A stretch of DNA of 62,451 nucleotides from Sunxiuqinia dokdonensis (GTDB lineage Bacteria; Bacteroidota; Bacteroidia; Bacteroidales; Prolixibacteraceae), in the NCBI RefSeq assembly GCF_001270965.1, contig NZ_LGIA01000190.1, forward strand, positions 1 through 62,451. Direction: 5' to 3'. Position numbers and translations under genes: made by a program. Shown here in pieces: positions 1 to 62,451 of the stretch. How positions within the stretch are numbered: the first letter of the stretch is position 1; each line of letters opens with the position of its first letter. The notes under the pieces are model-generated. The model did no database searches, was not told the DNA's origin, and was given only the letters and a program-made list of their open reading frames with translations.

Positions 1-1793
1 CCCGACTGGTAATAAATGCTGTTGGGCTTGTTCGGATAAATATTCTCCGGATTGAGCACAATCGCCGGATCGGGATTGGGCCACGACTGTCCGCCGAAAA
101 ACTGGATGTCGAAAAACAAAATCTCATAATCGCGTTGTTTATAGGCGTGACTCGCACCAAACTTCAATTTGGCGTCCTTTTCCCGAAAAAAGTATTTTTT
201 GGTCACATCAAACTTCGCAATGGCATTCAATTCCTCCAACGACCGCCAAATGCGGGTGGGGTTTCCGCCGGCTCCAGCCATGAAAAAGCTTCCGTTTGCC
301 GTGTGGGTAAAAGCCGTCTTACGGATATCTGGATCTTCGGAAGTGGAAAAAGTCGGCGACAACCGCCAGTCGATCTCCCAGCCCGAGTTGCTCAAAACAT
401 GGGTTCCGTTCAGCAGCATGTTCGACAACGAGCGTTGGTTGTACTCCAGGTTGTGCGAGGTCGCCTCATAGCCAGATTGCCCAACTGCTGCGCCATCATT
501 TTCAATATGAAAGATACCGGCCCGGCTTTCGCCATTTTGAAGCCGCAAACCTGTGAGCCTGATTTTGGTCAACCGGTTTTTATAGGCCAGTCCACCCAGC
601 ATTCCCACCAGCACATTTTGTTCGCCCAAAGCCCCGTTTTGCAGGGTGGCGTAGCGCATCTCGTACTTGTTGGGATCGATAAAACGCTGGTATTCGCCAT
701 ACACCACATCATCGTAATACTTGTATTCCGTTTTGTATGAAAGCGAAAAAACATAGCCTAGTTTTGAGCTGTTGCCCGCATGCTTTCTTAAATTGATTTG
801 ATCGCCCATCGAAAAACTGACACTGTAATTGACCGGACTTGTTTTCTGACGTGCAGCCAGTTGCGGGTTGAATGAATTGATGAAGTCAACGGTTTCCTGC
901 TGCGAAGCTCTACTCACCGGAGTAGGAATGTTAGGCAGCTTGGCACGCGAAGGCAAAGCACGGGTGCCGTCATCAAAGCCCAGAAAGTCAGTTTTTCCTC
1001 CCGTGTAGCTCAGGTAGTCGGAGTTCAGGTGCATGTCGGGATTAAACGAAGTACTTGCCGAAACACTGATGAACTTCGCTTCAGGAAAATCTTTGGTTTC
1101 CACGTTCATCATTCCCCCGGTAAAATCGGCAGGCATATCGGCAGTAAAATTCTTGCTCACCAGCATGTTGTCAATCAGGTTGGTGGGGAAAATATCCATT
1201 TGCAGACTGTTCCGATCCGGGTCCAAGCCTGGAATGTCCATGCCATTCAGGGTGGTTTTCGAATAGCGGTCGCCCAGGCCCCGGACATAAATGTACTTGC
1301 CGTCTTCAACCGAAACACCAGTCACCCGCTTGGCGGCTTCCACGGCATTATCATCACCTGCCAATTTCATTTTAGCAGAAGAAATTCCATCCATGATGGT
1401 GGCCGATTGCCGCTTGATGGTGTTCAGCGCTGCTTCGGTCGTTCGGATAATTTCGGCCGACACCACCACTTCCTCCAACTCCAGGGTACTTTCTTTCAGG
1501 CGGAGGTTATTTAAAACCGTCACTTCGCCGGCTTTCACCTGCACCTCATTCACAGTCAACCGCTGGTAGGAAATAAACGACATGAGTAAGGTGTAGCTGC
1601 CCGCATCCATATCCATGGAAAATTGTCCGTCCAAATCCGTAATGGTTCCCGTCGTAGTGCCTTCCACTTGAATGGCAACACCAACCAAGGTTTCGCCTGT
1701 TTTGTCATCGAAAACGGTTCCCCTGATTTTGCCCTGCTGGGCTGATAAAGTGAGGAACGAGCAAAAGAAAAATACCGTAACTAAAAGCTTCAT
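1..1793 (-). CDS. TonB-dependent receptor, N-terminal part
   Basis: This outer-membrane active transporter is cut by the left edge; about 597 residues are visible. A signal peptide (MKLLVTVFFFCSFL...) precedes a carboxypeptidase-like regulatory domain at about residues 22-95 (GKIRGTVFDD, DLDGQFSM). The plug domain follows and contains the receptor-typical string YVRGLGDRYSKTTLNG. The start is the ATG at 1793 and the reading frame is open from there to position 1. The gene lies behind a beta-helix lipoprotein whose promoter carries a Pho box, with a hairpin between them, so it is probably expressed at least partly by read-through under phosphate limitation. The substrate is unknown; a phosphorus compound is inferred from context only. 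Confidence 0.9.
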   Translation of the reverse strand, partial: MKLLVTVFFFCSFLTLSAQQGKIRGTVFDDKTGETLVGVAIQVEGTTTGTITDLDGQFSMDMDAGSYTLLMSFISYQRLTVNEVQVKAGEVTVLNNLRLKESTLELEEVVVSAEIIRTTEAALNTIKRQSATIMDGISSAKMKLAGDDNAVEAAKRVTGVSVEDGKYIYVRGLGDRYSKTTLNGMDIPGLDPDRNSLQMDIFPTNLIDNMLVSKNFTADMPADFTGGMMNVETKDFPEAKFISVSASTSFNPDMHLNSDYLSYTGGKTDFLGFDDGTRALPSRAKLPNIPTPVSRASQQETVDFINSFNPQLAARQKTSPVNYSVSFSMGDQINLRKHAGNSSKLGYVFSLSYKTEYKYYDDVVYGEYQRFIDPNKYEMRYATLQNGALGEQNVLVGMLGGLAYKNRLTKIRLTGLRLQNGESRAGIFHIENDGAAVGQSGYEATSHNLEYNQRSLSNMLLNGTHVLSNSGWEIDWRLSPTFSTSEDPDIRKTAFTHTANGSFFMAGAGGNPTRIWRSLEELNAIAKFDVTKKYFFREKDAKLKFGASHAYKQRDYEILFFDIQFFGGQSWPNPDPAIVLNPENIYPNKPNSIYYQS

Positions 1794-1827
1794 ATACTGT
1801 AACATTTAAACCCGAAATACACAAAGA

Positions 1828-1862
1828 AACAGACTTGCAAAATCGCTCTTGCAAGCCTGTTT
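1828..1862 (-). terminator. hairpin between beta-helix lipoprotein and TonB receptor genes
   Basis: On the minus strand, AACAGGCTTGCAA and TTGCAAGTCTGTT form a stem with a short loop, followed by a T-rich stretch. Only about 35 bases separate it from the receptor start and no separate promoter is visible there. It may be a leaky terminator that lowers receptor expression relative to the lipoprotein. Confidence 0.6.
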
Positions 1863-1897
1863 TCTCTTTCAGACTTTTAAAAAAAAGGGGGTTGATA

Positions 1898-3121
1898 TTA
1901 TAATCCTGTCAAAGCTCCTGCTTTTGAAGCCCATGTCCAGCCGAACACCGATGCATCGGCGCCTACAGTTGGTGAGCTAACTGCCGTTACGCCTGCCGGA
2001 ACATCGCCATTGACATGGCTTGCCAAATCGGCTTCGGCTACATCCAGCTCAATTCCTTCGAAGGTCACGCCTGCTGCTGTCACGCGGTTAATCATTTGGC
2101 CTTCGATAATTCCGGTGATGAAAATATTCATCAGGTCAACAATTGAATTGTCATCAACATTGATCAGGTCTTCCAAACTTCTTGTTCCGTCTTCGGTTGT
2201 TACCGAGCTTACAACAGTCCCGTTTTTAATGATGTGGCCGGCTTCCATGGAACCTTCCGGTCCATCCAATTCGAAACCATGTCCGGTTGGGGTAACAACC
2301 ACAAAGTTATCCAGCGTTCCGTTCCACGACTGGTCTGTGTCGATGCCATCATCGCCTACATTCCACACCAATGCGTTTTTGACATTAACCGTTCCGCCAA
2401 ACCACTCGATACCGTCATCCTGGTTGGCCACAACTTCAACATTTTCAATCACTGTTTCTGAACCAACACCGCCTAAAGTAAGGCCGTTGATTTCGTTTCC
2501 AGATCCGATGTTGGTCCCGCCGTGGCGGATGGAGATATACTTGATAACCCCGGAATTGTCGGCAGCTTGGTTTCCACCGTACAAACCATTGGTATCGGAA
2601 GTTGGAATTCCTTCAATTTGCACTTCGCTCACATCACCCGACTCGTTTGAGGCTGAAATGGGCGCTTTACCCAACACGATTACACCACCCCAAAGGCCGT
2701 TGATGTCCGGGTCAAGATTTGGACTTCCAAAAATTCCGGCTTCAACATCTTCTGGTGAAAGTTCATCGGCTACCGACGTAAAAATAATCGGTGCATCGGC
2801 TGTTCCTTCAGCCATCAGCTTGCCGCCGCGGGCAACAAGCAAAGCCGTAGCGTTGGCTCCAGTACCAGCCTGTCCTTTTACAATCACGCCAGGCTCAATG
2901 GTTAATGTAGCGCCGTCCAACACCGAAACGCGGTTACCCAGAACATACACATTGCCGGTTTCCCAGGTGGTATCTTCGCTAATATTGGAGGTAATGGTGA
3001 ATTCTGTTTCTTCTTCCTCCACAGGGGGAATTGGATCATCCTTGTCATCACAAGAACTCAATACAAATAAGCTTCCGAACAAAGCAATTACGAGATAAAG
3101 ACTTAATTTTTTCATAGTCAT
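1898..3121 (-). CDS. right-handed beta-helix lipoprotein, Pho-box controlled
   Basis: This 407-residue protein has a lipoprotein signal peptide with the cysteine at residue 24 (LFVLSSC), then an acidic DDKDD...EEEE stretch, then repeats typical of right-handed beta-helix surface proteins (GATLTIEPGVIVKGQ, WGGVIVLGKAPIS, NVEVVANQDDGIEWFGG). The second ATG, two codons on, is an alternative start. Upstream, at 3231-3280, lie 11-bp direct repeats resembling a PhoB box. The partner downstream is the TonB-dependent receptor. The family has no known enzyme activity that I can name; a surface role in phosphorus-compound capture is an inference from regulation and the receptor partner. Confidence 0.8.
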   Translation of the reverse strand: MTMKKLSLYLVIALFGSLFVLSSCDDKDDPIPPVEEEETEFTITSNISEDTTWETGNVYVLGNRVSVLDGATLTIEPGVIVKGQAGTGANATALLVARGGKLMAEGTADAPIIFTSVADELSPEDVEAGIFGSPNLDPDINGLWGGVIVLGKAPISASNESGDVSEVQIEGIPTSDTNGLYGGNQAADNSGVIKYISIRHGGTNIGSGNEINGLTLGGVGSETVIENVEVVANQDDGIEWFGGTVNVKNALVWNVGDDGIDTDQSWNGTLDNFVVVTPTGHGFELDGPEGSMEAGHIIKNGTVVSSVTTEDGTRSLEDLINVDDNSIVDLMNIFITGIIEGQMINRVTAAGVTFEGIELDVAEADLASHVNGDVPAGVTAVSSPTVGADASVFGWTWASKAGALTGL

Positions 3122-3230
3122 TAATGTTAATCTGAATTTTAAATTTTGATTCTGTTTCGTTTTTCTGAATCAACTTGTTTTTGCTGATTAAATCTGTTTG
3201 GTTTTCGGATGCTAAGTACGGGTAAACCTA

Positions 3231-3280
3231 TTACAGCTTGATTACAGTTTGGCTACGCTTGTATTACATTTGGATAACAA
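3231..3280 (-). promoter_or_regulatory. Pho box, 11-bp direct repeats
   Basis: In plus-strand order, TTACAG starts at 3231 and 3242, CTACGC at 3253, TTACAT at 3264 and TAACAA at 3275, each exactly 11 bp from the last. On the transcribed strand the promoter-proximal pair reads CTGTAATCAAGCTGTAATAG, which resembles the PhoB box in sequence and spacing. A weak -7-like TACTTAGC follows 11 bp downstream. The site precedes the beta-helix lipoprotein gene. Confidence 0.75.
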
Positions 3281-3310
3281 GCCGTTTAATAATACCCTGA
3301 TAAACAACGC

Positions 3311-3346
3311 AAAAAACCCCGGCCAAAAACTGACCGGGGTTTGTTT
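3311..3346 (-). terminator. terminator of the pst-pho operon
   Basis: AACCCCGG and CCGGGGTT form a stem. On the minus strand it is followed by a run of T. It lies just after the phoR stop and before the Pho box of the next unit. Confidence 0.85.
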
Positions 3347-3388
3347 ATCTGATTACAATTCAATTAATAAGCGGAAAATCGGGGCGCT

Positions 3389-5161
3389 TTATCCTTTGGC
3401 AAGCGAGAATAGGAATTCCAATCCTCCTTCGGGCTTGTTGCGTACCGAAATATCGCCTTTGTGCAGCTGTACGGCATTTTTCACAATGGACAACCCGAGT
3501 CCGGTGCCGCCATTTTCGCGCGTGCGACCTTCATCGGCCCGGTAAAAACGCTCGAAAATGCGCGGCAAGTGCTCCTCTGCAATTCCTTTGCCCGTATCAG
3601 AATAACTCAGGTAATAGAATTTCTCGTCTTCGAGGTATTGCTTAATCAGGATGTTGGTATTTTCACCGGCATAATTAACCGAGTTTTCAATGAGATTCTG
3701 GAAAATGGATGACAGCAGACTATCATTTCCATAAACAGTTACCTGCTCGCTTACAGCAAGCTGCACCAGCATCTTTTTCTCGTCCAGCCGCGATTCCAGG
3801 TTTTCAATCACATCGTTAATCAATGGCCTGAGATGAACCTGTTTGAATTCGAACAGATCGCCGGCATCTTCAATATTATTCAACAAGGAAATATCGTTCA
3901 GCAAAGAATTCAATCGTTCGCTCTGAATAAAAGCCCGCTCAATAAAATAGGTCAGTTTCTCCTTCGGAAGATTTTTGTTGTTCAAAATCGTTTCCAAATA
4001 ACCTTTGACCGACGCCAGCGGAGTCTTTAACTCGTGGGCAATATTCGAGGTCAGTTGCTGCTTTAGCAAACGTCTTTTCTCGGGACGGGTAACATCGCTG
4101 ATCAACACTTCGAAACTTTTGTCGGGAAACACAATGCTCTGAACGTTGAAGTACTTTTCATTTTTTGAAATCGTAACCGAAAACTGGGGTAAGTCCTTCG
4201 AATTAACGATGTAATTTGGACTGAGGTATTTTTCAATTTGAACCAGGAGCGGCTTAAAATCCTCGATCTCAAAAAGCTTTTCGGCCGAAACTGACGAACG
4301 CTCCGAAATCAGGTTGATATACTGAATGAAATGGCTGTTGGCCAGTATTTTTTCTTTATTGGGAAGAAAAAAGGCAATCCCTTCATTCAAGGCATTCAGG
4401 TGATTAAAAAGCCGGTCTTTCTCGGCTGTCAAATCCTCTTTTGTTTTTCGCAATCGATTATATATTTGAATGATTTGCCGTCGAATATCGCCAAACTCCG
4501 AGTCAGCAAAACCAAAATTCGGGTCAATATCTTCATTGTTTCCAGCCCGCACGGCAAAATCGCGCAGGCGGTCAATAAACTCTCCCAGGCGGTTGGTCAC
4601 CAGCGACAGCAGGATCCACATCATGATGAACAAAGCCAGCATGAAAAAGATAAACACGCGTTCGGTTTTCAAAAAATCTTTGACCTCAATGTTGTACACC
4701 ACCGCACAGCGCACAAAATAGTCGTCGTAAAAGCGGGCGAAATAGTAGAAATCCTGCCCCGTCGTTGCGGAATGCCGGATGTTGGCTCCGGTTTCAGAAT
4801 AGAGTGCTTTTTGCACTTCGGGGCGCATCAGGTGGTTTTCCATTTCTTCAGCGTCGGGCACAAAACTATCATACAACACCTCGCCTTTCCCGTCAATCAC
4901 GGTCACACGGATATTACTTTCCGGAATCAGGTATTTCACCGTATCCAGCCGGGCGAAGTTCTGCTCTGGAATAATGTTGTAATGCTCGATATAACGGTGG
5001 GTAAAGCCTGCGATATTGTCGAGCGTGTTTTCCAACTGGTCCGTCCGGTAACGCTTTTCGCGGTTGAACTGGAAAGCCAGAATAGCAATCATGAAAAAGA
5101 TGAAGGCAGCAAAAAAGTATATAAAAATACGATGCTTGTATGTTCGTCGTTTAAGTACCAC
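3389..5161 (-). CDS. phoR: phosphate-sensing histidine kinase PhoR
   Basis: This 590-residue membrane kinase would phosphorylate the adjacent PhoB-type regulator. Transmembrane helices lie at about 11-31 and 168-189 and flank a periplasmic sensor region of about 135 residues. A cytoplasmic PAS-like region follows, then the HisKA H-box (IAHELKTPLASV, His376), and the ATPase N box (QNLIENSVNY), G1 (SDTGKGIAEEHLPRIFERFY) and G2 (GGTGLGLSIVK). It is the last gene of the pst operon and follows phoB by 52 bp. Position in the operon supports the phosphate assignment. Confidence 0.92.
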   Translation of the reverse strand: MVLKRRTYKHRIFIYFFAAFIFFMIAILAFQFNREKRYRTDQLENTLDNIAGFTHRYIEHYNIIPEQNFARLDTVKYLIPESNIRVTVIDGKGEVLYDSFVPDAEEMENHLMRPEVQKALYSETGANIRHSATTGQDFYYFARFYDDYFVRCAVVYNIEVKDFLKTERVFIFFMLALFIMMWILLSLVTNRLGEFIDRLRDFAVRAGNNEDIDPNFGFADSEFGDIRRQIIQIYNRLRKTKEDLTAEKDRLFNHLNALNEGIAFFLPNKEKILANSHFIQYINLISERSSVSAEKLFEIEDFKPLLVQIEKYLSPNYIVNSKDLPQFSVTISKNEKYFNVQSIVFPDKSFEVLISDVTRPEKRRLLKQQLTSNIAHELKTPLASVKGYLETILNNKNLPKEKLTYFIERAFIQSERLNSLLNDISLLNNIEDAGDLFEFKQVHLRPLINDVIENLESRLDEKKMLVQLAVSEQVTVYGNDSLLSSIFQNLIENSVNYAGENTNILIKQYLEDEKFYYLSYSDTGKGIAEEHLPRIFERFYRADEGRTRENGGTGLGLSIVKNAVQLHKGDISVRNKPEGGLEFLFSLAKG

Positions 5162-5213
5162 GGTTGTATGTTTTAAATTTCAAGTTGCAATTTCCAAGTT
5201 CCAAATACCTTCC

Positions 5214-5891
5214 TTACTCGAAGCAATAGCCATAACCGGAGCGGCCTTTGATGGCAGCGCCATATTCTTTAATCTTCTTCCGCAAGCGGGCAATATTCAC
5301 GTCCACGTTTCGCTCGGTCACAATCACATCATCGCTCCAAATGCGGCTTAAAATCTCATCACGCGAAATATATTTTCCGCGGTTTTTCATCAGCAAGGCC
5401 AAAATTTCAAATTCCTTCCGGGTCAGTTTTACGGCCTCGTTATCAATGGTTGCCGATTTGCGGTTGATATCGAGCTGCAAACCACCAACTTCCAGTATTG
5501 TTGATGGCTTTTTGGTCATCGTTCCACGTTTCAAAACGGCTTTAATGCGCACCACCACTTCCTTGATCGAAAAAGGCTTCACGATATAGTCGTCGCCACC
5601 CACATTGAATCCGGTCAGCAAATCATTTTCCGAGCCTTTGGCTGTCAGAAAAATGATCGGCACATCCAGCTCCTTTTCCTTTCGTAGGATATCGGCCATT
5701 TTATAACCCGACAGGCCACCCATCATCACATCGAGCAAAATGAGGTGGTAATTTTCCAGCGACAGGCTCAGGGCCTCTTCGGCCGACGAAGCTACATCAA
5801 TTTCGAAACCCTCGCTCGACAAGTTGAACTGCAGGATTTCGCGCAGATCCTTTTCATCGTCAACTACCAATATTTTGGGCGTATAATCCAT
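5214..5891 (-). CDS. phoB: phosphate regulon response regulator PhoB
   Basis: This 225-residue OmpR/PhoB-family regulator has an N-terminal receiver domain with acidic residues VVDDE at 9-13, phosphoacceptor Asp54 (LILLDVMMGG) and the conserved Lys in IVKPFSIKE. A C-terminal winged helix follows (TRKEFEILALL, ERNVDVNIARLRKKI, GRSGYGYCFE). It lies 3 bp after phoU and just before phoR. PhoB-type proteins bind tandem 11-bp repeats as dimers, which matches the repeats found upstream of three units in this window. Confidence 0.93.
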   Translation of the reverse strand: MDYTPKILVVDDEKDLREILQFNLSSEGFEIDVASSAEEALSLSLENYHLILLDVMMGGLSGYKMADILRKEKELDVPIIFLTAKGSENDLLTGFNVGGDDYIVKPFSIKEVVVRIKAVLKRGTMTKKPSTILEVGGLQLDINRKSATIDNEAVKLTRKEFEILALLMKNRGKYISRDEILSRIWSDDVIVTERNVDVNIARLRKKIKEYGAAIKGRSGYGYCFE

Positions 5892-5894
5892 GGT

Positions 5895-6581
5895 TTATTT
5901 GTCAATTTTATGGTGACGGATATCCTTCCCCTCAATCGAATAAATCGCGGCTTCGGCAATGTTGGTAGCATGATCCGCAATGCGTTCAATGTTCGAGATC
6001 ATTTCCTTGATGGTGACGATACTCATCAGCAAATGCTTGTTGCTCTCGGCCGTGTCGGTTTTGGCCAAAATCTTTTTCAGCAGTTTATGATTGACTTCGT
6101 CAAAAACCACATCATTTTTAATGGTCCAAATAGCAAATTCCCGGTCGTCGTTTAAATAGGAAAGCAACGATTTGCGAACCATCTTGATGCTCTGGATGGT
6201 CATGTTCGAAAGCACTTCCTTCAGCCGGTCATACACTTCGGGCGTTTTTATTTTCTTGACGAAATTTGTCACATTCAACACAATATCGCCAATCCGCTCG
6301 AGGCTCAGGATAATGCGGTAACAAGCCATAATCCATCTCAAATCCGAAGCTACCGGCTTGTACAGCACAATGGCATTCACAATCTTATCGCTTAGCTTCA
6401 CTTCCCGTTTGTCGATGTCTTTCTCGTTTTGCAGGATTTTTTTCAACACATCGTCAGGAACGGTAATCTCGCCTGAGGTGACGATTTGCTCCATCATGTC
6501 GAGCTGTTCCAGCACCAGGTTGGCAAAAGCCTCAAAGTCGGCCTGGATATGATTAATGGCGTCATCTTTTTTTAGGGTCAT
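5895..6581 (-). CDS. phoU: phosphate signalling protein PhoU
   Basis: This 228-residue all-helical cytoplasmic protein has the two metal-binding PhoU signatures: SLERIGDIVLNV near residue 93 and NIERIADHATNIAEA near 200. PhoU links the Pst transporter to PhoR and holds the kinase off when phosphate is plentiful. The gene starts 23 bp after pstB and ends 3 bp before phoB. Confidence 0.94.
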   Translation of the reverse strand: MTLKKDDAINHIQADFEAFANLVLEQLDMMEQIVTSGEITVPDDVLKKILQNEKDIDKREVKLSDKIVNAIVLYKPVASDLRWIMACYRIILSLERIGDIVLNVTNFVKKIKTPEVYDRLKEVLSNMTIQSIKMVRKSLLSYLNDDREFAIWTIKNDVVFDEVNHKLLKKILAKTDTAESNKHLLMSIVTIKEMISNIERIADHATNIAEAAIYSIEGKDIRHHKIDK

Positions 6582-6603
6582 ATTTTGAATATTTTACTGA
6601 TTG

Positions 6604-7386
6604 TTAACCAAACTTACCCGTTAAGTATTCTTCTGTTCTCGGATCAATGGGGTTGGTAAACATGTTTTTGGTTTTGCCATATTCAACCAACTCACCAAGA
6701 TACATAAATAATGAATAATCAGAGATGCGTGCGGCCTGTGACATGTTGTGCGTAACCAACACGATAGTATAGTGCTCTTTTAGCTTGACCAGCAGATCTT
6801 CGATTTTTGCAGTCGCAATGGGGTCGAGCGCCGAGGTGGGTTCGTCCATCAAAATTACTTCGGGACTGAACGCCAGCGCCCGAGCAATGCATAAACGCTG
6901 CTGCTGCCCGCCGGACAGGAAGGTGCCTTTTTTGAAAAGTGAATCTTTCACTTCGTCCCACAGTGCCACATCGCGCAGCGAGCGTTCAACAATCTCGTCG
7001 CGCTCCACTTTTTTGGTACGGATGCCGTTCAGCTTATAGCCCGCAATCACGTTGTCGTAAATGCTCATGGTCGGAAACGGGTTTGGGCGTTGAAAAACCA
7101 TGCCCATGTGCCGCCGCAGCTTGATGGCCGGCATCTCGTAAATATTCTTCCCGTTGAGCAATGCCTCGCCTTCGGTGGTGATATTTTCGTATAGCTCGTG
7201 CATGCGGTTCAAAGCCCTAAGCAAGGTACTCTTGCCACAACCCGACGGCCCCATGATGGCGGTGACCGTGTTCTTCTTTATTTCGACTGAAACATTCTTC
7301 ACCGCATAATTCTTGTCGTAAGCGATCGACAAATCATTCAGCGACAAGATCGGGTTCTTTACTTCAGCAATGGTATTTGTAGTCAT
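6604..7386 (-). CDS. pstB: phosphate ABC transporter ATP-binding protein PstB
   Basis: This 260-residue ATPase subunit of the high-affinity phosphate importer has Walker A GPSGCGKSTLL near residue 46, Q-loop MVFQRPNPFP, signature LSGGQQQRLCIARAL and Walker B VILMDEPTSALDP. Length and motifs are standard for PstB. It starts 4 bp after the end of pstA and lies in the middle of the operon. Confidence 0.96.
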   Translation of the reverse strand: MTTNTIAEVKNPILSLNDLSIAYDKNYAVKNVSVEIKKNTVTAIMGPSGCGKSTLLRALNRMHELYENITTEGEALLNGKNIYEMPAIKLRRHMGMVFQRPNPFPTMSIYDNVIAGYKLNGIRTKKVERDEIVERSLRDVALWDEVKDSLFKKGTFLSGGQQQRLCIARALAFSPEVILMDEPTSALDPIATAKIEDLLVKLKEHYTIVLVTHNMSQAARISDYSLFMYLGELVEYGKTKNMFTNPIDPRTEEYLTGKFG

Positions 7387-7389
7387 GTT

Positions 7390-8277
7390 CTATCGTCTTT
7401 TGGCAACAATTTGTTTCGAAACCAAATTCAGAACTAGAATCATTGCCATCAACAGCAATGACGAGCTCCAGATGAGGCCGACCATGTTGGGGTCGTTGTA
7501 AAACTCCCAGATTAGCAAAGGAATGGCGCTGGTAGGCTTGGTCATATCCAGGTTAATCATGGAACTTCCCAACGCGGTTAACATCAGCGGGGCCGTTTCT
7601 CCCAGAATGCGCGAGATGCCCAGCAAAATGCCGGTGATCAAACCGCTAAATCCGGTGGGAATTAGCACCCTCAAAATCACTTTGTGGTACGGAACCCCCA
7701 GTGCCAGCGCGGCTTCTTTGAGGCTTTCGGGAATCATTTTTAAAGTTTCTTCGGTGGATCGTACAATCATGGGCAACATCATAATGGCCAGGGAAACACT
7801 TCCGGCCAAAGCCGAAAAGCCCATGGTAATGTGTTTCACAATCCACAAATAAGAGATCAATCCCAGCACAATGGAGGGCACGCCCTGCAAGATATCGGAA
7901 ATATCGCGGGTGATATTGGCCATAAAACTGCCCTGGTTTTCGTAAAGGTAAATACCCGTTAAAATTCCAATCGGAATGGCAAGGGCCGAAGCCAGAATGA
8001 CCATCAGCAAGGTACCCACAATGCCGTTGGCAATACCTCCGGGAATCAGCTCCCCATTGGCAACAGCCGTCATCGCCTCGAAGGTGTCGGGCGTGTTTTC
8101 AATCAGAAAGTCGAGGCTGATTTGCCGGTAACCTTCCACCACCAGCTTCCAAATAATCAGGATAATGGGCGAAATGGTAATCAGCGAAAGCACAATCACC
8201 GCGCCAAGCACCAGCTTGTCTTTGAGCAACCTGCCGGAGGAATGATCCTGACTTTTCAGTATATCGATGGATTCCAT
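7390..8277 (-). CDS. pstA: phosphate ABC transporter permease PstA
   Basis: This 295-residue inner-membrane permease has about six hydrophobic helices. The EAA loop that docks on PstB is visible as ESLKEAALALGVPYHKVILRV. The ATG start lies 7 bp after the pstC stop. It forms the Pst channel with PstC. Confidence 0.95.
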   Translation of the reverse strand: MESIDILKSQDHSSGRLLKDKLVLGAVIVLSLITISPIILIIWKLVVEGYRQISLDFLIENTPDTFEAMTAVANGELIPGGIANGIVGTLLMVILASALAIPIGILTGIYLYENQGSFMANITRDISDILQGVPSIVLGLISYLWIVKHITMGFSALAGSVSLAIMMLPMIVRSTEETLKMIPESLKEAALALGVPYHKVILRVLIPTGFSGLITGILLGISRILGETAPLMLTALGSSMINLDMTKPTSAIPLLIWEFYNDPNMVGLIWSSSLLLMAMILVLNLVSKQIVAKRR

Positions 8278-8283
8278 AGCTAC

Positions 8284-9135
8284 TTAGTTCATCTTTTTAA
8301 TAATCAACTTGCCGATGGCGTTAATCACTCCGGTCATTAGAAACAAAAGCAGTCCGATCGCAATCAGCGAACTGAGCTTGAGCCCGTCAGCTTCGCCAAA
8401 CTGGTTGGCAATCACACTGGCCATGGTGTTTCCGGTGTCAAACAAACTGTCGGGCACCAAGTTGGTATTTCCAATCAGCATGGTTACGGCCATGGTTTCG
8501 CCCAAAGCCCTGCCGAAAGAAAGGATGTAGCCGGCTACAATTCCGGATCGTGCGGCAGGAATGGTGACCGTAGTGATCACTTCCAGGCGGGTAGCGCCCA
8601 GCGAGTAGGCTGCCTCTTTCAAATCGTTGGGCACCATGCCAATAATTTCGTTGCTGAGTGATGTGGCATAGGGAATGATCATGATTGCCAAAATCAGGCT
8701 GGCGGTGAAAATGCCGAATCCTTGTCCGCCAAAGCCCAGATCGATCAGTAAGGGGCGCAGCACGTAAAATCCCCACAAGCCGTAAACAATGGACGGGATC
8801 CCGGCCAGCAAATCGACCAAAATACCCAGGATGCGCGCCACGCGTGTTCCCCGAAAATATTCACCCAGAAAAAGAGAAGTGGAAAATGAAAGCGGCAGCG
8901 AAATGAGCAGCGCGGCAAATGAGGTGATCAAAGTACCAACGATAAAGGGCAAGGCGCCGTACTTTTCGCGTCCATAAGTCGGATCCCACTCGCCGGAGAT
9001 GATGAACCGCAAGCCAAAGGTTTTGAAAGCCGGCAACGAACCTCCCACCAAGGAATATAACATGCCGGCAGCCAGGAGCAGAATCAAAATTGAAACAGAA
9101 AATAAGACGGCTTTGGTGATTTTATCGCTGTTCAT
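8284..9135 (-). CDS. pstC: phosphate ABC transporter permease PstC
   Basis: This permease subunit has about six membrane helices and the EAA loop DLKEAAYSLGATRLEVI. I place the start at the ATG at 9135 (MNSDKITKAV, 283 residues). The longer reading to 9174 needs a GTG codon that lies inside a strong palindrome and adds 13 residues of no family character. The palindrome lies between pstS and this gene. Confidence 0.93.
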   Translation of the reverse strand: MNSDKITKAVLFSVSILILLLAAGMLYSLVGGSLPAFKTFGLRFIISGEWDPTYGREKYGALPFIVGTLITSFAALLISLPLSFSTSLFLGEYFRGTRVARILGILVDLLAGIPSIVYGLWGFYVLRPLLIDLGFGGQGFGIFTASLILAIMIIPYATSLSNEIIGMVPNDLKEAAYSLGATRLEVITTVTIPAARSGIVAGYILSFGRALGETMAVTMLIGNTNLVPDSLFDTGNTMASVIANQFGEADGLKLSSLIAIGLLLFLMTGVINAIGKLIIKKMN

Positions 9136-9149
9136 TTGTTGCCTTTTCT

Positions 9150-9185
9150 TACTCAGCGGGTGACTTGAAGTCACCCACCGAGTAT
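9150..9185 (-). repeat. palindrome between pstS and pstC
   Basis: AGCGGGTGACTT and AAGTCACCCACC form a nearly perfect hairpin with almost no loop in the 64-bp pstS-pstC gap. It has no T-run, so it looks like a processing or stabilising hairpin rather than a terminator. A related palindrome (GGATGACTTGAAG...CATCC) occurs after the TrpB-like gene at 27024-27051, suggesting a dispersed repeat. Confidence 0.65.
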
Positions 9186-9199
9186 TAGCTTAAATCATT

Positions 9200-10276
9200 T
9201 TACTCTTTTAAAATCGCTTCACCGTTGTAGGTCACACTGCGAAGAATGGCTTTTGCCTTTTGAACGGTCGCCTCGGGCAGCGGTGCATAATTGACCTTCG
9301 CTGCCTGAGCTTGCGCGTCTTCGCTAACCAGCCAGTCCAAAAACTCAACAGTTCCCCGGGCCAACGCTTCCGAACGACCATCATAAGCCTGCTCCTTGTA
9401 TAAAATAATCCAGGTGAATCCGCTGATTGGGTAAGCCGTTGGAAAGTCCGAATTGGTAACCATCACCCGGGTGTCGGCAGGAATATCGCCTTGAGCTGCT
9501 GCGCTGATACTTTCAATGCTTGGCTCGATGTATTCGCCACTGCTGTTTTGAACTTTGGCCGTTTGAATTTTTTGCGCGAAGGCAAATTCAGAACCGATGT
9601 ACCCAATGGCGCCTTCGGTTTGGCTGATAGTTCCGGCCACACCGGGATTTCCCTTGGCGCCCATGCCCACCGGCCATTTCAGCGACTTGCCGGCTCCAAC
9701 TTCGTCAGCCCATTTCTGGCTCACTTTGCTCATATAATCGCTGAAAATATGCGTGGTTCCACTACCATCGGAACGATGAACAAACACGATTTCCAGGTCG
9801 GGAAGCGTGACACCTTCGTTGTTGCTTTTTAAAGCCGGGTCGTTCCAACGGGTAATTTCGCCCATAAATATTTTTTCAAGCAAGCTGTCGGATAGTTTCA
9901 GCTCTTCGACTCCCGGCAAGTTGTAAGCAATCACCACCGCACCCATGCAGGTTGGGATGTGAACCACTTCGGCTGGCATTTCAACCAACTGGTCGTCATT
10001 CAAATAAGCATCGGTCGCACCAAAATCAACCACTTTATCTTTCAGGCTGCGGATACCACCGCCAGAACCAATACCGCCGTAGGTTACCTGAACACCGGTT
10101 TCCTTCGCATAGTTTTTAAACACCAAATTGTAGTATGGCAAAGGGAATGTTGCTCCTGCTGAAGTCAAGCTCACGGAGCTACCTCCGGATTCGCCCGTTT
10201 TCTTTGCGGAGTTTTGACAGGCGCTAAACAGCACCACGATCAAAATAAGGGACAAGAATGTTTTCATGCTTTTCAT
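9200..10276 (-). CDS. pstS: phosphate-binding lipoprotein PstS
   Basis: This 358-residue substrate-binding protein delivers phosphate to PstCAB. It has a lipoprotein signal with the cysteine near residue 20 (VVLFSAC). Phosphate-binding loops of the family are visible as SAGATFPLPYYN, GIGSGGGIRSL, VHRSDGSGTTH and GAIGYIGSEFA. An in-frame ATG three codons on (MKTFLSLI) is an alternative start. It begins 7 bp after the porin gene, so the two are translated from one message. Confidence 0.95.
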   Translation of the reverse strand: MKSMKTFLSLILIVVLFSACQNSAKKTGESGGSSVSLTSAGATFPLPYYNLVFKNYAKETGVQVTYGGIGSGGGIRSLKDKVVDFGATDAYLNDDQLVEMPAEVVHIPTCMGAVVIAYNLPGVEELKLSDSLLEKIFMGEITRWNDPALKSNNEGVTLPDLEIVFVHRSDGSGTTHIFSDYMSKVSQKWADEVGAGKSLKWPVGMGAKGNPGVAGTISQTEGAIGYIGSEFAFAQKIQTAKVQNSSGEYIEPSIESISAAAQGDIPADTRVMVTNSDFPTAYPISGFTWIILYKEQAYDGRSEALARGTVEFLDWLVSEDAQAQAAKVNYAPLPEATVQKAKAILRSVTYNGEAILKE

Positions 10277-10283
10277 TTATCAA

Positions 10284-11267
10284 TTAAAATCTGATTTCAC
10301 AATTCAAATAGAGGCTGGAAACTGCTGGCTGACTGCTGTCATCCGGGCTCCAACCTTTGTATCTTGGGGCCAGTTTCACCCCCTTGACCGGCGCAAACTC
10401 AATCCCGGCAATAAACGTCTGTCCATCGTTCGATAGGTTCCAGGCTTCGGCTTCTCCCGCCAGCGTATTGGAGTAGAGCTTGTCGTAGCGGGCAAACAGC
10501 TTGACTTTTTTAGCCAAATGATACGTGCCGTAAAACGATACACCCTCCCAGTCCTGATTTTCCTGAAAGCGACGGTTGAACTGCTTGTTGTATTCGGCAC
10601 CCAGCCGAAACTGATCTGTCTCGTAGCCGATAAAAGTAGCCAGCGAAGATTGGGTGTGTTCTTTGGAGCTGAAATCGTAGTACACCCGTCCGGTCAGTTT
10701 TTTCACCGGGTTCAGTGTCAATCCAAAGCCAGTCCGGAACACGCTGTCGTTTTGCAGTTTTTTGTAACCTTCGCCATTGGCAACAATCACGTCGGCCGAA
10801 ATGACCTCTGAAAATTGGTATGCCACACTCACGCCCAAGTCGGCACTCGAGTTGAAACTATGCTCATCTTGCAGCGATTTTTCGTGGTAGCGATAACCCC
10901 AATTACCTTCCTGAACCTTAAACTGGGTGGTGGAAATCATTCCAAAATTCACCTCAAACCCGCTTTTGCGGTAACGTAGAAAGGCATTTTTCACATAGGC
11001 TGTCATTTGCAGGCTGCCAACGCCGGGGTCACCCACATCGAGCACCACCGCTCCAAACAATTCCTTACTAAACTGGTGCTGGTAGCCCAAATAAACCCGG
11101 GTAAGCTCAAAGGCCGAAGCGGTTTCGCCATCAGAAAAAGTACTGTGATAGTTACTGAAAATCCTCATCGTTGGTCTCCCACCCGGTTTAAATTCATCTG
11201 TTGTTTGGGCCAGGCCCACTAGTGCCATGCAAAACATGACTAACGTTAACACGCCAATACGTTTCAT
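10284..11267 (-). CDS. phosphate-selective porin-like outer-membrane protein
   Basis: This 327-residue protein has a signal peptide (MKRIGVLTLVMFCMALVGLAQ) and alternating beta strands of an outer-membrane barrel that ends with a C-terminal aromatic residue (LYLNCEIRF). As first gene of the pst operon behind Pho boxes, it probably lets phosphate cross the outer membrane, in the manner of OprO/OprP. The substrate rests on context; specific binding residues cannot be read out. Confidence 0.82.
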   Translation of the reverse strand: MKRIGVLTLVMFCMALVGLAQTTDEFKPGGRPTMRIFSNYHSTFSDGETASAFELTRVYLGYQHQFSKELFGAVVLDVGDPGVGSLQMTAYVKNAFLRYRKSGFEVNFGMISTTQFKVQEGNWGYRYHEKSLQDEHSFNSSADLGVSVAYQFSEVISADVIVANGEGYKKLQNDSVFRTGFGLTLNPVKKLTGRVYYDFSSKEHTQSSLATFIGYETDQFRLGAEYNKQFNRRFQENQDWEGVSFYGTYHLAKKVKLFARYDKLYSNTLAGEAEAWNLSNDGQTFIAGIEFAPVKGVKLAPRYKGWSPDDSSQPAVSSLYLNCEIRF

Positions 11268-11335
11268 ATACTTAAGATTGATAAAAATTTGCTATTCCTC
11301 TCACGGAATTCACCGGCAAATGAACTCCGAAAACA

Positions 11336-11379
11336 TTACAGCCGGATTAATAAATTATTACAAAACGATTAATTAAAGT
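11336..11379 (-). promoter_or_regulatory. proximal Pho box of the porin-pst-pho operon
   Basis: Repeats TTACA (11336), TTAAT (11347), TTACA (11358) and TTAAT (11369) follow at exact 11-bp steps. On the transcribed strand the last repeat TGTAAT is followed 10 bp later by TTCATTTG, close to the Bacteroidota -7 element TAnnTTTG. This spacing matches the promoter at 27191-27246. It is the likely PhoB-activated promoter of the operon. Confidence 0.78.
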
Positions 11380-11446
11380 ACTTAGTTCATGCCCGGCTTT
11401 TCACCCACAGATCAAAAAGCACTAATAAACAATGCTTTATCTAAAA

Positions 11447-11491
11447 TTACAAAACAGTTACATCCCGCCATCTTTGTAACTAATGATTACA
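11447..11491 (-). promoter_or_regulatory. distal Pho-box-like repeats
   Basis: TTACA occurs at 11447 and 11458 (11 bp apart) and again at 11487. It lies about 70 bp upstream of the proximal box, in the leader region of the same operon. No convincing -7 element follows, so it may be an auxiliary PhoB site. Confidence 0.5.
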
Positions 11492-11499
11492 AAATCAAT

Positions 11500-11532
11500 A
11501 AAAAATCCCGCTCTACAAAGAACGGGATTCTG
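11500..11532 (-). terminator. terminator of the SIMPL gene
   Basis: AATCCCG and CGGGATT form a stem with a 15-base loop. A T-run follows on the minus strand. It insulates the porin promoter region from the gene upstream. Confidence 0.8.
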
Positions 11533-11571
11533 AAAAGTTAGTTTCCACCTGGATGCACCGGGTGTATTTTG

Positions 11572-12282
11572 CTAATCCTGTAAGAAATAATCGATGGTGG
11601 TCACCACACGGACAATTTTTATATGCGGGCTGTTTTGGTCGCGGTCGGTGATGGTAAACAGCCCCTGGCGGGCGGTTTTAATTTTGCCCACTTTCGAATT
11701 GGAGTCCATGGCAAATTTTTCGGCTACTTCGCGCGCATTCATGGTGGCTTCCTCAATCATCGAAGGTTTGATTTCGTTCAACCTGGTGAAGATAAATTCG
11801 ATGGGCCGCCAGGTATTCTTCGAGCCAATCAACACACCTTTCGAGATCAGCTCAAGCGACTCGGAAAGTGCCGTTTGCAGCTTGTCTATGTGGTTGGTTC
11901 GCACCGTAAACTCAGTTTTCACCACATAGCGGTATTGGCGGTTTTCCATGTTGCCACCATACATTTGGGCGCGGGCATCTTCAATGTTGGTCGACCCCAT
12001 GCTCAACTCTTCATCGCTAAACCCCTGATCTAAAAAGAACTGTTTCACCTCGGCCTTTTGGCGTTCAATATCGGCTTTCAACAATTTTAAATCGTTGCCG
12101 GTCAGCGTAATTTGAATGGGCCACACGGCCAAGTCGGCCTCCACTTCGCGTTCCGATAGGCCTTTTACCTCAACATGCCGGTTATATTTGATTGAATTTT
12201 TGTGCATGTTGCCCACAAAATATCCAGCAATAATCAAAGCTACTGACACCATTGCCACTGATAACCATCCTGTTTTTTCCAT
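11572..12282 (-). CDS. SIMPL domain-containing protein
   Basis: This 236-residue protein has an N-terminal membrane helix (GWLSVAMVSVALIIAGYFVG, about 4-23) and a periplasmic SIMPL (DUF541) domain, seen in VEVKGLSEREVEADLAVW, LSMGSTNIEDAR and VVTTIDYFLQD. The family is poorly understood. I use the ATG at 12282 (MEKTGWLS), because a longer version adds 37 residues of no family character before the membrane helix. It is monocistronic with its own terminator. Confidence 0.88.
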   Translation of the reverse strand: MEKTGWLSVAMVSVALIIAGYFVGNMHKNSIKYNRHVEVKGLSEREVEADLAVWPIQITLTGNDLKLLKADIERQKAEVKQFFLDQGFSDEELSMGSTNIEDARAQMYGGNMENRQYRYVVKTEFTVRTNHIDKLQTALSESLELISKGVLIGSKNTWRPIEFIFTRLNEIKPSMIEEATMNAREVAEKFAMDSNSKVGKIKTARQGLFTITDRDQNSPHIKIVRVVTTIDYFLQD

Positions 12283-12625
12283 GTTTCTGTTTTTTGATTG
12301 TATCATAAAATTGAAGCCGGGCAAAGCTGATTGACCCGGCCGGATTTGCGTATCCAAATTAAGAAAAATTATTGGCTTATAAACAAAAAGCAAGCCAAAT
12401 AAAACATTGGAAACTTACGCTACTTCGTCAATCAAGTCGGTGTTCTTTCGCTGCACTCGCCCGTTTTGTCAACCAAATTCAAATAAAAGACAAAAAAGTA
12501 TTTTTCAGGCAGCGTTTCCATTTTGCCTTCCGTAACCATAAATACAAGCGATCGTGCAAGCCAATTGAAACTTCAATTATCGCTGGAGATCGCAATCATT
12601 TTAATAACCTTAAAATTTCAAAACG
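12283..12625. other. intergenic region between divergent genes
   Basis: This 343-base gap holds a hairpin, GCCGGG with CCCGGC, at about 12313-12340. I see no coding sequence and no convincing TAnnTTTG promoter for either flanking gene. Confidence 0.5.
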
Positions 12626-13132
12626 ATGAAAACAATCAATGATTTATTCAAGGAAAAAGTGAGTTGGACAGCTGTCCTCGTGATCCTGTTCTTCGTTGGA
12701 ATGACGTCCTGTGGCGATGACTCCGACCCGGAAGAGATGGTCGACATGAAAGTCAACTACTCCGCCGACTTTGTCAAAGCCAATGATGAAGTGACGACAA
12801 GTGCTACGGGCTCTGCCACTGCCACGTATGACCCTGCGACCATGGAATTGTCCTATTCGGCTACCTGGTCGGGTTTGGGATCAAATGCTGTAAACATGCA
12901 CTTTCACAATGACGGCCCGGTCATGGTCGGCATTCCTGGATTCCCCGAAGCAACAGGCGGAACCGTTTCCGGGACCATCAGCCTCACCTCGCAACAAGCC
13001 AGCGACCTGGCAGCAGGAAAAATCTACATGATGATTCATACAGTCGATTATCCGGGTGGCGAAGTCAATGCGACCTTGACAAAAAGCAGCAGTTCTTCAA
13101 ACAACACGGGTGAAAACGGCAGTGGTTATTAA
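12626..13132 (+). CDS. CHRD domain lipoprotein
   Basis: This 168-residue exported lipoprotein has a signal peptide ending GMTSC, then DDSDPEE, then a CHRD domain (ATYDPATMELSYSATWSGL, NMHFHNDG, YMMIHTVDYPGGEVNATLT) and a Ser/Asn/Gly-rich tail. CHRD domains occur in extracellular proteins and have a beta-sandwich fold; the molecular role is not established. It is the first gene of a four-gene plus-strand cluster with a haem-binding lipoprotein, YceI and a DUF5777 barrel. Confidence 0.85.
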   Translation: MKTINDLFKEKVSWTAVLVILFFVGMTSCGDDSDPEEMVDMKVNYSADFVKANDEVTTSATGSATATYDPATMELSYSATWSGLGSNAVNMHFHNDGPVMVGIPGFPEATGGTVSGTISLTSQQASDLAAGKIYMMIHTVDYPGGEVNATLTKSSSSSNNTGENGSGY

Positions 13133-13205
13133 TGACTTTGGTGCCGGCTGAAAACCGGATTTGAGCCAATTTTGAAGTGCATTTAAAAACAAAAAATATC
13201 ATCGG

Positions 13206-13595
13206 ATGAGAAAAACAAGCTATTTACTGGTCATCGCTGCAATCATGCTGCTTTATGGTTGTAATAACGAAGCGGACGAAGTGCTGCCCGAGGAAGACCC
13301 AATTCAGGAAGAGGAAGACTGCACGCCTCAATTTCCCGACATGGATGTGACCTACAATAACTACGTGAAAGGTATTATGGATCAGTACTGCATCAGTTGT
13401 CACCACGCGGGCAATTCAACTGGTCCGGGAGATTTCTCAAACTACAACGGACTGCTCACGTACGCCGAAGGAAGTTCATTCTACGCCCGGGTGATCCAGG
13501 ATGGCGCCGACATGCCACAGGGCATGGCACCACTCCCCAAGGCTATCCGCGATTCGCTCGATGTTTGGATTCAAAACTGTGCACCGTTGAATTAA
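13206..13595 (+). CDS. cytochrome c-like haem-binding lipoprotein
   Basis: This 129-residue protein has a lipoprotein signal (AIMLLYGC) and an acidic spacer. It has a single c-type haem motif, CISCH, near residue 62, followed by GDFSNYNGLL and an extended tail with Met residues (DGADMPQGMAP) that could supply the sixth ligand. It probably carries electrons at the outer or inner membrane surface. It lies 73 bp after the CHRD gene and 12 bp before yceI. Confidence 0.83.
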   Translation: MRKTSYLLVIAAIMLLYGCNNEADEVLPEEDPIQEEEDCTPQFPDMDVTYNNYVKGIMDQYCISCHHAGNSTGPGDFSNYNGLLTYAEGSSFYARVIQDGADMPQGMAPLPKAIRDSLDVWIQNCAPLN

Positions 13596-13607
13596 AACTT
13601 GCAGGCT

Positions 13608-14153
13608 ATGAAATTTGTATGGACCACTGCCCTGCTTTTTGCCACGAGCCTGCTCATTCAGGCCCAGGTGCTGACCTCACACGAGGTAACTTTAAGCTTT
13701 TTTTCGGATGCACCTCTTGAGGACATTTCGGCTGAAAGTAAAGCAGGCGTATCGGCACTGGATCTGCATTCGAAATCAATCTATTTCAAAGTGGCCATCC
13801 GCTCTTTCGAATTCAGAAAAAGCCTGATGCAGGAACATTTCAACGAAAATTACATGGAAAGCCATCAATATCCGCACGCCGAGTTTAAAGGACAGCTTAC
13901 GAGCGAAATTGATTTCTCAACTGCAGGAACCTATCCTGCAAGTGTTGAAGGTGAGCTTACCATTCACAATGTAACCAAAAGCTATCAGGTGAGCGGTGAA
14001 CTCCAGGTTACAAAAGAGGAAATTGCTATTCAGGCTACGTTTCCGGTTAAACTGGTCGATCACGAAATAAAAATTCCCCGCCTGTTGATTAAAAATATCG
14101 CGGAAGTGGTGGAAGTAAGCGTTGCTGCCAAGTATCAAACCAATTCGGAATAG
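13608..14153 (+). CDS. YceI family protein
   Basis: This 181-residue periplasmic protein has a signal peptide (MKFVWTTALLFATSLLIQAQ) and a lipocalin-like YceI domain (FFSDAPLEDISAES, FKVAIRSFEFRKSLMQEHFNENYM, PHAEFKGQL, GELTIHNVTKSYQV). YceI proteins bind polyisoprenoid lipids. I start at the ATG at 13608; the TTG three codons upstream is less likely. It follows the haem lipoprotein closely. Confidence 0.88.
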   Translation: MKFVWTTALLFATSLLIQAQVLTSHEVTLSFFSDAPLEDISAESKAGVSALDLHSKSIYFKVAIRSFEFRKSLMQEHFNENYMESHQYPHAEFKGQLTSEIDFSTAGTYPASVEGELTIHNVTKSYQVSGELQVTKEEIAIQATFPVKLVDHEIKIPRLLIKNIAEVVEVSVAAKYQTNSE

Positions 14154-14177
14154 ATCTGAAGATTTGAAAATTGAAAA

Positions 14178-15137
14178 ATGAAATCGATGAAACCCATTTT
14201 CTTTCTGCTATTGACCTGCATTTGCTCGACAGCGCTTGTAGCCCAGGACGAATTGAGCAGTTTATTTAATGATTCGGAAGCCGAACAAAAACGACTTCCG
14301 GTCATTGCCACTTTTAAGTCGCCCTGGATTATCAATGGACAATCCAACGAAACGATTCATAAAAATGACTTATTGTTTGTGGTGAAGCACCGGTTTGGCG
14401 ATCTGGCCGGAAGCAACGGCGGTGTCAAAACCTTTTTTGGGCTGGACAATTCGACCGACATCCTGATTGGCTTTGACTACGGCTTGTCCGACCAATGGAG
14501 CATTGGCCTGGGCCGTGCAAAAGGAGCGCCCAATGGCATAAGCACCCACCAGCGCCAACTATTCTATGTCAATTCAAAATACCGCCTGATACAACAGACA
14601 TTTGGAGACCAGGTTCCGGTCTCTGTTAGTTTGTTTGGAAATGCGGTGGTCTCAACCATGGAAAAAACCGATCTGGCCACCTCGGATGCCAGCTTTCAGA
14701 AGTTTGGCGACCGGATGAGCTATGTAGCGCAGGCAATTATTACCCGCAAATTCAGTGACAAGCTATCGCTGGCTTTGTCGCCAACCTATGTTCGCCGCAA
14801 CTATGTATCCTTCCACGATATGAATAACTTATTTGCATTGGGCATTGGAAGCCGGATGAAATTTAGTCGCCGGATGGCTCTGGTTGTCGATTACGTCTTC
14901 AGTTTCAGAAGTCAGGAAAGCCAAGATTATTTTCTGGAACAACAGGAGTTCAAATTCTACAATCCGTTAGGCATCGGCCTCGAAATTGAAACCGGCGGAC
15001 ACGTATTCAACCTCAGCTTCACCAACTCTACCGCCATTCTCGAAAACCAGTTCATTCCGGGAACCAGCAGCTCGTGGGCCGATGGCGAATTTCGCTGGGG
15101 GTTCAGCATCACCCGTACGTTCACCTTAAAAGATTGA
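14178..15137 (+). CDS. DUF5777 family beta-barrel protein
   Basis: This 319-residue protein has a signal peptide (IFFLLLTCICSTALVAQ) and amphipathic strands of an outer-membrane barrel. Family-typical segments include VVKHRFGDLAG, GLDNSTDILIGFDYG and YRLIQQ, with a C-terminal strand ending SITRTFTLKD. The function is unknown. In Bacteroidota such barrels sit beside YceI and haem proteins as here, which suggests a shared envelope redox role; that is an inference. Confidence 0.86.
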   Translation: MKSMKPIFFLLLTCICSTALVAQDELSSLFNDSEAEQKRLPVIATFKSPWIINGQSNETIHKNDLLFVVKHRFGDLAGSNGGVKTFFGLDNSTDILIGFDYGLSDQWSIGLGRAKGAPNGISTHQRQLFYVNSKYRLIQQTFGDQVPVSVSLFGNAVVSTMEKTDLATSDASFQKFGDRMSYVAQAIITRKFSDKLSLALSPTYVRRNYVSFHDMNNLFALGIGSRMKFSRRMALVVDYVFSFRSQESQDYFLEQQEFKFYNPLGIGLEIETGGHVFNLSFTNSTAILENQFIPGTSSSWADGEFRWGFSITRTFTLKD

Positions 15138-15242
15138 CTATGGAACAAACCAATTGGAAAAACAGCTGTTAAAAATCTAACGGATTGGCTGTAAGCAAAA
15201 TAAAACTCACAGCGACGGCAACATGAATAAGTAGTTCCATAC

Positions 15243-15842
15243 ATGGAAGAAAACGAATTACAGCAACTGATTGAAGGTTGTAAAAAGCAGGACCGACAAA
15301 GCCAGGAAATCTTGTATAAACGGCTTTATGGCTATGCCATGAGAATTTGTTTGCGCTATGCCAACAGCCAATCGGAAGCCTCGGAAGTGTTGAATGAAGG
15401 TTTTTTCAAAGCATTTACAAATATTGAAAAGTACGACCCAAAGTGGCCTTTTAAAGCTTGGTTGGGCAAAATCATGTATCATGCTTCCATTGATTATTAC
15501 CGGTCAAACTTGAAATGGTCGTACATGGAAAAGCTTGAAACATCGCACAATGCCATCCATGAGGCAAGCATTGAAAATCAACTTGGATACGACGAATTAT
15601 TGGCTGTTATTCAGCGTCTTCCGCCAGCCTACCGCATCGTTTTTAACTTATACGCCATTGATGGATACTCACATGAAGAAATTGGCGAGATGATTGGAAT
15701 CACAGCCAGCACATCGCGTTCAAACCTGCACAAAGCCCGGCAAAAATTGCAGCAAATGTTAACAGTAGCCCATTCAATTGTTGTGTTGCTGATTCTGAAG
15801 GGGAAAACTTGGTTTGAGAAAGCGGGAGGACATCGATTATGA
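15243..15842 (+). CDS. ECF-type RNA polymerase sigma factor
   Basis: This 199-residue sigma factor has region 2 (ILYKRLYGYAMRICLRYANS, DPKWPFKAWLGKIMYHASID) and region 4 (VIQRLPPAYRIVFNLYAIDG, SHEEIGEMIGITASTSRSNL). It overlaps the next gene by 4 bases (ATGA), so the two are translationally coupled. The next gene has a membrane-anchored N-terminus and probably controls it. The target promoter is not known. Confidence 0.93.
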   Translation: MEENELQQLIEGCKKQDRQSQEILYKRLYGYAMRICLRYANSQSEASEVLNEGFFKAFTNIEKYDPKWPFKAWLGKIMYHASIDYYRSNLKWSYMEKLETSHNAIHEASIENQLGYDELLAVIQRLPPAYRIVFNLYAIDGYSHEEIGEMIGITASTSRSNLHKARQKLQQMLTVAHSIVVLLILKGKTWFEKAGGHRL

Positions 15843-17098
15843 AAAGCAGGGACGGAGAGCATATTGACGAACTATTTCGCGAAGGGCTGGCTCAGGGGAA
15901 GGAGCCGGTTGACTATCGCGAACGCGACTGGGCTGCACTGGGCCAACGACTGGATCGTTATGCCCGTAGGAAGCGCATTGTTTTTTGGTTGAAACCCTTA
16001 AGCGGAGCGGCTGCCATCTTGCTGCTGGCCCTGGGCATTTGGGCGCTGTGGCCCACAAAGCAAGAACCAATCAACCCGCAAGTGGCCACTGAACAGCCAA
16101 CAATCCAAACTCCGGAAGCTGAAGATGCCGAGTCGCCTGCTTCTCCAACAACAGCACCCGATACTTCGTCCAAATCAAGCGATTCTCCGGCGCTTGCCGC
16201 ACACAAACCGCTGGATGAAAAGCCAGCCGAAAAACCAAACCGTGAAGAAAGGGTCGTATCCACCGAACAAGAATCAAGCCCTGAGCAAGCGACTCATGAA
16301 AGGATTCCTTCGGATTTAACCGAAATTGTGCCGGCTAAACAGGGCACCGAAAACCAAGTCGCTTTACAGACCGATTCGGCAGAAGTGACAGATCAAGAAC
16401 TGGCATCAACCAAAAATCCAGACGACCGGCCGTCAAGCCAAACAGACGAACAAGCAACGATGATCCCTGAACCAGTTGTGTTTGAACCTGATGAGCCGCT
16501 TGCAGCCATGCCTGAGCAACGACTCGTAGCTTTAAGCATTTTGCTTGCCCCGGCCTACAACGGAGTGGATAACCTCAGCGATGGAAAAACGGGAACCGAT
16601 ATCGGACTGCTGGTTACTTTGGGGCTGACCAAGCGGTGGAGTTTCAGCACCGGTGCATTGTATGCAAAAAAGCTATATGAAACCGGATTTAGCAGCAATT
16701 ATTCAAACGGAGGCTATGGCGATCCCGACATTCAAACGGTAGATGCTGACTGCCGGGTGCTGGACATTCCGCTCAATCTCAACTATGCACTGATCAGCCG
16801 TGGAAAAACTTCCATCAGCATCGGCACCGGAATTTCGTCCTACATCATGTTGAAGGAAGATTATCGCTTTAATTCCACTGGCGGATATGGTGACAGCCCG
16901 GCCGACATTCACTTGGTGAATGAAAACCAACACTGGCTGAGTGTGCTGAACCTGCACGCCAGCTACCAGCAGCGGTTGAGCTCTAAAATGAGCCTCAGTT
17001 TACAGCCTTATCTGAAAATTCCGGTCAAAGACATTGGTTACGCCCAGGTCAGGCTGCAATCGCTGGGTATGGCTTTAAGCGCCAGTTGGACCTTGTAG
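15839..17098 (+). CDS. envelope-spanning protein: inner-membrane helix, disordered linker, outer-membrane barrel
   Basis: This 419-residue protein has a cytoplasmic N-terminus (about 1-45), one membrane helix at about 52-71 (LSGAAAILLLALGIWALW), a Pro/Ser/Thr/Glu-rich linker of about 150 residues, and a C-terminal domain (about 225-419) of barrel-like strands (LSILLAPAYNGVDNLSDG, LTKRWSFSTGALYAKKL, SLGMALSASWTL). It overlaps the sigma-factor gene. I infer an anti-sigma-like role in which the barrel senses the outer membrane. No recognised anti-sigma motif is visible, so this is not proven. Confidence 0.75.
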   Translation: MKSRDGEHIDELFREGLAQGKEPVDYRERDWAALGQRLDRYARRKRIVFWLKPLSGAAAILLLALGIWALWPTKQEPINPQVATEQPTIQTPEAEDAESPASPTTAPDTSSKSSDSPALAAHKPLDEKPAEKPNREERVVSTEQESSPEQATHERIPSDLTEIVPAKQGTENQVALQTDSAEVTDQELASTKNPDDRPSSQTDEQATMIPEPVVFEPDEPLAAMPEQRLVALSILLAPAYNGVDNLSDGKTGTDIGLLVTLGLTKRWSFSTGALYAKKLYETGFSSNYSNGGYGDPDIQTVDADCRVLDIPLNLNYALISRGKTSISIGTGISSYIMLKEDYRFNSTGGYGDSPADIHLVNENQHWLSVLNLHASYQQRLSSKMSLSLQPYLKIPVKDIGYAQVRLQSLGMALSASWTL

Positions 17099-17137
17099 AA
17101 AAAAATATCCGTAAGATTACTTCATATAGAAAGTCAC

Positions 17138-17188
17138 TCATGGTCATTGATTGTCATTTAGTTGTTTTGAAACGATCAATGACCATGA
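17138..17188. repeat. 14-bp inverted repeat
   Basis: TCATGGTCATTGAT at 17138-17151 is repeated in inverted form as ATCAATGACCATGA at 17175-17188, with a 23-base loop. It lies between the barrel gene and the convergent metK, ahead of a separate terminator. Its role is unknown. Confidence 0.6.
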
Positions 17189-17240
17189 ATGTCAACAATT
17201 GACAGCTCTGACAGAATATAATAGGTTTACGGACAATCCT

Positions 17241-17280
17241 AAAAACAAAACCCGGCCTTCACAGACCGGGTTTTCATTTT
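17241..17280. terminator. bidirectional terminator between convergent genes
   Basis: AAAACCCGG and CCGGGTTTT form a stem with an A-rich left side and T-rich right side. It can end both the sigma-factor operon and metK. Confidence 0.85.
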
Positions 17281-17294
17281 TATCGTCGTTAGGA

Positions 17295-18548
17295 TTAAAT
17301 CCCAAAGCTCGCTTTAATCTGATCAACAAAATCCAGTTTCTCCCAGGTAAACAGCTCCACTTCCATTTCAAGCTTACCAAAATAGGGCGAATCAAAGGTC
17401 TTGGTCACTGTCGCCGGTGTGCGCCCCATGTGCCCGTAGGCGGCCGTTTCGCGGTAAATTGGCTTGCGCAGTTTCAGCCGCTCTTCGATGGCTGCCGGAC
17501 GCAGGTCAAACAGTTCCTTTACCTTTTTGGCAATCTGCCCATCATCGAGCTTCACATTGGCCGTACCGTAAGTATTGACAAAAATACCCACCGGCTGGGC
17601 TACTCCAATGGCGTATGCCAGCTGAACCAAAATCTCGTCGGCAACGCCCGCTGCCACCAGGTTCTTGGCAATGTGCCGGGCAGCATAAGCCGCCGAGCGG
17701 TCCACTTTCGAAGGATCTTTACCTGAGAAGGCACCACCACCGTGCGCTCCTTTTCCACCGTAGGTATCCACAATAATTTTACGTCCGGTTAAGCCGGTAT
17801 CGCCATGTGGCCCGCCAATCACAAACTTGCCGGTTGGGTTCACATGGTAGGTAATGTCATCGCCAAACAAGGCTTTTACACGCTCCGGCAATTGGGCAAT
17901 AACCCGTGGCATGAGGATGTTAATGACATCTTCCTTGATTTTGGCCAGCATGGGCTCGTCGGCATCAAACTCATCGTGCTGGGTCGATACCACAATTGTA
18001 TCCACCCGCTTGGGTGAATTGTCATCGTTGTATTCAATGGTCACCTGCGACTTCGAATCCGGACGCAGGTAGGTCATTTCCTTGCCTTCGCGGCGAACAA
18101 CGGCCAGTTCCATTAAAATACGGTGCGACAATTCCAGCGGAAGCGGCATATAATCGTCGGTTTCCTTGCAGGCGTAGCCAAACATCATTCCCTGGTCGCC
18201 GGCACCCTGATCCATTTTGTCTGCCTTATCCACACCCCGGTTAATGTCGGGGCTTTGTTCGTGAATGGCCGTCAGCACCCCACAAGAATCGCCATCGAAA
18301 CGGTAGGCGGCCTTGGTATAACCAATTTCATTAATCACTTTGCGGGTCGCTTCCAGCACATCGACATAGGTTGTCGACTTCACTTCGCCAGCCAACACCA
18401 CCTGTCCGGTCGTTACCAAGGTTTCAATCGCTACTTTCGAATTGGGGTCAAAAGCTAAAAACTCATCCAGCAAAGCGTCGGAAATCTGATCGGATACTTT
18501 ATCCGGATGTCCTTCAGATACCGATTCACTTGTAAATAAATAACTCAT
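17295..18548 (-). CDS. metK: S-adenosylmethionine synthase
   Basis: This 417-residue cytoplasmic enzyme makes SAM from methionine and ATP. All family signatures are present: [21 protein letters not shown] at the N-terminus, the methionine-loop region [15 protein letters not shown], and [15 protein letters not shown] with the P-loop-like phosphate-binding segment. Length is slightly above the common 385-400. It has its own promoter and a roughly 165-base leader that contains a SAM-II-like riboswitch, so SAM feedback is likely. Confidence 0.97.
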
Positions 18549-18654
18549 ATCTCAGTGTATTAAATTAACAATGAACTGCCCGTGCAATTGATTTGCAGCA
18601 GCAAAAATTCAGTGGTAAAAAAAGGAGATTGAATGGAATTGAAAAGTTAAAGCC

Positions 18655-18709
18655 GATTGCTTTAGCATTTTTTTTATGTGGTTGCAATCAATCTCAAATC
18701 TTTCCACAA
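18655..18709 (-). promoter_or_regulatory. SAM-II-like riboswitch in the metK leader
   Basis: On the minus strand TGTGG (18704-18708) pairs with CCACA (18677-18681) as stem P1. The P1 loop holds GATTTGAGATTGATTGCAA, and GATTGC in it can pair with GCAATC at 18655-18660 to give the pseudoknot. Between them lie the A-rich stretch and GCTAAA (18661-18666), both marks of the SAM-II class. It begins within about 10 bases of the predicted transcript start. Unlike classic cases it lies about 110 bases before the start codon. Confidence 0.78.
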
Positions 18710-18718
18710 TAGTGGATA

Positions 18719-18751
18719 CAAATGTACAATCTTTTTTGAGGATACAAAAAA
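18719..18751 (-). promoter_or_regulatory. metK promoter
   Basis: On the minus strand TTTTTTG (18745-18751) is followed after 18 bases by TACATTTG (18719-18726). This matches the Bacteroidota -33/-7 consensus TTTG...TAnnTTTG. The start of transcription would be near 18712, just before the riboswitch. Confidence 0.72.
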
Positions 18752-19036
18752 GTACTCCGTACCAGTCCCAGTATCCAGTTTCCTTCGGCCACTGGTGGTG
18801 AACGATCATTGAATGACTACGAATGGCCTTGAAAATCAACTGTTCAGTCACAGTCGCCTTTAAACAGAAAGCTGTAAGCCCAAGCTTCAAGTCGTACCGG
18901 CGGAGTGGGTTTCCCTCTGGTTGCAAGATGCCACTTATGTACTCATGCACTTGTGCACCCGTTTAACCACAGAGAACACAGAGTTTCACGGAGAAATTTT
19001 AAACACGGAATCGAATGCAAAGAATTACCCGTGATT
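18752..19036. other. intergenic region with a CACAGAG-type repeat
   Basis: No supported gene is present. At about 18962-19010 lies ACCACAGAGAACACAGAG followed by TTTCACGGAGAA. It is flanked by the inverted CCGTTTAA and TTTAAACACGG. A related sequence lies at 58384-58485. It looks like a dispersed non-coding repeat. Confidence 0.5.
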
Positions 19037-19309
19037 TTACAGGATAATAACCCCTTCAATGGCGTCCACCTTTTCGGTCACCTCAATAATTTGGTCGGCA
19101 TTTTCCATGGTGGCAACGCAGGTGATGGCCACATGGTTAAGGTTGGCCGTATGTTTAAACGAGGTTTCGCCATGATCGGGTAAGATGGCTTTAATTTGGT
19201 CTACATTCCCGTCCTTGTTTGGGGCAATAAACTTAAACATGTATTCCAATGGCCACCTCTCGGTTTCCATCAAGCGATAGCGTAAAGTTTTGAATTTATC
19301 CGTTTCCAT
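19037..19309 (-). CDS. DUF493 family protein
   Basis: This 90-residue cytoplasmic protein matches the small DUF493/YbeD fold (LEYMFKFIAPNKDGNVDQI, ETSFKHTANLNHVAITCVAT, IIEVTEKVDAIEGVIIL). The function is unknown. I use the ATG at 19309 (METDKFKTLRY), because upstream residues do not look like the family. It lies downstream of the histidine kinase gene with about 150 bases between them. Confidence 0.85.
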   Translation of the reverse strand: METDKFKTLRYRLMETERWPLEYMFKFIAPNKDGNVDQIKAILPDHGETSFKHTANLNHVAITCVATMENADQIIEVTEKVDAIEGVIIL

Positions 19310-19462
19310 GGTGTAAAACTCCTTTCTGGCCTTTCTAACGCACGACAGCTTGTTTTGTTTCTCAGGTTTCCACACAAACCCCGGTGAAATCTGCATGGAG
19401 GGGCGTATTCCCGGGTTGCCTGAGGGGTGGTGGTTGCCTTGTCTTTTTTGCTAGATCTGGGC

Positions 19463-21490
19463 TTATTGCTGAATCTGTTTTTCAATGGGAACTGGTAGGC
19501 TAAACGTAAATTTGCTTCCTTTTCCCACTTCGCTTTCGACCCAAATTTGCCCCTTGTTTTTTTCAACGAATTCTTTGCAAAGAATGAGACCAAGGCCGGT
19601 TCCACTTTCATTTTTAGTTCCTTGCTGCGATGTTTTTTTGGTAATGTCAAACAGTTTTTCGCAGGTTTCCGCGTTCATCCCAATACCGTTGTCCGACACA
19701 GAAATCTCAATCACCGATCCCTTTCTTACCGCTTCAACCAATACCTGGTCTCCGGATTTGGTGTATTTGATGGCGTTGGAAATCAGGTTTCGCAAGATGG
19801 TCGCCACCGATTTCTCATCGGCATAAACCAAGGTGTTGGACTGAATTGTTTGGATCAGTGTAATTTGCTTTTGCTTGGCATTCGCCACAAGTAAGTTGGT
19901 TACGCTTGTCGCAATTTGATGAACATCGCATTCGCCAAACTGGTAATGCATGCTTCCGGTTTGAACTTGCGCCCATTGGAGCAGGCTTTCGAGCAGGGCG
20001 TATAAGTTCGATGATGAATCTTTTAAGGCCGCCAGCAGTCGTTTGACACTATCGGTTGGCAATTGGTCGAAATCGTCAACCAACAAATCGGTCGTTCCCA
20101 AAAAACCGCTAAAAGGACTCTTCAGGTCGTGGGCAATAATGGTGAAAAACTTGTCTTTGTCGGCATTGACTTTCAGTAGTGCCCGTTCCGATTCTTCCAA
20201 CCTTTGGCTAAGCTTTTTTAGTGAAATGTGGCTCCGAATAACAATAAACAGAACCAGGAGGATGAGTAAGCCGCCGGTAATAAGAATGTGGCTTACCATT
20301 TTCTGTTGCTTAATGGTAATCCGCTGAATTTCATTGTTCTTTCTCAGCAACTGGTTTTCCTGCTCCTGCTGCCCGGTGAAAAATTTGATTTGTAAGTCGT
20401 TGAGCTTTTCAATGTTTTCGGTACTAAACAAACTGTCTTTGAGCGTCGAAGCCTGTTTGTAATAGTTCATGGCGGACGAAATCCGGCCTTCACGTTCTTC
20501 AATCTCCGACAGGGTGAACAGGTTGTCCCGGATAAGTGGCGGATAGTTTTTGCTGCGCGAAAGCTGCATGCTGCTGTTGATGTAGTATTTGGCCGAATCA
20601 AGCTGATCCAACTTCAAATGAATTTTCCCCAAGTGATGCTGCGCAATGGCGATGCGGTTACTGTTGGAAATCCGGTTGCCGTAGGTTGCTGCGTTGTGAT
20701 AATGAAAAAGTGCCGAGTCGGGCTGGTTCATCTTTTCGTACACACTTCCGATGTTTGAAGAGAGAAACGAGTCGAAACGGTTCTTCGTGTTCGCTTCAGG
20801 AAGGGCATTGAATCCTTTGACATAGGTTTTCAGTGCTTCATCAAGCCTGTTGTGGTACTCGTAATACTGCCCAATGTTGGAGTACGAGTAGGCTATGGCG
20901 TACGAATCGTTTATGGCCAGCGCAATAGCCAACGCTTTTTGGTGCCAGTCCAGGGCATCTTCATACAATCCCAGATCCTGGTAAACCAATCCGATGTTGT
21001 TCATCACCTTGCAAATGCCAGCATGATCCTTGATCGCCTGCCGAATACTCAGGGCCTTTTGGTAGTTGCTCAGTGCCTCAATGCTGTTGCCCAGCCCCCA
21101 ATGCACCACCGCAATATTGTTATGAATCTTGCCCATCCACAAGCTGTCCTGCAGCTCGTAAAAAAGCAGTTTTGCCTGCTTAAAGTAAGTCATCGCTTCC
21201 TGGTAATTTCCCAATTGCAAGTTGAAAAGTCCCAGTGTATCGGTTATTTCGGCCGTCCGAAGTTTGTTGTTTTCGTACTGAAGTGCTTCGGCGTAATATT
21301 GCAGCGTTTTTTGCTTGTTATTTGATGAACGGGCAAGCTGCAACAAGATTTTTGTTTTGGCCGAATCGTCGGAAGTGCTTGCCAGTAATTGTTGAATCGA
21401 ATCTTTTTCAATAGGCTGACAGGTTCCCCCTAAAACTGAAATCAGTACAGTGATCCCAATGAAAACCAGTTTATTTACACGCCTCGCCAT
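19463..21490 (-). CDS. TPR-containing sensor histidine kinase
   Basis: This 675-residue kinase has an N-terminal export signal. About eight tetratricopeptide repeats follow (residues ~60-350, e.g. HNNIAVVHWGLGNSIEALSN, MNNIGLVYQDLGLYEDALDW), then a membrane helix near 400-420 (ILITGGLLILLVLFIVI). A HisKA domain follows with the H-box FTIIAHDLKSPF, and an ATPase domain (NLISNAIKYT, VSDNGIGM, GTGLGLILCKEF). No cognate regulator is adjacent. The periplasmic TPR region is probably the sensor. A hairpin array lies in its upstream region. Confidence 0.9.
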   Translation of the reverse strand: MARRVNKLVFIGITVLISVLGGTCQPIEKDSIQQLLASTSDDSAKTKILLQLARSSNNKQKTLQYYAEALQYENNKLRTAEITDTLGLFNLQLGNYQEAMTYFKQAKLLFYELQDSLWMGKIHNNIAVVHWGLGNSIEALSNYQKALSIRQAIKDHAGICKVMNNIGLVYQDLGLYEDALDWHQKALAIALAINDSYAIAYSYSNIGQYYEYHNRLDEALKTYVKGFNALPEANTKNRFDSFLSSNIGSVYEKMNQPDSALFHYHNAATYGNRISNSNRIAIAQHHLGKIHLKLDQLDSAKYYINSSMQLSRSKNYPPLIRDNLFTLSEIEEREGRISSAMNYYKQASTLKDSLFSTENIEKLNDLQIKFFTGQQEQENQLLRKNNEIQRITIKQQKMVSHILITGGLLILLVLFIVIRSHISLKKLSQRLEESERALLKVNADKDKFFTIIAHDLKSPFSGFLGTTDLLVDDFDQLPTDSVKRLLAALKDSSSNLYALLESLLQWAQVQTGSMHYQFGECDVHQIATSVTNLLVANAKQKQITLIQTIQSNTLVYADEKSVATILRNLISNAIKYTKSGDQVLVEAVRKGSVIEISVSDNGIGMNAETCEKLFDITKKTSQQGTKNESGTGLGLILCKEFVEKNKGQIWVESEVGKGSKFTFSLPVPIEKQIQQ

Positions 21491-21740
21491 CCAGTATCTT
21501 TCTCGAATTTATTCGGGTGAAAAATTTCATTTTCAGCGTAGCAAGATAATGAATTATTGCTTACAAATTTTTCAACCCAAATCGGTAGCAAACTAAAATT
21601 CAGAAGGAGAAATACCCGACCAAGCTCGTGCCCGTTTGAAGATGGTAATGCTGAAAGGGCAGTCATCATTTTTCCATCGGCAGAAAAATCGAACTCCTCA
21701 TAAATTGTTTTTTTTTGCGCGCTGCAATAATTTGATGTTC
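21491..21740. other. region upstream of the TPR kinase
   Basis: No supported gene or clear promoter is seen in this AT-rich stretch between the kinase start and the hairpin array. Confidence 0.4.
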
Positions 21741-21928
21741 AGCTGAGGCTCAGCTGACCAGAAACAGTTGTTCGGTGGCCTGGCCGAGGCTCAGCTGAGC
21801 AGAAAAACATGTTCGACAGCTTAGCTGAGCCTCGGCTGAACAGAAAAAGACATTCGGCAGCCTGTCTGAGGCTCAGCTGGGCAGAAATAAACAAAAAACA
21901 AGCCAGCTGAGCCTCAGCCGGGCAGAAT
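21741..21928. repeat. five-unit 41-bp tandem palindrome array
   Basis: A 15-base core close to AGCTGAGGCTCAGCT starts at 21741, 21782, 21823, 21864 and 21905, exactly 41 bp apart. Each core is a near-palindrome with 6-7-base arms around one central G or C, and each is followed by CAGAA(A) at 21759, 21800, 21841, 21882 and 21923. Spacers are partly conserved (GTTCGG.GGCCTG-like). The array lies between the galE end and the kinase start. I do not recognise it as a named element. Confidence 0.88.
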
Positions 21929-22018
21929 CGAAGTGGCGGGAGATCTTCTGAGTCTTGTGAGGAAGAATCGTTTCTTTGGATGGCTTTGACATTGGGCAGG
22001 CTAAAGGCAAACCAAAAA

Positions 22019-22052
22019 CAAAAAGGCCCTGCCCATCGGACAAAGCCTTTCC
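22019..22052 (-). terminator. probable galE terminator
   Basis: On the minus strand AAAGGC and GCCTTT pair around a loop and are followed by T-rich sequence. A second hairpin, CCCCGA with TCGGGG, lies nearer galE at about 22081-22096. Confidence 0.6.
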
Positions 22053-22119
22053 CTTAAAATTTTCACCAGCCAACTGCGACCCCGAGGTGTCGGGGCAGGC
22101 TGGTCACCGCGACTGCCAA

Positions 22120-23148
22120 CTATTGAATCCCGCGTACGCGTTTTTCCCAGTTCCAGGCCGATAGCAGGGTTTCTTCGAGACCCACTTCGGCTTTCCAGCC
22201 CAGCTCTTCGTTGGCGTAGGTAGTATCGGCCCAAATTTTTTCGATGTCGCCGGCGCGGCGGGGAACAATTTTGTAATTCAACTTCACGCCGGTGGCTTTT
22301 TCAAAGCCTTTTACAATTTCGAGTACCGAATAACCATTGCCGGTTCCCAGGTTAAAAACTTCGTAGCTGGCTTTGTTTTTGTTTTCAAGGAGCCGGGCAA
22401 TCGCCACCACATGTGCTTTGGCCAAATCTACCACGTTGATGTAGTCGCGAATGGCCGATCCATCGGGCGTGTCGTAGTCGTCGCCAAAAACGCTCAGTCC
22501 TTCGCGCAGGCCGGCGGCGGTTTGGGTGATAAAAGGCACCAGGTTTTGCGGAACACCCAGTGGCAGCTCACCAATCAAAGCCGAGGGGTGTGCGCCAATC
22601 GGGTTGAAATAACGCAGGGCAATGCCTTTCAACTCCGGATAAGCCTTGATGCTGTCGTTCAAAATATCTTCATTCACCCGCTTGGTGTTTCCGTAAGGCG
22701 ATTCGGCGTCCTTGCGCGGCGTGCTTTCCGTTACCGGCAGCTTGTCGGGCTGTCCGTAAACCGTACATGACGAGGAGAACACCAGGTTGGCGATCTTGTA
22801 CTTGCGCTGACAATCGAGGATGTTCATCAGCGACACCAGGTTGTTGCGGTAATAGTGCAAGGGAATTTGCACCGATTCGCCCACCGCCTTGGAGGCCGCA
22901 AAGTGGATAATGGCAGCAATGTCCTGGTTTCGAACGAAAAATTCGTCGGTTTTTGCGGCATCGGCCAGGTCAAACTGTTCAAAAGCGGGGCGTTTCCCCG
23001 AAATCGTTTCGATATTGTCCAGCACGTCCTTGCTTGAGTTGGACAAATCATCCACGACGATCACCTCGTAACCTGCGTTCTGCAGTTCAACAACAGTGTG
23101 TGAGCCAATATAACCGGTTCCGCCGGTTACCAATATTTTCTGAGTCAT
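22120..23148 (-). CDS. galE: UDP-glucose 4-epimerase
   Basis: This 342-residue SDR enzyme interconverts UDP-glucose and UDP-galactose. The NAD-binding motif GGTGYIGSHTVVEL is at residues 8-21, the catalytic Tyr-Lys pair is in SPYGNTKRVNED, and substrate residues include LRYFNPIGAHPS. Length is usual for GalE. It is monocistronic, with a -7 element TAGTTTTG upstream. Confidence 0.95.
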   Translation of the reverse strand: MTQKILVTGGTGYIGSHTVVELQNAGYEVIVVDDLSNSSKDVLDNIETISGKRPAFEQFDLADAAKTDEFFVRNQDIAAIIHFAASKAVGESVQIPLHYYRNNLVSLMNILDCQRKYKIANLVFSSSCTVYGQPDKLPVTESTPRKDAESPYGNTKRVNEDILNDSIKAYPELKGIALRYFNPIGAHPSALIGELPLGVPQNLVPFITQTAAGLREGLSVFGDDYDTPDGSAIRDYINVVDLAKAHVVAIARLLENKNKASYEVFNLGTGNGYSVLEIVKGFEKATGVKLNYKIVPRRAGDIEKIWADTTYANEELGWKAEVGLEETLLSAWNWEKRVRGIQ

Positions 23149-23171
23149 AGTAATTGATTGAGTATTTTTTC

Positions 23172-23179
23172 CAAAACTA
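23172..23179 (-). promoter_or_regulatory. galE -7 promoter element
   Basis: TAGTTTTG on the minus strand matches TAnnTTTG, about 25 bases before the galE start. A TTG lies 24 bases upstream, a little further than usual. Confidence 0.5.
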
Positions 23180-23267
23180 CGAATTTATATGCAGTGCGTA
23201 ATTCAAAAACGGTGTGGATGTTAGGCCGCAACATTGAAAACTCGCTTAAAATGTTGAAAACTTAGGC

Positions 23268-23298
23268 TTGGCAGCGCATTAATTTTTCTTTACTTTTG
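23268..23298 (+). promoter_or_regulatory. promoter of the HU/SPOR protein gene
   Basis: TTG at 23268-23270 and TACTTTTG at 23291-23298 are 20 bases apart, as in the Bacteroidota consensus. The start codon lies only about 13 bases after the likely transcript start. Confidence 0.65.
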
Positions 23299-23317
23299 GA
23301 CGTAAATAATAATTCCT

Positions 23318-24229
23318 GTGGAAATTTTAAGCTACATCAAAGAACTCTTGCTACTGAATGACTGCGTGATCATTCCCGGCTTCGGAGGTTTTGTGAGCAA
23401 TTACAAACCGGCCAGGGTGCAGTCGGCACAGTTTACCCCACCAAGCAAGGAAATTAGTTTCAACGAAAAACTGACATTCAATGACGGCTTACTGATCAAT
23501 CATCTGGTTGAAAAAGAAGGCGACAATTATCTGGCTGCCAGCAAAAAAGTGGAACTGTTGGTGCAAGAACTCAATTACCGCCTGACTGATGGTGAAACCA
23601 TTGCGATTGACGGCGTTGGGCACTTGGCTTATGATAACAACGAAAACCTGACGTTCAATCCGGCGCTTCGCGAAAACCTCAACCTGGATTCGTACGGACT
23701 GACAGCTTTCAGCTACGAAACTTTGTACGCCAAAAAGCTGGTTCGTACAAAAATTACTGCCGAAGAGCGCGATGCGGTGCAGGTTTTCTTTCAGAAACGA
23801 ACTTTAAAAAAAGTATTGGTTGCTATTCCGCTGTTGTTTGCACTGGCGCTGGTTCCCATTAAAAATAACACCAGCAACCTGCAAAAGTCAAACCTCAGCA
23901 GCCTGACGGAAATGATGTCGGCCAGAGAATCCGTTCAGGAAATTGAACCAATTGCTGCTGTTGTTGAGGCATCGGAAGCTATTGAAGAGCCCGTTCAGAA
24001 TCATCCGTACTTTATCATTGGCGGAAGCTTCCGAAGCGAAGAAAATGCCGAAAAGTTTGTGAAGCAGAAGCAAGCCGAAGGATTCAACGCACAAAATATT
24101 GGCGTGATTAAAGGCTTGCATTATATTGCGTTGGATAGTTTTGCCAATTTCCAGCAGGCCAAAGCTGCTCAGGACAGAATAAAGGACGAAAAGCCCGAAT
24201 CTGGTGTTTGGGTTTACTTTAGAAGGTAG
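23318..24229 (+). CDS. HU-CCDC81 and SPOR domain protein
   Basis: This 303-residue protein starts with GTG. An N-terminal HU-CCDC81-type domain (residues ~1-60; YIKELLLLNDCVIIPGFGGF) is followed by a second such fold, then a membrane helix at about 164-180 (VLVAIPLLFALALVPI) and a C-terminal SPOR domain (YFIIGGSFRSEENAEKFVKQ). SPOR domains bind denuded peptidoglycan at the septum, so the protein may link the cytoplasm to the division wall. The binding partner of the HU part is unknown. Confidence 0.88.
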   Translation: MEILSYIKELLLLNDCVIIPGFGGFVSNYKPARVQSAQFTPPSKEISFNEKLTFNDGLLINHLVEKEGDNYLAASKKVELLVQELNYRLTDGETIAIDGVGHLAYDNNENLTFNPALRENLNLDSYGLTAFSYETLYAKKLVRTKITAEERDAVQVFFQKRTLKKVLVAIPLLFALALVPIKNNTSNLQKSNLSSLTEMMSARESVQEIEPIAAVVEASEAIEEPVQNHPYFIIGGSFRSEENAEKFVKQKQAEGFNAQNIGVIKGLHYIALDSFANFQQAKAAQDRIKDEKPESGVWVYFRR

Positions 24230-24267
24230 AAATAGTTCCCAAAAATTTGATGGTTTAAATGTGTTGC

Positions 24268-24296
24268 CCTGAATTGGATTCAGGGTTTTCTTTTTC
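24268..24296 (+). terminator. terminator of the HU/SPOR gene
   Basis: CCCTGAAT and ATTCAGGG form a stem with a 2-base loop, followed by TTTTCTTTTT. Confidence 0.85.
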
Positions 24297-24299
24297 TGC

Positions 24300-25301
24300 C
24301 TAATAGAATTTGCGGAATCCCACCACTTTTTTCACTTCTTTTAATGTGGCAGCAGCTGATTCTCGGGCTTTTTCAGCTCCCATTTGCGCCACCTTGGCCA
24401 AATAAGCTTCGTCTTCCAAAATGGTCACAATGCGCTCGCGAATGGGTGCGGTAAATTTCACGATGTCTTCGGCCAGCTGCTTTTTCATATCGCCATAACG
24501 GATTTCGCATTTGTTGTAGGCTTCATCAAAATCGGCAACCACTTCGGGCTGCGACACGATTTTCATCAGCGTAAATAGATTTTGAATAGCTTCCGGCTTT
24601 TCGGAATTCATTTCCGTTGGTCCCGAATCGGTCACGGCACGCATCACTTTTTTGCGGATTTCCTTTTCTGTGTCGTACAGGTTGATGGCGTTGCCTTCCG
24701 ATTTACCCATCTTGCCGCTCCCATCCAGGCCGGGAACCTTAATCAGATCAGCTCCGTCGAAGGTAAATGGTTTTGGAATGGGGAACACTTTCGATTTGTA
24801 CATGCGGTTGAATCGTTTGGCAAACTTGCGCGCCATCTCCAGGTTTTGCTCCTGGTCTTTCCCTACCGGCACATAGTGCGCTTTGTGGATGATGATATCC
24901 GAAGCCATCAACACCGGATAAGTCAACAGGCCGGCATTCACGTTCTCAGGTTGTTGTCGCGCCTTGTCCTTAAACGAAGTGGTGCGCTCCAACTCTCCCA
25001 GGTAAGCATTCATGTTCAGAATGGTGTACAGCTCGCTTACTTCGGGAACATCGCTCTGAATAAAAATTGTCGATTTTTCAGGATCGATTCCACAGGCCAG
25101 GTATTCGGCCAGCACTTGTTTTACCCCCGCCTGCAAGTTTTCAGGAGTTGGGTGGGTGGTCAACGAGTGAATGTCGGCAATAAAGAAGTAGCAGTTGTAA
25201 TCTTCCTGCATGCGCAGAAAATTTTGTACTGCTCCAAAGTAATTGCCTAAGTGTAGATATCCGGTTGGCCTGATGCCACTAACGACGGTTGCTTTATTCA
25301 T
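24300..25301 (-). CDS. trpS: tryptophanyl-tRNA synthetase
   Basis: This 333-residue class I synthetase charges tRNA-Trp. The HIGH-type motif is GYLHLGNYFGA near residue 13, and the KMSKS-type motif is GKMGKSEGN near 195. The start is the ATG at 25301 (MNKATVVSGIRPTG); longer starts add a non-homologous tail. It is divergent from the TrpB-like gene, whose leader is Trp-responsive, so the two tryptophan genes share one intergenic region. Confidence 0.95.
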   Translation of the reverse strand: MNKATVVSGIRPTGYLHLGNYFGAVQNFLRMQEDYNCYFFIADIHSLTTHPTPENLQAGVKQVLAEYLACGIDPEKSTIFIQSDVPEVSELYTILNMNAYLGELERTTSFKDKARQQPENVNAGLLTYPVLMASDIIIHKAHYVPVGKDQEQNLEMARKFAKRFNRMYKSKVFPIPKPFTFDGADLIKVPGLDGSGKMGKSEGNAINLYDTEKEIRKKVMRAVTDSGPTEMNSEKPEAIQNLFTLMKIVSQPEVVADFDEAYNKCEIRYGDMKKQLAEDIVKFTAPIRERIVTILEDEAYLAKVAQMGAEKARESAAATLKEVKKVVGFRKFY

Positions 25302-25331
25302 TTTGACTTGTTCTTCGATGAAAATGAGCTG

Positions 25332-25339
25332 CAAAAATA
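25332..25339 (-). promoter_or_regulatory. trpS -7 promoter element
   Basis: TATTTTTG on the minus strand matches TAnnTTTG, with a TTTTCG -33-like element 18 bases upstream. The leader would be about 25 bases. Confidence 0.55.
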
Positions 25340-25418
25340 GCTTGAATCCTCGAAAGACGAAAATTTATTTTCTGGGACAAAAGCACATCTCAAAAAGAGG
25401 CTTTGAAACATAATTGGC

Positions 25419-25448
25419 TTGCAAACTTTAATTTATTCGCTAGTTTTA
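25419..25448 (+). promoter_or_regulatory. promoter of the TrpB-like gene leader
   Basis: TTG (25419-25421) and TAGTTTTA (25441-25448) are 19 bases apart. The -7 differs from the TAnnTTTG consensus at the last base. Transcription would begin near 25455, just before the leader peptide. Confidence 0.6.
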
Positions 25449-25466
25449 CGGGAAATTAACGAATTG

Positions 25467-25556
25467 ATGTATCAAATGCCTTTATACGGAACTGAGTGGC
25501 ACTGGCGTAACGTGAAAATGGAAACGCTGGAGCAGACTGTTGTTTTACGATCATAA
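25467..25556 (+). CDS. tryptophan leader peptide
   Basis: This short frame of 29 codons starts at ATG 25467 and stops at TAA 25554-25556. It contains two Trp codons within three codons (GTEWHWRN; TGG at 25497 and 25503). It is followed by an intrinsic terminator before the TrpB-like gene. Stalling of ribosomes at these Trp codons would prevent termination when tryptophan is scarce. It resembles the described Bacteroid-trp leader class. Confidence 0.78.
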   Translation: MYQMPLYGTEWHWRNVKMETLEQTVVLRS

Positions 25557-25563
25557 AGGCCGT

Positions 25564-25604
25564 GAAATGGGGTTTGTTGCAGATGCAGCAGGCCCCATTT
25601 TAAT
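25564..25604 (+). terminator. attenuator hairpin before the TrpB-like gene
   Basis: AAATGGGG and CCCCATTT pair, with an inner GTTGC/GCAGC stem, followed by TTTTAATTT. It lies between the Trp leader peptide and the TrpB-like coding start. Confidence 0.78.
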
Positions 25605-25633
25605 TTAAAAGACGAATTAAAAACCAATAAATT

Positions 25634-27010
25634 ATGGCCAGACAAAAACACATCTACCTGGACGAAGTGGACATGCCCAAGCAGTGGTACAATTTAGCTC
25701 CCGATCTTCCAACACCTTTAAACCCGCCACTTGGGCCCGACGGCAAGCCGGTGACTCCCGAAATGTTGGCGCCTGTTTTTCCGATGAACCTGATTGAGCA
25801 GGAAGTCAGCCAGGAACGCTGGATTGATATTCCTGAAGAAATTCGCGAACACCTGTTTCGCTGGCGTCCAAGTCCGCTGGTTCGGGCTTACGAACTGGAG
25901 GCCGCTTTGGGAACTCCGGCTAAAATTTACTACAAAAATGAAGGGGTTTCGCCTGCCGGAAGCCACAAACCCAATACAGCCATTCCACAGGCCTGGTACA
26001 ACAAGCAGTTTGGCATCAAAAAACTGACGACTGAAACCGGTGCCGGACAGTGGGGATCAGCCTTGTCGTTTGCCTGCTCAGTCATTGGCGGCATCGAGTG
26101 CAAAGTATTTATGGTGCGCGTAAGCTTTGAACAGAAGCCTTTCCGCAAAATGCTGATGAACACCTGGGGAGGAACCTGCGTTGCTAGTCCAAGTATGGAA
26201 ACCCAAGCCGGACGAGACATCCTGGCACAATATCCGGACACACCCGGATCATTGGGAATTGCCATTTCCGAAGCGGTTGAAGCTGCCGTTAGCGACCCAA
26301 CCGGCAAAACCCGCTATACGCTGGGTTCAGTGTTGAACCATGTGATGTTGCACCAATCCATCATTGGGCTGGAAGCCAAAAAGCAGCTGGCCAAAGTCGG
26401 AATCGACAAACCCGATGTTGTGATTGGCTGCTGTGGCGGTGGAAGTAACTTTGCCGGAATCTCCTTCCCGTTTATGTACGACAAAATTCATGGGGCCGAC
26501 ATCCAGATTATTGGTGCCGAGCCTTTTTCGTGCCCTACGCTGACCAAAGCGCCATTTATTTACGACAATGGCGATGTGGCGCAAATGACACCGCTTCTGG
26601 CCATGCACAGCCTGGGTCACAACTTTGTTCCGGCGCCCATTCATGCTGGTGGTTTGCGTTATCATGGCATGGCGCCCCTGGTGAGTGCGGCCCTGCGCGA
26701 CGGACTGATGGAAGCACAGGCCATTCACCAAAGCGAATGTTTCGAAGCTGGCTTACTCTTTTCAAAAACCGAAGGCATCATTCCCGCTCCGGAAACCACG
26801 CATGCCATTGCTGCTGTGATTCGCGAGGCTAAAAAGGCCAAGGAAGAAGGCAAGGAAAAAACAATCCTGTTCAACTTCAGTGGCCACGGATTGATGGATT
26901 TGGTAGGTTACGACAAATACCTGAATGGCGAACTGCACGACTACGAATACCCGGAGTCGGAGATTGCGCTGAACCTCGAAAAACTTCAGGGTTATCCGCT
27001 TCCAAAGTAA
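25634..27010 (+). CDS. TrpB-like PLP enzyme (TrpB2 type)
   Basis: This 458-residue protein matches the longer TrpB2 form of tryptophan synthase beta chain, which makes tryptophan from indole and serine. The PLP lysine is Lys112 in AGSHKPNTA, and the phosphate-binding loop is [10 protein letters not shown]. No trpA is adjacent, as is usual for TrpB2. A Trp-codon leader and attenuator precede it, which independently supports a role in tryptophan synthesis. Another TrpB may exist elsewhere in the genome. Confidence 0.93.
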
Positions 27011-27022
27011 AAGAGATTAGTT

Positions 27023-27051
27023 TTGATCGGATGACTTGAAGCCCATCCGAT
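27023..27051 (+). repeat. palindrome after the TrpB-like gene
   Basis: GATCGGATG and CATCCGATC form a 9-bp perfect stem. The loop and inner part (TGACTTGAAG) match the palindrome between pstS and pstC at 9150-9185. It precedes the real terminator. Confidence 0.6.
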
Positions 27052-27061
27052 CAGTAAATAT

Positions 27062-27094
27062 TAAAGTCCTGTCGAATTTGGCAGGACTTTTTTT
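27062..27094 (+). terminator. terminator of the TrpB-like gene
   Basis: AAAGTCCTG and CAGGACTTT form a stem followed by a T-run. Confidence 0.85.
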
Positions 27095-27190
27095 ATGAAT
27101 CAAAAAGCAAGCATTAACCCAAGATCCAATCACTGCCCATGAATTCCCCAATCCCCAATGACTAATCATCCAATGACCAACTTTTTTCTT

Positions 27191-27246
27191 TTAATCAAAC
27201 TTTAATCAGACTGTAATTCTGCTTTAATCAGATCGAAGTAGTTTTG
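27191..27246 (+). promoter_or_regulatory. Pho-box promoter with 11-bp repeats and -7 element
   Basis: TTAATC at 27191 and 27202, GTAATT at 27213 and TTAATC at 27224 follow at exact 11-bp steps, within repeats of the form CTTTAATCAGA and CTGTAATTCTG. TAGTTTTG at 27239-27246 matches TAnnTTTG, 9 bp after the last repeat. The layout matches the porin promoter and resembles PhoB activation from a site overlapping -35. Confidence 0.78.
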
Positions 27247-27269
27247 AATCGAACAAAAACTTCAAAAAG

Positions 27270-27629
27270 ATGAAAGCATTAATCGTTACCGTTTTATTCG
27301 CTGGAATACTTTCTTTTTCGTTTGCCTCTGAGAAAGAGAACCAACAGGCCGAAAAAGATAAAACCGAAACCAAATCGTTTACCACGCTGCGTGGTCAGGT
27401 GGTAGACCAGAAGACCAACGAAGCGTTGGTCGGCGTAAAAGTTGTTTTGGAAGGAACCGACCAGGTTGCCTACACCGATTTTGACGGAAAATACCACTTT
27501 GAAAACATTGAAACCGGAGCCTATAATTTGACAGCTTCCTATATTTCCTACGAGCAAACTTCGGTTGAAAATGTCGGGGTAAGTCTCAAAAAGAGCCAGG
27601 TTGATTTTAGTTTAAGAACAGCAAACTAA
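27270..27629 (+). CDS. small secreted carboxypeptidase-like regulatory domain protein
   Basis: This 119-residue protein has a signal peptide (MKALIVTVLFAGILSFSFAS), a charged linker, and one carboxypeptidase-regulatory-like beta-sandwich (TLRGQVVDQKTNEALVGVKV, DFDGKYHFENIETGAYNL). The domain resembles the N-terminal domain of TonB-dependent receptors but stands alone. A Pho-box promoter precedes it, so it is probably made under phosphate limitation. The function is unknown; an accessory role at the outer membrane is an inference. Confidence 0.85.
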   Translation: MKALIVTVLFAGILSFSFASEKENQQAEKDKTETKSFTTLRGQVVDQKTNEALVGVKVVLEGTDQVAYTDFDGKYHFENIETGAYNLTASYISYEQTSVENVGVSLKKSQVDFSLRTAN

Positions 27630-27661
27630 ACGCTTCCGGCTTATTCTATACTTAAGATTGA

Positions 27662-27692
27662 TACCGCTTCTGAGAGCAGAAGCGGTTTTTTC
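27662..27692 (+). terminator. terminator of the Pho-controlled small protein gene
   Basis: ACCGCTTCTG and CAGAAGCGGT form a perfect stem with a four-base loop, followed by a T-run. Confidence 0.9.
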
Positions 27693-27810
27693 TTGTTATC
27701 GTTTTAAAAATAGAATAAAACCTTCTAAAATGATCGGGATCGTGCGTTTCAGCAAAATTGATTTACCTTTAGGTTGACGCGGCCGTCCCACGACAAAACA
27801 ATTCAATTGC

Positions 27811-28269
27811 ATGAAGAAATTAAGTTTACTGATCGGTTTGATTTTGCTTGGCGTGTTGAGCTCGCAAGCACAGAGCATCAAAGAAGTTGATGGGGTGTAC
27901 TATCGCGGTTCCACGCCTTATACCGGATTTTACACCAGCGTTTATTCCAACGGAAACACCCGGCTGGAAATGAACCTCATTGACGGTGAAAAAGACGGAG
28001 AAGTGCTGGTTTATTTTGAAAATGGTGAACTGAATGAGATCCGGAGTTACAAGAAAAATGTCATGCACGGAAGTTGGATCACCTACAATGAACGAAAGCA
28101 AAAGATCGGTTTGGCCAATTACCAGAACGGGAAAAAGCATGGCGAATGGAAAATCTGGGACGACCAGGGTAACTTGCTGTACGACATGTATTATCGCGAT
28201 GGGGAAAAAACCGGCGTGTGGAAACAATATGATTCCGAAGGACAATTAATCAGCGAACGGCAATTCTGA
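27811..28269 (+). CDS. MORN-repeat-like exported protein (YwqK-type)
   Basis: This 152-residue protein has a signal peptide (LSLLIGLILLGVLSSQAQ) and about five MORN-variant repeats (GEVLVYFENGELNEIRSYKK, GSWITYNERKQKIGLANYQN, GEWKIWDDQGNLLYDMYYRD, GVWKQYDSEGQLISERQF). Such proteins are often called YwqK-family antitoxins by automated annotation. No toxin gene is adjacent and this copy is exported, so I do not assign an antitoxin role. Confidence 0.82.
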   Translation: MKKLSLLIGLILLGVLSSQAQSIKEVDGVYYRGSTPYTGFYTSVYSNGNTRLEMNLIDGEKDGEVLVYFENGELNEIRSYKKNVMHGSWITYNERKQKIGLANYQNGKKHGEWKIWDDQGNLLYDMYYRDGEKTGVWKQYDSEGQLISERQF

Positions 28270-28289
28270 CGTTTACTGAACAAACAATA

Positions 28290-28330
28290 AAAAAGGAAGG
28301 AGTTTCATTGTGAAGCTCCTTCCTTTTTTT
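28290..28330. terminator. bidirectional terminator between convergent genes
   Basis: GGAAGGAG and CTCCTTCC form a stem with A-run and T-run on opposite sides. It serves the MORN gene and the haem-binding gene. Confidence 0.88.
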
Positions 28331-28365
28331 CCCGGATACGAAATTGGCACAAATCTGCTTTCTCG

Positions 28366-28830
28366 TTATTCGCCGGTTAATACTTTTTCGCTGAGCGACT
28401 CGGCCCAGGCCGTCAGGCTTGCTTTTTGCTCTTCGGAGAGCTTGGCTTTACGGTGTATCAAAACATACGATTGCAAGGGCATTTTACCTTTTTTGACTTC
28501 CGTTGCCATGTCGTCAAGCGCTGTGATCTTGTCAATCGGATCCCAGCTTCCCCAATCCGACAAATTGAGCTCACTTTTGCCCTCGGTAATGTGCCCGTTA
28601 ATAAACCACGAAACCGGAGCCACCTGGTGATACCACAGGTAGTTGGTTTGGTTTGAATGACAGTCGAGACAGGCATTGGAAAGCAAACTCGAAATTTCTT
28701 CCGGGAGTTGTTCGCTTTTTAAGATGTGATTCGAGTCGATTTCGCCCTTGTTTTTTTCGGGTTGAAAAAACTGGATTACAACGAGCGCCAGAATAAACAG
28801 GAGGATGAGTAGTTGGAAAATCCGTCGCAT
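28366..28830 (-). CDS. haem-binding domain protein
   Basis: This 154-residue protein has an N-terminal membrane anchor (FQLLILLFILALVVIQFF) and a Haem_bd-type domain with one c-type haem motif, CLDCH, at about residues 54-58. The conserved segments WYHQVAPVSWFINGHI and EVKKGKMPLQSYVLIHRKAKL follow. It lies 10 bases after another haem-binding gene, with which it forms an operon. The redox partner is unknown. Confidence 0.87.
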   Translation of the reverse strand: MRRIFQLLILLFILALVVIQFFQPEKNKGEIDSNHILKSEQLPEEISSLLSNACLDCHSNQTNYLWYHQVAPVSWFINGHITEGKSELNLSDWGSWDPIDKITALDDMATEVKKGKMPLQSYVLIHRKAKLSEEQKASLTAWAESLSEKVLTGE

Positions 28831-28840
28831 GAGCCCGCGT

Positions 28841-29239
28841 TTATTGGTTTTGATTCATTAGCGCCACACTTTCTTTTTTCACCCAGTCGATTAAGATCTT
28901 TTTCTGTTCTTCAGTAAGTTCTTTTTCGGGGCGTCTTTCCAAAAACTTTTTTGGAGGCATTTCGTTTTCCTCAATCACCTCGCGGATTTCCTTGAATGCA
29001 CCCAATTTTTTAATGTCGGAAAGTTGGTGCATGGTTTTAAAATCAAGATGTTCCCTGGCATCTTCATTACGTGAGTCGGTGTTATGGCAGCCAAAGCACG
29101 AATTGTCGACCACCGCTCTGACATCCTCAGGCATTTTCAGGGTGATTTTTTTTTCATCGGGTTTCTCATCGGCAAATGATATGGAAGAGGACAATAACAA
29201 CAATAAAAACAGGCTGGTAATCAGGTTTAAATTTTTCAT
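28841..29239 (-). CDS. small periplasmic haem-binding protein
   Basis: This 132-residue protein has a signal peptide (LITSLFLLLLLSSSISFA), a c-type haem motif CFGCH near residue 48, and a helical tail with the pattern EENEMPPKKFLERRPEKELTE shared with Haem_bd proteins. It pairs with the next, longer haem protein. The paralogous pair may form a short electron-transfer chain; this is inferred. Confidence 0.82.
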   Translation of the reverse strand: MKNLNLITSLFLLLLLSSSISFADEKPDEKKITLKMPEDVRAVVDNSCFGCHNTDSRNEDAREHLDFKTMHQLSDIKKLGAFKEIREVIEENEMPPKKFLERRPEKELTEEQKKILIDWVKKESVALMNQNQ

Positions 29240-29361
29240 AAACAGTTTGATTTAAATAGCATTTGTGTTTTTCAATATTTATTGGTTCTAAGCAAAACGT
29301 TCAAAGGGTTTTAAATGTTGAATGGGGAGAATAAATAGTTGTCGGACAATAAAAATGATGA

Positions 29362-29394
29362 ACAAAAAAGCCTGAGCAAATCGCCCAGGCTTGA
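29362..29394 (-). terminator. terminator of the Dcp-type peptidase gene
   Basis: AAGCCTG and CAGGCTT form a stem; on the minus strand a T-run follows. Confidence 0.8.
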
Positions 29395-29413
29395 ATCTGT
29401 TTTTTATCTGAAG

Positions 29414-31519
29414 TTAGTTCTTCAACCCGCTTCGTTCGAGCAGGGCATCAACCGTGGGTTCTTGTCCGCGGAAGCGGATGTAGAGTTCCATTGGCGGCTC
29501 GCTTCCTCCTTTTTCAAGAATATGGGTACGGAAAGCATCGGCGGTTTTCCGGTCGAAAATTCCATTGGCTTTGAAAACTGAAAAGGCATCAGCATCGAGC
29601 ACTTCGGCCCACTTGTAGCTGTAATAGCCGGCAGCATAACCGCCCGCAAAAATATGCGCAAAAGAGGTACTGGTCAAGCTGCCCTCCACCCGCGGAAAGA
29701 GCTCGGTGGGTGCCATGGCTTCGGCCTCAACTTTGGCAACAGGCTTTGTCAGCGGCTCGGTTATGGTGTGGTAGGCCATATCGAGCATACCCAAGCTTAG
29801 CTGGCGTTCGGAAGCGTAACCTGACTGAAAATTCTTGGCGGCAATAATTTTTTCAACCAAGTCTTCCGGAAGCTTTTCGCCGGTTTCGTAGTGCACGGCA
29901 AAGCGGTCGAGCCACTCTTTTTCGTAGGCCCAGTTTTCATGAATTTGGGAAGGCAGTTCCACAAAATCCCAGAATACGTTGGTTCCGCCTGTACTTTCGT
30001 ATTGACATTGGCTCAGCATGCCATGCAGTCCGTGTCCAAACTCATGCAGAAAGGTGGTCACCTCGTCGAAAGTAAGCAGCGAAGGCTTGGTGCTGGTCGG
30101 TTTGGTAAAGTTGGTCACAATACTCACGTGCGGACGAATATCCTCTCCATTTTCCAGCCACTGTCCGCGGAAATCGGTCATCCAGGCGCCGGAGCGTTTG
30201 CCGTCGCGTGGGAAAAAGTCCATGTACAGTACGGAAATAAATTTCCCTTCGGTATCAAAAACTTCGTAGGCTTTTACGTCGGGATGATAAACCGGAATCG
30301 ATTTGTTTTCTTTCAGTTCCAATCCATACAGTGTTTTGGCCAGGTCAAAAACCCCGTCAATCACTTTTTCAAGTTTGAAGTAAGGTTTCACTTCTTCTTC
30401 CTTGAATCCGTAGCGGGCATTTTTCAGTTTCTCTGAATAGTAGGCCCAATCCCAGCGTTGCAATTCGTCGTTGAAGCCTTCCGCTTTTGCAAAATCGACC
30501 ACTTCGGCAAAATCTTTTTCAGCAGCAGGTCGCGAAGCCTGGTGCAGGTCTTCCAAAAAGTCCAACACCCGCTCGGGCGTTTCGGCCATGCGACGCTGAA
30601 GCGTGTAATCGGCGTGCGATTCGTATCCCAGCAATTTTGCTTTCTCCAGCTTCAGTGCCACCACTTTGGTTATGATTTCCTTGTTGTCGTATTCGTTGTC
30701 CTTGTTGCCTTTGGTAGAAAAGGCCCGGAACATTTTCTCACGCAGCTGCCGGTTGTCAGCATAAGTCATAAACGGAATGTAGCTGGGATATTGCAAGGTG
30801 AAAATCCAACCGTCCTTGTTTTTTTGCTGAGCCGTTTGTGCTGCCGCTTCTTTGGCAAAATCGGGGAGCCCGGCCAAATCGTCTTCATTGGTAATATGCA
30901 GTTCGAAAGCGTTGGTTTCGGCCAGCACGTTTTCCGAAAACTTCAGACTTAATTTCGACAGTTCGCTGGTGATTTCGCGGTAGCGGGCTTTGTCGGCCTC
31001 ATTTAGATTAGCGCCACTGCGTACAAACCCGAGGTACGAATTTTCGAGCAAGGTTTTTTGTTCCGGATTCAAATTGAGGGCATCTTTCTGCTCATACACC
31101 GCTTTTACACGGGCGAACAAATCGGGGTTGAGCGAGATGTCGTTGCCAAACTCCGAAAGCATGGGCGCCACTTCCTGCGCAATTTTCTGAATCTCGTCGT
31201 TGGTTTCGGCCGAGTTCAGGTTGAAAAAGATTTTGCGAATCGTTGACAAGCGATCGCCCGATCTGGTCATGGCCACTATCGTATTTTCGAACGAAGGCGC
31301 TTGCGGATTGTCAATAATCGTCTGAACTTCTGCACGTGCTTCTTCTATGGCCGCTTTGAATGCCGGAAGAAAGTGCTCATTTTTTATCTCCCCAAACGGA
31401 GCCGTTTGATGAATGTGTTGAAAAGGTTTCAGTAAGGGATTTTCGTTGTTCTCTGCTTGTGTTGTCATCATAGTCAATAAAACTAAAAGGGTGGCCAGCA
31501 CCCTGTAATGTGTTTTCAT
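29414..31519 (-). CDS. dcp: secreted M3 family peptidyl-dipeptidase (Dcp type)
   Basis: This 701-residue zinc peptidase removes dipeptides from peptide C-termini. A signal peptide is present (VLATLLVLLTMMTTQA). The zinc-binding motif is HEFGHGLH near residue 490, with SQIHENWAYEKE downstream supplying the third ligand Glu. Length and layout are typical of Dcp. A second M3 peptidase of PepF type lies 2 kb away, also exported, so both act on peptides outside the cytoplasm. Confidence 0.92.
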   Translation of the reverse strand: MKTHYRVLATLLVLLTMMTTQAENNENPLLKPFQHIHQTAPFGEIKNEHFLPAFKAAIEEARAEVQTIIDNPQAPSFENTIVAMTRSGDRLSTIRKIFFNLNSAETNDEIQKIAQEVAPMLSEFGNDISLNPDLFARVKAVYEQKDALNLNPEQKTLLENSYLGFVRSGANLNEADKARYREITSELSKLSLKFSENVLAETNAFELHITNEDDLAGLPDFAKEAAAQTAQQKNKDGWIFTLQYPSYIPFMTYADNRQLREKMFRAFSTKGNKDNEYDNKEIITKVVALKLEKAKLLGYESHADYTLQRRMAETPERVLDFLEDLHQASRPAAEKDFAEVVDFAKAEGFNDELQRWDWAYYSEKLKNARYGFKEEEVKPYFKLEKVIDGVFDLAKTLYGLELKENKSIPVYHPDVKAYEVFDTEGKFISVLYMDFFPRDGKRSGAWMTDFRGQWLENGEDIRPHVSIVTNFTKPTSTKPSLLTFDEVTTFLHEFGHGLHGMLSQCQYESTGGTNVFWDFVELPSQIHENWAYEKEWLDRFAVHYETGEKLPEDLVEKIIAAKNFQSGYASERQLSLGMLDMAYHTITEPLTKPVAKVEAEAMAPTELFPRVEGSLTSTSFAHIFAGGYAAGYYSYKWAEVLDADAFSVFKANGIFDRKTADAFRTHILEKGGSEPPMELYIRFRGQEPTVDALLERSGLKN

Positions 31520-31607
31520 GTGGTTTTTTTTAAGTTTTCAGCAAATAAAGTTGTGCAAGATCTGTCGTCAGTTGTACCAGATTATTACAGAAAACTTAGG
31601 GAATAGT

Positions 31608-32201
31608 TCATGAGTGATTTTTTTTCTTCTTGCGTTTTTTCTTCTCAACCGACCAGCCAAACTTGCCGATGGGTTTACCGATTTTAAAATAGTGCCCGTG
31701 CAAATAGCAGATCGGGTCGGATTGCTTGAGGCTGAAGGCACCGGTTTCGGGATCGATGTAGCGTTCGTCGGCCAGCACATTCACCACTTCGGAGATGAAC
31801 ATGTCGTGCGTGCCCAGCGGCACAATGTCCTTCACCCGGCACTCAATGCTGATGGGTGCTTCGGCTACGATGGGCGCTTTGACCACGGTAGCCGGGGCAG
31901 GCGTGAGTCCCATTTCTTTCCATTTGTCGTATTTCCTGCCCGAGCGAACCCCGCACCAATCGGTGGCGCGGGCCAGCTCTTCGGTGGTCAGGTTGATCAC
32001 GTATTCGCCGGTTCGCTTGATGATTTCGTAGGAATGGCGGCCGGGCCTGACCGAAATGTAACACATGGGCGGATCGCTGCACAGGGTGCCTGTCCAGGCG
32101 ATGGTAATCAGGTTATGTTCGTCGGGTGTTTCGCCACAACTGACCAGCACGGCCGGCAGCGGATACACCATGGTTCCGGGTTTCCAGTTCACTTTTCCCA
32201 T
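31608..32201 (-). CDS. flavin reductase family protein
   Basis: This 197-residue FMN-binding split-barrel protein shows MVYPLPAVLVSCGETPDE, LITIAWTGTLCSDPP and MCYISVRPGRHSYEIIKRTG. The C-terminus is an unusual lysine-rich tail (EKKKRKKKKNHS). The start at 32201 (MGKVNWKPGT) fits the family. The partner enzyme is not evident. Confidence 0.88.
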   Translation of the reverse strand: MGKVNWKPGTMVYPLPAVLVSCGETPDEHNLITIAWTGTLCSDPPMCYISVRPGRHSYEIIKRTGEYVINLTTEELARATDWCGVRSGRKYDKWKEMGLTPAPATVVKAPIVAEAPISIECRVKDIVPLGTHDMFISEVVNVLADERYIDPETGAFSLKQSDPICYLHGHYFKIGKPIGKFGWSVEKKKRKKKKNHS

Positions 32202-32339
32202 TGTTCCGTTTTCGTTTCGCGTTGCGGTTGACCTGACGCTTGCTGATCCGCAACAGTTTTTTATTGCTGCAAAGGTAAAAAAAGTCGGCTGGAACGGAGG
32301 TCTCTTCCGAAATGTCCGCCTGGCATAGCTTGAAATCAT
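32202..32339. other. leader region of the flavin reductase gene
   Basis: No gene is supported between the reductase start and the repeat array. No clear promoter is seen. Confidence 0.4.
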
Positions 32340-32570
32340 TTCAAAATTCATCGGAATGAAAGTTGATGGTTGATTTTCGCTTCCAATTCTGTGGAAGCAC
32401 AAGTTGATAACTGGTTTTCATTTCCAATTCTGTAGAAGTGAAAGTTAGCAGCTGATTTTCATTTCCAATTCTGTGGAAATGAAAGTTGACGGCTGATTTT
32501 CGTTTCCAATTCTGTGGAAGTGAAAGCTGGCGGTTGATTTTCGCTTCCAATTTCATGGAAATAAAATGAA
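32340..32570. repeat. 41-bp tandem hairpin array (five units plus a degenerate sixth)
   Basis: TTCCAAT starts at 32381, 32422, 32463, 32504 and 32545, exactly 41 bp apart, and a degenerate unit precedes at 32340. Each unit forms a hairpin: TTTCATTTCC with GGAAATGAAA around loop AATTCTGT in the third unit, and GCTTCC with GGAAGC in the first. These two show compensating base changes. The array lies between the methyltransferase end and the reductase start. It is not related in sequence to the 41-bp array at 21741. Confidence 0.88.
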
Positions 32571-32641
32571 ACAGTGTGTTCTTCTTCATTTTAAATGGAT
32601 AAAACAGGCCAATGTTTTGGCTGAGCAGGGCGGAGCCGGCC

Positions 32642-33445
32642 CTACGGCTTTGGGCTTGCAACAAGAGAATAAACCATCGGGATCTTGTTGCCGAAGTGTT
32701 TTATCCGGAACTTTTTGGGGGCAAGTTCAACCGTGTTGTTGAAACAGTTGTAGGGCGAATAGTCAAACTCGTCAAGCGAGTTAATTTCGAGTTTGTTTTG
32801 AATCAGACTATTCACCACCTCGCTCAGGCTGTGGTTCCAGCACACAAACTCCTGGCTGATTTTGGCCTCGCGGTCGGCATAGGTGCCGGTTTCGGTTTCA
32901 ACAATGGCGCCGTCGTTGAAATAGTTGTAAGCCACTTTTTCGAATTGATCGTCAAACATCCACACCACAGGATGAAATTCAACAAAAACAAAACGCCCGT
33001 TGGGTTTCAGAAAGCGGGAAATGAGCTTCGCCCAGCGGTCCAGGTCGGGCAGCCAGCCAATGGTGCCATAGCTGGTAAAAACCAGGTCGAACTGTTGGTT
33101 CAGCTGGTGGGGCAAATCGTAAATGTCGCAGCAAATGAAGGTGGCATCCACCTGGGTTTTTTCGGCCAGCAGGCGGGCTTGCTCAATGGCTTTGTCCGAC
33201 AGGTCGACGCCGGTTACCTGGGCTCCCATGCGTCCCAGCGACAGGGTATCCTGCCCAAAATGACATTGCAGGTGCAGGATGCTTTTCCCCCTAACATCGC
33301 CCAAAAGTTGCAGCTCAATGGGGTTGAGCGAGCTGTTGCCAGCCAGAAAACCCGGCAGATCGTAGAAGTCGGATTGCAGGTGGCTGGAAATTTTATTGTT
33401 CCACGACTGTTTGTTGATTTCGATGTAGTTTTCCTCGAGCTTCAT
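32642..33445 (-). CDS. class I SAM-dependent methyltransferase
   Basis: This 267-residue protein has the SAM-binding motif I region ILHLQCHFGQDTLSLGRMGA, the acidic end of strand 2 GVDLSDKAIEQA, and motif IV-like FDLVFTSYGTIGWLPD. The substrate is unknown. It is on the minus strand, between the PepF-type peptidase terminator and the 41-bp array. Confidence 0.85.
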   Translation of the reverse strand: MKLEENYIEINKQSWNNKISSHLQSDFYDLPGFLAGNSSLNPIELQLLGDVRGKSILHLQCHFGQDTLSLGRMGAQVTGVDLSDKAIEQARLLAEKTQVDATFICCDIYDLPHQLNQQFDLVFTSYGTIGWLPDLDRWAKLISRFLKPNGRFVFVEFHPVVWMFDDQFEKVAYNYFNDGAIVETETGTYADREAKISQEFVCWNHSLSEVVNSLIQNKLEINSLDEFDYSPYNCFNNTVELAPKKFRIKHFGNKIPMVYSLVASPKP

Positions 33446-33546
33446 GTGGTTTGTGTTTTATACGAATCACCAAGATAAGGAAACTTTTTCGGTTAGCGAG
33501 CGTGTTGCGCTTACTGCAGCGTTCAGGCAACGGACCAAACTTCACC

Positions 33547-33583
33547 AAAAAACCGGCCTTCCGAAATCGGAAAGCCGGCTTGT
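33547..33583 (-). terminator. terminator of the PepF-type peptidase gene
   Basis: GCCGGCTTTCC pairs with GGAAGGCCGG around a short loop and is followed by TTTTTT on the minus strand. Confidence 0.88.
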
Positions 33584-33605
33584 AAACGGACAATCAGTAA
33601 CTGGG

Positions 33606-35498
33606 TTACTCTTTCTCCTTCTTGTCCAAAATCTTCTCAATTTCATCCATCACCTTGTTCATCGATGCGATGGCCTTGTCGAATGGCTCGGAGCTGGTCA
33701 TGTCCACACCAGCATTTTTCAGCAGTGGAATCGGGTAGTCTGATCCGCCTGCCGAAAGGAAATCCATGTAGTTTTTCAGGGCTTGCTTGTCGCCACTCAT
33801 CACTTTTTCGGCCAGCGAAATGGATGCCGTAAACGAAGTGCTGTACTGATAAACATAGAAATTGTAGTAGAAATGCGGAATGAAAGCCCACTCCATATTG
33901 ATGTAATCATCCACATAGCAAATATTCTGGTCGTGCCCGTAGTAGCGGTTCACAATGTCGGTGTAAATCTCAGAGAACTCATCACCGGTGAGGGGCTTGC
34001 CTTTTTCGACTTCTTCGTGAATTTTCAGTTCGAACTCGGCAAATTGTGTTTGGCGGAACAAAGTGCCTTTGAAACCATCAAGCCATTCCATGAGCAGCGA
34101 CAGGCGAACATCGTCATCTTCCACCTTGTCCAGCATGTAGTTAAAGAGCAGCACTTCGTTAAAAGTGGAAGCCACTTCGGCCACAAAAGTCACGTAATCG
34201 GCTGTGGGGTAAGGCTGGGTTTTATTTGAAAAATAACTCTGCATGGTGTGCCCCAGTTCGTGCGCAAAGGTGCTCACGTCGGAGTACAGATCGTTGTAGT
34301 TCAGCAAAATAAAAGGATGACCATCGTAGAAGGCACCATTGGAATAAGCCCCGGAGCGTTTGCCGGGCGTGGGATATACATCAATCCAGCGTTCGTCAAT
34401 AGCTTTTTTTACCGTGTTCACATATTCTTCGCCCAGGGGTTTCAGGGCCTCCAGAATAATTTCGGCTCCTTCATCATAGGTATACTTCAAATCAACATTT
34501 TTGACCACAGGAGCATACAGATCCAGGTATTTCAGTGTATCTACACCCATCATCCTTTTTTTGATTTTCAGGTAGCGGTGAAAGGCTGGCAGGTTTTCAT
34601 TTACGTTATCGACCAGCGAGTGGTACACTTCAACCGGAATATTATTGGGATAGAGCGACGCTTCGAGCGATGACTCGTAATGGCGGGCGCGGGCGCGGAA
34701 CATGTCGGCCTTGATATTGCCATACAGCATTTCGCCGTAGCTGGCACGAAAACGGGCGAAGTTGTTCCAGTAAGCGTCGAACACAATCTCGCGGTCGGCA
34801 CGGTTGGATGATGCCCGGTAGCGGCTATACTCAGCGCTGCCAATTTCCAGTTTCGACCCGTCAGACAGCGTGACCTCCGGCTTGGGCATTTCAGCATTGG
34901 AGAAGGTGCCGTAAACCGACTGCGGAACCGAGGACACCATGCCCGACAGGGCCATGATGCGTTCTTCGGCCTCACTTAGCGAGTGCGCTTTGGTGCGAAA
35001 CATGTTTTCCAAGCCCATGCGATACACTTCAAGCTTGGGCTCTTCCTTCATGAACTTTTCGATGGTGGACCAATCGGCTGCTAAAATCTCCGGCTCGATA
35101 AAGGCTGCCTTGGCTCCAAAGTTTGAAAACAACGACTGCAACTCTTGTTTCATGCCGTTGTACTTCATGTTGCGGGTGTCCAAATCGGAACTCATGCCGG
35201 CATACAAATAAATTTTGGAGGCTTCTTTGGCTATTCCGGTGTTAAATTCCAGCGCTTTCAGCAAATTCCCGGCCGATTGGGTCAATGTTCCCTTAAACTG
35301 TTCCACTTCATCCAGCCTGGAAGACAAATCGTCAAACGCCTGTCGCCAGGCTTCGTCCGATTCGTATAGGTCATTTAAATCCCACTTGTACTGTTCCGGG
35401 ATCTCTTCCCGTGTTTTCTGACTGTAACTATTCATGGCTGCAAACATCGCCAAAATAGTCAACACGATCATGTTTGTTTTCAGATTAAATCGCTTCAT
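33606..35498 (-). CDS. pepF: exported oligoendopeptidase F
   Basis: This 630-residue M3-family zinc peptidase cleaves short peptides. The zinc motif is HELGHTMQSYFS at about 410, with FVAEVASTFNEVLL carrying the third ligand. Unlike the cytoplasmic enzyme of Gram-positives, it has an N-terminal signal (MIVLTILAMFAAMNSYSQ), so it probably works in the periplasm or outside. Product assignment rests on the PepF layout. Confidence 0.92.
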   Translation of the reverse strand: MKRFNLKTNMIVLTILAMFAAMNSYSQKTREEIPEQYKWDLNDLYESDEAWRQAFDDLSSRLDEVEQFKGTLTQSAGNLLKALEFNTGIAKEASKIYLYAGMSSDLDTRNMKYNGMKQELQSLFSNFGAKAAFIEPEILAADWSTIEKFMKEEPKLEVYRMGLENMFRTKAHSLSEAEERIMALSGMVSSVPQSVYGTFSNAEMPKPEVTLSDGSKLEIGSAEYSRYRASSNRADREIVFDAYWNNFARFRASYGEMLYGNIKADMFRARARHYESSLEASLYPNNIPVEVYHSLVDNVNENLPAFHRYLKIKKRMMGVDTLKYLDLYAPVVKNVDLKYTYDEGAEIILEALKPLGEEYVNTVKKAIDERWIDVYPTPGKRSGAYSNGAFYDGHPFILLNYNDLYSDVSTFAHELGHTMQSYFSNKTQPYPTADYVTFVAEVASTFNEVLLFNYMLDKVEDDDVRLSLLMEWLDGFKGTLFRQTQFAEFELKIHEEVEKGKPLTGDEFSEIYTDIVNRYYGHDQNICYVDDYINMEWAFIPHFYYNFYVYQYSTSFTASISLAEKVMSGDKQALKNYMDFLSAGGSDYPIPLLKNAGVDMTSSEPFDKAIASMNKVMDEIEKILDKKEKE

Positions 35499-35710
35499 AT
35501 GTATAAAAGTTGTGTCGTTTCTATTGATAGGTATCTGCTTGGTGAAGATATTACAACCCGCCCGTATAAAAAAAGACCTTATTCATATTTTTTTCACGCT
35601 TGTTTTATGGCATGTCGGGTGTGAATACCTTTTATCATTTGATTGCGTATAGGTTCTTAGAGATCAATTTTGGGGCTGATTTTACCCCGATTATCAGCAA
35701 AAACAGGGAT

Positions 35711-36745
35711 ATGATGCATGAAGCACTTTTTTACAGCAAATTAGATGATCAGGAAATCAACTGCCACCTATGTCCTGCTGACTGCCAAATTGAACCAGAA
35801 GGCGCAGGCGACTGCCGAGTCCGGATCAATCGCCATGGTGTGCTGTTTTCAGAGGCTTACGGCAGGCTGGAAGCCATGAACCTCGACCCAATCGAAAAAA
35901 AACCATTGTACCATTTTTACCCCGGGGAAAAAATTTTGTCGGTAGGAACCGCCGGATGCAATTTGCACTGTTCATTTTGCCAAAATCACCCTTTGTCGCA
36001 ATGCGGAGTAACTGATGACGGAAAAGACCGGCATTTTTTTGCGCCGGAAGATTTGGTTGAACTGGCCAAACAAACGGCACACAACATTGGCGTGGCTTTC
36101 ACATACAACGAGCCTACGGTGAACTACGAATTCATGCTGAGCACAGCTGTTAACGCCAGGGCTGTGGGTTTGCACACCGCCATGATCAGTAATGGCTACA
36201 TCAATTCTGAACCACTGAACAGCCTGCTTGGGCCGATTGAAGCTTTTAACATTGATCTGAAAGCCTTCAGCTCAAAATTTTATCGAACCTACTGCAAAGG
36301 GAAACTGGATCCGGTCCTGAAAACCATCAAACAAATTGCGGCATCCTCGTGTCATTTGGAGCTAACCAGCCTGATTATTCCCGGACTGAATGATGATTTA
36401 GCCGAATTTGAACAGCTGTGCCGGTGGATTGCCGATGAGACCGGGCGTTCAACGGTGCTTCACCTGTCCAGGTATTTCCCGGGCTACCGGTTAAAACTCG
36501 ATCCAACACCAGCCGATACTTTGTTTCGGATGTACGACCTGGCTAAGAACTTTTTGCACCATGTGTATTTGGGCAACCTGTTTGCCGGAGACCATGGCGA
36601 TACGTTTTGTCCGCATTGTAACGCCAAGCTGATTGAGCGCGACAGGTACCGGATTTTGCCAGTGGGGCTGGATGCCCGGGGCGCCTGCAAGCGCTGCAAA
36701 ACCGCCGTTATCAAACACTATCTCCATGAATACGACCATTCGTAA
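35711..36745 (+). CDS. amrS: AmmeMemoRadiSam radical SAM enzyme
   Basis: This 344-residue radical SAM protein has the cluster motif CNLHCSFC (CxxxCxxC) preceded by VGTAG, an N-terminal Cys pair region (CHLCPADC, GDCRVR) and a C-terminal Cys pair (FCPHC, CKRCKT). The start is taken at the ATG at 35711 (MMHEALFY); the upstream open frame has no family character. It overlaps amrB by 20 bases. The reaction of this system is unknown. Confidence 0.92.
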   Translation: MMHEALFYSKLDDQEINCHLCPADCQIEPEGAGDCRVRINRHGVLFSEAYGRLEAMNLDPIEKKPLYHFYPGEKILSVGTAGCNLHCSFCQNHPLSQCGVTDDGKDRHFFAPEDLVELAKQTAHNIGVAFTYNEPTVNYEFMLSTAVNARAVGLHTAMISNGYINSEPLNSLLGPIEAFNIDLKAFSSKFYRTYCKGKLDPVLKTIKQIAASSCHLELTSLIIPGLNDDLAEFEQLCRWIADETGRSTVLHLSRYFPGYRLKLDPTPADTLFRMYDLAKNFLHHVYLGNLFAGDHGDTFCPHCNAKLIERDRYRILPVGLDARGACKRCKTAVIKHYLHEYDHS

Positions 36746-37568
36746 CTCGATCTTCACCGGAAGTTTTTATCCGGGAACCGCGTCCGATTTGAGACAGTTG
36801 GTTCAGGATGTGTACCAGATTGAAAAAGACAGCATTAAACTCAGGCTGGCCAAACACAAGCTGATTGGCGGTATTGTACCCCATGCGGGATACGCTTACT
36901 CAGGCTACGAGGCCATTCATTTTTATGATATTCTGAAACAAAGTGGTCAGCATTTCGACACCATCGTCATCATTAATCCCAATCATACGGGCTATGGAAC
37001 AGGATGGTACAACACCAGCACCTACTCGTTTTGGGAGACTCCGCTGGGACAGGTCGAAGCCGACCAGCAGTTTCTCGAAGCGCTGGATATTGTGCCCAAC
37101 AACAAAGCCCATTCGCTGGAGCACTCGGGCGAAGTTCAGTTGCCGTTTCTCCAGCTTTATGCCCTGGCTCCTTTTGCCGTGGTTATGATTACGATGAACC
37201 GGCAAACGGTTTCGAGCGCGGTTTCGCTGGCCGCCAAAATTCACCAGGCCGCAGTACAAACAAAAAACAGTGTGCTGGTCATTGCCTCGTCCGATTTTTC
37301 ACACTACGAATCGCCACAAACAGCTTTGAACAAAGATCAGTTTGCCATTGACCAGATTTTAGCCAAAAACGTACAGAAGCTATACGATGCCGTCCAAGAG
37401 CACCAGATTTCGGCTTGCGGCTATGGCCCTATGATGGCCTTGATTGAATATGCCCGGTTGTCGGGCAACAAACCGGCCATGGAGTTGTTGCGAAAGGGAA
37501 ACTCGGGCGAGGTTTTTCCGGCCAACAAAGTGGTCGATTACATCTCGTTTCTTTGTTATGAGTCTTGA
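36726..37568 (+). CDS. amrB: AmmeMemoRadiSam system protein B (MEMO1-like)
   Basis: This 280-residue protein shows the MEMO1 motifs HAGYAYSGYEA, INPNHTGYG, HSLEHSGEVQLPFLQ and SSDFSHYE. It starts at the ATG at 36726, inside the end of amrS. MEMO proteins bind metal at the His/Asp/Cys site; the bacterial role is unclear. AmrA is absent from this locus: the protein ends without an AmrA domain and the next gene is unrelated. Confidence 0.92.
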   Translation: MNTTIRNSIFTGSFYPGTASDLRQLVQDVYQIEKDSIKLRLAKHKLIGGIVPHAGYAYSGYEAIHFYDILKQSGQHFDTIVIINPNHTGYGTGWYNTSTYSFWETPLGQVEADQQFLEALDIVPNNKAHSLEHSGEVQLPFLQLYALAPFAVVMITMNRQTVSSAVSLAAKIHQAAVQTKNSVLVIASSDFSHYESPQTALNKDQFAIDQILAKNVQKLYDAVQEHQISACGYGPMMALIEYARLSGNKPAMELLRKGNSGEVFPANKVVDYISFLCYES

Positions 37569-37591
37569 TTTATAATGACAAACCGTCTGAC

Positions 37592-37619
37592 TTGTTTTTC
37601 CAATATCTTGTTATCTTTA
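37592..37619 (+). promoter_or_regulatory. promoter of the DUF2147 gene
   Basis: TTG at 37592-37594 and TATCTTTA at 37612-37619 are 17 bases apart, close to the Bacteroidota consensus but with one -7 mismatch. Confidence 0.4.
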
Positions 37620-37655
37620 CCCACCATCATCGCATGAGTCATAAAAAATAAATAC

Positions 37656-38105
37656 ATGAAGAAAATTCTGATTCTTTTTCTTTTTGGACTTTGGCTGAAC
37701 ACGGTTTCGGCCCAACAAGCGTCCGACATTACCGGTATTTGGTGGAACGATGAAAAAACATCGAAAATTGAAGTGGTTGAAGAACACGGTCAGTTCGTTG
37801 GTAAAATTGTTTACATGATTCCGGAGAAGTATGAAAACGGTCAGCCGCCGAAAGACGATGAAAACCCCGATCCGGCTCTGCGCGACCGCTCGGTTGTCGG
37901 ACTTCAGATTTTAAGCAGCCTGAAATACAGCCCGGATGACCAGGAATGGCAAGGCGGACGAATTTATGATCCCAAGTCGGGTAAAACCTACGATTGCTAT
38001 GGCTGGTTTGAAGATGATCCAAACAAACTTTTTTTGAAAGGCTATGTCGTGGGCATCAAATGGCTGGGCAAATCGACCGAGTGGACACGCACCAGTTTGA
38101 ATTGA
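37656..38105 (+). CDS. DUF2147 domain exported protein
   Basis: This 149-residue protein has a signal peptide (ILILFLFGLWLNTVSAQQ) and a DUF2147 domain, seen in ITGIWWNDEKTSKIEVVEEH, RSVVGLQILSSLKYS and GRIYDPKSGKTYDC. The family is a small beta barrel-like fold of unknown function in the periplasm. It is followed by dnaG after 129 bases. Confidence 0.88.
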   Translation: MKKILILFLFGLWLNTVSAQQASDITGIWWNDEKTSKIEVVEEHGQFVGKIVYMIPEKYENGQPPKDDENPDPALRDRSVVGLQILSSLKYSPDDQEWQGGRIYDPKSGKTYDCYGWFEDDPNKLFLKGYVVGIKWLGKSTEWTRTSLN

Positions 38106-38234
38106 ACCCGGATTGCGCACAGGCAAATACTTGTTTCTGACAAGCAAAATTTGAATTTCGGCCGATAAAATTCTTCCGCCGGAACTTTTCAACAGGCCCC
38201 TTCGTTATTGGTCAATTTTCCTACTTTTGTGGGT

Positions 38235-40181
38235 ATGATCGACCAGGCAACAATTGACCGAATAATGGATGCAGCCGAGATTTCAGACGTCGTCTCGGAA
38301 TTTGTTACCCTCAAGCGAAGAGGGGTCAACCAGCTTGGCTTATGCCCGTTTCACAACGAAAAAACACCTTCATTCACGGTGTCGCCAGCCAAAGGCATTT
38401 TCAAATGTTTTGGCTGCGGAAAAGGGGGCAATGCCGTCAACTTCATCATGGAACACGAAGCCCTTTCGTATCCTGAAGCACTGAAGTGGCTGGCAAAAAA
38501 ATACCACATCGATGTTCAGGAAGAAGAGGAAACAGAGCAGCAAAAGCAGCTAAAAGATGATCGCGAAAGCATGATGATCGTGTCGGCTTTCGCTCAAAAA
38601 TACTTCACCCGCTACGTGTGGGAAGAAAACGAAGGCCGTACCATTGGCCTGAGCTACCTGCGCGAACGGGGATTACAGGATCACATCATCAAAAAATTTG
38701 AGCTGGGCTACTGCCCCGACGGAAAAGACATTTTTACCCAGGCGGCGCAAAAGCAGGGTTACAAAATGGAATATCTGGAAAAAACCGGACTCACCATCAA
38801 ACGCGACGATTGGGTGCGCGACCGTTTTGCCGGGCGGGTCATGTTTCCCATTCACAACGTGGCCGGGCGGGTGGCTGCTTTTGGCGGGCGAACCCTGAAA
38901 AGCGACAAGAACATCGCCAAGTATCTCAACTCTCCCGAATCGGAAATTTATCACAAAAGCCGGGTACTGTATGGTATTTTTCAGGCCAAACGCGAAATTA
39001 CCAAACAGGACAAATGCTATTTGGTTGAAGGCTACACCGATGTGCTGGCTTTTCACCAGGCGGGCATCGAAAATGTCGTGGCTTCGTCGGGAACGGCCTT
39101 AACGCCCGATCAAATCCGGCTGATTAAACGCTTTTCGCCCAACATCACCATCATTTACGACGGCGACGACGCTGGAATTAAAGCCTCGCTTCGCGGGATT
39201 GACCTGGTACTGGAAGAAGGCATGAACGTGAAAGTTTTGCTTCTTCCGAAAGGCGAAGATCCTGATTCTTTTTCGCGCTCCATGAGCTCCACCCAACTGC
39301 AGGAATACATTGAGGAAAACCAAACGGATTTTATCCGTTTCAAAACCAAACTATTGCTTGCAAACACGGAGAACGATCCGGTAAGCAAAGCACGACTGAT
39401 CAGCAATATTGTCCGCTCCATTTCGGTGGTGCCCGATGCCATCACCCGTTCGTTGTACATTAAGGAGTGTAGCAATCTGATGGATGTTGGTGAAGACATT
39501 CTGTACACCGAGATTCGCAAGATGATGCGGCAGGAGTCGGAAGACAGCCGCCGGAAAGAATACCGCGAGCAAGCCGCACAGCAACGCCAGCCCGTTGTTC
39601 CGCAGGAAAATAAAGTGATGAAAAACCTTTGCGAAATTGAAGAACGCGAAATTTTGCGGGTGATGCTGAAATATTTTCATGAGGAAGTGTTTGAGGAAGA
39701 AGGCGAAAATCGGGGGGAAACGATTTCGATCTCGGTGGGCCGTTTTGTTTTGGAAGAAATTGAAAATGACGGCTTGTATTCAGACAATGAGCTGATCAAC
39801 CAAATTCTGGATCTTTTTCGACAAAATCTGGAGAATGCCGACTTCCGGCCCACTCAATTTTTCATCAACCATTCCGACCAGAAAATCAGCCAGCTGTCCA
39901 GCGACCTGCTGTCGGAAAAATACGTGGAAAGCAAGCGATGGAAACGCGGCGGTGCCTTTGTGGAAGCCGAAAGCGAAATTCTGGATTTGATTGTTCCCAA
40001 GATTGTGCAGGAATACAAACTCCGAAAGGTGAAAAACATGCTTGCCGACCTGGAAAAAGGCATTCAGCTGGCCGCCTCAGACTTGGAAAAAGTGATGGGC
40101 ATTCAAAACCAATACCTCAAACTAAAAACTGTTGAAAAACACCTATCGGAACAACTTGGTAACCGGACAGTTACCCGTTAA
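38235..40181 (+). CDS. dnaG: DNA primase
   Basis: This 648-residue primase makes RNA primers at the replication fork. The N-terminal CHC2 zinc finger is seen as CPFHNEKTPSF and KCFGCGKGGNAVNF, the TOPRIM domain as CYLVEGYTDVLAFHQAGI and IIYDGDDAG, followed by the C-terminal helicase-binding region. The start is the ATG at 38235 (MIDQATIDRIMDAA). A -7-like TACTTTTG lies at 38222-38229, only six bases before it, which would give an almost leaderless message. Confidence 0.95.
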   Translation: MIDQATIDRIMDAAEISDVVSEFVTLKRRGVNQLGLCPFHNEKTPSFTVSPAKGIFKCFGCGKGGNAVNFIMEHEALSYPEALKWLAKKYHIDVQEEEETEQQKQLKDDRESMMIVSAFAQKYFTRYVWEENEGRTIGLSYLRERGLQDHIIKKFELGYCPDGKDIFTQAAQKQGYKMEYLEKTGLTIKRDDWVRDRFAGRVMFPIHNVAGRVAAFGGRTLKSDKNIAKYLNSPESEIYHKSRVLYGIFQAKREITKQDKCYLVEGYTDVLAFHQAGIENVVASSGTALTPDQIRLIKRFSPNITIIYDGDDAGIKASLRGIDLVLEEGMNVKVLLLPKGEDPDSFSRSMSSTQLQEYIEENQTDFIRFKTKLLLANTENDPVSKARLISNIVRSISVVPDAITRSLYIKECSNLMDVGEDILYTEIRKMMRQESEDSRRKEYREQAAQQRQPVVPQENKVMKNLCEIEEREILRVMLKYFHEEVFEEEGENRGETISISVGRFVLEEIENDGLYSDNELINQILDLFRQNLENADFRPTQFFINHSDQKISQLSSDLLSEKYVESKRWKRGGAFVEAESEILDLIVPKIVQEYKLRKVKNMLADLEKGIQLAASDLEKVMGIQNQYLKLKTVEKHLSEQLGNRTVTR

Positions 40182-40195
40182 AAAAAACACCCATT

Positions 40196-40678
40196 ATGAG
40201 AACCCTGTTTATTGAAGACCGAAAGGAGATTGATGAAGTGATTAGAGCTTGTAAAACCTGCTACGTAGCCATGTCGGATGGCGATGTGCCCTACGTGCTG
40301 CCGATGAACTTTGCACTGGATGGCGACACGGTGGTTTTACATTCAGCCCAGTCGGGGCGCATGTGGGAAACCATTCGAAAAAACCCGAAAGTGTGTATCA
40401 ACTGGACCCTGGGCGAAGAACTGGCCTGGCAGGATGTGCGCGTAGGCTGCAGCTACCGGGTGAAATCAAAATCGGTTTTGGTTGAAGGTGAAGTGGAGGT
40501 AATTGATGACTACGACGAAAAGTACCGCATGCTAACAGAAACCATGGCCCAATACAGCGATCGCGAATTTAAATTCAGTAAGCCTGCTGTGGTCAACGTG
40601 GGCATCATGAAAGTGCACATCAAAAAAATCACCGGTAAAGTATTTGGTGCAAAAGCAGTTACTCCCTGGAATTCCTAA
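40196..40678 (+). CDS. pyridoxamine 5'-phosphate oxidase family protein
   Basis: This 160-residue FMN-binding split-barrel protein resembles NimA-type and related flavoproteins (CYVAMSDGDVPYVLPMNFAL, VVLHSAQSGRMWETIRKNPK, SVLVEGEVEVIDDYDEKYRM). The substrate is unknown; nitroimidazole reduction cannot be inferred from sequence alone. It starts 14 bases after dnaG and is probably co-transcribed. Confidence 0.85.
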   Translation: MRTLFIEDRKEIDEVIRACKTCYVAMSDGDVPYVLPMNFALDGDTVVLHSAQSGRMWETIRKNPKVCINWTLGEELAWQDVRVGCSYRVKSKSVLVEGEVEVIDDYDEKYRMLTETMAQYSDREFKFSKPAVVNVGIMKVHIKKITGKVFGAKAVTPWNS

Positions 40679-40683
40679 GTCTT

Positions 40684-40872
40684 TCATTCGATAATAAAGT
40701 TATCTTTCAATCGGTTAGGATGAGGTTTATTGGCGTCAAAAAATTGCATTTCTTCGCAGAGCTGAAGAAAAAAAACAAAGCGCTCGTGAGGACTGCGGTC
40801 AAGGGCCTCCCTACTCCGTCTTTGGTTTGAATCTTCCTTGGTCTCAAAGAATATGGTGTTGTTATCCTTCAT
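40684..40872 (-). CDS. small conserved-looking protein
   Basis: This 62-residue frame is not a shadow of another gene: both neighbours lie on the other strand outside it. Composition and pattern (SPHERFVFFLQLCEEMQFF, HPNRLKDNFIIE) look protein-like. No function is known to me. Confidence 0.65.
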   Translation of the reverse strand: MKDNNTIFFETKEDSNQRRSREALDRSPHERFVFFLQLCEEMQFFDANKPHPNRLKDNFIIE

Positions 40873-40937
40873 GTTTTAATAATATAAAATAAAAGCCATT
40901 CCACAAGATCATGGATTTTCAGAGTTTTTTTAATTTC

Positions 40938-40945
40938 TATCTTTA
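40938..40945 (+). promoter_or_regulatory. -7-like element of the epimerase gene
   Basis: TATCTTTA differs from TAnnTTTG at one base and lies 16 bases before the start codon. Confidence 0.35.
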
Positions 40946-40960
40946 AATCAAAATTGAGCT

Positions 40961-41983
40961 ATGATTTTTGTAACCGGAGGGACGGGATTGGTTGGTTCGC
41001 ACGTGTTGTTCGACTTGCTAAATTCAGGAAAAAAAGTACGCGTACTGAAACGCGCCACCAGCAATTTGAAATGGGTGAATAAGGTCTTTTCATACTACAC
41101 CGACCAACCCAACGAACTTTTCGACCAAATTGAATGGGTGGAAGGCGACATTTTGGACTACCACAGTATGGAAGAATTGCTGGCCGGAGCCAACGAAGTT
41201 TACCATTGTGCCGCCATTGTTTCGTTTCATGCCAACGACCGCGACAGCATGCTCAACAACAATGTGAAAGGAACAGCCAATCTGATTAACGCCGCCATTC
41301 ACCACAAGGTGAAGAAATTTTGCCATGTGAGTTCCATCGCGGCCCTGGGAAAAACGCAGGACGGCAGCGAAATCAATGAAGACACCTACTGGACGCCTTC
41401 GAAGCAAAAATCGGGCTATAGTTTGAGTAAGTTTTTTTCTGAAATGGAAGTGTGGCGCGGCATTGAAGAAGGCCTGGATGCTGTAATTGTCAACCCATCC
41501 ATTGTTCTGGGTCCCGGTAACTGGGACATTGGCAGCCCCAAACTTTTTCAAGCCATTGGCAAAGGATTAAAGTATTATACCAAGGGAGAAACGGGCTTTG
41601 TTGATGTGCGCGATGTGTCGAACGCAATGATTCTGCTGATGGATGATCAGAACTTTGGACAAAACAAAAACCAGCGTTTTATCCTGAATGCGGGGAATAT
41701 GAGCTACCAGGACTTTTTCAACAAGATTGCCGATGCGTTGCAGAAACCCCGGCCGCGCACATTTGCTTCGGACATGGTGCTGCAAATGGCTTGGAGAGCC
41801 GCACGTTTAGCCAGTTTCTTTTCAGGCAAACGCCCTCAAATTACCAAGGAAGCTGTTTCGGGTTCGAACCGCATTAACCGCTACAACGGGCAAAAAATTC
41901 AGAAAGCCATCGATTTTAAGTACCGAAACCTGGATGAAACGATCACTGATATTGCAGGTTTATTTCAGAAAGATCTCAGCTGA
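40961..41983 (+). CDS. NAD-dependent epimerase/dehydratase family protein
   Basis: This 340-residue SDR protein has the nucleotide-binding motif GGTGLVGSHVLFDL at residues 6-19 and catalytic YxxxK as SGYSLSKFFSE. It also shows VNPSIVLGPGNW. It resembles dihydroflavonol-4-reductase-like members of the extended SDR family. The substrate is unknown. It is monocistronic with a terminator at 41990. Confidence 0.88.
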   Translation: MIFVTGGTGLVGSHVLFDLLNSGKKVRVLKRATSNLKWVNKVFSYYTDQPNELFDQIEWVEGDILDYHSMEELLAGANEVYHCAAIVSFHANDRDSMLNNNVKGTANLINAAIHHKVKKFCHVSSIAALGKTQDGSEINEDTYWTPSKQKSGYSLSKFFSEMEVWRGIEEGLDAVIVNPSIVLGPGNWDIGSPKLFQAIGKGLKYYTKGETGFVDVRDVSNAMILLMDDQNFGQNKNQRFILNAGNMSYQDFFNKIADALQKPRPRTFASDMVLQMAWRAARLASFFSGKRPQITKEAVSGSNRINRYNGQKIQKAIDFKYRNLDETITDIAGLFQKDLS

Positions 41984-41989
41984 AACGAT

Positions 41990-42026
41990 AAAAAAACGGA
42001 AACCCTTTAGGAGCTTCCGTTTTGTA
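41990..42026. terminator. bidirectional terminator between convergent genes
   Basis: ACGGAA and TTCCGT pair with A-run and T-run on opposite sides. It ends the epimerase and ROK genes. Confidence 0.75.
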
Positions 42027-42045
42027 TTCATTCGTGTTTTGAAGT

Positions 42046-43029
42046 TTATTTTTCAACTTCTTTCCAAACCAAGGCACTCGCGCCAACAATGGCTGCATCA
42101 CCCGGTTTCAGTTTTGAAGGCAAAATTTTGATTTTATCTTTAAAGATTGGCAACAAGTGATTTTCCAAACTTTCTCTCGTTGGCTTAAAAATATAATCAC
42201 CGGCAGCGGTCGGTCCGCCAAACAGGAAGATGGCTTCCGGGCTCAGGTGGTGAACCGTATCGGCCAATCCTTGCCCCAGCCATTTGCCGGTTAACTCAAA
42301 TACTTCGAGAGCGACTTTATCACCTTTTTCAGCGGCATCAAAAATCATTTTCGAATCCAGTTCCTTGAATGATTTATCAGCCAGCAAGCTGTCGGCAGCA
42401 TTGTCGCGTGCCATGATTTCAAACGCTGTCCGCTTCATTCCCGGAGCCGAACAGTAGGCTTCGAGGTGTCCTTTCGATGTGCAGCCGCACAAACGTCCAC
42501 CAGGAATCAGGGTCGTGTGACCACATTCTCCTGCAAAACCATCGTGTCCGTAAACCAGGTCGCCATTGACAACAATGCCGCTTCCAACTCCGGTTCCTAG
42601 GGTGTACATCACAAAATTTTTCATTCCTTTGGCACCACCGTAAATCATTTCGCCAATGGCTGCCGCGTTGGCATCGTTGGTTAAAGCCAGCGCCGGCAAT
42701 TCAGGAAAGCTTTTCCGCAACAGTTCCACAAAATGCACCACGCCTTTGAATGACAGGTTTGGCGCATATTCGATGGTTCCGCTGTAGTAATTTCCGTTTG
42801 GCGCTCCAATTCCGATTCCCAGAATTTCAACGTCGCTATTAACCAGTTTTACTGACTTAATCAACTCTTTGATGGCAACGGTTAACTCGTTAATGTATCT
42901 GTCAATGTCGCCGTGTGATGGGGTTGAAATGGAGTCTTTTACCATCACATTGCCTTCGCTGTCTACTACACCGATGGCTGTGTTTGTACCGCCCACATCA
43001 ACGCCTATTGCTACTTTTTTCATAGTCAT
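42046..43029 (-). CDS. ROK family sugar kinase
   Basis: This 327-residue protein has the ATP-binding motif GVDVGGTNTAIGVV at residues 9-22, the ROK signature with Cys-Cys-His zinc site (CGHTTLIPGGRLCGCTSKG) and the ATP-adenosine region DGFAGECGH. It probably phosphorylates glucose or a related sugar. It follows the sugar transporter gene by 25 bases in one operon, so the kinase acts on the imported sugar. Confidence 0.9.
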   Translation of the reverse strand: MTMKKVAIGVDVGGTNTAIGVVDSEGNVMVKDSISTPSHGDIDRYINELTVAIKELIKSVKLVNSDVEILGIGIGAPNGNYYSGTIEYAPNLSFKGVVHFVELLRKSFPELPALALTNDANAAAIGEMIYGGAKGMKNFVMYTLGTGVGSGIVVNGDLVYGHDGFAGECGHTTLIPGGRLCGCTSKGHLEAYCSAPGMKRTAFEIMARDNAADSLLADKSFKELDSKMIFDAAEKGDKVALEVFELTGKWLGQGLADTVHHLSPEAIFLFGGPTAAGDYIFKPTRESLENHLLPIFKDKIKILPSKLKPGDAAIVGASALVWKEVEK

Positions 43030-43054
43030 TATTTTTTCTTAAAGTTCAGGAAAT

Positions 43055-44518
43055 TTATTCAACAGGGATTTCTTTATTCACGTTTTTACTACCAATAACA
43101 GCATAAAAGAAGAGGTATCCAAAACAAGCGACAACCAACCAGTAACTCATTTCATAGTTAAGCACATCGGCCAGCCATCCCTGAATGGCAGGAAGGATTC
43201 CACCACCACACACAAGTACCATAAAGATTCCGGAAGCCGCAGCCAAGTATTTACCAAGCCCTTCAACAGCCAGGTTGAAAATAGCTCCCCACATAATGGA
43301 GGTGCAAAGTCCGACCAATGCAAGGAACATGAATTTAATCGGCACCGGAACAAGGCCAAAGCTTAAGCCGGCGGTTCCGGATTGGAAAGCAGGCATAGAT
43401 ACCAGCGTAGTCTCTGGCCAAAAAATGGCCAATGCCACCAAAAACATGCCGGCAAAAGAGGTAAAACCAAGCATTTTTCTGCTGGAAACAGTACTTCCGA
43501 TCGCAGCGCCTGTTAACCGGCCAACCAACATGAGCAGCCAGTAAAAACCAACAACCCCTCCTGCAATTCCGGCTGCAATACCAAGCCCGGGAGTATCTCT
43601 GCCTTCTGTAATTCGTTTCGAACTGTCATAAGCCATTTCGCTGACCACTTTCATGCGATAGCCATCAACACTGGCGTTTTGCAGGTCAAGCGCGGTAAGT
43701 TCTTCCAGGTAGGAAGCGTCGGCTTGTTGCTTTTCAAATTCAGCAATAATGGTCTCAGCCTGGCTTGCCGTTGGCGTGGTCATGTATAAGTTTGCAATCC
43801 CCGGTGTTCCAACTTCAACACCAACATACACGAAGATACCAATGGCTCCAAAAACAAAATGACGGAACTTCAGTGCTCCCGACATTAAGCCGCCCAGTGG
43901 TTCTTGCGGTTGGTCAGCGTGTGGTTCAGGAATTCGAGCCATCCGAAGAATGAAGAACACAAGGGCAAAAACGCCCATGGCAATGTACATGATCGGAAAG
44001 ATGTCGGTAATGCTGGCTTTGGTGGCTTCACCAATCAGGATGCCGACAAATACCGGCGTGAATGTGGCCATCACTGAGTTGAATGAACCACCTACCTGAA
44101 TCAACTGGTTCCCTTTGTTACCTTCGCCACCGAGTGTGTTCAGCATGGGGTTTACCACAATATTCAACAAACACATGGAAAAACCTGCGATAAAGGCTCC
44201 CAACAAATACACCGCAAAACTTTCAGCATGTCCTGACAGGTATTGAATTCCAACACCCACAAAACCAACGGCGACCGCAATAAGCGCTGTCTTTTTGTAT
44301 CCCACTTTTTGAAGCAAAATACCTCCCGGAATACCCATCACCGCATAGGCAATAAAGTTTGCCAGGTTTCCCAGCATGCCTAAGCTGTTGGAAACATTGA
44401 ATTGATTTTTTAATACAATACCCATTGGTGCGGCCAGGTTGGTCACAAACGAAATCATCCCGAAAAGCAGGATCATCATCAAAATGGGCAATAAAAGATT
44501 CTGTTTACTTTGTTGCAT
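43055..44518 (-). CDS. sugar:proton MFS transporter
   Basis: This 487-residue membrane carrier has about 12 helices in the FHS/FucP-like pattern (LANFIAYAVMGIPGGILLQK, GAFIAGFSMCLLNIVVNP). An extra polar segment of roughly 65 residues lies between the two halves (about 240-305, ETIIAEFEKQQADASYLEEL). That insertion is unusual for bacterial sugar MFS proteins I know. The ROK kinase downstream suggests glucose or a related hexose as substrate. Confidence 0.88.
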   Translation of the reverse strand: MQQSKQNLLLPILMMILLFGMISFVTNLAAPMGIVLKNQFNVSNSLGMLGNLANFIAYAVMGIPGGILLQKVGYKKTALIAVAVGFVGVGIQYLSGHAESFAVYLLGAFIAGFSMCLLNIVVNPMLNTLGGEGNKGNQLIQVGGSFNSVMATFTPVFVGILIGEATKASITDIFPIMYIAMGVFALVFFILRMARIPEPHADQPQEPLGGLMSGALKFRHFVFGAIGIFVYVGVEVGTPGIANLYMTTPTASQAETIIAEFEKQQADASYLEELTALDLQNASVDGYRMKVVSEMAYDSSKRITEGRDTPGLGIAAGIAGGVVGFYWLLMLVGRLTGAAIGSTVSSRKMLGFTSFAGMFLVALAIFWPETTLVSMPAFQSGTAGLSFGLVPVPIKFMFLALVGLCTSIMWGAIFNLAVEGLGKYLAAASGIFMVLVCGGGILPAIQGWLADVLNYEMSYWLVVACFGYLFFYAVIGSKNVNKEIPVE

Positions 44519-44716
44519 AATAAATTTATTAAGAATGGTTGGTTTAGATTTATTTATTACATGATCTTATTTATTTCGACTTCAAATCATCGCTTATTTT
44601 CAGGTATCGCATCGCAGAAAAGCGCCAATTCAAAATCCGAAGTAGCAAATTTAAAAATTAAAATGGTTTTTCAGGATTTCCCATGTCAGATTCCAATAAT
44701 TTAGACTGAATCATGT

Positions 44717-45673
44717 TTAGTCCGGCTGCTTCCCATCATTGGATCCTGATAAGTTTTCGACCCGAAGGTGACTCTGAAGATCTTCATCTACGCCTGCGGG
44801 GTTGGTGCTGTCCTGGTAGGGCGAAGTAATCCGGCGTCCGCCATATTCAAAGCGCTCGGTCATGATATTCAGAATCTCATTGGCCGTCGATTCAACAGGT
44901 TTATTGGAGACGTGAACCACCGTAAATCCGCCTTTTCTGAAAATAAAAGAAGCATTTCGGATTTCGCGTTTCACTTTTTGCTCATCGGTATAGTTGGAGC
45001 TGTCGTGTCGGGGCAGGCTTTTGAGCCGTTTTATGCGGTGGGCAATCAAATGCTGGATGCCGATATGCAAACCAAATACGCGTTGCGGATCAATTTCGAA
45101 CAGCTCCTGCGGCGGTTTTATGCCGTCGACCAGCGGAACGTTGGCCACTTTCCAGCCATACATGGCCAGGTAAACACTGAGCGGCGTTTTGCCCGAGCGC
45201 GACACTCCGCACAAAACAATCTCGGCTTTGTGTAAACGCTCGGGGCTCATGCCATCGTCATGATTCAGGGTAAACTCAATGGCTTCAATCCGGTCGAAAT
45301 ATCGTTGGTTGATTTCGCGAAAAAGGCCCGGCGATTTCAGCGAGGCAATGCCCAGCTCCTGGTCCAGGTAATCAGCCAGCTTGCCCATAAAGTCAATCTG
45401 TTTTACCTTGTGTTTTTTCGCCAGGCCGATCAGGGCTTTCCGCAAGTCGGAATTAACCATGGTGTGGGTAATCAGTCCATCTTCCTTTTTGGCCCGAAGA
45501 ACCACCTCTTCCAGCTTTTTCTCGTCCGACACATCTGGGACAATGGTCACCGGCACGTTGTTATTTGGGTACTGAATAAGCACGGACTGAACCATGTTGT
45601 TTCCCGCCAGCCCTTTTCCTCCGGATACGACGTAAATGGGTTTCCCTTTTTCTTTTTTTCCTGAATTTGGCAT
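44717..45673 (-). CDS. PpsR-like kinase/pyrophosphorylase (DUF299)
   Basis: This 318-residue protein matches the family that switches pyruvate phosphate dikinase or PEP synthase on and off. The P-loop is GVSRSGKTPLSVYLAMYG, preceded by KAEIVLC, and the downstream LVDGIKPPQELFEID is shared by the family. Phosphate-dependent regulation of the dikinase is inferred. The middle of the gene, near 45008, contains AGCCTGCCCCGACA, a string also found after galE. Confidence 0.88.
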   Translation of the reverse strand: MPNSGKKEKGKPIYVVSGGKGLAGNNMVQSVLIQYPNNNVPVTIVPDVSDEKKLEEVVLRAKKEDGLITHTMVNSDLRKALIGLAKKHKVKQIDFMGKLADYLDQELGIASLKSPGLFREINQRYFDRIEAIEFTLNHDDGMSPERLHKAEIVLCGVSRSGKTPLSVYLAMYGWKVANVPLVDGIKPPQELFEIDPQRVFGLHIGIQHLIAHRIKRLKSLPRHDSSNYTDEQKVKREIRNASFIFRKGGFTVVHVSNKPVESTANEILNIMTERFEYGGRRITSPYQDSTNPAGVDEDLQSHLRVENLSGSNDGKQPD

Positions 45674-45731
45674 CGCTGTCGTGTTTGTTTGCTGTTAAAA
45701 ATAGAACAAAGCTTCGCGCAAAAATGATTCG

Positions 45732-47558
45732 TCACTGCTGCAACCACAGCCACTGAAGCTGCACTGGCGTGTTTCGACCGGCCTCGAGCTGCATGGAGAT
45801 TTCGTACTCGCCGGCCTCCGAAAAGTGGATTGTGCCCAGCCGGTGTGAGACAAAATTTGGTATGTGCCAGTTGCTGTTGGGCTCGCCAACAGTTAAGCCG
45901 GTTGGAGCAATCGGCTGTCGAACGGTTTTGTTGGCCGCAGTGACCTGAATTTGGCCGGCCGATTTTTCTCCCTGAAAGCTGTAGGAAGCGTCGACTTTGT
46001 AAACGCCCGGCTCATCGATAAACAGTTTCCAACTGGCCTGGTACGACTTGGGGACCACCACATGGGCCGGAACCGTTCCGTGCTGTTGGGCTGCGATCAG
46101 TTCACGATCTCCGCTTTCTGAAATCAAATTGTCAGGATTCAGTGCGTAACCGCCATCAGCCGTTTTAGCAACCAAGCCCTCGCTGATTGCCGGTTTTGCT
46201 GCATACTCCAGCACCACCACCGAAATCAGTGGGTCAGGCTGCTCTGCCGGCAAGCCGATTTCAGTAAACACATCCTGATGCTTTACCGTCAGCGGACTTT
46301 GCAGCTTATCGCTCAACACATAAGCCCGGGCGGGCGGAGCGCTAATTCCCGTTACCGGAAGCTTCCGGTTAAACGGCCAGTTGTAAACATGCAGGTAAAT
46401 TTTGTAGCCCTCGCCGGTTTGTTTGCAGGTCATTTTACCCCAGTCGTGCTGGTTTTCGGGCAGGTCGAATGCTTCGGCATTGTAGATCGCTTCGCCGTTG
46501 ACTTTGAGCCACTGCCCCATTTCAAGCATGCGCTGCGAGATTTCGTAAGGCACCTGCCCATCGGCCCGCGGACCAATATTCAGCATGTAATTTCCATTCA
46601 AACTCACATTACCGATGAGCGCTCGCAGTAAACCGGAAGTTGATTTCCATTCGGTATCGAGCTGATGAAAACCCCAGGAGTGGGCCACGGTTCCGGGCGA
46701 TTGCCAGGGGTAGTCGAGTTTGGTGGTGCCCAGCTGGTTATCGCCCAAGGTGCGGAAATCGATGTCGCTGTCTTCTTCCATCGAAAGGCCCAGGCGCGAG
46801 TTCACCAGGCAGTCGGGTTGCAGTTCCCGGATCAGGCTTTTGAGCTGCAGCAGCTGGGCTTTGCTGACAATCGATTCGGAATGATTGATCCACATGTCGA
46901 ACCAAATCATCCCGATGGGCCCGTAGTTGGTAAGCAGCTCACGCATTTGCGGCATCACTTTCTCCTGCCAGTACTGGTCGTATTGCGCTGCGGAAATGGG
47001 GTAAATCTCTTTGGAATGATCCCAGCCGTACGGATGTTCCCAATCGACCCAGTGCGAGTAGTAGAGGCCCAGCTTGAGCCCGTGTTTTTGGCAAGCCTCG
47101 GCCAGTTCCTTTACAATATCGCGCCGCGGCTGGGTGTGGTCCGCTACATCGTAGTCCGACACCTGGCTGTCCCACAGCGCAAATCCGTCGTGGTGCTTGG
47201 CCGTGAGGGTGACGTATTTCATGCCCGATTGTTTGGCCAGCAGCACCCATTCTTCAGGGTCAATCGCGTCCCAGTCGAATCGGTCGAGCAGGCTCAGGTA
47301 TTCGGTTTTGTCGATGCTGTTGCGGTAGAAAATCCACTCGCCGTAGTTGTTGTCGTGCCGCAGTTTTTCGCCTTTCCAAACCCCTTCGGCACCACTGTAA
47401 ATTCCCCAATGGATAAACATGCCAAAGCGGGCATCGACAAACCACCGGGCACGTGGGTTGGTTTGCGACTGGCCAAAAAGCTGGGTGGCCATCAATAGGG
47501 AAAACAACAGCGAAAGCAGGCTTCGCCGGATAGCGTGTGATGGTTTGGATGGGTTCAT
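45732..47558 (-). CDS. alpha-L-fucosidase, GH29
   Basis: This 608-residue secreted enzyme cleaves alpha-L-fucose from glycans. A signal peptide is present (SLLSLLFSLLMATQLFGQ). The GH29 core shows FGMFIHWGIYSGAEGVWKG, TAKHHDGFALWDS and GMIWFDMWIN, where the Asp is the expected nucleophile. The C-terminal ~270 residues are beta-rich accessory domains. The sugar-carrier genes are close but on a separate unit. Confidence 0.93.
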   Translation of the reverse strand: MNPSKPSHAIRRSLLSLLFSLLMATQLFGQSQTNPRARWFVDARFGMFIHWGIYSGAEGVWKGEKLRHDNNYGEWIFYRNSIDKTEYLSLLDRFDWDAIDPEEWVLLAKQSGMKYVTLTAKHHDGFALWDSQVSDYDVADHTQPRRDIVKELAEACQKHGLKLGLYYSHWVDWEHPYGWDHSKEIYPISAAQYDQYWQEKVMPQMRELLTNYGPIGMIWFDMWINHSESIVSKAQLLQLKSLIRELQPDCLVNSRLGLSMEEDSDIDFRTLGDNQLGTTKLDYPWQSPGTVAHSWGFHQLDTEWKSTSGLLRALIGNVSLNGNYMLNIGPRADGQVPYEISQRMLEMGQWLKVNGEAIYNAEAFDLPENQHDWGKMTCKQTGEGYKIYLHVYNWPFNRKLPVTGISAPPARAYVLSDKLQSPLTVKHQDVFTEIGLPAEQPDPLISVVVLEYAAKPAISEGLVAKTADGGYALNPDNLISESGDRELIAAQQHGTVPAHVVVPKSYQASWKLFIDEPGVYKVDASYSFQGEKSAGQIQVTAANKTVRQPIAPTGLTVGEPNSNWHIPNFVSHRLGTIHFSEAGEYEISMQLEAGRNTPVQLQWLWLQQ

Positions 47559-47712
47559 TTTTTCGATTTAATTGTTGGGACAATCCGTACCACCAACAAA
47601 TGTATAAAATGTTACCGACTCCCCATCTTAGCGACGAACGACTTGCTTATTATTCGAAAATGCCGGGCGGTTTGGAAGGCCATTTGCCGTAGTTATTTTC
47701 AACCAGGCTTTC
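47559..47712. other. short intergenic region
   Basis: No gene or clear regulatory site seen between the fucosidase start and the hypothetical gene end. Confidence 0.4.
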
Positions 47713-48390
47713 CTATTCTTCTTCCGATTGATCCTCAAACGAATGAACCTCACATGCGTATTCCAGGTTGGTAAACTCGTCTTTGGTGAGCCATTTTTCG
47801 GAAGTCGTCAACGCATAGTCGTGGTCGCCAAGCGATTGCAAGTCCCACACAATTCCTTCAGCCTCAGGAAAAGGCTCCTTCCCTTCCAGTTGGTCACCCA
47901 GCAAGCGTTTAATCAAATTGTTTTCAGAAAGGCCATGGCTTACAGCTTTCAAGGCGGTTTCCTTATTGATTTCAGCCCCATTGTTCGGTTCTCCTTTCAT
48001 TTCGAACTGGACGATGTTGACCTTGGTGAGCGGAAATTTTCCGTTGTAGGCTTTATAAAGCAGCTGGTTGATGTTGAACAACTCCTGATGAATGTAGATG
48101 TCGGAATAGTTTTCGGCGACTTTTTCACGCAGCATTTCGTGCGAAATATTATCAATCTGTCCGTCGGCCAAAACATCCGAAAGCCTGTATTCGAGCAGGA
48201 TGGCAGCCGCCTCGTTCGGCTCAAAGTCAGAAATGGCCAGAAACAGGTATTCCTGCAGTTCGGCCGGTTTCAACTGTTCCGCATCCGGGTACTCGAATCG
48301 TTCCAACAGCGCTTTAAAGTCGTCGTTATTCCACGCTCCTTCCAGCTCATCGGCGTTTTTTACATCTTTTATCTTCACTAAATACTTCAT
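47713..48390 (-). CDS. hypothetical acidic cytoplasmic protein
   Basis: This 225-residue protein has no signal peptide or membrane helix and is rich in Glu/Asp. I do not recognise a family. Visible segments include LEGAWNNDDFKALLERFEYP, LFLAISDFEPNEAAAILLEY and YALTTSEKWLTKDE. The start is the ATG at 48390 (MKYLVKIKDVK). A 22-bp tandem array lies upstream. Confidence 0.72.
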   Translation of the reverse strand: MKYLVKIKDVKNADELEGAWNNDDFKALLERFEYPDAEQLKPAELQEYLFLAISDFEPNEAAAILLEYRLSDVLADGQIDNISHEMLREKVAENYSDIYIHQELFNINQLLYKAYNGKFPLTKVNIVQFEMKGEPNNGAEINKETALKAVSHGLSENNLIKRLLGDQLEGKEPFPEAEGIVWDLQSLGDHDYALTTSEKWLTKDEFTNLEYACEVHSFEDQSEEE

Positions 48391-48570
48391 GCAACTTGTC
48401 TTTGGTTTCTATTATACCAACCATTGGGCAAGCGCATTGTTTTCGTTGATTTGGAAGCTGGCGAATAAGCGCATCGAATCATGAATTGTTAAGCGAAAAC
48501 GTTCGGAATTGAACGTGCTGTTGCCTGTACCGTATCACCCGATCATCATCAAAATCAGGAATCAAACTTC
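48391..48570. other. region upstream of the hypothetical gene
   Basis: No gene is supported. Inverted repeats such as GTTCGGAATTGAAC occur near 48501. Confidence 0.4.
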
Positions 48571-48706
48571 CATCACGATGTCGCCAAATTTTCATCGGGG
48601 AGAAAATAAAATTGCATCGGGAAGAAAAATTATTTCCATCGGGGAGAAAATTTATTTGCATCAGGAAGGAAATATATTTTTATCGGGATAGAAATAAATC
48701 GGAATC
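48571..48706. repeat. 22-bp tandem array
   Basis: CATCGGG-like cores start at 48571 (CATCACG), 48593, 48615, 48637, 48659 (CATCAGG) and 48681 (TATCGGG), exactly 22 bp apart. Most units follow the form TTTNCATCGGGNAGAAAAT. Several fold as small hairpins, e.g. ATTTTC with GAAAAT around ATCGGGGA. It lies between a minus-strand gene and the HU gene on the plus strand. The unit is not related to the two 41-bp arrays. Confidence 0.85.
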
Positions 48707-48811
48707 GATATTTGTCAATCATTAAGTTATCAACAGGTATTGACTTATTCGAACCAATGTCATAAATTGTCTCTTGTTATCATATTACCAAATTTCATTT
48801 AATTTTTAAAT

Positions 48812-49186
48812 ATGTTGAAATACAAATTAGTTGAGCGCGGCAAGCCAGGCGACCCAGACGCTCCGAAAAAACTTTATGCATCGCCAGTGAAAACTGGCAC
48901 AAAAACAATTAGTTCATTAAGTGGCGATATCGCCGATATTTCTTCGCTAAGCCGGGGCGATATTAATAGTGTTATCACCAACCTGGTTGAGCGGATCCCG
49001 AAAGATTTGCTCGAGGGCAATTCCGTCAGTTTGGGCGAACTCGGCACCTTGCGCATAAGCTTTAGCAGTGAAGGTGTAGCAGATGAAGCAGACTTTCATA
49101 CTTCAAAAATTAAGGGGCTCAAAGTCATTTTCACGCCCGGCAAACTGATCAAGGAAGAATTAAAACGAGCAAAATTCAACAAGTAA
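48812..49186 (+). CDS. HU family DNA-binding protein
   Basis: This 124-residue protein shows the HU fold in LYASPVKTGTKTISSLSGDI, NSVITNLVERIPKDLLEGNS and GELGTLRISFSSEGVADEAD. It belongs to the longer HU-like group of Bacteroidota (about 120-150 residues) with a basic C-terminal helix (LIKEELKRAKFNK). It binds DNA non-specifically. The 22-bp array lies just upstream of its leader. Confidence 0.88.
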   Translation: MLKYKLVERGKPGDPDAPKKLYASPVKTGTKTISSLSGDIADISSLSRGDINSVITNLVERIPKDLLEGNSVSLGELGTLRISFSSEGVADEADFHTSKIKGLKVIFTPGKLIKEELKRAKFNK

Positions 49187-49215
49187 ACAGGAAACAGGTA
49201 CGATTTGACGAAAGG

Positions 49216-49242
49216 TGCAGGCTTACGGCCTGCATTTTTTTT
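49216..49242 (+). terminator. terminator of the HU gene
   Basis: TGCAGGC and GCCTGCA pair around TTACG and are followed by eight T. Confidence 0.9.
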
Positions 49243-49275
49243 GGCCGTTCCGGTGCGAATCAGTAATTGTCGTGC

Positions 49276-49614
49276 TTACAGGTTAATCACCTTTTCGGCT
49301 GCCTTTTGAAGCAGCAGGATGTCGGTCATGGTGCCGGCAATGCCCACTTCCATTTGGTTTATCAGACCAAAATGATTGAGGCAGGTTTTACAGGCCATCA
49401 GTTTCACTCCTTTTTGCTCCAGGGTTTGCAAGGTTCCAACAACTGGCGATCCCGAACAAATTAATTTCACCCCGCCGTTGTAAAAAGCCATCACCTGCGG
49501 AAGTTCCCGTTCTTCGCTCAGCAGCTTGAGGTAATTTTGAACGAGTAAGAGCCCGAGCTCACCGTCTCCTGTTCCCATGCCGTTGTGGGTGATTTGGATG
49601 AGGGTTTGTTTCAT
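49276..49614 (-). CDS. DsrE/YedF-like protein
   Basis: This 112-residue protein resembles the DsrE-like half of YedF proteins (ITHNGMGTGDGELGLLLVQN, MAFYNGGVKLICSGSPVVG, KLMACKTCLNHFGL). The Cys pair in ACKTC could take part in sulfur transfer. The TusA-like N-terminal part of full YedF is missing. The ATG at 49614 (MKQTLIQITHNG) is the start. Confidence 0.8.
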   Translation of the reverse strand: MKQTLIQITHNGMGTGDGELGLLLVQNYLKLLSEERELPQVMAFYNGGVKLICSGSPVVGTLQTLEQKGVKLMACKTCLNHFGLINQMEVGIAGTMTDILLLQKAAEKVINL

Positions 49615-49755
49615 TTTTGATTTGGATGTTTGGTTTGGATGCAAAGATACTCCATTGCACGAACGAACCATTGCTTAAGCCACTGTTTACTTCTGTTGCT
49701 TGTGGTTTGTTATTTTGGGGGAGAAAGATTCAAGCCGGCTAGCCACGCAAGCGTT

Positions 49756-50640
49756 TTACATGATCTTCTTTCGTTCGGGTTTCAGGTCTTTGACCCACTG
49801 GTTGACGATGTATTCGTTTTTGCGAATCCATTCGCGTACGCCATCTTCGGGATCGGCTTCGCTGTTCATCAGGTAGATGAGGCTGTTGATTTGCTTTTCT
49901 GAAAACTGCATGCGCTCGAAAAGCCGGGCCACTTTCGGCAGTCGTGTAGCCAGGCTTTTGTTGCCCACCGCGTAAATGTTTTCCTGTGCGCCAAATACCT
50001 GCTGCGGATCATCCAAAAACCGGAGTTCGTAGCGGGCAAACAGCCAGTGCGGTTCCCAGCCGGTGATGACAACTTCTTCGCGTCGTTTAAACGATTCGGC
50101 AAAAGCTTGGGTCATGTCCTGTTCCGACAGGCTCAGGAGTTGTATTCCGCTGAGGTCGTATTGATCGATCGCGTGACGCGTTTGATACATCACGCCGGCC
50201 TCGGTTTCAATCCCAATAATCTCAACATCTTTTCCTTTTAAATCTTCAATCGATTGATACTGGCTGTAGGCCGGCACCACCAGCCCGGTGCGGGCATGCG
50301 GGTAAATAATGCCCACCTGCTCAATCGCGCTGGCATGGGCCTCCAGGTAATGGCCATGCGTTTCCGGCAGCCAGGCATCGGCAAATACATCCGCTTTTCC
50401 GCTGGCCACTTCGGCATAGGCGCTTGCCACATCGGTCAGTTTCATTTCAACCTCAAATGCCATTTGCTCTTCAAGCACAATCTTTGCCAGGTTGGTAATG
50501 GCAATGGCCTCCGACCAATCGGTGTAAACCAGCTTGACCTGGCGTGGTTCATCCGCTTGTTCATTGGTGCTTGTTGTGCAGGCCCCGGTTAGTAAAAGGG
50601 CAGTCAAACTTACGAGGATCGTTTTTATCTGTGTGTTCAT
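49756..50640 (-). CDS. glycine betaine-type substrate-binding lipoprotein
   Basis: This protein of about 294 residues has a lipoprotein signal (VSLTALLLTGAC) and the OpuAC domain (YTDWSEAIAITNLAKIVLEE, GWEPHWLFARYELRFLDDP). Such proteins bind betaine, proline betaine or choline. I start at ATG 50640 rather than the GTG at 50664 that overlaps the usp stop. No ABC ATPase or permease gene is adjacent, so it is orphan here; the BCCT carrier two genes on is its neighbour. Confidence 0.85.
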   Translation of the reverse strand: MNTQIKTILVSLTALLLTGACTTSTNEQADEPRQVKLVYTDWSEAIAITNLAKIVLEEQMAFEVEMKLTDVASAYAEVASGKADVFADAWLPETHGHYLEAHASAIEQVGIIYPHARTGLVVPAYSQYQSIEDLKGKDVEIIGIETEAGVMYQTRHAIDQYDLSGIQLLSLSEQDMTQAFAESFKRREEVVITGWEPHWLFARYELRFLDDPQQVFGAQENIYAVGNKSLATRLPKVARLFERMQFSEKQINSLIYLMNSEADPEDGVREWIRKNEYIVNQWVKDLKPERKKIM

Positions 50641-50663
50641 AATTTCTGATTTTAAGCCATTCA

Positions 50664-51584
50664 CTAATCAAAAAGCGCTTCGAGGAATCCCAGCGTTTGT
50701 TTGCGGTCTTTCACAATCATCACCGGGATGTTCTTCTCAACCTCCGCCAAATCTTCGGCTGTGCGGTCCAGAATAACGTTGGCCAGTTCCGATTTCACTT
50801 TCGAGCCAATCATGATCAGGTCGGCCTGGTTGACCAGTCCGTGGTGATACAGAATCTGGGCTTCATCGTAATGCTTATCGTACAGGAAAGTACAGGGGAT
50901 TTCCTGCGGATCAAGCTTCAGCTTTTTCATGAATTTGGCGTATTCCTTTTCGCCATGCTTGCTCATGCGTCTCTGTAGTCGCTGTTCGTCTTCCTCCGAA
51001 TATTGAGGAAAATGGCTGATGGGAATTTTGTAGGCATTGATGGCAAAAATCGTCGCGCCCGTTAGCTTACCAAGGCTGACTGCGGTATTCATCGCTATTT
51101 CCGATATTTTTGAGAAGTCGGTGCGAACGAGTATTTTTTCAATTTTTGGAATCACCGTTTCGCTGACGAGCAGGACAGACGACGGCGTGAGTGGCATGGT
51201 TCTTCGTGCCAGCGACCCCCTGCCCAGATAACCGACCTTTTTGCCAAACAGCGTGAGGTTAATCTTGTAATCGCGGGTGAATTGCAGCAACTGGTCCGAC
51301 TTGACGCCTTCCAGAACGACGACTTCGATGTCAATCGCTTCCTGACGCTCAAAAGATGCAGCCACCTTTTCTTCCAGTTCTTCCTGAATAATTTTGGTGA
51401 TGGGCTTTTTCATGTCAGGAAACTCACTCAATATTTCGCGGGGCAGGTCGTAACTTTGCAGCAAATGAAGGAAATAGATTTTCCGGGCTTTGATTCGATC
51501 CACCAAAAATGCTGCATAGTTTACCAGAAAGTCGTCCATTTCGGTCAGGTCCATGCAAACCAGTATGTTGTCTAATTTTTCCAT
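50664..51584 (-). CDS. universal stress protein, two Usp domains
   Basis: This 306-residue protein has tandem UspA folds (ILVCMDLTEMDDFLVNYAAF and ILVRTDFSKISEIAMNTAVS). The second domain has GLVNQADLIMIGSKV, and the first has TLFGKKVGYLGRGSLARRTM. It lies between the betaine-binding lipoprotein and the BCCT carrier in one minus-strand group, so it is likely involved in osmotic stress. The ligand is not certain. Confidence 0.88.
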   Translation of the reverse strand: MEKLDNILVCMDLTEMDDFLVNYAAFLVDRIKARKIYFLHLLQSYDLPREILSEFPDMKKPITKIIQEELEEKVAASFERQEAIDIEVVVLEGVKSDQLLQFTRDYKINLTLFGKKVGYLGRGSLARRTMPLTPSSVLLVSETVIPKIEKILVRTDFSKISEIAMNTAVSLGKLTGATIFAINAYKIPISHFPQYSEEDEQRLQRRMSKHGEKEYAKFMKKLKLDPQEIPCTFLYDKHYDEAQILYHHGLVNQADLIMIGSKVKSELANVILDRTAEDLAEVEKNIPVMIVKDRKQTLGFLEALFD

Positions 51585-51648
51585 AATGCAATGATTTTGT
51601 CGTTTTCAATTTCAAAAAAATCATCCGAACGATAGCCGGGCTGGTGGT

Positions 51649-53268
51649 TTATTTCGATTCTCTTTTTTTCAGAATATCCGCAATAATCTTCTGATAGTCT
51701 TTGTGCTCACGATCCCGTACCCGCTCCATCATTTCTTCGTATTCACCCCGCAGGCCTTTCATCAGGCTCCAGGCAATAATAATCAGGATGATGGCAAAAG
51801 GCAATCCGGTTGAAATGGCTGCTGTTTGCAGGGCCTGCAATCCGCCACCCAGCAAGAGCACGGCAGCTACAGCGCCTTCGGTCAGCGCCCAGAAAATTCG
51901 TTGGGCAACGGGCGCCTCCAGTTTTCCGCCAGCAGTCAAACTGTCCACAACCAAGGAGCCGGAGTCGGAGCTGGTGACAAAAAAGCTGGTCACCAGAATG
52001 ACCCCAACCATGGAAGTAACCTGCGAAATGGGGAACTGCTCGAGCAGGACAAAGAGTGAAGTGGCGACATTATCTCTCACTGCACCGCCAATATCGGCCA
52101 GGGCATTCAACTCCAGAAACAGGGCGCTTCCCCCAAAGGCCGACAGCCACAGGAAAGTGAGCAGCGTAGGAACGATCAAGACGCCCAGCACAAATTCTTT
52201 CAGGGTGCGGCCCCGCGAGATGCGCGCGATAAACATGCCAACAAAGGGCGACCAGCTGACCCACCAGGCCCAGTAGAAAACCGTCCAGCTGTTTTGCCAG
52301 TCCGATTGTTGGTAGGTTTCGGTCCAGAAACTCAGTTCGAAGAAGTTTTGCAGGTAGCTGCCCAGGTTTTGTACAAACGAGTCGACAATAAATAAGGTGG
52401 GGCCGACAATGATGATAAAAAGCAGAAACAGACCAGCCAGAACGATATTGATTTCACTCAGTCGTTTGACCCCAGAACTCAATCCGGCTACTACCGAACC
52501 AGTGGCTGCCAGTGTAATCAGCGTAATTAGAATCACCTGGCTATTGACGGTGTCGGGCAGGTTAAACAGGTGAGCTAAGCCAGCACTGACTTGTTGCACG
52601 CCCATTCCCAGTGAGGTGGCCAAACCAAAGAGCGTAGCCACAACGGCCAGCACGTTGATCATTTTCCCGATCGGGCCATTCACCTTTCTCCCCAGTAAAG
52701 GATAAAACACCGAGCTGATGGTAAGCGGTAAACCCCGGTTAAAGGTGAAAAAGGCCAGCGCCATACCGACCAAAGCGTATATGCCCCAGGCATGTAACCC
52801 CCAGTGCAAAAAGGTAAGTTCCATTGCAACTTTGGCGGCCTCAACGGTTTGACCCTCCGAAGTTGGTGCGTTAAAAAAATGGTTCATGGGCTCTCCCACG
52901 CTCCAGAATAAGATCCCGATTCCCATTCCGGCGCTGAACAGCATGGCAAACCAGGCTCCTTTCGAAAACTCGGGCTTGGCATTTCGGCCACCCAGTTTGA
53001 TGGTGCCAAACTTGCTAAAGGCAATGTACAAGACAAAAATGAGGAAGAAGTTGACAGCCAGGATGAAAAACCAACCGCCACCATCAGATATTGCTCCTTG
53101 AATGTTGCTGAATACTTGGGCCATGGGCTCACCCACAATCAGGGTAACCGAAATAAACAAGACAATTAGAATGGCGGAAGGCCAAAAAACAGGGGCATCA
53201 ACATCAAAATACTTTTTAGTGGATTTCAATTCAGGATTGATTTCATCCTTTTGTTCTTTCTCTTCCAT
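51649..53268 (-). CDS. BCCT family betaine/choline carrier
   Basis: This 539-residue carrier imports betaine, choline or carnitine. About 12 membrane helices are present. The BCCT signatures are GMGIGILFWSVGEPMNHF and WTVFYWAWWVSWSPFVGMFI. The start is the ATG at 53268 (MEEKEQKDEIN), because the upstream open frame has no family character. Osmolyte uptake is the likely role given Usp, a betaine-binding protein and MscL nearby. Confidence 0.92.
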   Translation of the reverse strand: MEEKEQKDEINPELKSTKKYFDVDAPVFWPSAILIVLFISVTLIVGEPMAQVFSNIQGAISDGGGWFFILAVNFFLIFVLYIAFSKFGTIKLGGRNAKPEFSKGAWFAMLFSAGMGIGILFWSVGEPMNHFFNAPTSEGQTVEAAKVAMELTFLHWGLHAWGIYALVGMALAFFTFNRGLPLTISSVFYPLLGRKVNGPIGKMINVLAVVATLFGLATSLGMGVQQVSAGLAHLFNLPDTVNSQVILITLITLAATGSVVAGLSSGVKRLSEINIVLAGLFLLFIIIVGPTLFIVDSFVQNLGSYLQNFFELSFWTETYQQSDWQNSWTVFYWAWWVSWSPFVGMFIARISRGRTLKEFVLGVLIVPTLLTFLWLSAFGGSALFLELNALADIGGAVRDNVATSLFVLLEQFPISQVTSMVGVILVTSFFVTSSDSGSLVVDSLTAGGKLEAPVAQRIFWALTEGAVAAVLLLGGGLQALQTAAISTGLPFAIILIIIAWSLMKGLRGEYEEMMERVRDREHKDYQKIIADILKKRESK

Positions 53269-53397
53269 AAGTGTGGATTTACAGTTTCTACTCTTAAGGT
53301 ACTCGGTGTCGAATTCGGACTTTCTGTGCAAGGTATAAAATTTGAGAGGCGAATCAAAAAGATGAACAGGTGCGATGTGTAATAATTGCAACCTCGA

Positions 53398-53436
53398 TTC
53401 AAAAAAAACAGGCAGCCATCAATTCACTGCCTGTTT
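53398..53436 (-). terminator. terminator of mscL
   Basis: ACAGGCAG and CTGCCTGT form a stem; on the minus strand a long T-run follows. Confidence 0.88.
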
Positions 53437-53457
53437 GGTTCTAATCTTTAATCCGGC

Positions 53458-53883
53458 TTACTCTTTCTTCAACAAATCTCTGATTTCAGCCAATAATTCC
53501 TGGTCCTTTGTGGGGATGATCGGAGCGGGCTCTGCTGGTTTTTCAACCTCTTTCTTTTTCATGTTCACCATAGCCTTAATCATCATAAAAACCGCAAAGG
53601 CAATGATGATAAAGTCGATGGTTGTTTGAATAAAATTACCGTAAAGGATGGTTGCCCCCTTGGTGACCACCTCGCCCGCGGCATTCACCACATCGTCGCG
53701 CAGCACGTACTGCAGTTCCTTGAAATCCACTCCACCGATCAGCATGCCGATCGGTGGCATCAGGATATCATTCACAAACGAAGCTACAATTTTACCAAAG
53801 GCACCGCCAATGATAATGCCAACAGCCATGTCAACCACGTTGCCCCGCATGGCAAAAGCTTTAAACTCTTTCATTAAGCTCAT
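53458..53883 (-). CDS. mscL: large-conductance mechanosensitive channel
   Basis: This 141-residue channel opens under membrane tension in hypo-osmotic shock. The N-terminal helix and TM1 are [20 protein letters not shown] and [22 protein letters not shown]2 is [20 protein letters not shown], and a cytoplasmic helix ends the protein. Length is typical. It lies upstream of the BCCT carrier and completes an osmotic-adaptation group. Confidence 0.96.
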
Positions 53884-54000
53884 AAGAATTAGAATTAGAT
53901 GAATATTGGAAATTTGAAATAAAAGGTACTGCTTATTTCAATCCAAGTCAATGGCTTTTTGGGCATCAGAAAAGGGAGGACGATAGGGGTTGTTACAAAA

Positions 54001-54058
54001 AATTTAGGGTTAACATCGCCGCAAATTTGAATTTGCTTTCGACATTAACCCTAAAATC
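54001..54058 (-). terminator. long hairpin ending the SPOR lipoprotein gene
   Basis: TTTAGGGTTAA and TTAACCCTAAA, with inner GCAAATT and AATTTGC, form a long imperfect hairpin. A T-run follows on the minus strand. Confidence 0.75.
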
Positions 54059-54075
54059 AACATTCAGAAGAATGG

Positions 54076-54570
54076 CTATTTCTTAATCAGTAACCAGGTA
54101 TCGGCGTACTGTGGAAAATCATTGCGGATTTGGTGAACGCGTGCCCGGGCTGCTGCTTCATCGGTGTACGAATTGACACAAACACGATAGTAGCCTGTTT
54201 CGCTGTGTAATACAATGGGGCTAAATCCCTGGGGAATCAACTCCTGCTTGTAGCGGTTGGCATTGGCATTGCTGCTAAAGCTCCCGATAATGACAAAAAA
54301 GCTTTTGTTTTCGTTTTTAGCCTGGTCTTCTTTTTGATCAAAAGAGAAACTTTCAGCTTGCACCCGCACCGGTTTTTCAACCTCTTCATACATGCGGTCT
54401 GATGTTGGATTTTCTCTAACTTCAGATTTGGTACCAGGAACCGAGAATACTTTGGTATTGTCCTGCATGGTTTCTGTTGCAGGTTCATCGTTCTTACTTG
54501 TTTTTTGAAAAACTTTACAGCCGGAGGAAAGCAATCCCAGGGCTAAAACTGCAACCATTATTTTCTTCAT
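54076..54570 (-). CDS. SPOR domain lipoprotein
   Basis: This 164-residue lipoprotein has a signal peptide with Cys in LGLLSSGC. A disordered Glu/Thr-rich linker and a C-terminal SPOR domain follow (SFFVIIGSFSSNANANRYKQ, PIVLHSETGYYRVCVNSYTD). It is expected to bind septal peptidoglycan. The ATG at 54570 (MKKIMVAVLALG) is the better start, because it puts the signal at the N-terminus. Confidence 0.87.
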   Translation of the reverse strand: MKKIMVAVLALGLLSSGCKVFQKTSKNDEPATETMQDNTKVFSVPGTKSEVRENPTSDRMYEEVEKPVRVQAESFSFDQKEDQAKNENKSFFVIIGSFSSNANANRYKQELIPQGFSPIVLHSETGYYRVCVNSYTDEAAARARVHQIRNDFPQYADTWLLIKK

Positions 54571-54670
54571 TTCTTTTTGTTTTAACTTCATTTGACTTTC
54601 AAAAATACGAAAAAGCGTTACTGCTTATTGTTCTTAGGAAAACACATTATTAACTTTCAATTGTTAAAAT

Positions 54671-54916
54671 CTAAAACTTCAGAATGTTCTTCAGATAGCG
54701 CTGGCCGGCCACGCTGCGGTAAAAGCGGCTTCTTCGGCTGGCTTCCTGCTTGCTGGCAAACCCTTCGTGGTACATCATTACCCAGTTCGAATAATCTTTG
54801 GTCAGATCAATCTTACCTTCATTGTGTGCCTGCAGGGCTTTCTCCAAGTCCATGCAAAACCCGTAATAAAAACGGTGGTAATCCTGATTATAGATAACGT
54901 ATGCGTAATAGTTCAT
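54671..54916 (-). CDS. GIY-YIG family protein
   Basis: This 81-residue protein matches small GIY-YIG nuclease-like proteins (MNYYAYVIYNQDYHRFYYGF, LEKALQAHNEGK, WVMMYHEGFASKQEASRRSR). The second YIG-like tyrosine and the basic motif are present. The nuclease activity is not shown. The ATG at 54916 is the likely start. Confidence 0.85.
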   Translation of the reverse strand: MNYYAYVIYNQDYHRFYYGFCMDLEKALQAHNEGKIDLTKDYSNWVMMYHEGFASKQEASRRSRFYRSVAGQRYLKNILKF

Positions 54917-55203
54917 GCGGCAAAAATAGGAAATCTGTATCACTTCCGGCAGTTAATTTCTCATTCTGTGGTGGCATTCAATACAAATTAGGCCAATAAC
55001 CGGGTATTTCCCGGTCAATCGTAGTGTTCGAATCTCAATCACTGCATATTGATTGCGAAGATGTTGCTTTCGCTGAACAAACAGGCCATCAGAAATACCC
55101 AAATGAACCAAACTGCTTCAATGCCACTAGCCGATGGAAGTATCGTTCAATCCAAATTTTTGAAATTAAACCCGCAGCTTCCAGCCGGCATTTTCAAATT
55201 ATA
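54917..55203. other. intergenic region
   Basis: A hairpin ACCGGG with CCCGGT lies at 54999-55015. No gene is supported. Confidence 0.45.
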
Positions 55204-55704
55204 CTAAAACCCAAAGCTTTCGGGATACATGATGGCAATGGCGATGATGGTGATGATAGCCAGTGACAAAAAGATGAAAAACAAAATGACACCGGTTTTG
55301 TACCGTTTATTGGTTCTTTCGAGCTGACTCACCGATAAAATTTTGTTGATTTTATTCACCATCTTTTTCAATGCCATCTGGTCCTTCACAATGTAGTCGT
55401 AAGCCCCATATTTCATGGTGTTAATGGCAATGTCGATACTGTCCTGACCCGAGAGGAAGATAAATTCTACGTCTGGAGCAATCTGCTTAGCTTTTTTCAA
55501 CACTTCAATGCCATTCATTCCATCCAGTAAGTAGTCCTGTATGACAATTTTCGGTTGCCGCTCCATAGCTTTCAACACATCCTCACCCGACGAAAACGCT
55601 TCGGTATTGGTAAACTTGTTGGTTTTCAGATAGCTTACAACAAGCTTACTGTAGACCGGATTGTCTTCAACAACAAAAATTAACGGACTTTTATTATTTT
55701 GCAT
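55204..55704 (-). CDS. receiver domain protein with a C-terminal membrane helix
   Basis: This 166-residue protein has an N-terminal receiver domain (residues ~7-125; IFVVEDNPVYSKLVVSYL, phosphoacceptor Asp in VIQDYLLDGMNGIEVL, conserved Lys in YIVKDQMALKK) and a C-terminal membrane helix (VILFFIFLSLAIITIIAIAI). Receiver proteins are rarely anchored by a C-terminal helix. The start is the ATG at 55704. No kinase is adjacent. Confidence 0.85.
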   Translation of the reverse strand: MQNNKSPLIFVVEDNPVYSKLVVSYLKTNKFTNTEAFSSGEDVLKAMERQPKIVIQDYLLDGMNGIEVLKKAKQIAPDVEFIFLSGQDSIDIAINTMKYGAYDYIVKDQMALKKMVNKINKILSVSQLERTNKRYKTGVILFFIFLSLAIITIIAIAIMYPESFGF

Positions 55705-55881
55705 GGTTAAAGAATAATAAGTTAAGTATGCTCTCGTGTAGAATATTTGTTCTTTTAATTTTGTTAAAATTAGTAAAAAATTAAACACAACAACTTTGAA
55801 ACGAAATAAATGACCGTAAATGTATAAAAAAGGGCTTGATAATAAGTTATTTGATCACCGCTCTTTTTTGGTTCTTTTTCG

Positions 55882-55906
55882 TTTCTTTGTTTCAGAAACA
55901 AAGAAC
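55882..55906 (+). promoter_or_regulatory. palindrome before coaX
   Basis: TTCTTTGTTTC and GAAACAAAGAA form a perfect 11-bp inverted repeat with one base between. It ends directly before the coaX start and would cover the ribosome-binding region. Confidence 0.5.
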
Positions 55907-56671
55907 ATGCAGTTAATCATTGACATTGGCAATACCAACATTGTGTTTGGAATCAACCAGGATGGCGTGTGGAAACAAAGCTGGCGAATCCGGACTGACA
56001 CCAAGAAGACAGCCGACGAGTACGAAGTCATTTTTCGCTCTTTGTTTTCCAGCGGCAAGATTTGCAAAAATGAGATTAAAAAGGTTATCCTAAGCAGTGT
56101 GGTACCAGCCCTGAACGACGATTTCAGGGAGCTGACCGAACGTTTTCTGAATCAGAAGGTCTTGCTGATCAAGCCCGACGTATACGATCGGCTGCCAATC
56201 AAGATCTTAAACCCCTATCAGATTGGCACCGATCTGGTTGCCAATGCGATGGCCGCCTATTCCAAGTTTAAAAAACCCTGCATGGTAATTGATTTTGGTA
56301 CCGCACTCACCTTTCTGACCATTTCGGGATCGGGCGAAATTTTGGGGGTTGCCATTGCGCCGGGAATGGGCACTGCAGTGCGTTCGCTGGCAGGCGAAAC
56401 TGCCCAGCTGCCATACGTTCAATTAGCTCAGCCGCCTTCTGTACTGGGAAAAAATACCGTTCATGCCATTCAGTCCGGTGTGGTTATTGGGTATGCCGGA
56501 TTGGTTGACCGGATGATTGAACGAACCGAGGCGGAACTAAAGCAGAAGCTATACGTAATTGCGACGGGCGGTTTATCGGGTGTACTGGATGGACAAAGCT
56601 CCCGAATCACCCATTTTGAAGCCAACCTGACGCTTGATGGTTTAAAAATCATTGGCGATTTAATCGAATAA
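55907..56671 (+). CDS. coaX: type III pantothenate kinase
   Basis: This 254-residue kinase phosphorylates pantothenate in CoA synthesis. The family motif DIGNTNIVFGI is at residues 5-15, the second phosphate-site motif is DFGTALTFLTISGSGEILG, and PGMGTAVRSLAGETAQLP follows. The start is the ATG at 55907 (MQLIIDIGNTN); the upstream frame is not family sequence. A perfect palindrome precedes it. Confidence 0.94.
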   Translation: MQLIIDIGNTNIVFGINQDGVWKQSWRIRTDTKKTADEYEVIFRSLFSSGKICKNEIKKVILSSVVPALNDDFRELTERFLNQKVLLIKPDVYDRLPIKILNPYQIGTDLVANAMAAYSKFKKPCMVIDFGTALTFLTISGSGEILGVAIAPGMGTAVRSLAGETAQLPYVQLAQPPSVLGKNTVHAIQSGVVIGYAGLVDRMIERTEAELKQKLYVIATGGLSGVLDGQSSRITHFEANLTLDGLKIIGDLIE

Positions 56672-56868
56672 AACGACTTGTTTTTCGAGTCGGCGAATGA
56701 TCTCATTCGGGTCGAATGCTACTTTGTTTCCACCATTTTCCAAATTCCTTCGTGGTTTACCGACAGTTCTCAGCGGTTCAACGAAAAGATCCGGTTCGTT
56801 TGGAACAAGCTTCCTAACTTGTGTAACGAAACCGAAATTTCTGCGTCAATCCATTAAATGCTACACTC

Positions 56869-57588
56869 ATGAAAAAGCTACTGATTCTATTCTCAATCAT
56901 TTTAATTTGTTCTTGCTCACTGACATCATGTTTCTTTCTGGGCCCGTCTATCAAGGGGAATGGCCATGTAACCACCGCATATCGCGATGTCGGTTCATTT
57001 GATAAAATCAAAGTTTCGTCGGGGCTGAAAGTCTTGTTGATTCAGTCGGATAAAAATTTATTGAACGTAGAAGCCGACGAAAACCTGCATGAAGTCATCC
57101 GTACCGAAGTAAAACGTGGCGAACTGAATATTTTTACCGAAGGACGCATCAAGCGATCACGTAAATTGTTAGTCACGGTTGAGCTGATTGATTTGGAAGA
57201 ATTACAGTCCAGCTCAGGCTCGCAAGTCAGCTCCAGTGGCATGCTTCGCCTGAAGCGTTTCACGACACAGGCAAGCTCCGGAAGCCAACAGAATTTGAGC
57301 CTAAATACCCAAAAGCTGAAGGCTAAAACTTCATCAGGCGCACAAATCACGCTGGATGGAAAAACTGGCGATGCAGACTACAGTGCTTCATCAGGCTCAC
57401 ACCTCAAAGCAGGCGAATTGGTTGCAAAAAGCGGAAAGGCCGATGTATCGAGCGGAGCACACATTTACCTGGAAGTGACGACCAATTTTGAAGGCGAAGC
57501 GTCCAGCGGCGGACATGTTTACTACTCAGGCAATCCGACGTCGGTGGATATTAAAACCTCGTCGGGCGGGAATATCATCAAACAATAA
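56869..57588 (+). CDS. head GIN domain protein (DUF2807), first copy
   Basis: This 239-residue exported protein has an N-terminal lipoprotein-like signal (ILICSCSLTSC) and a DUF2807 repeat beta-helix (GSFDKIKVSSGLKVLLIQSD, ASSGSQQNLSLNTQKLKAKT, SSGGHVYYSGNPTSVDIKTS). Repeats of the form SSG occur every 16-20 residues. The function is unknown. The next gene is a paralogue of the same length, 24 bases on. Confidence 0.88.
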   Translation: MKKLLILFSIILICSCSLTSCFFLGPSIKGNGHVTTAYRDVGSFDKIKVSSGLKVLLIQSDKNLLNVEADENLHEVIRTEVKRGELNIFTEGRIKRSRKLLVTVELIDLEELQSSSGSQVSSSGMLRLKRFTTQASSGSQQNLSLNTQKLKAKTSSGAQITLDGKTGDADYSASSGSHLKAGELVAKSGKADVSSGAHIYLEVTTNFEGEASSGGHVYYSGNPTSVDIKTSSGGNIIKQ

Positions 57589-57612
57589 TCAACAGGATTA
57601 ACACACACACAA

Positions 57613-58332
57613 ATGAAAACAAGACAAATACCTATTCGCGGAATCATAATCTTATTGCTCGCCATTTTGATGGCTGCTCCCGCGTATTCAAGCCAGAAGA
57701 AAACAGATAAACAAAATCGGAACATCGAATCATTCCATGGAATCGCGGTAAGTAGCGGCATCGATTTGTATCTCACCCAAGGGAATTCGGAAGAAGTTGT
57801 GGTTGAAGCCGACGTAGATGTGATTGATGCGATTATGACGGAAGTAAATGAGGGCGTACTACATATTTACATGAAAAAGACTTTTGGTTTTCAATGGAAC
57901 CGCAGCAGTCGCGTTCATGTCACTTTTGATGATCTCACCAGCCTGGCAGTTTCAGCCGGCGCCGATGTCGCAGGTCAAAGTCCGTTCAAGTTGGATGAAC
58001 TTAAAATCTCAGTCAGTGCGGGTGCCGATCTCCGGATTGATGAATTGTTTGCCGAATCGGTTTGGCTGGATACCAGCAGCGGTTCTGATGCTCAATTGAG
58101 CGGGCGGGTGGTGAACTTCGAAGCTTCTTCTTCAAGCGGAGCCAATATTTCGTGCAGCGAGTTGGTTGCTGAGCATTGCAAAGTCAGTGTTTCCAGTGGT
58201 TCCGATGCCGAAGTGCATGCCACGCAAAGCCTGAAAGCCAGCGCCAGCAGCGGTGGCGACATCCGCTACCGGGGCAATCCGGCTCATAAAGACATCAATG
58301 AGTCAAGCGGTGGCGATGTTTACAGCGAATAA
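57613..58332 (+). CDS. head GIN domain protein (DUF2807), second copy
   Basis: This 239-residue paralogue of the preceding gene has a signal peptide (GIIILLLAILMAAPAYSSQ) and the same head domain and SSG-type repeats (FHGIAVSSGIDLYLTQGNSE, GGDIRYRGNPAHKDINESSG). It lacks the lipoprotein cysteine. The pair probably arose by tandem duplication and forms one operon. Confidence 0.88.
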   Translation: MKTRQIPIRGIIILLLAILMAAPAYSSQKKTDKQNRNIESFHGIAVSSGIDLYLTQGNSEEVVVEADVDVIDAIMTEVNEGVLHIYMKKTFGFQWNRSSRVHVTFDDLTSLAVSAGADVAGQSPFKLDELKISVSAGADLRIDELFAESVWLDTSSGSDAQLSGRVVNFEASSSSGANISCSELVAEHCKVSVSSGSDAEVHATQSLKASASSGGDIRYRGNPAHKDINESSGGDVYSE

Positions 58333-58359
58333 AAAAGAGCTCAGCTATTATTTATCAGA

Positions 58360-58505
58360 GGCTATCCAAAAAGTCAGGCCGGAAATCTAATTTGACTTCG
58401 TGTTCTCCGTGTAATCGTTATGCAATTCTGTGGCTCAGCTATTTGTTTTTACCACAGAGTTTCGCAGAAAGAGAACAAGGAGAATAACAGCGTTTTTGGA
58501 CAGCT
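58360..58505. repeat. MITE-like inverted-repeat element
   Basis: GGCTATCCAAAAA at 58360-58372 is mirrored by TTTTTGGACAGCT at 58493-58505 (11 of 13 bases). The inside holds inverted CACAGAG-type sequences (TTCTCCGTG...CTGTGG and CCACAGAG...GAGAACAAGGAG). No open frame or target duplication is seen. It resembles a non-autonomous mobile element. Confidence 0.55.
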
Positions 58506-58696
58506 TTTTTGCCTTTTTTAAAAAAACGTTTCATTCACGGCTTGTTCTAGTTAAACGAAATAAGGGGTAATTTGCTTCCATCAATCATTGAGCGATGTCC
58601 ATACAAATGGTGCATCCGGATCTTGTTTTCTTTTGCAGATAGGCTTCGGCGGATCGAAACCTGCCGGGAAACTCCCCTTCAACCGTCAAAAATCAT

Positions 58697-58704
58697 TACA
58701 TTTG
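58697..58704 (+). promoter_or_regulatory. -7 promoter element of the oxidoreductase gene
   Basis: TACATTTG matches TAnnTTTG. It lies 58 bases before the oxidoreductase start. The -33 element is not clear. Confidence 0.5.
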
Positions 58705-58762
58705 TTCTTCCAGCATTTTAACAATAGGAAAACACCTTGTAAACCAATAAAAATAATCTCCA

Positions 58763-60205
58763 ATGAAATTCAAAGAATCCTCAAGGCGCTCGTTTTTAAA
58801 AAACACGTTGGCGCTAACGGCAGCGGTTACTGCCGTCCCTACAATCATCACCCAATCCGTCAGCGGAGCTGTGCTTCCGGCGTCAAAGCTGGCCGGTGCC
58901 AGTGAGCGGGTCAACCTGGCCTGTTGTGGAATTGGCAACCGGGGTGGCGACATCATTCGCGATTTGTATAATACCGGACTGTGCAACATTGTTGCTCTTT
59001 GCGATGTGGATATGGGCGCGCCGCACACCGAACGAATTCTGAAAATGTTTCCGGACGTTCCGCGTTTTCAAGACTTCCGCGAGATGTTCGATCAAATGGG
59101 GAACCAGATTGAGGCCGTGAGTGTGGGTGTTCCCGACCATTCCCACTTCCCAATTACCATGCTGGCCATGAGTTTAGGCAAGCATGTGTATGTTGAAAAG
59201 CCGATGGCCCGAACGTTCAACGAAGTACAGCTGATGATGGATGGTGCAAAAAAGTACCAGGTCGTTACCCAGATGGGAAACCAGGGACACTCCGAAGCCA
59301 ACTATTTTCAGTTTAAAGCATGGAAAGAAGCTGGCATTATTAAGGATGTTACGGCGATTACCGCCCACATGAACAGCCCCCGACGCTGGCATGGCTGGGA
59401 TACGGGAATCAAAAGTTTTCCTGCTGCCGAACCCATCCCCGAAACCCTGGATTGGGACCTCTGGCTTGCGGCTGCCCAGCACCACGACTACCACCACGAT
59501 TACATTAACGGGCAGTGGCGCTGCTGGTACGACTTCGGCATGGGTGCTCTCGGAGATTGGGGAGCACACATCATGGATACGGCGCATGAGTTTCTGGATT
59601 TGGGCTTGCCTTACGAGGTTGATCCGGTGATGCTGGAGGGTCACAACAAATTTTTCTTCCCGATGTCATCAACCCTGTCCTTCAAATTTCCTGAGCGTGA
59701 GGCAATGCCACCGGTCGAGATTATTTGGTACGACGGTGTAAACAATATTCCGCAAGTTCCCGATGGCTATGGTGTTTCCGAACTTGACCCTAATATTCCG
59801 CCAGCAAGCAATGGTAAAATACAACCTGCGAAACTCAATCCGGGAAAAATCATTTACAGCAAGGATTTGACTTTCAAGGGCGGTTCTCACGGAAGCACGC
59901 TGTCCATTATTCCCGAAGAAAAGGCCAAAGACATGCAATCGCAATTGCCGGAAGTACCTAAAAGCCCGTCGAATCACTTTGCCAACTTCTTGCTGGCCTG
60001 CAAAGGGCAGGAGAAAACACGGTCGCCATTCGAGGTGGCTGGTCCGTTGAGCCAGGTATTCAACCTGGGTGTGCTGGCGCAGCAGTTAAACACCAAACTG
60101 TTGTTCGACCGCGAAACGAAGCAAATTACCAACAACAAGTTGGCCAACGAACTGCTTACCGGAACAAAACCCCGCAAAGAGTGGAAAGAGTTTTATAAGC
60201 TTTAA
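58763..60205 (+). CDS. exported Gfo/Idh/MocA family oxidoreductase
   Basis: This 480-residue NAD(P)-dependent oxidoreductase has a twin-arginine signal (SSRRSFLKNTLALTAAVT), so it is exported in folded form with cofactor. The Rossmann motif is CCGIGNRGGDIIRDL, and the family's second motif is KHVYVEKPMARTFNE. The C-terminal part is the usual alpha/beta domain. The substrate is unknown, probably a sugar or sugar derivative. It has its own terminator. Confidence 0.9.
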   Translation: MKFKESSRRSFLKNTLALTAAVTAVPTIITQSVSGAVLPASKLAGASERVNLACCGIGNRGGDIIRDLYNTGLCNIVALCDVDMGAPHTERILKMFPDVPRFQDFREMFDQMGNQIEAVSVGVPDHSHFPITMLAMSLGKHVYVEKPMARTFNEVQLMMDGAKKYQVVTQMGNQGHSEANYFQFKAWKEAGIIKDVTAITAHMNSPRRWHGWDTGIKSFPAAEPIPETLDWDLWLAAAQHHDYHHDYINGQWRCWYDFGMGALGDWGAHIMDTAHEFLDLGLPYEVDPVMLEGHNKFFFPMSSTLSFKFPEREAMPPVEIIWYDGVNNIPQVPDGYGVSELDPNIPPASNGKIQPAKLNPGKIIYSKDLTFKGGSHGSTLSIIPEEKAKDMQSQLPEVPKSPSNHFANFLLACKGQEKTRSPFEVAGPLSQVFNLGVLAQQLNTKLLFDRETKQITNNKLANELLTGTKPRKEWKEFYKL

Positions 60206-60243
60206 GCCAAAAAGTACGGCAGAAGCACTCATCAACTAAAAAA

Positions 60244-60288
60244 GGCATCCCCGGCAGCCAGTTTAACCATGGTCGCCGGGGATGTATT
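60244..60288 (+). terminator. terminator of the oxidoreductase gene
   Basis: CATCCCCGGC and GCCGGGGATG form a perfect 10-bp stem around a long loop. The following T-run is weak. Confidence 0.65.
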
Positions 60289-60336
60289 ATTTCGGGAATG
60301 CAGACTATCCGCAGCCCTGTCAGGCAAAGTCGTGCT

Positions 60337-61056
60337 TCATTCATTCTTTGCTTGCCCGATGACCATCAGCTGCGGAGCAGTTTGAAAGCCATGCTTGTCC
60401 AAACGTTCCCTGAAAAGCGGAAGCTGCTCTTTGGTTTGATCAAACTCCGGTCGTCCTTGCAGCTCCTCCAGCAGGCTGGCCATTTCGCGATATTTATCTT
60501 CCAGAAAAAGTTCTTCCCGGTTGATCGTTTTCATTTTTAGGTGAAGAAAAGAATCAATGACCTCAACTTTGTTTTGACTGATGATTTCGAGAATTTCTTC
60601 GGGCGTCCAGGTGGGCCGATGGATGATGCCGTGCAAGCGGTCGACGAACGATTTGAAATGATGCAGCATGCGATGGTTTTCCTGAGCCGGGGTAAGTTCC
60701 CCGTTCGAAACTTCATTGATAAGCAACCAGCCATTAGGCTTTAGCACCCGTTTCATTTCGACAAAGGTTTGCTCAATATTTTCAAGATGATGCAAGGCAT
60801 TGGACAGAGAAACGACATCGAACCTGTTGTCCTCAAAGTGCAACTGTTCGCCACTCATGGCTTGCAAGTCGATATGCTCCTGCGGAAAGCGCGCCCGGGC
60901 TTCCTTCAGCCATTGTTCTCCCGGGTCAACACCGGTGAGTTGGGCTTTTCCGTCGAAAGTGGTGTCAAGCAATTTGATGAAATCGCCGGCTCCGCAACCC
61001 ACATCCAAAACACGGGTAACAGGCTTGTCGCTGAAAAAATGTTGTAGTTGTTTCAT
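60337..61056 (-). CDS. class I SAM-dependent methyltransferase
   Basis: This 239-residue protein has the SAM-binding motif VLDVGCGAGDFIKLL and LTGVDPGEQWLKEA, with FDVVSLSNALHHLENI further on. The substrate is unknown. It starts 2 bases after the TauE gene, with which it forms an operon. Confidence 0.88.
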   Translation of the reverse strand: MKQLQHFFSDKPVTRVLDVGCGAGDFIKLLDTTFDGKAQLTGVDPGEQWLKEARARFPQEHIDLQAMSGEQLHFEDNRFDVVSLSNALHHLENIEQTFVEMKRVLKPNGWLLINEVSNGELTPAQENHRMLHHFKSFVDRLHGIIHRPTWTPEEILEIISQNKVEVIDSFLHLKMKTINREELFLEDKYREMASLLEELQGRPEFDQTKEQLPLFRERLDKHGFQTAPQLMVIGQAKNE

Positions 61057-61058
61057 AA

Positions 61059-61814
61059 TTATATCAATAACAAAAAGGCCGAAAGGGCGGTAATCACAAT
61101 CACAGCAGCACGATAGACTTTTTCAGGGATTTTCCGAACCAGCAAAATCCCCAAAAAGGCACCCAGCGCGATGGCTGGTAAAACCATCAAATCCAATTTC
61201 AGGCTGGGCCAGCTAATGGTTTTCCAAACAAAAACATGGAGTGGAAATTTTGAAAAATTCAGAATCAGGAAAAACCAGGCTGAGGTGCCAATAAAACTGT
61301 TTTTTGGCAGGTGCATTGCCAGCAGGTAGATGGCAAAAATGGGGCCGGCAACATTACCAATCATTGTGGCAAATCCGCCCAGCACGCCCATCGAAGCGGC
61401 AAACCACCAGCTATCGGGGAAAAAGGTTTTGCCTTTCCGGCGATCGTGCCACAACATCAAGCCAATACACAGAAAAACCAGGATGGCGATCAGGTCTTTG
61501 AACTGTTCGTCGTTCACCACCTCCCCCACCCACAAGGCCAGTCCGACTCCAACAAATGCCCAGGGCAGGATCTTCACCAGGTAGCTCCATTCTGCGTGAC
61601 GACGATAATAGCCTACGCCAAACAGGTCGGCCATCATTAAAATGGGCAGGAGTATTCCGGTGGACTGTTTTCCCCCGAAAATAAAGGCCAGCACCGGAAC
61701 CACGATCATGGAAACGCCAGGCACACCAACCTTCGACATGCCAATGAGCATGCCGCAAACAGCCATTAAAACCCATTGCAGGGGTGTCAAATCAAAGGGT
61801 GAAAGCACTTCCAT
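61059..61814 (-). CDS. TauE/SafE family sulfite exporter-like protein
   Basis: This 251-residue membrane protein has about eight helices and the TauE/SafE pattern (GMLIGMSKVGVPGVSMIVVP, GGFATMIGNVAGPIFAIYLL). Members export sulfite or sulfoacetate, but the substrate here is unknown. It is first in an operon with the methyltransferase. Confidence 0.9.
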   Translation of the reverse strand: MEVLSPFDLTPLQWVLMAVCGMLIGMSKVGVPGVSMIVVPVLAFIFGGKQSTGILLPILMMADLFGVGYYRRHAEWSYLVKILPWAFVGVGLALWVGEVVNDEQFKDLIAILVFLCIGLMLWHDRRKGKTFFPDSWWFAASMGVLGGFATMIGNVAGPIFAIYLLAMHLPKNSFIGTSAWFFLILNFSKFPLHVFVWKTISWPSLKLDLMVLPAIALGAFLGILLVRKIPEKVYRAAVIVITALSAFLLLI

Positions 61815-61870
61815 TGTATCTGTTTAGAAGCACAAATGTAATAAAGTTGGCCCGGAACAGGCAGGAAGCA

Positions 61871-61906
61871 GTCTAAAAAAAAGAGGCCGGAACAAGCCGG
61901 CCTCAA
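61871..61906 (-). terminator. terminator of the YXWGXW gene
   Basis: GAGGCCGG and CCGGCCTC form a stem with a short loop, followed by a long T-run on the minus strand. Confidence 0.9.
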
Positions 61907-61974
61907 ACCCAAAAACACTTAACAAACAAGTATACAAAAACACAGGACGTTCATCAACCGATTGGTTAATCTTT

Positions 61975-62310
61975 TTAAAAGAAGAAAAACTTCTTCTTCT
62001 CAATTTTTTCCCATTTTCCGGGAATCCACTTCCAGCCTTTTGCCTGCTTCTGCCAATGGCCGGGGCTCCATTGCTTATTTTCCTTTTTAGGCGCCCAGTG
62101 CGGGCCCACCCAAACATACATTTTCGATTGCCGGTGCCAAATCCAATGGCCTGGAATGAGTTGATAATCGGGGCCGGGCTTGTCAGGTACCGGTAACTTG
62201 ACTTCTGGCGGACTCGGCTTTTGTTCCACGGTCACCTGTGCTTGTCCGGTTTCGGAACAAAGAAAAAAGAGAGCAAGTCCGAAAAGGAGAATGCGTATGC
62301 TTTGTTTCAT
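61975..62310 (-). CDS. YXWGXW repeat protein
   Basis: This 111-residue exported protein has a signal peptide (ILLFGLALFFLCSETGQAQ) and Trp-rich repeats of the YXWGXW family (LIPGHWIWHRQSKMYVWVGP, WSPGHWQKQAKGWKWIPG). It ends in a Lys/Phe-rich tail (EKKKFFFF). The function is unknown. It lies 15 bases after the partial gene at the right edge. Confidence 0.82.
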   Translation of the reverse strand: MKQSIRILLFGLALFFLCSETGQAQVTVEQKPSPPEVKLPVPDKPGPDYQLIPGHWIWHRQSKMYVWVGPHWAPKKENKQWSPGHWQKQAKGWKWIPGKWEKIEKKKFFFF

Positions 62311-62325
62311 GGCTTCGAGGCTTTT

Positions 62326-62451
62326 TTAATTGTTTTCGCGAACTGAAAGTTCAAAAACAGTGCCAAGAAGGGCGGGATAGATTTTGGTCGGCCCTTGATA
62401 CCCGATTAAGGTGGAGTTTGTCACTTCTTTGTATCCATATTTGGTTCCTTG
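62326..62451 (-). CDS. C-terminal end of an unknown gene
   Basis: About 41 residues are visible before the stop at 62326-62328 (KYGYKEVTNSTLIGYQGPTK, PALLGTVFELSVREN). The rest is past the right edge. No family can be named. It precedes the YXWGXW gene in the same direction. Confidence 0.6.
   Translation of the reverse strand, partial: QGTKYGYKEVTNSTLIGYQGPTKIYPALLGTVFELSVRENN

Follow-up and report, generated by a model that had tools for sequence, protein, structure and literature searches.

Three intergenic tandem arrays in the window

We analyzed a window of 62,451 nucleotides from Sunxiuqinia dokdonensis (contig NZ_LGIA01000190.1), whose genome (G000) comprises 4.96 Mb in 225 contigs. 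The window contains three tandem arrays lying between genes (Table 1). An earlier note on this DNA had described three arrays with fixed periods of 41, 41 and 22 bp, and Tandem Repeats Finder (TRF) recovered the same periods: array 1 at 21742-21887 (3.6 copies), with an 82-bp row extending to 21918, array 2 at 32353-32552 (4.9 copies), and array 3 at 48586-48699 (5.2 copies). The hairpin cores reported for the units also proved real, as the dyad symmetry of the unit exceeded that of column-permuted controls in arrays 1, 2, and 3 (p=0.003, 0.007, and 0.003). The GAAA-like stretch said to follow each hairpin was seen by eye in arrays 1 and 3, whereas in array 2 the GAAA is inside the palindrome arm. 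As described, the gaps span 420-630 bp, with 629 bp around array 1 and 421 bp around array 3. The mechanically called reading frame of the flavin reductase begins within array 2, and the gap there is probably about 420 bp, because nucleotide similarity to relatives stops between 32201 and 32226. The three arrays have the same layout and mutually unrelated sequences, which agrees with the earlier description. None of these sequences is unique, and each has sister arrays elsewhere in the genome.

The gene beside array 3 encodes a protein that matched the full HU-HIG domain PF18291 (E=1.7e-30, positions 3-125 of 125). The nearest named records of a neighbouring M3 peptidase were from Prolixibacteraceae metagenome-assembled genomes (69 and 66% identity), a search from which very near records may be excluded. 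Compared with shuffled sequences, the predicted RNA folding of the two strands was much better for array 1 (z=-5.0 and -3.7) and array 2 (z=-7.2 and -3.3) and weak for array 3 (z=-1.7 and -2.2). An Rfam search gave no match at the arrays.

Table 1 Arrays of the window, their flanking genes, and their sister arrays in the same genome.
Feature	Position	Strand	Description
TPR histidine kinase gene	19463..21490	-	Flanks array 1; not DUF6261
Array 1	21742..21927	.	41-bp palindromic unit, core CTGAGgCTCAG, ~4.5 copies; TRF and dyad test
NAD-dependent epimerase/dehydratase gene	22120..23148	-	Flanks array 1
Flavin reductase gene	31608..32402	-	Flanks array 2; real start probably near 32201-32226
Array 2	32353..32566	.	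41-bp unit, inverted arms GGAAatGAAA / TTTTCaTTTCC, ~5 copies; TRF and dyad test
Methyltransferase gene	32642..33445	-	Flanks array 2
Gene without Pfam match	47713..48390	-	Flanks array 3
Array 3	48563..48699	.	22-bp palindromic unit (TTTTCATCGGGgAGAAAA), ~6 copies, 112 bp before HU-HIG start codon
HU-HIG gene	48812..49186	+	124 aa; product is the proposed DNA-binding partner of array 3; PF18291 match
Array 1 sister	C176:65772-65972		Own genome
Array 2 sister	C6:43668-43867		Own genome
Array 2 sister	C142:10042-10358		Own genome
Array 3 sister	C205:30393-30524		Own genome
Array 3 sister	C146:42942-43028		Own genome

Array periods in the genome and its relatives

To describe the periods across the genome, we sampled 60 stretches in addition to the window, comprising 1,070,394 bases and 386 intergenic regions. 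An array was called at an ungapped lag score of at least 22, and one dinucleotide shuffle per region served as the control. The lags that reached this score were multiples of 7, the ranges 20-22 and 40-44, and multiples of those; the shuffles gave none. Heptamer arrays are likewise common in this genome. Regions with heptamer lags (7, 14, 28, 35, and so on) were taken out before counting, and a heptamer origin of the 20-22-bp class was discounted. Among the 30 non-heptamer intergenic arrays of the 1.07-Mb sample, 25 had lags of 20-22 or 40-44 bp; the remaining five had base periods of 8, 8, 13, 47, and 63. Once the heptamer regions were gone, no period from 25 to 39 was left; before that, this range held only the lags 28, 32, and 35, all of them multiples of 7 or 8. 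Three helical turns (31-32 bp) are missing, and therefore the rule is not simply that any whole number of turns is allowed. The scan thus bore out the idea that the period is constant while the unit sequence is specific to the locus: more arrays were found, and their periods, being quantised, did not vary freely. The three arrays of the window are members of this one class.

The same period classes occurred in two further genomes of the genus. We counted 4 regions in 240 kb of G001 and 10 in 340 kb of G003, not all of them of this kind. Genome G006 had one region, with a lag of 63, in 240 kb, and G007, from another genus, had no region in 200 kb. In 80 loci of other Bacteroidota we found six intergenic arrays of 22-24 bp with differing sequences, two of which were significantly palindromic.

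Predictions were also fixed before a hold-out of 200 kb was taken. The prediction on periods was borne out in three of its five arrays, with 21, 40/41, and 41 bp; the other two had periods of 12 and 78 bp, the latter apparently being two tRNA genes. The prediction of dyad and mirror symmetry, made for 41-bp arrays, failed in the 40/41-bp and 41-bp arrays of this hold-out, neither of which was dyadic. A further hold-out covered 29 short loci, 84 kb in all with 11.6 kb intergenic, and contained no array.

Unit symmetry and sequence evolution

Palindromic units were associated with particular periods. All seven 22-bp arrays of the genome were palindromic at p<0.05, as were four of six 41-bp arrays and all four 41-bp arrays of G003. 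The 21-bp and 42-bp arrays were mostly non-palindromic (1/6 and 2/5 palindromic in the first sample from this genome). When arrays were counted by sequence family with the hold-out included, palindromes were found in 5/5 families of 22 bp and 1/7 families of 21 bp (Fisher p=0.015, post hoc). In addition, column conservation was mirror-symmetric about the dyad in the seven 22-bp arrays of the genome (percentile 0.81 or more).

Pairing between the two arms of a unit was no better inside one copy than across different copies (p<0.05 in 1 of 81 tests). The absence of arm covariation is what protein half-sites, unlike RNA stems, would give; it also fits the decay of a palindromic ancestor, and not compensated stems. 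The earlier proposal of a generating process that duplicates hairpins is for the same reason not favoured. Gap events were rarer relative to mismatches in the arrays (57/1727) than in intergenic alignments between G000 and G004 (55/570, p=1e-7), a comparison that is suggestive only, as gaps were scored differently in the two alignments and ungapped matching had been used to find the arrays. Neighbouring copies were usually more similar to each other than distant copies. Coding repeats were rejected as a source of the 21-bp and 42-bp arrays, only 1 of 15 of which had a codon-phase bias in mismatches at p<0.05.

HU-HIG genes beside arrays of 20-23 bp

The pairing of array 3 with a HU-HIG gene was not the only one in the genome: a second 22-bp array (C176:49980) lies 14 bp before another HU-HIG gene. 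PF18291 had eight matches in G000, seven over the cut-off; five of them, with E values up to 4.6e-20, were counted as HU-HIG, the others being ordinary HU or doubtful. Together with three genes from G003 and two of five matches from G004, this gave ten HU-HIG genes in about seven orthologue groups. A periodic segment of 19-24 or 40-46 bp was found within 350 bp of 8/10 HU-HIG genes and of 97/952 control genes in the three genomes of the genus, at a score threshold of 14 or more that was chosen after seeing the data; the two remaining genes scored 13 and 10. In several members of the set the array is downstream of the gene, and one gene is broken.

We compared the palindromes beside these genes by eye. 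Three HU-HIG orthologues (74-96% identity) have a TTAATACGTATTAA-like palindrome in common, and two others (88% identity) a GACCTAGGTC-like palindrome. Orthologous genes thus retain their palindrome across three species, and paralogues (19-44% identity) have differing palindromes. Units of CACACGTG were found both at G003 C4 and in a G000 array without a gene (C161:12009). No enrichment of arrays was seen beside HU-HIG genes of gut Bacteroidales (3/11 loci, compared with 18/53 control genes), where 11 loci were examined out of 16 plasmid records matched.

DUF6261 genes beside arrays of 41 bp

Among ten 41-bp arrays whose neighbours were inspected, four lie next to a complete gene (231-245 aa) with its start turned towards the array, 92-191 bp away. 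All four genes belong to DUF6261 (PF19775; Pfam E=3.8e-38, 1.1e-40, 2.8e-26, and 3.7e-19), which Pfam lists as a domain of unknown function. The array families differ among these genes. The array-1 family adjoins a DUF6261 gene at G003 C5, and its copy at G004 C240 has a truncated homologue beside it; the array-2 family lies upstream of DUF6261 at G000 C142 and G003 C7, and a third 41-bp family adjoins DUF6261 at G003 C1. The ten arrays belong to the array-1, array-2, and L252 families, and half of them have no adjoining DUF6261 gene. A 41-bp array lies within 500 bp upstream of 4/4 complete DUF6261 genes sampled in the genus and of 13/998 genes overall, a comparison that is partly circular because the DUF6261 genes were first met beside arrays; only two loci from outside the genus are free of this. 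A profile of the four proteins found no further member in about 4 Mb of sampled open reading frames.

The first outside locus was the single DUF6261 gene found by protein search alone in the plasmid collection, from Prevotella nigrescens (NZ_CP082843.1, E=1.2e-44). This gene is preceded by a 41-bp array (4.9 copies) that reaches into the annotated start and is borderline in the dyad test (p=0.055); the surrounding 98 kb contains arrays of 16, 22, and 23 bp and none of 40-44 bp. The second was the single DUF6261 gene of the phage collection, on a gut contig that is unverified (MT839608.1, E=1.2e-40). Upstream of this gene are five TTGATTACAATCAA-like palindromes spaced 41, 42, 41, and 42 bp apart, a motif that was noticed by eye before scoring and at which TRF reports no repeat; 41 and 42 were also the best lags of the whole locus. 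Two DUF6261 queries found no additional locus among plasmids, blastn with the P. nigrescens array returned only its own record, and a DNA pattern search of viral_contigs gave no match. Searches of viral_contigs likewise added no HU-HIG or DUF6261 locus. We know of no DNA binding by DUF6261 proteins.

Putative modules of an array and a DNA-binding protein gene

We propose that the arrays are rows of palindromic protein-binding sites in putative modules, each with its own DNA-binding protein gene, and we put the probability of this reading at roughly 0.55. A module would consist of a DNA-binding protein gene beside its own array, together with a few copies of the array that lie elsewhere in the chromosome without the gene. 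Modules of the 22-bp type would belong to HU-HIG proteins, as with array 3 and its neighbouring gene, and those of the 41-bp type to DUF6261 proteins, arrays 1 and 2 being copies without a gene. With sites spaced by some two helical turns (20-23 bp) or by four (41-42 bp), the bound proteins would be placed on one face of the DNA. The linked protein may bind the array, each paralogue recognizing its own palindrome, and by acting on its own promoter region it could be autoregulatory. At distal copies of the array, the cognate paralogue could nucleate a nucleoprotein filament and so might affect distal genes. The non-palindromic 21-bp and 42-bp arrays have no known partner gene and lie outside this account.

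A wider form of this proposal is more tentative, and we hold it at somewhat below even odds. HU-HIG and DUF6261 would be self-addressed DNA-binding families, each member having private phased palindromes (22 or 41 bp) and seeding copies elsewhere from which local filaments could form, so that the unit length would read out the geometry of the protein.

Turnover between relatives and alternative explanations

The arrays turn over rapidly. In the closest relative, G004, the 776 bp that hold array 3 and its HU-HIG gene are replaced by 50 bp, and the site of array 2 has other DNA plus one unit-like copy. Two 21-bp arrays (C205:4688 and C205:14539) are missing at the matching sites of G003. At all four sites compared, a relative thus had no array in the corresponding place. 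Among 140 genomes from the family, only 3 had the sequence of array 1, each of them from its own genus.

Such rapid turnover would be expected if the arrays were functionless minisatellites, arising by duplication with a preferred length of about 21 or 42 bp set by the polymerase or by helix geometry, with the palindromes and neighbouring genes being incidental. The greater likeness of adjacent copies and the abundance of heptamer arrays in this genome agree with this as well. However, orthologous HU-HIG genes have kept the same palindrome in three species, the linkage to DUF6261 is repeated in Prevotella and in the gut contig, the conservation of 22-bp arrays is mirror-symmetric, and indels are few. 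We consider the neutral explanation unlikely.

Mobility offers another account, in which the arrays would be either minisatellite-bearing mobile elements similar to BrickBuilt (described below) or REP/BIME elements that a Y1 (RAYT-type) transposase mobilizes. Each unit sequence occurs at two or three loci per genome with unlike flanks, and array 1 (on C190) and its relative at G004 C240 have about 50 bp in common on either side. The genome also has four Y1_Tnp matches, three of them over the cut-off. Yet the flanks of the sister arrays were otherwise unalignable, no terminal inverted repeats were seen in them by eye, and no array was near the three of the four Y1_Tnp genes that were inspected, which makes this account quite improbable. 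A linked reverse transcriptase, as raised in the earlier note, was not seen either; the genome search gave one RVT_1 match, at C181:88360-88776. Least of all do we expect the arrays to act as transcribed RNA stem-loops (attenuators, terminators, or small RNAs), for which the folding of arrays 1 and 2 and an excess of convergent gaps among those with arrays (8/24, compared with 24/206; Fisher p=0.009, post hoc) would speak, against the missing covariation within copies, the weak folding of array 3, and the lack of an Rfam match.

Comparison with known repeats

The module reading places the arrays beside several known systems. REP/BIME elements associated with RAYT are intergenic palindromes in tandem clusters, many of them at convergent gene ends, with one family per genome; here there are many families, and the inspected Y1_Tnp genes gave no RAYT linkage. 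Iteron and centromere arrays of plasmids are similar in having palindromic sites at a spacing of 20-22 or about 43 bp beside the gene of a binding protein, and the plasmid centromere sopC reportedly consists of 43-bp units with an inverted repeat. Unlike those, the arrays described here comprise many families per chromosome with dispersed copies that lack a gene, and HU-HIG and DUF6261 are not known Rep or ParB proteins. A CRISPR array was rejected, as the units abut without spacers.

BrickBuilt, a minisatellite/MITE of Porphyromonas gingivalis with intergenic 23-nt tandem units of variable copy number at 19 loci, resembles the arrays in being tandem, intergenic, and from Bacteroidales, as far as the available text describes it (PMC4596501). 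It is described there as one family with a leader, a tail, and terminal inverted repeats, whereas we found many families with mostly unshared flanks, and the units in the window measure 41, 41, and 22 bp rather than 23.

The closest likeness is to a class of bacterial tandem repeats in which size is constant (20-23 or 52 nt) and sequence varies. Its authors, in the text available, point to two helical turns, mention a few repeats of 40-41 nt, and propose that a protein polymerises along the DNA (Subirana & Messeguer, PMC8161180). Judged from that text, the two sets agree in a period of about 20-23 nt, family-specific sequence, non-coding location, and species-specific families; in our data the 20-23-nt size is kept across unrelated families, and the families are restricted to few related species. 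They differ in the 52-nt class, which is described there as an abundant second class in Firmicutes and is absent here, where the intergenic lag spectrum had no signal at lags of 50-53. Repeats that keep their size while the sequence changes have thus been published for other bacteria, so the general class is known, and the arrays are not wholly undescribed, contrary to the earlier view. The linkage to HU-HIG and DUF6261 genes, like the split between 22/41 and 21/42 bp, looks new relative to PMC8161180: as far as its text was available, it describes no partner genes, no relation between dyad and period, and no Bacteroidota, and the terms 'Bacteroidetes' and 'palindrom' do not occur in it.

Why dozens of tandem repeats in some bacteria have a single size but many sequences is posed as an open question in the available text of PMC8161180. 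With a sequence-diverse protein family linked to each repeat size, that question becomes directly testable. If the wider form of our proposal is right, the geometry of the proteins would account for this puzzle. The proposed modules would also give DUF6261 its first function and HU-HIG proteins a sequence-specific role.

Other repeats and neighboring genes

The intergenic DNA of the S. dokdonensis genome (G000) was found to be rich in heptamer arrays, including GATGCTT, GTTATCG, ATCAAGC, and others, with 16 of the 386 intergenic regions in the sample reaching the lag-7 threshold (ungapped lag score of 22 or more at a 7-bp shift). The long 21-bp arrays contained 8-14 copies each, were non-palindromic with no known partner gene, and showed strong column heterogeneity. 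The 231-bp repeats were located in a coding region. In a relative from the same genus (G001), the unit of one array was 11 bp, equal to one helical turn.

A broken HU-HIG gene lay between two arrays, a palindromic one of 20/41 bp and one of 25 bp. In the window, two M3-family peptidase genes lay one to each side of array 2, a 41-bp palindromic array, and a SAM-II riboswitch was located upstream of the S-adenosylmethionine synthetase gene. In Prevotella nigrescens NZ_CP082843.1 (L340, L345), the conjugative transposon genes mobB, mobC, and tra were located a few kilobases from a DUF6261 gene and its 41-bp array.

Locations of additional repeats and genes (C, contig; L, sampled locus)
Feature	Location	Details
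SAM-II riboswitch	window 18652-18713	65.3 bits
S-adenosylmethionine synthetase gene	window 17295-18548	
M3-family peptidase gene, one side of array 2	window 29414-31519	
M3-family peptidase gene, other side of array 2	window 33606-35498	
HU-HIG gene, broken	L322, around G000 C149:84445-84819	
Heptamer arrays	L067 (G000:C5), L098 (G000:C25), L080/L106 (G000:C150), other loci	
Long 21-bp arrays	G000 C150:48249, C205:4688, C205:14539, C25:35767, L307	
231-bp repeats	L084:15634-16866 (G000 C210)	x5.3, 90% match
11-bp tandem array	L225:4360-4461 (G001)	9.3 copies, 96% match
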